A stretch of DNA of 26,097 nucleotides, taken from positions 1 to 26,097 of the forward strand of contig JAULBX010028880.1 in NCBI GenBank assembly GCA_032358255.1. Direction: 5' to 3'. Origin of the DNA: Heterotrichella gracilis (taxonomy: Eukaryota > Sar > Xanthophyceae > Tribonematales > Xanthonemataceae). A program made the position numbers and the translations under genes. The notes under the pieces were generated by a model. The model worked only from the letters and a program-made list of their open reading frames with translations, had not been told where the DNA came from and made no database searches. This document shows positions 1 through 26,097 of this stretch, in pieces (the first letter of the stretch is position 1; every line of letters begins with the position of its first letter).

Positions 1-651
1 CAAAGCACGACTGGCCTCGCCTTGAGGGCACGCAACGACTCGGCTGGCTTGGCTTCAAGAATGTGCCTCAACTTTCAATATTTTTTTTGGCTTCCCTAGC
101 ATAGCATTCCACCCCCAATCAAATTTTTTTTCCCCTTGGGATAAAAAAATTCGGAAAAGGCTGTAGTATTATATTTAGTAGGTGTAAGTATGTGTAGGTG
201 TAAAGCCCCGGGAAGGGTTCCTCAGGTGAGTAATCTAAAGGGAAAGAAAAACGGCGGTAATACCTATACTATACCGGGTATACCTAAAACACAAACCGGC
301 TGTAACATCTATATTATACCGGGTACTTGCAACACAAGGGGTACTATTGAGTGGTGGCAGCTGAGGGGAGGTATGGGATGTTAACTAAGAAACTTTGCTC
401 ACACAGGCCCTGGTGGCACCTGGGGGTCTTCCAGCATTGTTGCACCAATGCGCTGAAAACAGGGCACGAAAGGCTATGTATTTCTGTATCATATGGGCCC
501 CATGAGAGTAAAATCAGATCGCTCATGATCAGCAGTCTAATCACATCAACCGATCAGCATTCTGAGAACACCCATGTGCAGACTCCCACCAGTGGCAGCT
601 GATGAAGGTAAAGGGAAACAAAAATACCCTAAACCCTACACCCTAATCCAC
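1..651. other. 3' flank of the root-cap-like gene, no gene recognised
   Basis: This lies downstream of the minus-strand stop at 652-654. It contains CCCTAAACCCTACACCCTAA at 627-646 and a degenerate 45-bp tandem repeat at about 255-345. No reading frame here resembles a known family, and I found no TGTAA-type poly(A) signal for the neighbouring gene. Confidence 0.5.
255..346. repeat. Two imperfect 45-bp tandem units
   Basis: The motif CTATACTATACCGGGTA starting at 264 recurs as CTATATTATACCGGGTA at 309, followed in both units by similar ACACAA sequence. The spacing is 45 bp. The units are clearly diverged. Confidence 0.6.
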
Positions 652-3600
652 TTAAAACACCCAAGTCCAGCTTTCAGCCAGTGGCCGCCCCGAGGCACCC
701 ACCCACACCCCATCAGGACTGCTCACCAAACCCCCACTGCCCCCACCACCCTCCCCCTCCATAGCCAATCGCCTGGGTACCACCGTGGAGTTCCCTCCCC
801 TTGCATCGATGTCATCCCCACCGCCACCCATCGCTACCGGTGCCCCACTCTCGGCCCCCTCGTACAGCACAAATGGTCCGCTGGTTCCAAAGAGGCCGTC
901 ACTGACCACGTAATCGCCTGCAAATTACATTCATAAAGTGAACAATAAAGTAAACAAATGGAGCAAGTTGAGTCGATGGATAGTCATAGTGCGGTTGCAT
1001 CAAAAGTTACCTGCCTTGCAAGGGGATATGTTTAGGGTTTAGGGTGTATGGGCTGGTTCCAGGCAGCCGCTCGTGAAGGAACGGACAAGCATTGGGTTGA
1101 GGATTTAAAGCCTGTGGCAATTTCTTTGGCCACAGGGCTGAGGGTGTAGAGTTTCAGAGTTCATTCACCTGCAGCGCCATCCCATTGCGCTAGTTCATCC
1201 ACCACTTTGATAGGGTGTTTAGGACACAGGTCCTAGGTTTTGCTCACCTGTGGCGCCATCCCACTGCGCCACTCCATCCACCACCGGTAGGGTATGTGGC
1301 TTGCCGCTGCGCCATGTCTGGCCAATGACCCCATGCATGTCGGTGACCGAGCGGTCAAGGATGGCAACGCGGATGTCCAGCCACTGCAAAATCACACGGG
1401 ACTGATAAGTTTATTATTAAATGGCATTGTTTTTAAATTAATTATCTTGTTCAAAAACGTGGCACTGCCAATGACCCCATGCATGTCGGTGACCGAGCGG
1501 TCAAGGATGGCAACGCGGATGTCTAGCCACTGCGGGAGACAGTGGAATACAGTTGTTAAAGCAATGGAAGGCAAGCTGGTAAAAGACTTGAAAGTAAATT
1601 TGTATAATTTTGGATCAGGTGTGTCCGTGTAGCCCGTGGGGGTCTGCCACGACATGTTTGACCGAGGCGCCATGCATGTCGGTGACTGTGAATGAAACGC
1701 GTGGTGTTTTCAGGGCGACCACCCCTAAACCCTAAACCCTATATCCTAGACCCCAAACCCTATATCCTAAACCCTAAACCCTACCGGTATGCTGCAATGA
1801 CTGTAAATGACATGAGCGCTGTCTTCAGGAAAACGAAACCCAAGATCCTATTTCCTTATCCCTAAGCCCTGCACCCTACCTGGTACGCGGCGATGACTGT
1901 GAAAGACATGAGCGATGTCTTCAGGGAAACCGCCTGGCGCCCCGCGGCATCCCTCTCCCTAGTCACCACCACCTCTGCTCCTCGGATGCGCATGGGTTGG
2001 TAGGGGACCAGGTAGGGGGTCACGTCTTGGTCCATTGCATACACTGCATGCACAAGGGGTGGGTGGGGGGGTTGAGGGATTTGTCGATAAACAGGTTCAG
2101 CTTGTCCCAAAGATGGCGGTGAATGTTTTGGGGGATTAATGGTGATATGCAGGAAGACCTTTTGGGGTAGTGGGTGGGGCCACTGGTGGGTGCGCATGGG
2201 TTGGTAGGGGACCAGGTAGGGGGTGACATCTTGATCCATCGCATAGACTGCATGCACAGGGGAGGAATTTTTTACGAATTTGCTTCTATAACAGAGGGGA
2301 AAGCCAGCTGTTTAATGCTTGTGGTCGAGGTCTGTTTGGAGAGAGGGGTGGTGGCTAGGCATGCCACTCAGGATTTCTGGTGGTGGTGGGGACGAGGTAG
2401 GGGGACGCGTGTTGGTCTATCACACACACTGCGTGCACAAGGAACGCATGGGTATCCACCTCCCAGTGTACCTTTGCCTCTCGACTTCACAACAACATTT
2501 AGGGTTTATATATTTAGGGTTTTCCTCCACCCACCTCCCAGGGTGCCGTTGCCTCGGGACTCCACCGCAATGCGCGCCCCCCCCAGCCTGAACCCCATTA
2601 GGGTCATGTAGTTGTTGGTCACCACCTCGTTGCCCAGGTTGGAGAACAGGGCACTGACCTGCAAGGGTTGAGATTAGGGTTTAGGGTTGGTGATGAGGTT
2701 TAGGGTTTAGGGTCATGTAGTTGCTGGTCACCACCTCGTAGCCTAGTTTGGAGAACAGCGCAGAAACCTGCAAGGGTTAAAATTAGGGTTTAGGGTTTGT
2801 GATGAGGTTTAGGGTTTGCGGTTTAGGGTTTAGTTGCTGGTCACCACCTCGTTGCCCAGGTTGGAGAACAGGGCGCTGACCTGCAGGGGTTGAGATTAGG
2901 GTTTAGGGTTTGACTAATACAGGGTTTGTGGTTTACGGTTGGCTTAATGGTGATGAGCTCGTTGCCCAGGTTGGCATGGGATTGAGGGTGTAGGGTTTAG
3001 CAGGCTGGATGGTTGAGGGTTGAGCCCGGAGGGCTTAGTTAGCACTCTTGACTTGTAGGATCTGCTGTAGGGTTGTAGGGTTTGGGGTGCGCATGACGAC
3101 CCCGAGGGACTAGGTAAGGGTTTACGGCGCAGGCTTTACCACGCATCCTAAAAGCACTTCTCACTAAAAAGATAAACACCACCATCGATACAATACAACA
3201 CACCAGGCCATGGTTGCATCAATATTCTAGGGTTAAAGTGTATAGTTCAGGGTTTCAAATCGGGTATATTTTGCTGACCTGGAATCGCGCTTCACTAAAT
3301 ATGTTGAACACAGTCCCCGAGGTGCCATCGAAATCGAAGAATTTCCCGTCAAACCCGCGAACGTGGGGATCCCCAAAGCCGCCACCGGATGGGCCCTCGG
3401 CAGGGGGGTCGCCGCCGCTCGGGGATGGGGATGGGGATGGGGATGCTGCATGGCAGGAAACCGGGGGTGAGTGGATTATGGACTCTGTGGGATGATCGAT
3501 GATGCATTGTTAAGAGTTTGGGGATTGTCTTTGGGGGGCAGGGAGGGGGGGGGGGCAGGGACGCATCTGACGAGAGCGGGGATCGTCAGAATTCAAAACA

Positions 3601-6105
3601 AAAAGGCGGTGAATGGTTGAGCCATGGGTCACCAGCATGATAGCCGCATGCCAAACTGACTGACAGCAAGGACACACTGCACCCTGAGGGATTAACAAAA
3701 CCCTAACTTAGGGCTTCAGGAAACCCTAACCCTACAAAGTTGACCTACCGCAGCCGCAGTCCACAGTGAACACCAGCGAGCACACCCTGCAGTGGTTTGA
3801 CCCCACCCCGCAGCCTCCCGATCCCGATTGGGACACCAGGTTTATGCTTGCGGTAAGAAAGGGGTTGACCTGGCGGTGCGAAAACCTGTCGTCCTGCGAG
3901 GAGAAAAACCCTAAGGGTCAGTGATTCTGGTGGGGCGGCAAACGGTGTTAGAGTAGTTAAAGGGGGGACCGGTCAGCAGGGATCTGGACTCAACATCCTA
4001 AACCCTACACCCTACAGCCAGGTGAACTGTGTTGAAGGATACCTACCCTTCCAACCCTATAAACCCTAACGGCAGGACGGTGGTTTCCCGACCGCATACC
4101 TGGAAAAGGATGATCACAGTCGCCTTGTTGTTCACGCAGGGGAGGGTAATGGTCCCCTACCAAATCCCCTAACCTTCGGGTCCCCCCCCCCTTTTCAATC
4201 CTACCGCTTACCTGGAAAAGGATGATCACTGTCGCCTTGCCATTCACGCAGGGGAGGGTGATGGTCCCTGTGCGCGCGCCCCTTGCAAGGTTGGAGGCCC
4301 TCCGGCACTGGCCACCACCACTGCGCCTGCCTGTGATAGGAAAAAAGAAGATTGAACAATAAAACAAAAAAACAATTAAATTATACAAATACATAGCCTG
4401 GCGTGTTCACAACAAGACAATAAAATCTGGTATGAAAGGTGCCAGTTTAAAGCCCATTTTTTTAAACAAACACGCTCGGCATGGCCTACACCAAGACCCC
4501 GGCTTACTACACTTCTCTCCCCTTGTTACATGTGTCTCCCCCCCACTTACCTGAAATATCGGCTGTGGTGGGTATAGTACATCAATACCCAGCCCCACTA
4601 GGTAGGCTTCACTAAATCCCCCCTAGTTATATTCCCCCCTACCTGAGATTTCGGCTGTGGTGGGTGAAGATACCACCAGGCTCCCTAGCCTGCCACTCCT
4701 TCTGAAGCACTGCTGGGCGCACACAGTGACTGTGGTGCAGGTAGAGGAGGTGACGATCAGGCATTCATCGTTGGGGCTGTTGATGGGCTCCCCGCCGCCT
4801 CCATACCTGCAAAAATAAAATAGATAAATTATATAAATAAATCAAAATGTGCAATTGCTACAGGAGGACAAAATGGATGCATCTAGCTTTTTTTATATAT
4901 TTTTTAAGACACGGATTATATATTGACTGTGGTGCAGGTAGAGGAGGTGACGACCAGGCATTTATCGTTGGGGCTGTTGATGGGCCTCCCGCCGCCTCCA
5001 TACCTGCAAAAATTTACGTAAAGTTTTGGATTCATATTTGGATTAATCCAGCAAAGAAATCCAGTAAACTTTAAGTTTTGATTCAATCCAGCACAGAGAA
5101 TGTATAAAATTGCTCAATTACTTAGTGCTGCAAAGAACCAACAAGGCGTAAACAGAAAGCCTTGTACAACAACAGCAATAAATGCAATAAATTAGCATAT
5201 GACGATGTGGACGCTTCGTACGCTTTGCTAGGGCGCATAACAGCAAAACCCTAAAGCTGGAACCTAAACCCTGAATCTGGGTCTTAGACCCTAACCCCGT
5301 ACCTGAACAGTTCGCTGGCATACACACCAGCAAAACCCTAGACCTGAATGTAAACCTAACCCCCCGTACCTGAACACTTCGTTTGCGTAGTGCTTGCGGC
5401 CCACTGGGCGGGGGGTTGGGGCACATACCAGCCAAACCCTAGACCTGGATCCTAAACCCTAACCCTGTACCTGAACACTTCGTTTGCGTAGTGCCTGCGG
5501 CCCACTGGGCGGGGGGTGGGGCAGGGGCAGTCGTCATTCCCTGCATGGTGGGATGGTGGGGTTTAGGGTTTGGAATTAGGGTTTTGGGATTGGCAGGGGC
5601 TGGCAGTTGCTTTACTAGTGCTTGAGGCAAGGGGGTGGGGCAGGGGCACTCGTCGATCCTGCAGGGTATGCGGGGTGGGATGATGGGGTTTAGGGTTTTG
5701 AATTAGGGTTTGGGGGTGGGCAGGGCCTGGCAGTTGCTTTACTAATGCCTGTGGCCAACCGAGCCTGGTGGTGGGGTTTAGGGTTTTGGCTTTTGTGGTT
5801 TAGGGTTGGCAGGATCTGGTGTTGGCATGGTGGCCAGACATCATAAGGACGCTTGCCAGGGCTATATCAGCACTCGTCACTTTAGTCATAAGGGGGGTCC
5901 CTGTCTACCCTGTCCGATGATATACAGGGTCAAGGGTTTATGGTTTAGGGTTTAGGGTTTTGAAAGAGGTGCACTTACCGGCGTTGCAGCTGCCCCTTCC
6001 AGTTAGTCCACTAAGTCCAGTGGCCTGCGCCCCTCCTGCCAGTGCCAAGAGGGTGACGGCTGCAAGCAGCAATACCCTGCTGAGGGTTTCTCTGGTGGTG
6101 GTCAT
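652..6105 (-). CDS. Secreted root-cap/LEA-related protein with GDPH domain, 10 exons, complete
   Basis: Exons (minus strand, 5' to 3'): 6105-5979, 5540-5471, 4806-4643, 4330-4212, 3893-3749, 3445-3279, 2658-2535, 2043-1880, 1383-1248, 917-652. They total 1482 nt, or 493 residues plus TAA, with matching phases throughout. I chose the ATG at 6105 because it gives a clean signal peptide (MTTTRETLSR, then a Leu/Ala core ending AGGAQA). An in-frame ATG at 6225 would bury it behind a Pro-rich stretch. Residues about 40-209 are Cys-rich. Residues 210-218 are a Ser-Pro repeat linker. GDPHVRGFDGKFFDFDG (233-249) opens a domain whose order matches plant root-cap/LEA-related proteins, including DMHGVIGQTWR at 375-385, equivalent to the plant GVLGQTYR motif. 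Near the C-terminus GDYVVSDGLF resembles the end of the same family. It is probably secreted to the wall or matrix. The biochemical function is unknown; a von Willebrand D-like fold is an alternative description of the GDPH part. Confidence 0.85.
1166..1837 (-). repeat. Echoes of exons 8 and 9 of the root-cap-like gene
   Basis: The exon 9 donor end (1245-1296) recurs at 1166-1217. The exon 9 acceptor end (1322-1387) recurs at 1468-1533 with a single mismatch in 66 bases, and that mismatch is synonymous (CTG to CTA). The exon 8 donor end (1877-1931) recurs at 1782-1835. A poorer copy at about 1665-1720 also carries an exon 9-like GCATGTCGGTGAC piece, so it looks like a hybrid. All copies run in the same direction as the gene. 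CCCTAAA runs lie between copies at 1723-1782. Confidence 0.8.
2191..2975 (-). repeat. Echoes of exons 7 and 8 of the root-cap-like gene
   Basis: The exon 8 acceptor end (1987-2053) recurs at 2191-2263 and, more decayed, at 2381-2444. The exon 7 donor end (about 2530-2565) recurs at 2456-2489. The exon 7 acceptor end (2605-2665) recurs at 2711-2773, 2831-2887 and as a stub at 2951-2975. Each exon 7 copy is preceded on its left by GATTAGGGTTTAGGGTT-like sequence, so the unit that was copied already contained telomere heptamers. Confidence 0.8.
3420..3444. repeat. Coding (GGGGAT)n microsatellite
   Basis: About four GGGGAT units lie at the start of exon 6 of the root-cap-like gene. Read on the minus strand they encode the Ser-Pro repeat linker just before the GDPH domain. 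Length variation in steps of six bases would add or remove SP dipeptides without a frameshift. Confidence 0.75.
4097..5668 (-). repeat. Echoes of exons 2, 3 and 4 of the root-cap-like gene
   Basis: The exon 4 donor end (4208-4267) recurs at 4097-4157. The exon 3 donor end (4637-4668) recurs at 4546-4575, and its acceptor end (4727-4815) at 4924-5013. The exon 2 donor end (from about 5466) recurs at 5366-5423 and as a shorter stub at 5298-5330. The exon 2 acceptor end recurs at 5631-5668. CCCTAAACCCTAA lies left of exon 2 (5453-5465) and GGTTTAGGGTTT lies to its right (5560-5571). Confidence 0.8.
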
Positions 6106-6999
6106 GGTGGGGACTGGGGGGGGTTGGCCTGGGATGGTAGCCTGGGTTGGGGATGGTGGGGATAAAGGAGATGCCTGCACAGTGGTGGTGGCTGTTGCTG
6201 GTAGGGGTTGGTTATTGGTGGGCAAGGAGGCCTTTTAGGTATTCTAGGCTGTTACTCTTGATAAACTGGTGCCAATGCTATTGGTTTCACGAAAGAGGTA
6301 AAAGAGATCCAAGTTTTGAAACCGATATCACAGTCGCTTTTAACAGTGCGGCGGGTCGCGGGTGACAGGAAACACGCCTAGCCCGTTGGCCTAGCCTGCT
6401 TCCAGATATGCCAGAGGGTGGGTCGCACGCAATCAATCAAACAGGGTGGGTTGCGTGCATGGCCATGGCCCCCAATGAGATGCCCCCGCTGCCGAACCGC
6501 TGTCCTTGGTTCGCACCTTGCGTGTATTTCCTCCAGCGCTGGGTATCTGCAGCGTCGATGTTGAGAACCGCAGCTATCGCCACTGTCCCGGACGATGGCA
6601 ACGTTCCACCAGAGGCGCACTCTTTGAAGCAATGGTACCGCACTAGACTGTTTATACGCCACTGGTTAGGCGCCCTTTTGTCGAGTTGCTGGGGATAGGG
6701 GCTGACCTGAACGTACCAGAGCACATATAACTGCGGGGAGTGGCAGGCTGCGCGCAATTGGAACGGTACATCGCGGTGCGACTGTGTCCCTTGGCCTACT
6801 CGAGTTACGTACCACCACTAGGGAACTTGGGCAGTGCCTGGGTTTGTCGGACGAAGAGGTCGCTTCCTAAGGGTACAGAGGGTGGATACCAGAGGTTGGG
6901 GCTTACGTAGGTGCTGTTAGGGAGTGCCAGGTGGCGACGCACATTTTGGCAGGGGGGGGGCGCCCCTTACGAGGAGCGGGTGCCAGCGCCTGTCCTTTT

Positions 7000-7046
7000 C
7001 GGAATGCCACAAATGCATGCATGCGCCTGCAAAAAGTGGCATTCCG
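7000..7046. repeat. Inverted repeat, 11-bp perfect arms
   Basis: CGGAATGCCAC (7000-7010) pairs perfectly with GTGGCATTCCG (7036-7046) across a 25-base loop containing ATGCATGCATGCG. It lies in the spacer, outside any recognised gene. Confidence 0.6.
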
Positions 7047-7714
7047 CGCTTTGCACGGTATCCAGTTGCTCACACGGTATGTACGGTTATCCAAATCAAA
7101 TGCTGGAGGTGGAAGAGACACCATTAACGCTAGGCGAAAGGCGACCGTTGACCGCATGTGGCGCATGTCGTGGCCACCAGAACGCCCCGGAACGTGTATG
7201 CATGCATATGCAGGTTTGTGGGCGCCCTGCACTTGGATACCTTCTCGCTGCACACATACCTGAGAGTACCCTTGGTGACGCCACTCACTCAGCTCAGTAC
7301 TGGCAGCCAGAGCATGGCGTGCACGGTGATCGTGCCCCTGAATGCGACATGAGCCATGGAGTACATGGAGGTCTCTTGGCCTAGGGGGTTTGGCTGCCTG
7401 CCAGCTGCCCTAATTAGAAATGCTATTACTAATATCGCGCCACAGGCCGTGGGTTTGCCCTCAACCAGGTCAGCGTTGGAGGGTCTTGAGGTCTGCTCAG
7501 CTGCCCTTATGAGGAGCCGCTCAGTCAGTGAGAGTGAGAAGCGCTCAGACCCTGGGGCTGAGCCGTGCTTTGCTCTGTAGGGTATACGCATACACCCCTT
7601 GGGTGCCCTGCTGGACCAGGTGTGCAGTGACACATCCAATGCGCATGGCAGCACTGCCATGGTCTTTGGGTGTGGCTAGGGATGGCGTCTCGATGGAGCA
7701 GCTTGTACTAGCCT

Positions 7715-7754
7715 ACCCTAAAGGTCTTGGTGCTCCAAGACCCTATCTTAGGGT
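7715..7754. repeat. Hairpin nested inside inverted telomere motif
   Basis: GGTCTTGG-TGCT-CCAAGACC (7723-7742) is a perfect 8-bp stem with a tetraloop. It is flanked by ACCCTAA (7715-7721) and TTAGGGT (7748-7754), which extend the pairing after a short internal loop. Confidence 0.6.
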
Positions 7755-9038
7755 CGTGGCACGTTGGCGCCATGGTCTACATGGCCACGGTGTCGTACTT
7801 GGGAGGATGCATCATGGTAGATTCAATTTGAGGGAGCAAGTCATCCATGACATTGTTATATGCGGCATACGTTGCTGTGCAACATCGTTACATTTGCAAC
7901 CCTTAGGCTAGCATCCTAACGGCTAACATATTACTCACCAAAATGTTGACATTGTGCTGGCAGGGCCCTTTACCTACTCCCCAAGGTGGGATTGGACAGG
8001 CATAGTGATTCACCCCTGCCTAAATGTCAACCCTTATCATACTTTATTTGCTACTTTCTAGATAGTAAAGCACGGGTATTCAGTACTATTGGAACTACCA
8101 GCTTGCCAAGCAGGAAACATCACCACTACCACAAACTCGGCACACGGCCTTGCCCTTCTAACAAAAACGCAGCACAATTGGCATGCTGGCGCCCAATCGC
8201 TGTGAATAATGCTGGCTACTTTCTACCGGGCTCAGGGCAAAGCACCCCAGTGCAGGCAAGCACCGACCATCTACACGCATTTCCTACCTACCGTCGGCAT
8301 TTAAATGCCTGGTTACCACTAAATATGCACCTGCGTGCGGCTCCTACATGAGGCCCAATGCCCCGCCTATCCAAAAACTGTCACTGCAGTGTAACACAGA
8401 ACAGTTCCTTTCTAGCGCTGTACAAGAACCCAGCCTAACCTGCAACCTCGTACAATAGTGTTCCCTTCTAATGCTGCACCAGTACCTGGCTGTACAGTCC
8501 TTGAATGATGATCCATCTACCTGTGCTATGACTGTATCCGCCAGTGCCTTCTCTCAAAAAACTGCCTGCTTTCCAAATCTAAAAGTAAATTCTTTTCTTT
8601 TGAAACTGAACCATGTTGGAACTCTCCTGCTCTATTTGGTCGCACTACCCTATTGCCTACCCTAGTCCCTGGTCTGGACCCTAAACCTAGAACCCTGTGC
8701 CTGAGCTATCTAAAGCTGGGTCGCTGCAAGGGTGTCCCCCCCACCCCTCTGTGGCTTCTCCCCTTGCACCCCTCCACTGCCCATGTGCATCCCCCACCCT
8801 TGCGTTTTACCCATTGGCCCCCCCACCCTCTCACATGCCTTTGCTACCCTCCAGCCCTCCAGCAGTGCTGGTGATGGTCACAGACGTGCTGCCAAACCAT
8901 TGTTGCTGGCTGGTAGTCGCTGGGGATCCCGACGAAGCCAACAGGGACCATTGGCGCCTGATCGCTAGTGATGGTCGGCGTTGAGTACTGAGGATGAATG
9001 CCTAGCGGGTGGGGCGGTGCAATATTCACCACAGTAGG

Positions 9039-11390
9039 TCACGTGCCACCGCCAGTACCCTGGCTTAGGGTCTTCGACAATATGTGGTAGGTGTACTCCC
9101 CCTCGGGGTCCACCACACCGGGGCTGGTGGGGTCATCGCTCAGCCTGGTGGGCAGGGGAGAAAGGGTTTAGTTAGGGTTTTTAGTTGGGTTTATGTACCA
9201 CAGATTTTAAGTCTTCCTTCGCGGTCCGCCACACCGGGGCTGGTGGGGTCGTCGCTTAGCTTTAAGGGGGATGAAAGGAGGGTTTCCAGCTAGGGTTTTC
9301 AATTAGGTTTCCAATTGGGGTTTGTGCCACAGATATTATCCCTCGGGGTCTACCACACCGAGGCTGGTGGGGTCATCGCTCAGCCTGAGGGGGAATGGGA
9401 GGAGGATTTTCAGTCTGGATCTTTGGTTTGGATTTACACTAGGGTCAAGTTAGGGTTGGAGGGCTTCCAGCTAGGGTTCTCAGCCTGAGCCCCAATGGGC
9501 TGCTGTTGGGCTTTTGCCGCACAAGACCTGCGGCAGGCCACCTGTGGGAAGTAGGCTCTTCCATATAGGGTGTGCACAAGCTCATTGCCACTGTAGGCTT
9601 TCTTCCATACAGGGTGTGCACAAGCTCATTGCCACTGTAGGCTTTCTTCCATACAGGGTGTGCACAAGCTCATTGCCACCGTGGGCAATCTTCCATACAG
9701 GGTGTGCACAAGCTCTTGCCACTGTAGGCTTTCTTCCAGACATAGGACACGTACTCACCCTGCGCTCTGGTAGAAGCCTATCGCCCCCCGATTGACCGCC
9801 TGCACCGTGAGTACAAGCTTGCGCATGGCCGCAGCCCGCCCCAGCGCCTCCACTTGGGTCAGCAGCATGCGGCCCATACCCTGGCGACGGGCGGAGGGGG
9901 AGACCTGCGCAATTAAAAAAAACTTTTCAGTACCGCGCGTTCCGCTGGGAACTCCTAAACCCAAATCCTATCTCCTAAATGCAGCATGAGGCCCAGACCC
10001 TGGCGACGGGCGGAGGGGGACACCTGCCCAATATACCCAATTTTCAGTGCCGCGCGCTCCGCTGGGGAGGAGGCCACACTCAGAATTCTAAACCCTAAAT
10101 CCTAAACTTCGAACCCTAAAACCCTTGATGCGCGTACCTGCAGCTCGTGGATGTACACCACCTCCACCTCGTCCTCCCCCACAAACCAGTACAGCACAAA
10201 CCCTAAACCCTGACACCAAACCCTAAAACCCTAAAAGCGCGTACCTGCAGCTCGTATAATGTACACCACCTCTGTGTCGTCCTCCACCACACATCCAAGA
10301 CCCTAAGGGTCAAAAATGAACCCCTAAAACCCTCAAATGTGCGTACCTGCAGCTCGTAGATGTACACCACCTCCATATCGTCCTCCACCACAAATCGGTA
10401 CTGCACAAAGCCAACCACCGCCTGCTCCTTGGGGATCCCGAATTCATTTGCGGGGACTGTGAAGGCCACCAGGAAGCTGCAAGGAGGGGGAGGGGAAACA
10501 AAGGTGTTAGTAAGTGGCAGGGGCACACACTCTCGTGGTGGGGGAGGGGAGCAGAGCTGTGGGTGGGGGTGCTGGCACACAGTCCTCTGGTAATAGTTTG
10601 GGGGTTGCGTTGTAGGGTTTAGGGTTCTCACCGAGCACCCTTGGCCTTCATCTGCCGGCTGTTGATCGCCTTCATGCATTTTCCAGTACCTAGGTTTTTG
10701 GGTTGAGGGTTTAGGGTTTCTCACCGGGCATCCTTGGCCTTCATCTGCCTGCTCTTGATCGCCTTCATCCTGCCCCAGTCCTTATCATACACCGCCGCCA
10801 TGTTCTCCTCCAATATCGCCATGTACTGACTGCTCAGGCTTTTGCGCAGTCGCGGGAGCCATTGAAAGCTCACACGCGCCCCTACCAAAGCTGTGGAGGG
10901 TTGCACCACTTGTTGGGGTTTAACCGCGTACGCCTCGGCCACCGCTTGCAGCGCGGGTTTGTTCACTTTTTGCCTCTTCTCGGGGGGCTCAAACTGGCCA
11001 AGGGTGTCAGCCTGCAGGGTGTGGGGGTGCGCATCTCAGCTGCAGGTATAGGGTTTACATTGTATGGTTTAGGGTTTAGGTTCTTGAATGGCTCAAAACT
11101 GGCGGGGGGTGGTGGGTGGGTGCGCAGCTCAGGATGTGGGTAAGGGGTTCAGATCCATGGTTTAAGGTTTGGGTTCTCGGGGGTCTCAGACTAGCTGAGG
11201 TGCCTGCGACTGGGTGTGGGTTAGGGTTTAGGGTTATCAGGTGCCTCACAATTGGATAAGGTTGTGCAGCTAAATTGTGGTCTGAGTGTGCCCCCACCTT
11301 GTCAGCAGCCTTAGATGGAGGAGCATGCTGCTTAGCCCGTTGGATGTTTGCCTGGTTGGTCTTCTGCTCGCACAGCATCCCGAAGGGCAT
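9039..11390 (-). CDS. NAA40: N-alpha-acetyltransferase 40 (NatD), 5 exons, complete
   Basis: Exons: 11390-11298, 11011-10725, 10476-10347, 9904-9759, 9144-9039. They total 762 nt, or 253 residues plus TGA, with all phases consistent; human NAA40 is of similar size (about 237). The GNAT fold is recognisable. Acetyl-CoA motif A is RRQGMG (residues 176-181), followed by KLVLTVQAVN and IGFYQSAG, which parallel human KVMLTVFKHN and AYQFFREAL. The preceding exon ends VVYIYELQ; its YIYE aligns with human YCYE, whose Glu is important for activity as I recall. The N-terminal part holds a basic EKRQKVNK stretch and LEENMAAVYDKDWG, equivalent to the human NMQTMYEQSEWGW segment. The last exon, DPTSPG...YTYHILSKT, matches human DDSSPS...CSYEILSRR. 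NatD acetylates the N-termini of histones H4 and H2A, in nucleus and cytosol. The least certain exon is the first (31 residues, chosen for its ATG, phase and GT donor). Confidence 0.88.
9211..9390 (-). repeat. Two echoes of the NAA40 last exon (acceptor side)
   Basis: The final NAA40 exon's acceptor half (about 9096-9151) recurs at 9211-9260 and 9339-9390 in the preceding intron, in the same direction. The second copy is the better one. Each copy is followed on its right by TAGGGTTT-type sequence. Confidence 0.8.
9559..9740. repeat. 44-bp minisatellite, about four units, in NAA40 intron 4
   Basis: Units starting TTCCATACAGGGTGTGCAC begin at 9559, 9603, 9647 and 9691. The first has a single change (ATATAGGG) and the last is slightly deleted and diverges at CCAGACATAGG. 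The array ends about ten bases before the donor of the GNAT-motif exon (9758-9757 on the minus strand). Confidence 0.85.
9980..10680 (-). repeat. Echoes of NAA40 exons 2, 3 and 4
   Basis: The acceptor end of exon 4 (9862-9951, including the RRQGMG codons) recurs at 9980-10067. The donor end of exon 3 (10341-10409) recurs twice, at 10131-10200 and 10237-10293, each with an intact GTACGC-type donor and a CCCTAAA spacer. The donor end of exon 2 (10719-10770) recurs at 10626-10680 with an intact GTGAG donor. All run in the gene's direction. Confidence 0.85.
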
Positions 11391-11614
11391 GGCGCCCCAC
11401 GGATCAGGCCGCGGCCTCTGTAGATACACACACACGCACACGTGAACCTAGGCCTTATTTTACTGCAGGAAATGCAGATTGATGATGGTGCAGTGCACTT
11501 ATAGCTGTGAAGGTCTTTGAGATTATGCCAGTTGGGTCTGCTGCTAACACTGTGTTGGGCCATGCCGCATGAAATCCCATGGACCAGGCCGCGGCCTGTG
11601 TAGGATACACAACT
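11386..11614. repeat. Duplicated NAA40 5' flank
   Basis: CAGGCCGCGGCCTCTGTAG followed by ATACACAC (from about 11405) recurs as CAGGCCGCGGCCTGTGTAG followed by GATACACAA (from about 11584). The copies are about 180 bp apart in direct orientation. The conserved core contains the palindrome AGGCCGCGGCCT. It could be a promoter or 5' UTR element. Confidence 0.65.
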
Positions 11615-12849
11615 GGCGCAGTGAAAACGTGGGCTTGGCAGTGATCGAGACATTGGCAGTGGCGATGCAAGCACTGAACCAACTTCATGGAGTTGTGGTT
11701 TGTATATAACACTATTGGAATGAAGCCGGCTGTTGTAACAGTGGTTTGCAGTTCCAACACAGCGCCTTGGCTGTGCGCTGCAGCACCCAGGTGTTCTTTA
11801 CTGTATTTGATGCAAGTCCTGGTACCAGAAAATGCCTTGGGTAACATGGTAGCATGCCCTTGAGGCTCAAGTAGCTTATATGCACCAAAGCAGGCAGCCT
11901 GCTTCGAAAAAGGAGCGTATCACAAGGTTTCACTGCCCTATCCATACAGGGATGTACTCCCTTTCAAACGCTGGTGGGGCCCATAGGCAAGGAGCTCTCA
12001 CCAAATGCCATGGCCACCACCACTGGCACAATAACCAATACGAATACACAGCACGACCATCTGGCCATGGTTTCCCACTATGAAAAGTTACCACCAAATG
12101 GGTGCAACGGGTTGACCAAATCATTGTGCAGCCAGCCCGGTTACCTGGGTTTGCTCGAGTTGTCTTCCAGTGCATTCACAGTTGCATATCTGAGCGTTGA
12201 CGCTGGTGCAAGAAGTTGCTGACACCTAGCCAAACAGTGTCCAAAGGCCGTGGTTTACGGTCTCATGGACGTCCTGTGGCTGCCAAACCGTGCAGGTTAC
12301 GGCGAAGCACTGAAAGGTTGACCAATGCAGGAAGAGTTGGGCTGCCCAGCATTGATGCCCATTAATCGAAAAAGTAGAGCAACGACACGACTCGCTACTG
12401 CTTCTGTTCCTTGCTAACGTTGGGTACTGCCCATTTGCAAGAGGATGAAAGGGAAGAGTGCGGCTTTAAAGCAGTTGATTTCGGATCATCTTGATGAGAA
12501 AAACACGTGGCAATGGGTTTCGGACACCATAAATAGGTACATGTACCTTTATCCTGTAACCCACAGTTACAAGACGGCACCTGACAAGAGCACGAGTATG
12601 TTTGCAGCCCAACTCTTGCAAAAGCTAAAAAAGTTGCTGACCATAGGCCACTGATGGACGAGCACTGACTGACAGGTTGCTCCCGAAACGTATTTGAACA
12701 CCTCGCCACCCAGGAAACGCTCCAGCCTTTGGTCCAACCCACCATCTCCCCTCAGATGCCTTCGCAGCACTAAAATCTGGCGTTGGAAGCCAAGCTTTAT
12801 CACTGCTGGGTCTGTTTCTGAGCGGCGTGGTAGTGGATCTTGCATCGCA
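11391..12849. other. Divergent spacer between NAA40 and the VTE6-like gene
   Basis: Both neighbouring genes start here and point away from each other, so both promoters must lie in this 1.46 kb. No coding exon is recognised. The sequence just upstream of the NAA40 ATG (about 11386-11430, with CAGGCCGCGGCCT) recurs at about 11570-11614. Telomere heptamers are essentially absent. No TATA box could be assigned with confidence. Confidence 0.5.
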
Positions 12850-15255
12850 ATGGCGACATGCATGCATATGCAATGCTGCTGCAGCCCATCACTGTCCCGA
12901 CACGCCAGAAAACTGCTGAGCCACACCGGGACACGCCCGTCTCCTTCTGTAGTCTTTCATCAGCATAGGAGACGACACACATTACGCGTCAATGCAGCGC
13001 TGGACATCTCGCCACTGGGCGATGCCCTCCAGGTGAGCCAGCTATGCATGCAGTCCACATGCCGCCCCCCGCATGCAAACCCAGCCCATTGGATGAACTC
13101 GAAACCACCTAGCACTCACCACTGCCACCAACACAGCCCTACACCCACCGTATCTCGTGCTAACGTTGCCAATTTTTTGTCTAGTTCACACGCACACTGC
13201 ATTCCTTGGACCTACCCATCTCACCATGCATCTCACACCGAAATTTCCATCGCAGGATGCGCTCGCCGCCGCCGCCACCCGAACCCCCGGCCTCCCCGCC
13301 GGCCTCCTCGTCAACACCGCCGTTTTCACCCTGGGCATCAAGGTCCTACTCAGTGGGCTGACCCCCATGGGGGTGCTGCACTCCTTTTTCCTGGGGACCA
13401 CCATCTACTCGGCCTTCGGTCCCGGGGGCTACGCCATCGTGTGCCTCTACTTCATCCTGGGATCCGCGGTCACCAAAGTCAAGCTTGCGCAGAAACAGAA
13501 GGAGGGGATCGCCGAGGCGCGCTCGGGGCGCAGGTCCATCGTGCGTCCCCAAAACCCTACAAAACCCTAAAACCTACACTCGCACCAGCACTGCACGACG
13601 GGATGACAGAGACTCGTGCAGGTGTATTGTGCATGTTACCACCCTGCATCCTGCACCACTCCTGCCACTACCACACCACCACTCCACACGCACCCACCCA
13701 CCACCCACCACCACCACCACCAACCACCCACCACCAGTACCATCTCAACGAGCACCCACCACCACTACCATCTCAACAAGCACTAATTGCAGTGTACCTG
13801 TGTCACCCTCTGGGTGGTGCGGCTGCCACGGCTGCGGTAGGTCTCCTGTATTACTAACCAGGGGTGGGGGGTGGGGGGTGGTTTGACTGTGTAACCCCTG
13901 TGCAAGCGCTGTAGCCGATACACCCAACGTGGTGTACACCCCTTTGCCTGCTTTAATCCTTTCCACTTGGTATACATCCCTCTATCCCACCCACTGGTAC
14001 CTACCCCCTGCAGGGCAGCGTGTGGGGCTCGGGCATCGCAGGGGTGGCATGCGCAGTGGCGGCGCTCGCACTGGGAAACACCGAGCTCTGGCGCGTGGGG
14101 TGAGTAAAAGTAATTCCATCTATTTTCTTGTGTTTTATTTACCAACACAATTCCCTCTTTTTGTGGTTCACTTTGTTGTCGTTGGCGTATTACATTGTGT
14201 CAGGCAAGTACAGTGATGTGTGAAACCCTGCCAGCTTCTCAGACCCTAACCATGCACGGTTTGTGCCCAGCTGTGTGACCAAGGGACACCATGTCTCATG
14301 ACATGAGAGTTCCAAAGGAATAGATATCTTTGTATTATTAACATTCGTTTTAGAACTTAACTTCCTAATTTTAATTGGCTTCAATGCAGGTTTGTGGCCA
14401 GCTTTGTGAGCAAGCTATCAGACACCGTCTCCAGCGAAATCGGCAAGGCCTACGGGCAGACCACGTACCTGGTCACAACCCTAGAGAGGGTTCCAAGGGG
14501 GACAGAGGGGGCGGTGAGCGTAGAGGGGACGGCGGCGGGGGTGGCGGCGGCGGCGGGCTTTGCGGGGTTGGCGCTAGCGTTGCAGCAGGTGGGTGGGAAA
14601 GGAATGAAACTGAAAGAAGTTTTGGCCTGAAATTAATGTAAGGAAGGGGGCGAAAGTCCACTTCTGTCACTGTGAACAAAGTGATCAAATTGGAGCCCTT
14701 GCCTGGGGTCGTTGGCGCACAAACCCTATACCTATACCCTGCATGCAAAGCCCTGCCTTGCAATGTACATCCCCCAGAGCCCTACTGGTGGTCGCCACAG
14801 CCAACCGGTTTTGAGTCCTACGTGGGAGCGATAGTGCACGCACCATAAACCCTTAATTTAACACCCTAAAACCAACCTGGTTGAACCCATCCCGGATGAG
14901 GACGACTAGGCTCTTTACCCCAACAAGCCCGCTGCTCCGCAGGCCACCTCCCGAAAAAAGCCCTCCTGGTGATTGCCGCAACCAGCGCAGTCAAAACCTA
15001 CACCCCAAGCTAGGTTGCCCCGAGAATCACCCTTCTCGAAACCTGAACCTGAACCCTAGGGCCCATTCGTTGCAGGTTACCCCCTCGGAAGCCTTCCTTG
15101 TGATTGCAGCAGCCACCGCAGCAAACCTGTTCGAGTCCTACCTGGGGGCAATGGTGCAGGGCAAGGTGGAGTGGCTGAGCAACGATGCGGTCAACATGAT
15201 TCAGATCAGCGTAGCTGCGGCGCTGGCGCTGGCGGGGAGGGGGCTACTGGGGTAA
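12850..15255 (+). CDS. VTE6: VTE6-like phytyl-phosphate kinase (DUF92/TMEM19 family), 5 exons, complete
   Basis: Exons: 12850-13032, 13256-13540, 14014-14099, 14390-14588, 15076-15255. They total 933 nt, or 310 residues plus TAA; Arabidopsis VTE6 is about 330. Exon 1 (61 residues, Ser/Arg/His-rich, then RVNAALD) looks like a plastid transit peptide. Family motifs: NTAVFTLGIKVLLSG, GSAVTKVKLAQKQKEGIAE, SDTVSSEIGKAYGQTTYL (residues 195-212), VPRGTEGAVSVEGT (219-232) and WLSNDAVNMIQIS near the end. Several hydrophobic segments fit an integral membrane protein of the plastid envelope. The known family role is CTP-dependent phosphorylation of phytyl phosphate to phytyl diphosphate for tocopherol and phylloquinone synthesis. 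Exon 2 ends at GTGCGT (13541), chosen because it keeps phase 0 into the exon starting GSVWGSGIAG. If intron 2 is retained, translation stops within nine codons, at 13568-13570. A tandem diverged copy follows. Confidence 0.88.
14256..14992 (+). repeat. Echoes of exons 4 and 5 of the VTE6-like gene
   Basis: The acceptor end of exon 4 (14386-14432) has a decayed copy at 14256-14325 that reads GGTTTGTGCCCAGC, then GTGAGC-like sequence, then GAGAGTTCCAAAGG. The start of exon 5 (from 15076) recurs at 14773-14841 and 14947-14992. The first copy includes the CTACTGGTGGTCGCC and GAGTCCTACGTGGG equivalents. All are direct copies upstream of their source. Confidence 0.7.
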
Positions 15256-16563
15256 ACTGGTGAACCCCTACGCCAGGGGATGCCGGCGCGTGGAAACCCT
15301 AGCTCAGAGCGGGTGTGAAAACCCTACGCAAGGGTTGGATGATTCGGTCAGGGTGGGGTGGTTGACCAATGCATGCGGTCAATGTGACTCAGATCAGCCT
15401 GGCTGCAGCTCTAGCGCTGGTGGGGAGGGGGCTGCTGGGAAGAAATGGCTGTTTAGAAACCCTACAGGAGGGTTATGTGGTGCAACGCAGGGTGGGGTGG
15501 CAATGTGCTTGATGAACGTGGTTACTCCCCTTTCTACTTCTCCTTTTGGTGAGTTTGGTCAATACGGTCCAGCTCAGCCTGGTTGCGGGACTGGCGCTGC
15601 CTGGGAAGGGACTGGCTTGATTTCACACTCTAGGACGGCTGAGAAAACCCCTTTTTTTGCGTACCCTGAGGGTTTTGTGAAACCCTCAGGGTGTGTGTAC
15701 CATGGTGTGGCTGACAAGTGAGCGGTCAACATAGGCAGTTCGACCTTTTGGTTCACTGACAGTGTATAATATCCCTAGCCTAGGGCGGGACGCCGTCTGA
15801 AGACCCTACAAAAGGGATGGCTGACGAGTGACGCGGTGTACATGGCCCATATGAGCCTGGCAGTGGGCTCTCGCTGGCGGGGATGGGCTAGTGGGACAAG
15901 TTGGTGAAACCTTGCGCAAGACCCAGGTTAAAGTTTATGTGGCGCGGGGGGCTGACGAACGACGTTTTGCCAAAAGTTTCATCGTTTAACGTGACGCGTC
16001 GGATTTTATTTTTCCGCTTTTGGTCAACATGCCATGGTGTGGATCAGCAACGACGGGTAGAGCCCCATTGCCAGGCTGGATGTGGAGCAGGGCTGGTATT
16101 TAGGGCCACGGAATTAGGGTTTAGGGTTTGATATTGCTGCGGCAGCTCCAATTATTGGGACACCCCATGGCCATGCACACAACTCATTCTCGCCGACAGG
16201 AGTACAACGCCTGCTTTATCTTTGCACTGGGCCTTGCACGTCCCTGTTCACTGTCCGTAACTGGTTCCATTCAGCCCATTGGTGGACTCCAGTACTGCAT
16301 CGACCCTGAACTTCTGAGCCGACGAGAGTGGGCTGCAGGCCGTTTTCAACGTCTGCGCTCGCCACCATAGTCACTGCCCACCAAGCTCTAATATTCAAAG
16401 TACTCCACGCCTATATAACTGTATCGATACACCTATTTGGAAGCTATCCAAGTGCTGCCGGGCTTGCTTTCGAACGGCGTGGTTGTGGGTCAGCTTCGCT
16501 ACCATTGCGTCACATGCATGCATCAGTGTCCGACCACCACTGTCTCCAGTTCCAAGAAACGTG
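15256..16563 (+). repeat. Serial decayed copies of the VTE6-like last exon, then spacer
   Basis: After the stop at 15255 the coding tail (GTGGAGTGGCTGAGC ... GGGGCTACTGGGG) reappears at about 15345-15440, 15485-15615, 15818-15895 and, weakly, 15945-16060. Most copies are followed by an AACCCT...AGGGTT mini-palindrome (15320-15336, 15458-15474, 15804-15816). None retains an open frame. From about 16100 to 16563 there is one TTAGGGTTTAGGG run (16113-16125) and then the 5' flank of the second paralogue. That flank resembles the first gene's 5' flank around 12780-12850. Confidence 0.75.
15663..15692. repeat. Perfect 13-bp stem hairpin of telomere-like motifs
   Basis: ACCCTGAGGGTTT and AAACCCTCAGGGT pair perfectly around a TGTG loop. 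Each arm is itself a small CCCT-N-AGGG palindrome. It lies within the serial last-exon copies downstream of the VTE6-like gene. Confidence 0.75.
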
Positions 16564-19400
16564 ATGAGGCCCTCGAAAAGACTCCCAGCACCATACACAG
16601 CTACCAACTGGCCTAAGAGTCGCCAGATGCGCGTCAACGCAGCGCTGGACCTTTCTGAGCTGGGTTCTGGCGTGCAGGTGAGCCATGACTCGCATGCGCA
16701 CGCCGTCTGCCATTCCTGCACCACGCAAACGCCAGAAGCGTCATGTCTGCACAATAAACCGCTCTCACACATGACAAAACCACAAAATTACAAATAACAC
16801 CGAACACACAACTTGTAGAACCAACATAACCTCCTCTCAGCCACATCCCCCATGCATGCATGTGTGAAGTTCGACCCACCAATTGCTGATAGACGATGTC
16901 TGCACATTAAAAACAGTGTTGAATAGCAGTTCAACGCCGTACAAACAACATGCAGTACCAATATATCCTCCTCTCAGCCCCATCCCCCACACATGCATTT
17001 TTGAAGTTCGACCCACCACCTCTCACATGTGTACACAACCCACCCATGCCCCCCACAGGGGGCGCTCACCGCCGCCGCCACCACCATCCCCCCCGACCTC
17101 CTCGGCGGCCTCATCGTGAACACTGCCGTTTTCATCGCCGACAAGAACCCGGTCTTTGGTGGGTCAACCATGAACCCTTGGGGAAGGGCCCAGTCCTTTG
17201 TCATCGGCACCGCCATCTACACTCCCTTTGGGGCCGGTGGCTATGCGCTCGCCTGCACCTACTTTACCCTGGACAGCGTACTCGCCAGAATCAAGAAAAG
17301 GGCAGCGGAGGAGACAGAGGAGGTGGCGGCAGGGCCCATGCCCATGGCGCGTCCCCAAAACCCTACAAAACCCTACACCCTACACCTGCACAAAGCACGG
17401 CCATCTACACCGCTTTTGAACCCAGGGGTACGCTGTCGCGTGCCTCTACTATGTCCTGGAGGCTGCACTTGCCAGCATCCAGCCAAATGGTATCGGGAAA
17501 GAGGATGGGACAGCGGAATTGAGTGGGAAGGTGCCCATCATGCGTCTACAAAACCCAAAACCTTTGACCCTGAACCGCGTGAGAACCCCACCACCCTCTA
17601 CAGCCTCATCTTCCCTTCCCCTCGCACCCAACCACGTGCCCACCCCTGCTACCCCTGCAGGACGGCGTGTGGGCCTCCTGCGCTCTGGGGCTCGGCTGTG
17701 GCCTTGCGGCACTCACACTGGGAGATGCGGAGGCCTGGCGCGCAGGGTGAGTAAGAGTGGTTCCGTTTATATTATTCTGTCATTTATAAAAAAAAACAGT
17801 CCCTTCTGTTGTTGTTCGTTTGTTTTCTTTACGCGAACACTAAAGTTGCCTGTATATTGCAGAGCTGCGTGGCATGTAATGTACTGTATGTCACCCCAGA
17901 GTCCCAGCTATATATAGTATCCTCCCACTGGGGGACACAGATGTGTGGCGTGCGGGGTGCACTCATGGGTACCTACCAATTATTATCCCAATAGATGGGT
18001 TGTGGGGTATTGGTGGATGGGGTTTGCCAAATGCAATGCGGCGCCCTGCAAATGGCAAGCCACAAATGTTGGATCAGTCAGAATACGCCAAACACCGAGA
18101 TCAGGCGTGTGGGATGGGTACCCAGCTGGGTAAACGGAGAGGCTTTATGACACAAAAAAAGTGCATTCATGGCAGCACTCACATTGCCAGTTTATTTTGT
18201 TCCAATGCAGGTTTGTGGCCAGCTTAGTTTATTGCTTTTAATTGAATCGATTATTTGATCAATGCAGGTTTGTGGACAGCTTTGCCACCAAGGGGGCGTT
18301 GCTGTCCTACAGGGCGGTGGACCAGGCATACCCCACCTACCTCTTCAACTTCGATGATGAGAAGATTCCAAGGGGCTTATACTTACAATTGCAAAAGATA
18401 TAAAAAACGCAGCATGCATGTGTTGATCAACATTAACGTTAACAATATTTATTTTTCAATGCAGGTTTGTGGCCAGCTTTGCCACCAAGGGGGCATTCCT
18501 GGCCTACAGGGCGGTGGACCAGGCATACCAGCACCCCACCTACCTCTTCAACTTCGATGATGAGAGGGTCCCAAGGAGCGAGGTGGAGCTCCCTACCCTG
18601 CCCCTGGAGGATGTGGGGGCCTTTCCGGGGACTGCGGTGGGGTTTGTGGTGCTGGCGCTGGCGCTGCACCAGGTGGGTTCAGGCTTGACATGCTCTTGTG
18701 CGCTGCAAGGGTTTTGGGGTGCGTGCTTAGGGTTTAGGGCATTCCTGTCCTACAAAGGCATACGAGCTGCCCATTTACCTCTTCAAATTCCACCTGAGGC
18801 GAGTTGCTTTAAAGCTCCTGACTGTCAAGGCTAAACTTTGACAGCTTAGTTTAAACCCTAAACTCTACACCCTTAACTCCCATCCTGAGAGGGTCCCAAG
18901 GAGCGAGGTGGAGCTCCCTACCCTTCCCCTGGAGGGGGTGGGGGCATTTGTGGGGACGTCGGTGGGGTTTGTGGCACTGGCGGTGGCACTGCAGCAGGTG
19001 GGTGTAGGGTTTAGGGTTACCTGCTGCCTTTGTCACTGGCTATGTTGTGTGGGGTGTGAGTTTGGGGCCTGTGCAAGTGGGCGCAAGCCGTGGTTGGCTT
19101 GCCGAGCAATGACGCACGCCCTGAAACCCTTCACTGCTGCCGTAAACCCTGACAAGCCCTACTGCCTCGCAGGTTTCTCCCGCTGATGCCTCTCTCGTGG
19201 CGTTCGCTGCCCTCTCCACTGGCTACTACGTGTGGGGTGTGGGGAGCCTGGACGAGTTTTGGGGATTGCGCAAATGGGCCCAGGCCAGGGTGGGGTGGCT
19301 CACAGATGAGGTGGTGGAATTGATAAAATGTGGGGTTGGCGGTGTGGTGGGTGGTGCAGGGGGCGGGTGGTGGGGGTGCCGCACAGGGGTGAAACCCTAA
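16564..19400 (+). CDS. Diverged tandem paralogue of VTE6-like gene, signature motifs lost
   Basis: Exons: 16564-16677, 17059-17346, 17661-17746, 18465-18672, 19173-19400. They total 924 nt, or 307 residues plus TAA. Exon order, phases and the length of exon 3 (86 nt) match the upstream gene. Exon 2 (GGLIVNTAVF, FVIGTAIY, ACTYFTLDSV) is clearly homologous. In exon 4, where the active copy reads SDTVSSEIGK, this one has GAFLAYRAVDQAY, and GTEGAVSVEG is replaced by a Glu/Leu/Pro-rich stretch, so kinase activity looks lost. The ATG aligned with the upstream gene's start has become ATT (16504-16506). I use the next in-frame ATG, 16564. Exon 2 needs a GC donor (GCGCGT at 17347) where the sister has GTGCGT; a phase-0 GT in the preceding GAG GAG GTG is an alternative. 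The last exon ends in VKP plus a TAA inside AAACCCTAA. It could be a pseudoenzyme, a protein of new function, or a gene on the way to becoming a pseudogene. Confidence 0.62.
16800..17022 (+). repeat. Tandem duplication inside intron 1 of the second paralogue
   Basis: About 85 bp at 16800-16885 (CCTCCTCTCAGCC, CATCCCCCA, GAAGTTCGACCCACCA) recurs at 16937-17022 with moderate divergence. No exon sequence is involved. Confidence 0.7.
17347..17352 (+). promoter_or_regulatory. Probable GC-type 5' splice site
   Basis: The context ATG|GCGCGTCCCCAAAACCC aligns with ATC|GTGCGTCCCCAAAACCC at 13541 in the sister gene. A GC-AG intron here keeps phase 0 and an open 307-codon frame. This rests on alignment only. 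Confidence 0.5.
17400..17558 (+). repeat. Decayed copy of the 3' half of exon 2 (second paralogue) in its own intron
   Basis: From CCATCTACAC onwards this tracks exon 2 (from about 17213) through to a donor-region match, GTGCCCATCATGCGTC. Indels break the frame. The copy keeps TGCGTC, close to the first gene's donor rather than the mutated GCGCGT. Confidence 0.75.
18202..18998 (+). repeat. Array of whole and partial exon 4 copies in the second paralogue
   Basis: Copies in order: an acceptor stub (18202-18234); an acceptor-side copy that stays open (18257-18376: FVDSFATKGALLSYRAVDQAY...); the complete exon used in the model (18465-18672); an internal fragment (18748-18800); and a donor-side copy (18884-18998) with GTGGGT. 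The acceptor copies all start GCAGGTTTGTGG. A decayed internal copy of exon 5 follows at about 19026-19115. Confidence 0.85.
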
Positions 19401-19654
19401 AAACCCTACACTGGGGAGGGTGGAGGGGTCTCAAATCCCTACATAAGAGCAAGACATGGTTGGTGGGGCGCTGAAACGCAATTGGAATGGTCCACTTGGT
19501 TGGTGCTGGTGTTACTGCTGGCGGTGGTAGTGGGTAATGGTGGGTGCGAGTGGGTGCTGGCAGCTATGGCAGCCTTTTTACATCATGACATGAGGGTCCC
19601 GGAGTAACTCTTAATCAACCCTTGTCAAGGGTCCTAAGGCTTGTGGAAAAACCT

Positions 19655-19659
19655 TGTAA
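19655..19659 (+). promoter_or_regulatory. Candidate TGTAA poly(A) signal for the second paralogue
   Basis: TGTAA is the usual poly(A) signal of many chlorophytes. It occurs 255 bases past the stop, and another lies at 19843-19847. The motif is short, so chance occurrence is likely. Confidence 0.3.
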
Positions 19660-20083
19660 TCATTGATGCATCACCTTTTCATCTACCATGTAGTTCAATA
19701 CGCAGTGACACCCCACTGCACAGCATCAGTGGTGTAGCGCATTCTAATCAACCTTGAATCTTGTCAAAGGATGGACCATGGTGATGCATCCCAGATTATA
19801 TGTTAGAATCAAGCGTGCACACCCGGTGTGCTGGCTGAAGGCTGTAATTGTATTACATCCCACGCAAGATTTGAATCAACACCTCGTATTCCCATGGCAT
19901 GACGTAATGATTGTGACAACAACCATGACATGATTGTGTGATGGCATCATTGGCCACTTCCAGCATTCAATTTGCTTGCCAAGCTGCAGCAGTCGCACAA
20001 TTTGCTTTGAAAGGCCCTGTATGGTACAGTACCTACCATTGGTAAATTACATTACATATTGACTATTGAATACTGAGTGTGAT

Positions 20084-20088
20084 TTACA
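20084..20088 (-). promoter_or_regulatory. Candidate TGTAA poly(A) signal for NAT10
   Basis: TTACA on the plus strand is TGTAA for NAT10, about 640 bases past its stop. Further copies lie at 20047-20051 and 20052-20056. A long 3' UTR would be normal in green algae, but the evidence is weak. Confidence 0.3.
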
Positions 20089-20723
20089 TTGCATTGCGGC
20101 AAAGCCTCCTTCAGGTTGCAAACATCCGATGGATAAGGCTGAATGCATCAGCTGTTTGGTTCCTACATACAGTAAGCCCAGGAGTTCATGCACTTGGTAC
20201 TGGAAGATGCAACAATCATTGGTGTCGCACTGTTTCAAGATTGAGTCCCCGGGATGCATATTCTGACTAAATTTTACGAGGCTATGCTTTAGGCTATGCC
20301 TTGTGATCCACGCTTTTTGGTGTTTGGCGAGGTGGAACACGCCCTGTTGTGTGTGTTGTGCCTGGCTATGCCCTGTGGGCGTTTCCTTTCTTTCTTTCTT
20401 TCTTTCTTCAAGACGCATTCTCAATGGGCTAGGTTGAGCCACCCACCCATCCGCATAACATGGCACCCCAAAATTCCCTTAGACCCTTGGCAAGGGTCAC
20501 AAGCCATCCACCATCCCAAGCACCCCCCTTTCCCTTCTTATACCCTCCCTTGCCCTTTATTCCACCCCACAACCCCCTCGAGGGATGCAGACTGGGGGTG
20601 ACATTTTATGTCCCCTACTCCAAGTCCCACAAAACTTTAAACCACCAAATGACCCATGCCCACCACCCGCCCCTGCATCCCCCCCCCAGCAAAAATCGCC
20701 CTGCATCCGGCAGCCACCCCCCC

Positions 20724-23700
20724 TCACTGCTTTGACTTCTTGTACCCCCCCTTGCCCTTATCCCCCTTCCCCCCCTTGCGCTTATCGCCCCCCTTGTCAG
20801 ATTTCTTGTACAGCGATGAAGGCGCCGACTTCCCCTTGTCCTTTTCCTCCTTCTTGTTACTCCCCTTGATGCTCACCAGCCCACTGCTGGGGATTGATTT
20901 CCCCGTCAGCGCATCCTCAAAATCTGCCTCATTCCCCGGGATAGCATACCGGGCCAGGTCTTCTGGTTTCAGCATGTCCCGCATGGAATTCCGCACAGCC
21001 TGCACGAGGAATAATTATTCTTGTTATTATTTTTTGGGGGAATGGGAAAGAGAACCACAATCACACGAACAAAGAGGGGAATCCACTGGCCAACACAAGC
21101 TGGAATCGGTGTTTAGGGTTTTCAGCAGGGTGCGGTGGGTTGTGACAGGGCAAAATGTATCCAGTTCTAACAAACACCGCCATAAACCCTGGAAACCCTT
21201 ATCAAAAACCCTTACCTGCGCGGCCTCGTCCAGCTCGGCATCCAGGCCCACCTCGTGGGGCTTTAGGGTAACGCTAGGATCCAGCGCGGGCCGGGGCAGC
21301 GCCCTATCCACCGCTGCCTCCTTTGCCGCCCTCAGATGTGCGTGCAACCTGCGCACTGCCTTGTTGAAGAGGGCCAAGACCTGGCTGGCTGGCAGCTGGA
21401 GCGCCTCTTCAACCGCTGATATGTCCACCTGGGGAGAAGGGGGGAGCACATACGTTAAAAGGAGATTGGAAAAAGTTACATGTGTCTGGCTGATGGATTA
21501 GGGTTTTGGGTGTAGGCCGGGTGGTGCCCAATGGTGGGTGGTGGGGTGGGTGCGTTCAGCTTTGTTGAAGAGGCCAAGACCTGGCTGGCGGGGAGCTGGA
21601 GCGCTCCTCCACCGCTGATATGTCCACCTGGGGGAGGGGGGAAGGCATATTTATTAGGGGTCCAAGTGTAAGGATTTGTTCATTGGTGTGTGGGTGGGGT
21701 GGGGGGCAGGATGACAGTGTGGGTGGTTGATTTTAGCCGAGCTTTGTAAGTTGCAATGAAGAACTCTTTGGCGTGTGTGGTCAGAGTTCAGATGCCCTCA
21801 GATGTATGTTCAGATGTACCCCCACCCCCACCCCCACCCTCACCACCCACCTGTTGCAACCCCAGAGCCACCAGAATGGCAGCCTGGCCATAGGAGAGGG
21901 TGGCGGGCAGGCGGCCAGAGAAGGATACAACCGGATGAAGGATAACATATTCACCACCACCACCACCACCACCACATTATTACCGTCACCATCACCACCA
22001 CCACAAGCACTCACCTGTTGCAACCCCAGAGCCACCAGAATAGCTGCTTGGCCATAGGAGAGGGTGGCGGGCAGGCGGCCGGAGAAGAATGCGCGGGCGA
22101 GGGGAGGCAGCAGATCCAGGACCAAGTGGTGGTCCACCAGTTGATTCGAGTAGGCCTGCGGGGTTGGATGGGAGTCTTAAGGATGGCATTTCAAGGTGAA
22201 AACCCTAAGTAAGGGCTTGGAATTACAGTAGATGCACAGGCCAGGGAAGGCAGCAAGTCCAGGACCAAACAGTGGTCCACCAGTTGATTCGAGTACGGTA
22301 GGTCTGCAAGGGTGGATGGGGGCTTCAAAATGTGTATGTTGAGCCTAACACCCTGAGTTAGGTTTTTGAAATCAAGGGCAAAGGGTGGTACATAATCACT
22401 TGGACTACGAGTTTATTGAATTAAGCCTGCATGGGCGGGCTTCCCCATACTGTCCTACATTTGCAGCCAAAAATCCAAGCAGTCCTATACAAGCAGGCCT
22501 TGAAGGCATACTAGCTCCGAGTTCCAATGGACGTAGACGTTTCAGCTGCCTACCTGCAGACGCTTGAGATCGTAGGCGTTGAAGCCCTCCCCATCCGGCT
22601 TCACTATCACCACCCCTGACTCGACCGCCCTCTGGCTCTCAGCCTCACTGTGCGTAAGCTGGGGATCCAAGATGGACAGGGAGAGGGCGGGGGTGAAGGT
22701 CCTGCGGGGAGGGTTATTGTCACTATCAGTATGTTTGTTTATACTAACCCTAGCAAGGGTTTAGCCATAACTAGATCCTGGATGGACAGGGTGAAGGAGA
22801 GAAAAAAGGGGGTTTCAAAACCCCGCACGGTGCATACAGCCACCACGGCATGAACTTGCAATGGTTTAGGGTCTAAGGTTTGCGGTTCTCCGTACCTGAA
22901 CGCCCCTGGCAGCAGGCCCATGAATCGCGTCTTGAAGTCCTTCACAAAAGGCTCAAGCCAGGCGGTGCCCTCAACCTCGGGAGACTTGAGCGCTTTCAGC
23001 ATCACCACCGTATGCTCGCCTAGCAAAAAGGGGGAGGGGGGGGCGGGATTAATCAATAAACAATGAAAACATCAGTAAAGAAATGCAGCATGACCACGGT
23101 GTGCTCGCCTGGCAATGAACCCTATCAGAAACCTACCAAAACCCTGTCGCAAGCATCCTACTAGCACCCTAGGAAACCAATCTCTCACCTGTGACGTCGC
23201 TTGCTGTTTGGCGCAGGTACACCGGCTGGTAGCCCCCCTTGCGCCAGAAGTTGTACAGGTGCTGGGTGAGGCCAAAAGAGGTCCCCAAGTATTGCAGGCG
23301 CTCAGGGGGGCACTCAGACAGGTGTTGGAGGAGGGGGGGGAGGCCGGTGCGGGGGGCCAGGCGCTCCTCGTGCAGGGCACCTGCAATGTAAAGAAATGTT
23401 CGATAACGCATAAGGTGTGTTTTATGCTTTTCAGGGAAAGAGGTGGTGGCATCTAACACTACGGGAGGGAGGTGTCAAGATACTGCAGGCGCTCAGGGGG
23501 GCGCTCAGACAGGTGTTGGAGGAGGGGGGGAGGCCGGTGCAGGGGGCCAGGCGCTCCTCGTGCAGGGCACCTGGGAAATGCAAAGAGGGTTTGAGCGTAT
23601 GGGGTGTGCTTTTACTTTTGGGAACTTATTTTTGGTTCTCTTTCGAAGTTTGTTTCAATAATTAAAAGTGAGTTCAGGATTTTCCTTGCGTGGTTATTCT

Positions 23701-26097
23701 GGTGCGGAACTTACCTTCCTCCCCGTTTTGCACCCCGTTCTGTTTCTTCCCCCCTTGTTTCTTCCCCTTGGGCTGCTCCCCCTCGCTGTCCTCCCCTTCG
23801 TTCAGATCCGCCAGCTCCCCTTGGTAGAACCTCTGCAGCAGCTCCAGGCAGCGGGTGCCGTACCTGCGCAATGCGGTGCATTTTCGAGCCATTTAAAGGG
23901 TGCCCAGGGGGTATAAAACTAACGAGGTCCTAAACCTGCTGCATATGCACCCCATTATCGCCAGCCCTTCATGAAATTACACATGTGTCCCAGCAGATGA
24001 ATTTATGGTTGCAAGCAGACGTGCACCAACGGAGAGACTTTACAAAACCCTTGCCAAAACCCTAACAATACCCTCCGCACGTACCCTGCCCTGCTCAGCT
24101 CTGGGTGTGTGGCGATGCGCACAATCCTCGCCCCTGATAGGGACGGGAAGTCTGGATCTTGGAATTGCTGGCCGATCGTCCAGGGGATGAGGTCTCCCTG
24201 ATGAGAAGAGGGGAGGGAAGAGAGGTGAGGAATTGCGTTGTGGACATGGGACATGTATGGGATGGGGGTGTGTTGTGGGGGACGATACGAGTGCAAGTGC
24301 AGTGACAGTCTTAGCCGCAAGCCTCGCTCTTAACGTACGTGGAAAGGTACAATGTACTTTCAAGAGCGCCATCCAACTGGCATCGATGTGTACTTTTGTT
24401 TCCTTCACCCTGGATAATACATTTATTTGATTGAATGCTTCCTTGTGATCCACAGCAATGAGCTTATATATGATATGGCTGCCGAATGGTTACAGCTCAA
24501 CGTAGCAACATTCATGTACATAGCATTGATCGTTCCCATCCCCACCCACCCACCCACCCACATCCCCACCACCACCACCACCCCCCACCTGTGGTGCCTG
24601 GCCCTGCGCCAGGCTGGCTGCTGCTGCCTTGCGCGAGATGGAACCCTCTAGCGCCACCTGGCAGATGGAAAACGCAGGATTTTCAACAAAATGGGAGTTG
24701 TGCCAGAATCAGAGTTTCAACAAAATAGGAATTTCGACAAGGTAGGACTTCCGAACTGGAGGCCGCTATTTGAAAGAGATGGAACCTTCAAACGTCTCCT
24801 GGCAGCATCATGCCGTGAATAAAATATGAAACACACCAAAACAGACCTGCAACTATGTGAGAATGTATTCCCAGCTTGGTACATCGATGCCCTGTGCCAG
24901 GAAAGGAGCTGAGTGGCGGCGCATGTGCAAGACTGACTGCTAATCTGGCTGTATTGCTGGAATGCATGTGACTAACTAACTAACATTGATGCCTTCCACT
25001 GAACACACTTATAAAGAAACCCACCTGCACCACCGCCAGCACATCCGGAAGCACGTTTTTGGCGGGATCCACCGGCCCCAGCAGCGCATACAGCCTGTGC
25101 GCAGGGGCATCGGCCAGCAGCAGCAGATCGTTGGGGCTGTTCTTGTAGTGTGAGGCCACGTACAGGGCCATGACCCGCTGGAGAAACAGCTCAGAGGCCT
25201 GCAGTGTAGGGTTTAATAGGGGTTTTATGAGCACGAACAAAACCCTAGGCTAGGGTTTTGGGCTGTTCTTGTAGTGCGAGGCCACATACAGGGCCATCAC
25301 CCGCTGAAGGAACAGCTCCGAGGCCTACAGGAGGGTGTGACAATGGAACCAGCAGGGTTGGGGTTTTCCCAGGAGGCCATGTTGCTCTGAAACCCTAGGC
25401 TAGAGTCTAATTGGTGGCCTAAAAACGCTTTGCTAGGTCGTTGGGGCTGTTCTTGTAGTGGGAGGCCACGTACAGGGCCATGACACGCTGAAGAAACAAC
25501 TCCGATGCCTGCAGGGGAGGGCAGGATTTTCGTTTCAGGAATTTTCTTTAGGGTTGCATTCAGGTTCGTATTTCAAATTTCCTCACCTTGTGGTACGAGA
25601 ACAGCGTGTCCCGATCCACATGGAACAGGTCGCAAGCCTGAGGGTGGGGCAGGCGCGGGGGCAGGGGTGGCAGGTTGTCCGCCGCATCCAGGCAAAGTAG
25701 CGAGTTCAGCCAGCGCTCCACGGGATCGCCCAGCGCATACCTGCAGAAATTCGGGTTTTGCGTCTTCGAAATGTGCATGCGTACATCCTCTCACGCAAAG
25801 CGCTTAACAGGAAAACACAAAGGTCTCAAGGTCAGTAGGGTTGGGGTTAGGGTTAGGAGGGTTGGGAGTAGGGGAGGCAGGTTGTCCGGCGCATCCAGGC
25901 ACAAAAGGGAGTTCAGCCGGCGCTCAACGGGACCGCCCAGCGCATACCTGCAAAGCACGGTAGTTTGGTAGGGTTTTCGTAGGGTTTAAACCCAGGGTTT
26001 GGTTGGGTTGGGGGAGTCAGTGCGCTCCACTAGGTGACCTGCTGATCACGTGCTTTCATCAGAGAGACCCTCCACAACACCGCCCCCACCCACCCCC
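20724..26097 (-). CDS. NAT10: RNA cytidine acetyltransferase NAT10/KRE33, C-terminal 583 residues; 5' end outside window
   Basis: Exons in view: 25740-25587, 25198-25025, 24657-24589, 24197-24085, 23863-23715, 23380-23189, 23019-22896, 22701-22554, 22155-22015, 21428-21216, 20999-20724. Apart from one leading base they give 583 codons plus TGA with continuous phases. Family landmarks in order: end of the helicase region (YALGDPVERWL, DTLFSYHK), YVASHYKNSPND, LPDVLAVVQ, GDLIPWTIGQQFQDPDF, the GNAT motif RIATHPELSRAGYGTR, LPPLLQHLSECPPERLQYLG, YQPVYLRQTASDVTGEHT, then the tRNA-binding region (YDLKRLQAYSNQLVDHHL, LSYGQAAILVALGLQQ) and LDAELDEAAQ. The Lys-rich tail (KKSDKGGDKRKGGKG...) suits nucleolar targeting. 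The enzyme makes N4-acetylcytidine in 18S rRNA and tRNA, using acetyl-CoA and ATP. The acidic/Lys insert after ELADLNEGED (23715-23800) looks lineage-specific. The DUF1726 and main helicase parts must lie beyond 26097. Confidence 0.93.
21561..22310 (-). repeat. Echoes of the NAT10 exons at 21216-21428 and 22015-22155
   Basis: The acceptor end of the first exon (21360-21436) recurs at 21561-21635 with indels that break the frame. The second exon has echoes on both sides: its donor end (22012-22086) at 21848-21930 and its acceptor end (22095-22162) at 22240-22310. CAC-rich microsatellite (21953-21976) fills the gap to the donor echo. Confidence 0.85.
22771..23574 (-). repeat. Echoes of the NAT10 exons at 22554-22701, 22896-23019 and 23189-23380
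   Basis: All are acceptor-side copies: 22771-22800 (short), 23084-23113 (from 22995-23024, around GTGTGCTCGCC), and about 23483-23574 (from about 23291-23383). The last differs by only a few substitutions and one G deletion. It is among the freshest echoes in the window. Confidence 0.8.
24776..25955 (-). repeat. Echoes of the NAT10 exons at 24589-24657, 25025-25198 and 25587-25740
   Basis: Acceptor-side copies lie at 24776-24806 (decayed), 25258-25330 and 25436-25514 (both from 25129-25204), and 25872-25955 (from about 25665-25750). The copies of 25129-25204 keep the YVASHYKN codons nearly intact and still have AG acceptors. Between them lies AAAACCCTA-GGC-TAGGGTTTT at 25239-25259. Confidence 0.85.
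25741..26097 (-). other. NAT10 intron at window edge, with exon echo
   Basis: Nothing in this stretch reads as an exon. It begins with the acceptor CTGCAG at 25746-25741 on the minus strand. It contains a degraded copy of the adjacent exon's acceptor half (25872-25955) and GGGTT/TTAGGG motifs at 25838-25863 and 25970-26000. The next upstream NAT10 exon is outside the window. Confidence 0.6.

Follow-up and report, generated by a model that had tools for sequence, protein, structure and literature searches.

Same-orientation copies of exon borders, many with telomere-type motifs at their joints, in introns of Heterotrichella gracilis

In mammals, telomeric repeats can be inserted during the repair of double-strand breaks, sometimes together with direct target duplications, and at a few horse loci direct target duplication following staggered breaks is described in the passages cited here (PMC7215372). 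In rice, tandem duplications have been attributed to a 'patch-mediated' form of break repair (Vaughn and Bennetzen 2014, as summarized in the review PMC7407515); according to the relevant passages of the review, these duplications are short and direct, some of them being partly tandem or including DNA from up to 200 bp from the break. Introns can also be gained by tandem duplication of exon sequence containing a proto-splice site (PMC2891723 and PMC4974935, in the portions cited), and direct repeats of 4 to 30 bp at or near both intron borders have been linked to break repair (PMC11782384, in the portion cited).

In the genome of Heterotrichella gracilis, introns contain same-orientation copies of the borders of their neighboring exons, here called echoes. 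Like the interstitial telomeric sequences of mammals, as presented in the cited parts of PMC7215372 and PMC2246262, they involve short internal telomeric repeats; unlike them, the echoes are bound to gene bodies and splice borders, their duplications measure tens to hundreds of bp, and the insertion is a putative one. The review passages on rice mention neither an exon-border rule nor a telomeric joint, whereas the echoes have both. With intron gain by exon duplication, as treated in the portions cited above, they share local duplication and splice sites that hide the copy from the mRNA; however, they are copies of existing borders within existing introns and require no new intron. Under intron gain, the copy of the upstream exon should end at the acceptor of the intron and that of the downstream exon should begin at its donor; an echo border lying no more than 5 bp from the other end of the intron was found in 1 of 45 donor echoes and 0 of 45 acceptor echoes. 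Both the echoes and the border repeats of PMC11782384, in the portion cited, lie beside splice sites, the echoes being longer and located inside the intron. Introners would be expected to occur in many near-identical copies across the genome, whereas each of the two spacers (the DNA between an echo and its source) that were searched in the assembly as possible dispersed elements matched itself alone, so that for most of the filler no source was found. Exon repeats in introns of Chlorella are said to have been the subject of an old report.

Exon-edge echoes in the window

The window, that is, the whole stretch of 26,097 nucleotides analyzed (C635:1-26097), belongs to a 903-contig assembly that totals 68,512,230 bases, and contains five genes. 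The gene at 0.7-5.5 kb gave no Pfam match, and that at approximately 9.1-11.4 kb, on the minus strand, encodes a GNAT acetyltransferase (PF00583 match). The genes at 13.0-15.3 and 16.6-19.3 kb are tandem paralogues, the first matching PF01940 (DUF92) and the second, as translated, giving no Pfam match. The gene at 20.7-26.1 kb encodes a NAT10-type RNA cytidine acetyltransferase, showing up to 65% identity to its best homologues and 58 to 61% to those of green algae (Volvox, Ostreobium, Monoraphidium, and Symbiochloris), a resemblance which, together with the plant-type telomere motif described below, points towards a probable green alga. An Rfam scan of the window at gathering thresholds gave no match. 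By spliced alignment to the homologues P0001, P0004, and P0006, the NAT10-type gene (20727-25740, minus strand) was divided into 11 exons, at 25587-25740, 25025-25198, 24589-24657, 24085-24197, 23715-23863, 23189-23380, 22896-23019, 22554-22701, 22015-22155, 21216-21428, and 20727-20999; the three alignments disagree on the first and last exons, the start of the first being taken from its acceptor, and that of P0006 shows extra weak small exons and two shifted edges in the 23.2-23.9 kb part. Outside this gene, exon borders were called by a small purpose-built gene finder, for which the same data had served as training set. It recovered all 10 homology-based NAT10 introns, joined the first two genes (0.7-11.4 kb) in a single model, and also called echoes as exons, such calls being removed by a rule (36 in the first set of loci, defined below).

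Self-BLAST of the window (E ≤ 1e-3) yielded 46 direct pairs and no inverted ones. Thirty-seven of the direct pairs were spaced 79 to 386 bp, in concordance with an earlier note on this DNA, which had described same-orientation border copies without inverted ones. The other nine, spaced 3.6 to 4.4 kb, connect the tandem paralogues (13253-15255 and 16630-19392), contrary to its statement that there were no distant copies. With the border rule, 28 rows (17 acceptor and 11 donor) were counted at 21 borders, fewer than the 25 acceptor and 14 donor copies that had been estimated by eye. Echoes had been claimed for every gene and for most exons; they were counted in four of the five genes, the gene at 13.0-15.3 kb having none, and at 15 of the 28 window exons tested (12 acceptor, 9 donor). 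The observation of exon-edge echoes is thus confirmed as real, with corrections to its extent.

The echo most similar to its source lies in the first gene (minus strand), where the acceptor edge at 1321-1387 recurs at 1467-1533 with 1 mismatch in 67, the match reaching 4 bp into the intron; this is the best case of the earlier note, placed there at 1468-1533. The spacer between the two (1388-1466, minus strand) has no detected homology to the outer flank and a single match in the assembly. Further acceptor echoes on the same strand were located at 2188-2262 (from 1984-2058, with a second, less similar echo at 2384-2442), 4924-5013 (96%; from 4727-4816), and 5631-5755 (from 5512-5628), as well as in an array at 2598-2974, in which the acceptor edge 2598-2658 and its echoes are separated by TTTAGGG-like repeats. 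Donor echoes, also on the minus strand, were found at 1165-1205 (from 1244-1284), 1766-1834 (from 1861-1930, overlapping a CCCTAAA-like stretch at 1723-1783), 4088-4156 (from 4200-4268), and 4516-4573 (from 4617-4665), and the region 5266-5523 contains the donor edge 5423-5523 followed by tandem echoes at 5322-5423 and 5266-5322. The GNAT acetyltransferase gene (minus strand) carries two acceptor echoes of 9100-9192 at 9216-9434, a donor echo array of 9981-10412 at 9862-10295, whose copies are separated by CCCTAAA repeats, and a donor echo of 10698-10768 at 10605-10675.

Of the paralogues, the gene at 16.6-19.3 kb has echoes at two borders, both on the plus strand, with two acceptor echoes of 18446-18579 at 18193-18376 and a donor echo of 18550-18686 at 18875-19011. 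The other paralogue, at 13.0-15.3 kb, shows three copies of the terminal part of its last modeled exon (15159-15251, 15346-15439, and 15557-15613, within 15159-15628); the border rule omits the end of the last modeled exon, and the copies at 15346-15439 and 15557-15613 were hence not counted. They represent either a donor echo overlooked by the gene model or a repeated gene end.

The NAT10-type gene gave eight BLAST pairs, of which seven span an exon edge fixed by homology and the eighth pairs two echoes of one edge. Its acceptor echoes, all on the minus strand, lie at 21551-21644 (exon 21216-21428), 22232-22320 (exon 22015-22155), 23476-23586 (exon 23189-23380), 25251-25337 and 25435-25521 (both of exon 25025-25198), and 25864-25952 (exon 25587-25740), and a donor echo of exon 22015-22155 lies at 21817-21926 on the same strand.

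Border bias in the genome sample

The genome was sampled in 20 stretches of 10 kb, to which 5 were later added. L009 and L011 were removed before counting, and the search-derived loci L001 and L022-L033 were likewise not counted, the counted set being the window plus 23 stretches (256 kb, 0.4% of the genome). L009 (C72:40001-50000, 35% GC) and L011 (C92:40001-50000, 31% GC) are AT-rich, with long open frames, unlike the other stretches; they are perhaps organelle or foreign contigs within the assembly.

The 20 sampled loci contained 71 direct versus 2 inverted pairs within 500 bp, and their Markov-resampled versions contained none of either kind. In the full 256 kb, 130 direct pairs (40 to 600 bp apart) were found versus 2 inverted ones within 600 bp, in agreement with the direct local copies left by break-repair duplication. 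These 130 pairs comprised 89 at borders, 18 classed as exon interior or other, 12 intronic, 8 outside genes, and 3 exonic. The copies also kept to one side of their source: acceptor copies lay upstream in 45 of 46 rows and donor copies downstream in 45 of 46, the 92 rows listed exceeding the 89 border pairs because the edge tolerance differs (6 versus 4 bp). The two wrong-side rows were left out from the edge analysis onward. In the first set of loci (the window plus 18 stretches), 74 of 102 in-gene pairs spanned a border, whereas over 200 random placements this share averaged 37% and never exceeded 49%; wholly intronic pairs numbered 10 versus the 34 expected from random placement.

In the whole sample, 77 of 746 borders, or about one-tenth, and 66 of 428 exons were echoed. 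Recognizable copies of borders are available in many grades of decay and with a candidate molecular mark at the joint (see below), making intron growth and its telomere link directly testable; intron lengthening and the origin of spare splice sites are otherwise mostly inferred from rare cases. The window is above average, with 21 of the 77 echoed borders, and the spread is uneven, 8 of the 23 sampled stretches being echo-free and others having up to 7. The genome-wide habit that had been proposed is thus supported by echoes across the sampled genome and qualified by the echo-free stretches and by the size of the sample, 256 kb of 68.5 Mb. As to the earlier idea that introns grow from their own exons, recognizable echoes occupy 7,613 of the 132,239 intron bp in the counted loci, so that this may be only one of the routes of intron growth.

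A test of 50-bp exon edges against the adjacent introns (score ≥36) showed the same side rule. For acceptor edges, 28 of 255 exons had a copy in the intron upstream and 0 of 201 had one in the intron downstream; for donor edges, the counts were 34 of 255 downstream and 0 of 201 upstream. Shuffled introns yielded 0 of 255 for each edge type, exon middles 3 of 111 and 5 of 111, and random intron segments 16 of 300. The last control was unmasked for low complexity and may include echo-to-echo matches, so that its rate is probably an upper bound. Even so, intron segments recurred about half as often as borders, a result that argues against a strictly border-only process. Border copies are nevertheless commoner than copies of exon middles or of random intron segments, and the earlier reading of a process that duplicates borders is in this way partly supported. 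Echo identities of 68 to 99% would fit the idea that the process may still be running.

Random tandem duplication was simulated with 1,200 viable events (581 border and 619 intronic) of the observed unit lengths, with neutral decay in introns and echoes and silent change only in exons. Border pairs made up 0.49 to 0.54 of the simulated pairs versus 89 of the 101 border-or-intronic pairs observed, whereas we would expect break-repair duplication to be blind to borders. The ratio of aligned length to unit was about 1 in the simulation versus 0.52 in the data, and unaligned spacers of ≥40 bp occurred in 0 to 21% of simulated border pairs versus 66% of real ones; a single indel rate was used for introns and echoes, and with far more frequent indels in introns the simulation would come closer to the data. 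Simple tandem duplication therefore fails to reproduce the data, and survivorship alone does not yield the border share. The real pattern needs border-biased breaks, trimming and filler at the intron end, or homogenization of the exon part. The echoes are common in the sample and go beyond the plainest duplication model.

Copy structure and telomere-type motifs at the joints

Starting from the border, the unbroken match extended a median of 8 to 19 bp into the intron, depending on the class, and 18 to 60 bp into the exon, the corresponding intron median for random border pairs being 3 bp. Nine of the 12 most similar pairs had an intron run of ≤11 bp. Break-repair duplication predicts copies that abut or are separated by filler alone; spacers of <40 bp were seen in 26 of 75 pairs. 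An initial comparison of the spacer with the outer flank found them related in 2 of 49 cases at z > 3 and in 3 of 49 at a p of about 0.02, and an anchored gapped alignment revealed intron homology past the border (p ≤ 0.05) in 24 of 30 short-spacer pairs and, weakly, in 32 of 60 long-spacer pairs; it was absent (p ≥ 0.2) in 4 of the 12 most similar pairs. Given the long-spacer result, copies are best described as usually stopping close to the splice site rather than precisely at it. Within the aligned part, exon versus intron identity was 88.5 versus 83.5% in nearly abutting pairs (23 pairs) and 89.0 versus 84.8% in the others (50 pairs), as expected if protection covers the real exon alone, and identity dropped stepwise with distance from the border.

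Decay of the echoes was mostly free of coding constraint. Excluding rows with an exon overlap of <30 bp, codon positions 1, 2, and 3 differed by 7.8, 6.9, and 18.8%, respectively (73 pairs), and the indels in 59 pairs were frame-breaking in 35 cases versus multiples of three in 5. NAT10 exon 25025-25198 differs from its two echoes (25125-25521) by synonymous changes only (7 of 7 and 7 of 7; heterogeneity p = 0.02), and such pairs are hard to reconcile with unconstrained decay. Echo splice sites kept AG in 41 of 45 and GT in 39 of 45; where kept, they scored 5.1 versus 6.4 for real donors and 6.6 versus 7.2 for real acceptors, random intronic GT or AG scoring about -0.7. The claim that introns fill with decoy splice sites is supported insofar as these sites come close to real ones in score and would be candidate decoys. 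Echoes of the 22 border-limited acceptor pairs (of 45) had a pyrimidine tract of their own (0.69 at -20 to -12, compared with 0.66 for the real site and 0.50 for other intronic AG).

TTTAGGG is the plant-type telomere motif. Perfect 28-bp telomere repeats gave 209 overlapping matches in the assembly (108 + 101), whereas a reversed control pattern gave none, and among the matches listed were TTTAGGG arrays of about 70 bp at the very start of contigs C70 and C140. TTTAGGG looks like the telomere repeat of this genome, and these two contig starts are taken as telomeres. The same motif is present inside introns, as in the interstitial insertion of a genome's own telomeric repeat, with a density per kb of 3.55 in 68 echo-bearing introns, 0.66 in 305 others, and 0.18 outside gene models.

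Within 45 bp, the motif lay between the copies at 31 of 76 joints and beyond the echo, on the outer side, at 13 of 76 (p = 0.002), the remaining 45 of 76 joints having no telomere hexamer; the proportion of windows carrying it in echo-free introns was 4.5%. Without the window, the values were 21 of 55 joints versus 7 of 55 outer sides (p = 0.004), and in the window alone the enrichment was not significant (10 of 21 versus 6 of 21; p = 0.34). Counted per 20 bp from the joint into the spacer, the motif occurred in 22/76, 15/76, 5/48, 2/40, 0/26, and 0/18, and on the outer side in 4, 10, 4, and 1 of 76. The motif peaks where the exon-side end of one copy meets the following copy and fades over about 60 to 80 bp. 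Given the telomeric insertion during repair described for mammals in the cited passages of PMC7215372, this peak is what links the echoes to break repair. Neither the motifs at the joints nor the stop of most copies near the splice site figures in the earlier note.

The first 60 bp of introns were likewise enriched in the motif (31 of 249 versus 48 of 1,090 interior windows; p = 9e-6), a permuted motif giving 4 of 249 versus 11 of 1,090, whereas in the last 60 bp the enrichment was not significant (18 of 249 versus 48 of 1,090; p = 0.07). A role as a splicing signal was considered, and the approximately equal frequency of both orientations after donors argues against it. Over the final two bins of 30 bp before acceptors, TTTAGGG is rare (0.27 and 0.09 per kb) and CCCTAAA is not (1.89 and 1.11), consistent with AG avoidance.

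Origin of the echoes

We give about an even chance to the reading that the echoes are remnants of duplications which arose by repair of staggered breaks and crossed splice borders, often with telomeric filler. Staggered breaks in gene bodies would be filled in and rejoined, leaving a local same-orientation duplication, and the joint would often receive TTTAGGG/CCCTAAA-type filler; from the motifs at the joints we infer that telomerase, or else a telomere, supplied it. Duplications with both ends inside an exon would be removed by selection, whereas those reaching from the exon into the intron would survive: the outer splice site remains functional, the additional copy is removed with the intron, and the mRNA stays the same. 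A border echo would then stay recognizable because selection holds the real exon. The stop near the splice site on the intron side may reflect trimming plus other filler DNA, gene conversion, or border break hotspots. Rather doubtful is the further proposal that exon-intron borders of this lineage are true hotspots of telomerase-linked break repair. Breaks near splice sites would then be capped with telomeric repeats and rejoined, each event yielding a copy of the border that brings its own splice site, so that introns would be lengthened, and splice sites supplied, steadily and by a process targeted to borders. Duplication of DNA near breaks, insertion of telomeric repeats at breaks, and the splicing-out of a duplicated border are each known; in the titles and abstracts listed by searches of open-licence literature, we found no description of genome-wide exon-edge copies with telomeric joints, and that survey did not show the combination of the three at exon edges.

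Tandem duplication of the ordinary kind, arising at random positions through slippage or unequal exchange, with exon-touching copies staying visible through their conserved partner, would agree with the third or so of the pairs that nearly abut, with the weak intron homology past the border in long-spacer pairs, and with the local copying of intron segments as well. It is nevertheless unlikely, since the simulation predicts half of the pairs to be intronic and whole-unit alignment, compared with 12 of 101 and about half the unit observed, and it leaves the joint-bound telomere motifs unexplained. Gene conversion from the real exon, keeping the exon parts of old tandem duplications alike while the intron parts drift, appears quite unlikely: exon parts are about 89% identical, past the aligned stretch the intron parts either align weakly or are lost, and identity falls stepwise from the border, all as it would predict, yet intron-only duplicates should persist too, and neither the telomere motifs at the joints nor the synonymous-only pairs are accounted for.

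The synonymous-only pairs would be explained if the copies came from two diverged haplotypes, by unequal exchange in a highly diverse species, with introns unalignable and silent exon differences present from birth. Third codon positions differing about 2.5 times more than first or second ones, together with the 4 of the 12 most similar pairs that have no intron homology past the border, favor this origin; however, the NAT10 gene is single-copy in the assembly, where a second haplotype of it was searched for and not found, and the closest echo differs from its source at 1 position in 67 and yet shows no intron homology, making such a source distinctly improbable. A function of the echoes as alternative exon ends or as regulators of splicing, maintained by selection, is very improbable, despite splice sites that keep AG and GT and score nearly as the real ones, given the excess of frame-breaking indels and a retention of AG and GT equal to that expected from a decay of about 7% per site. 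An assembly artefact is scarcely credible, the copies differing by 1 to 32%, being direct only, and being tied to splice borders and reading strand.

Repeats of other kinds were also observed in the window. A dispersed repeat of about 90 bp, SINE- or MITE-like, lies at 24894-25005, in the intron between NAT10 exons 25025-25198 and 24589-24657; it contains ACTAACTAACTAAC, has at least 41 other matches in the assembly (40 of 748 candidates scored), and is also present in 7 of the 25 sampled 10-kb stretches. A 44-bp minisatellite, with 4.2 near-identical copies, occupies 9557-9742, in a modeled intron.
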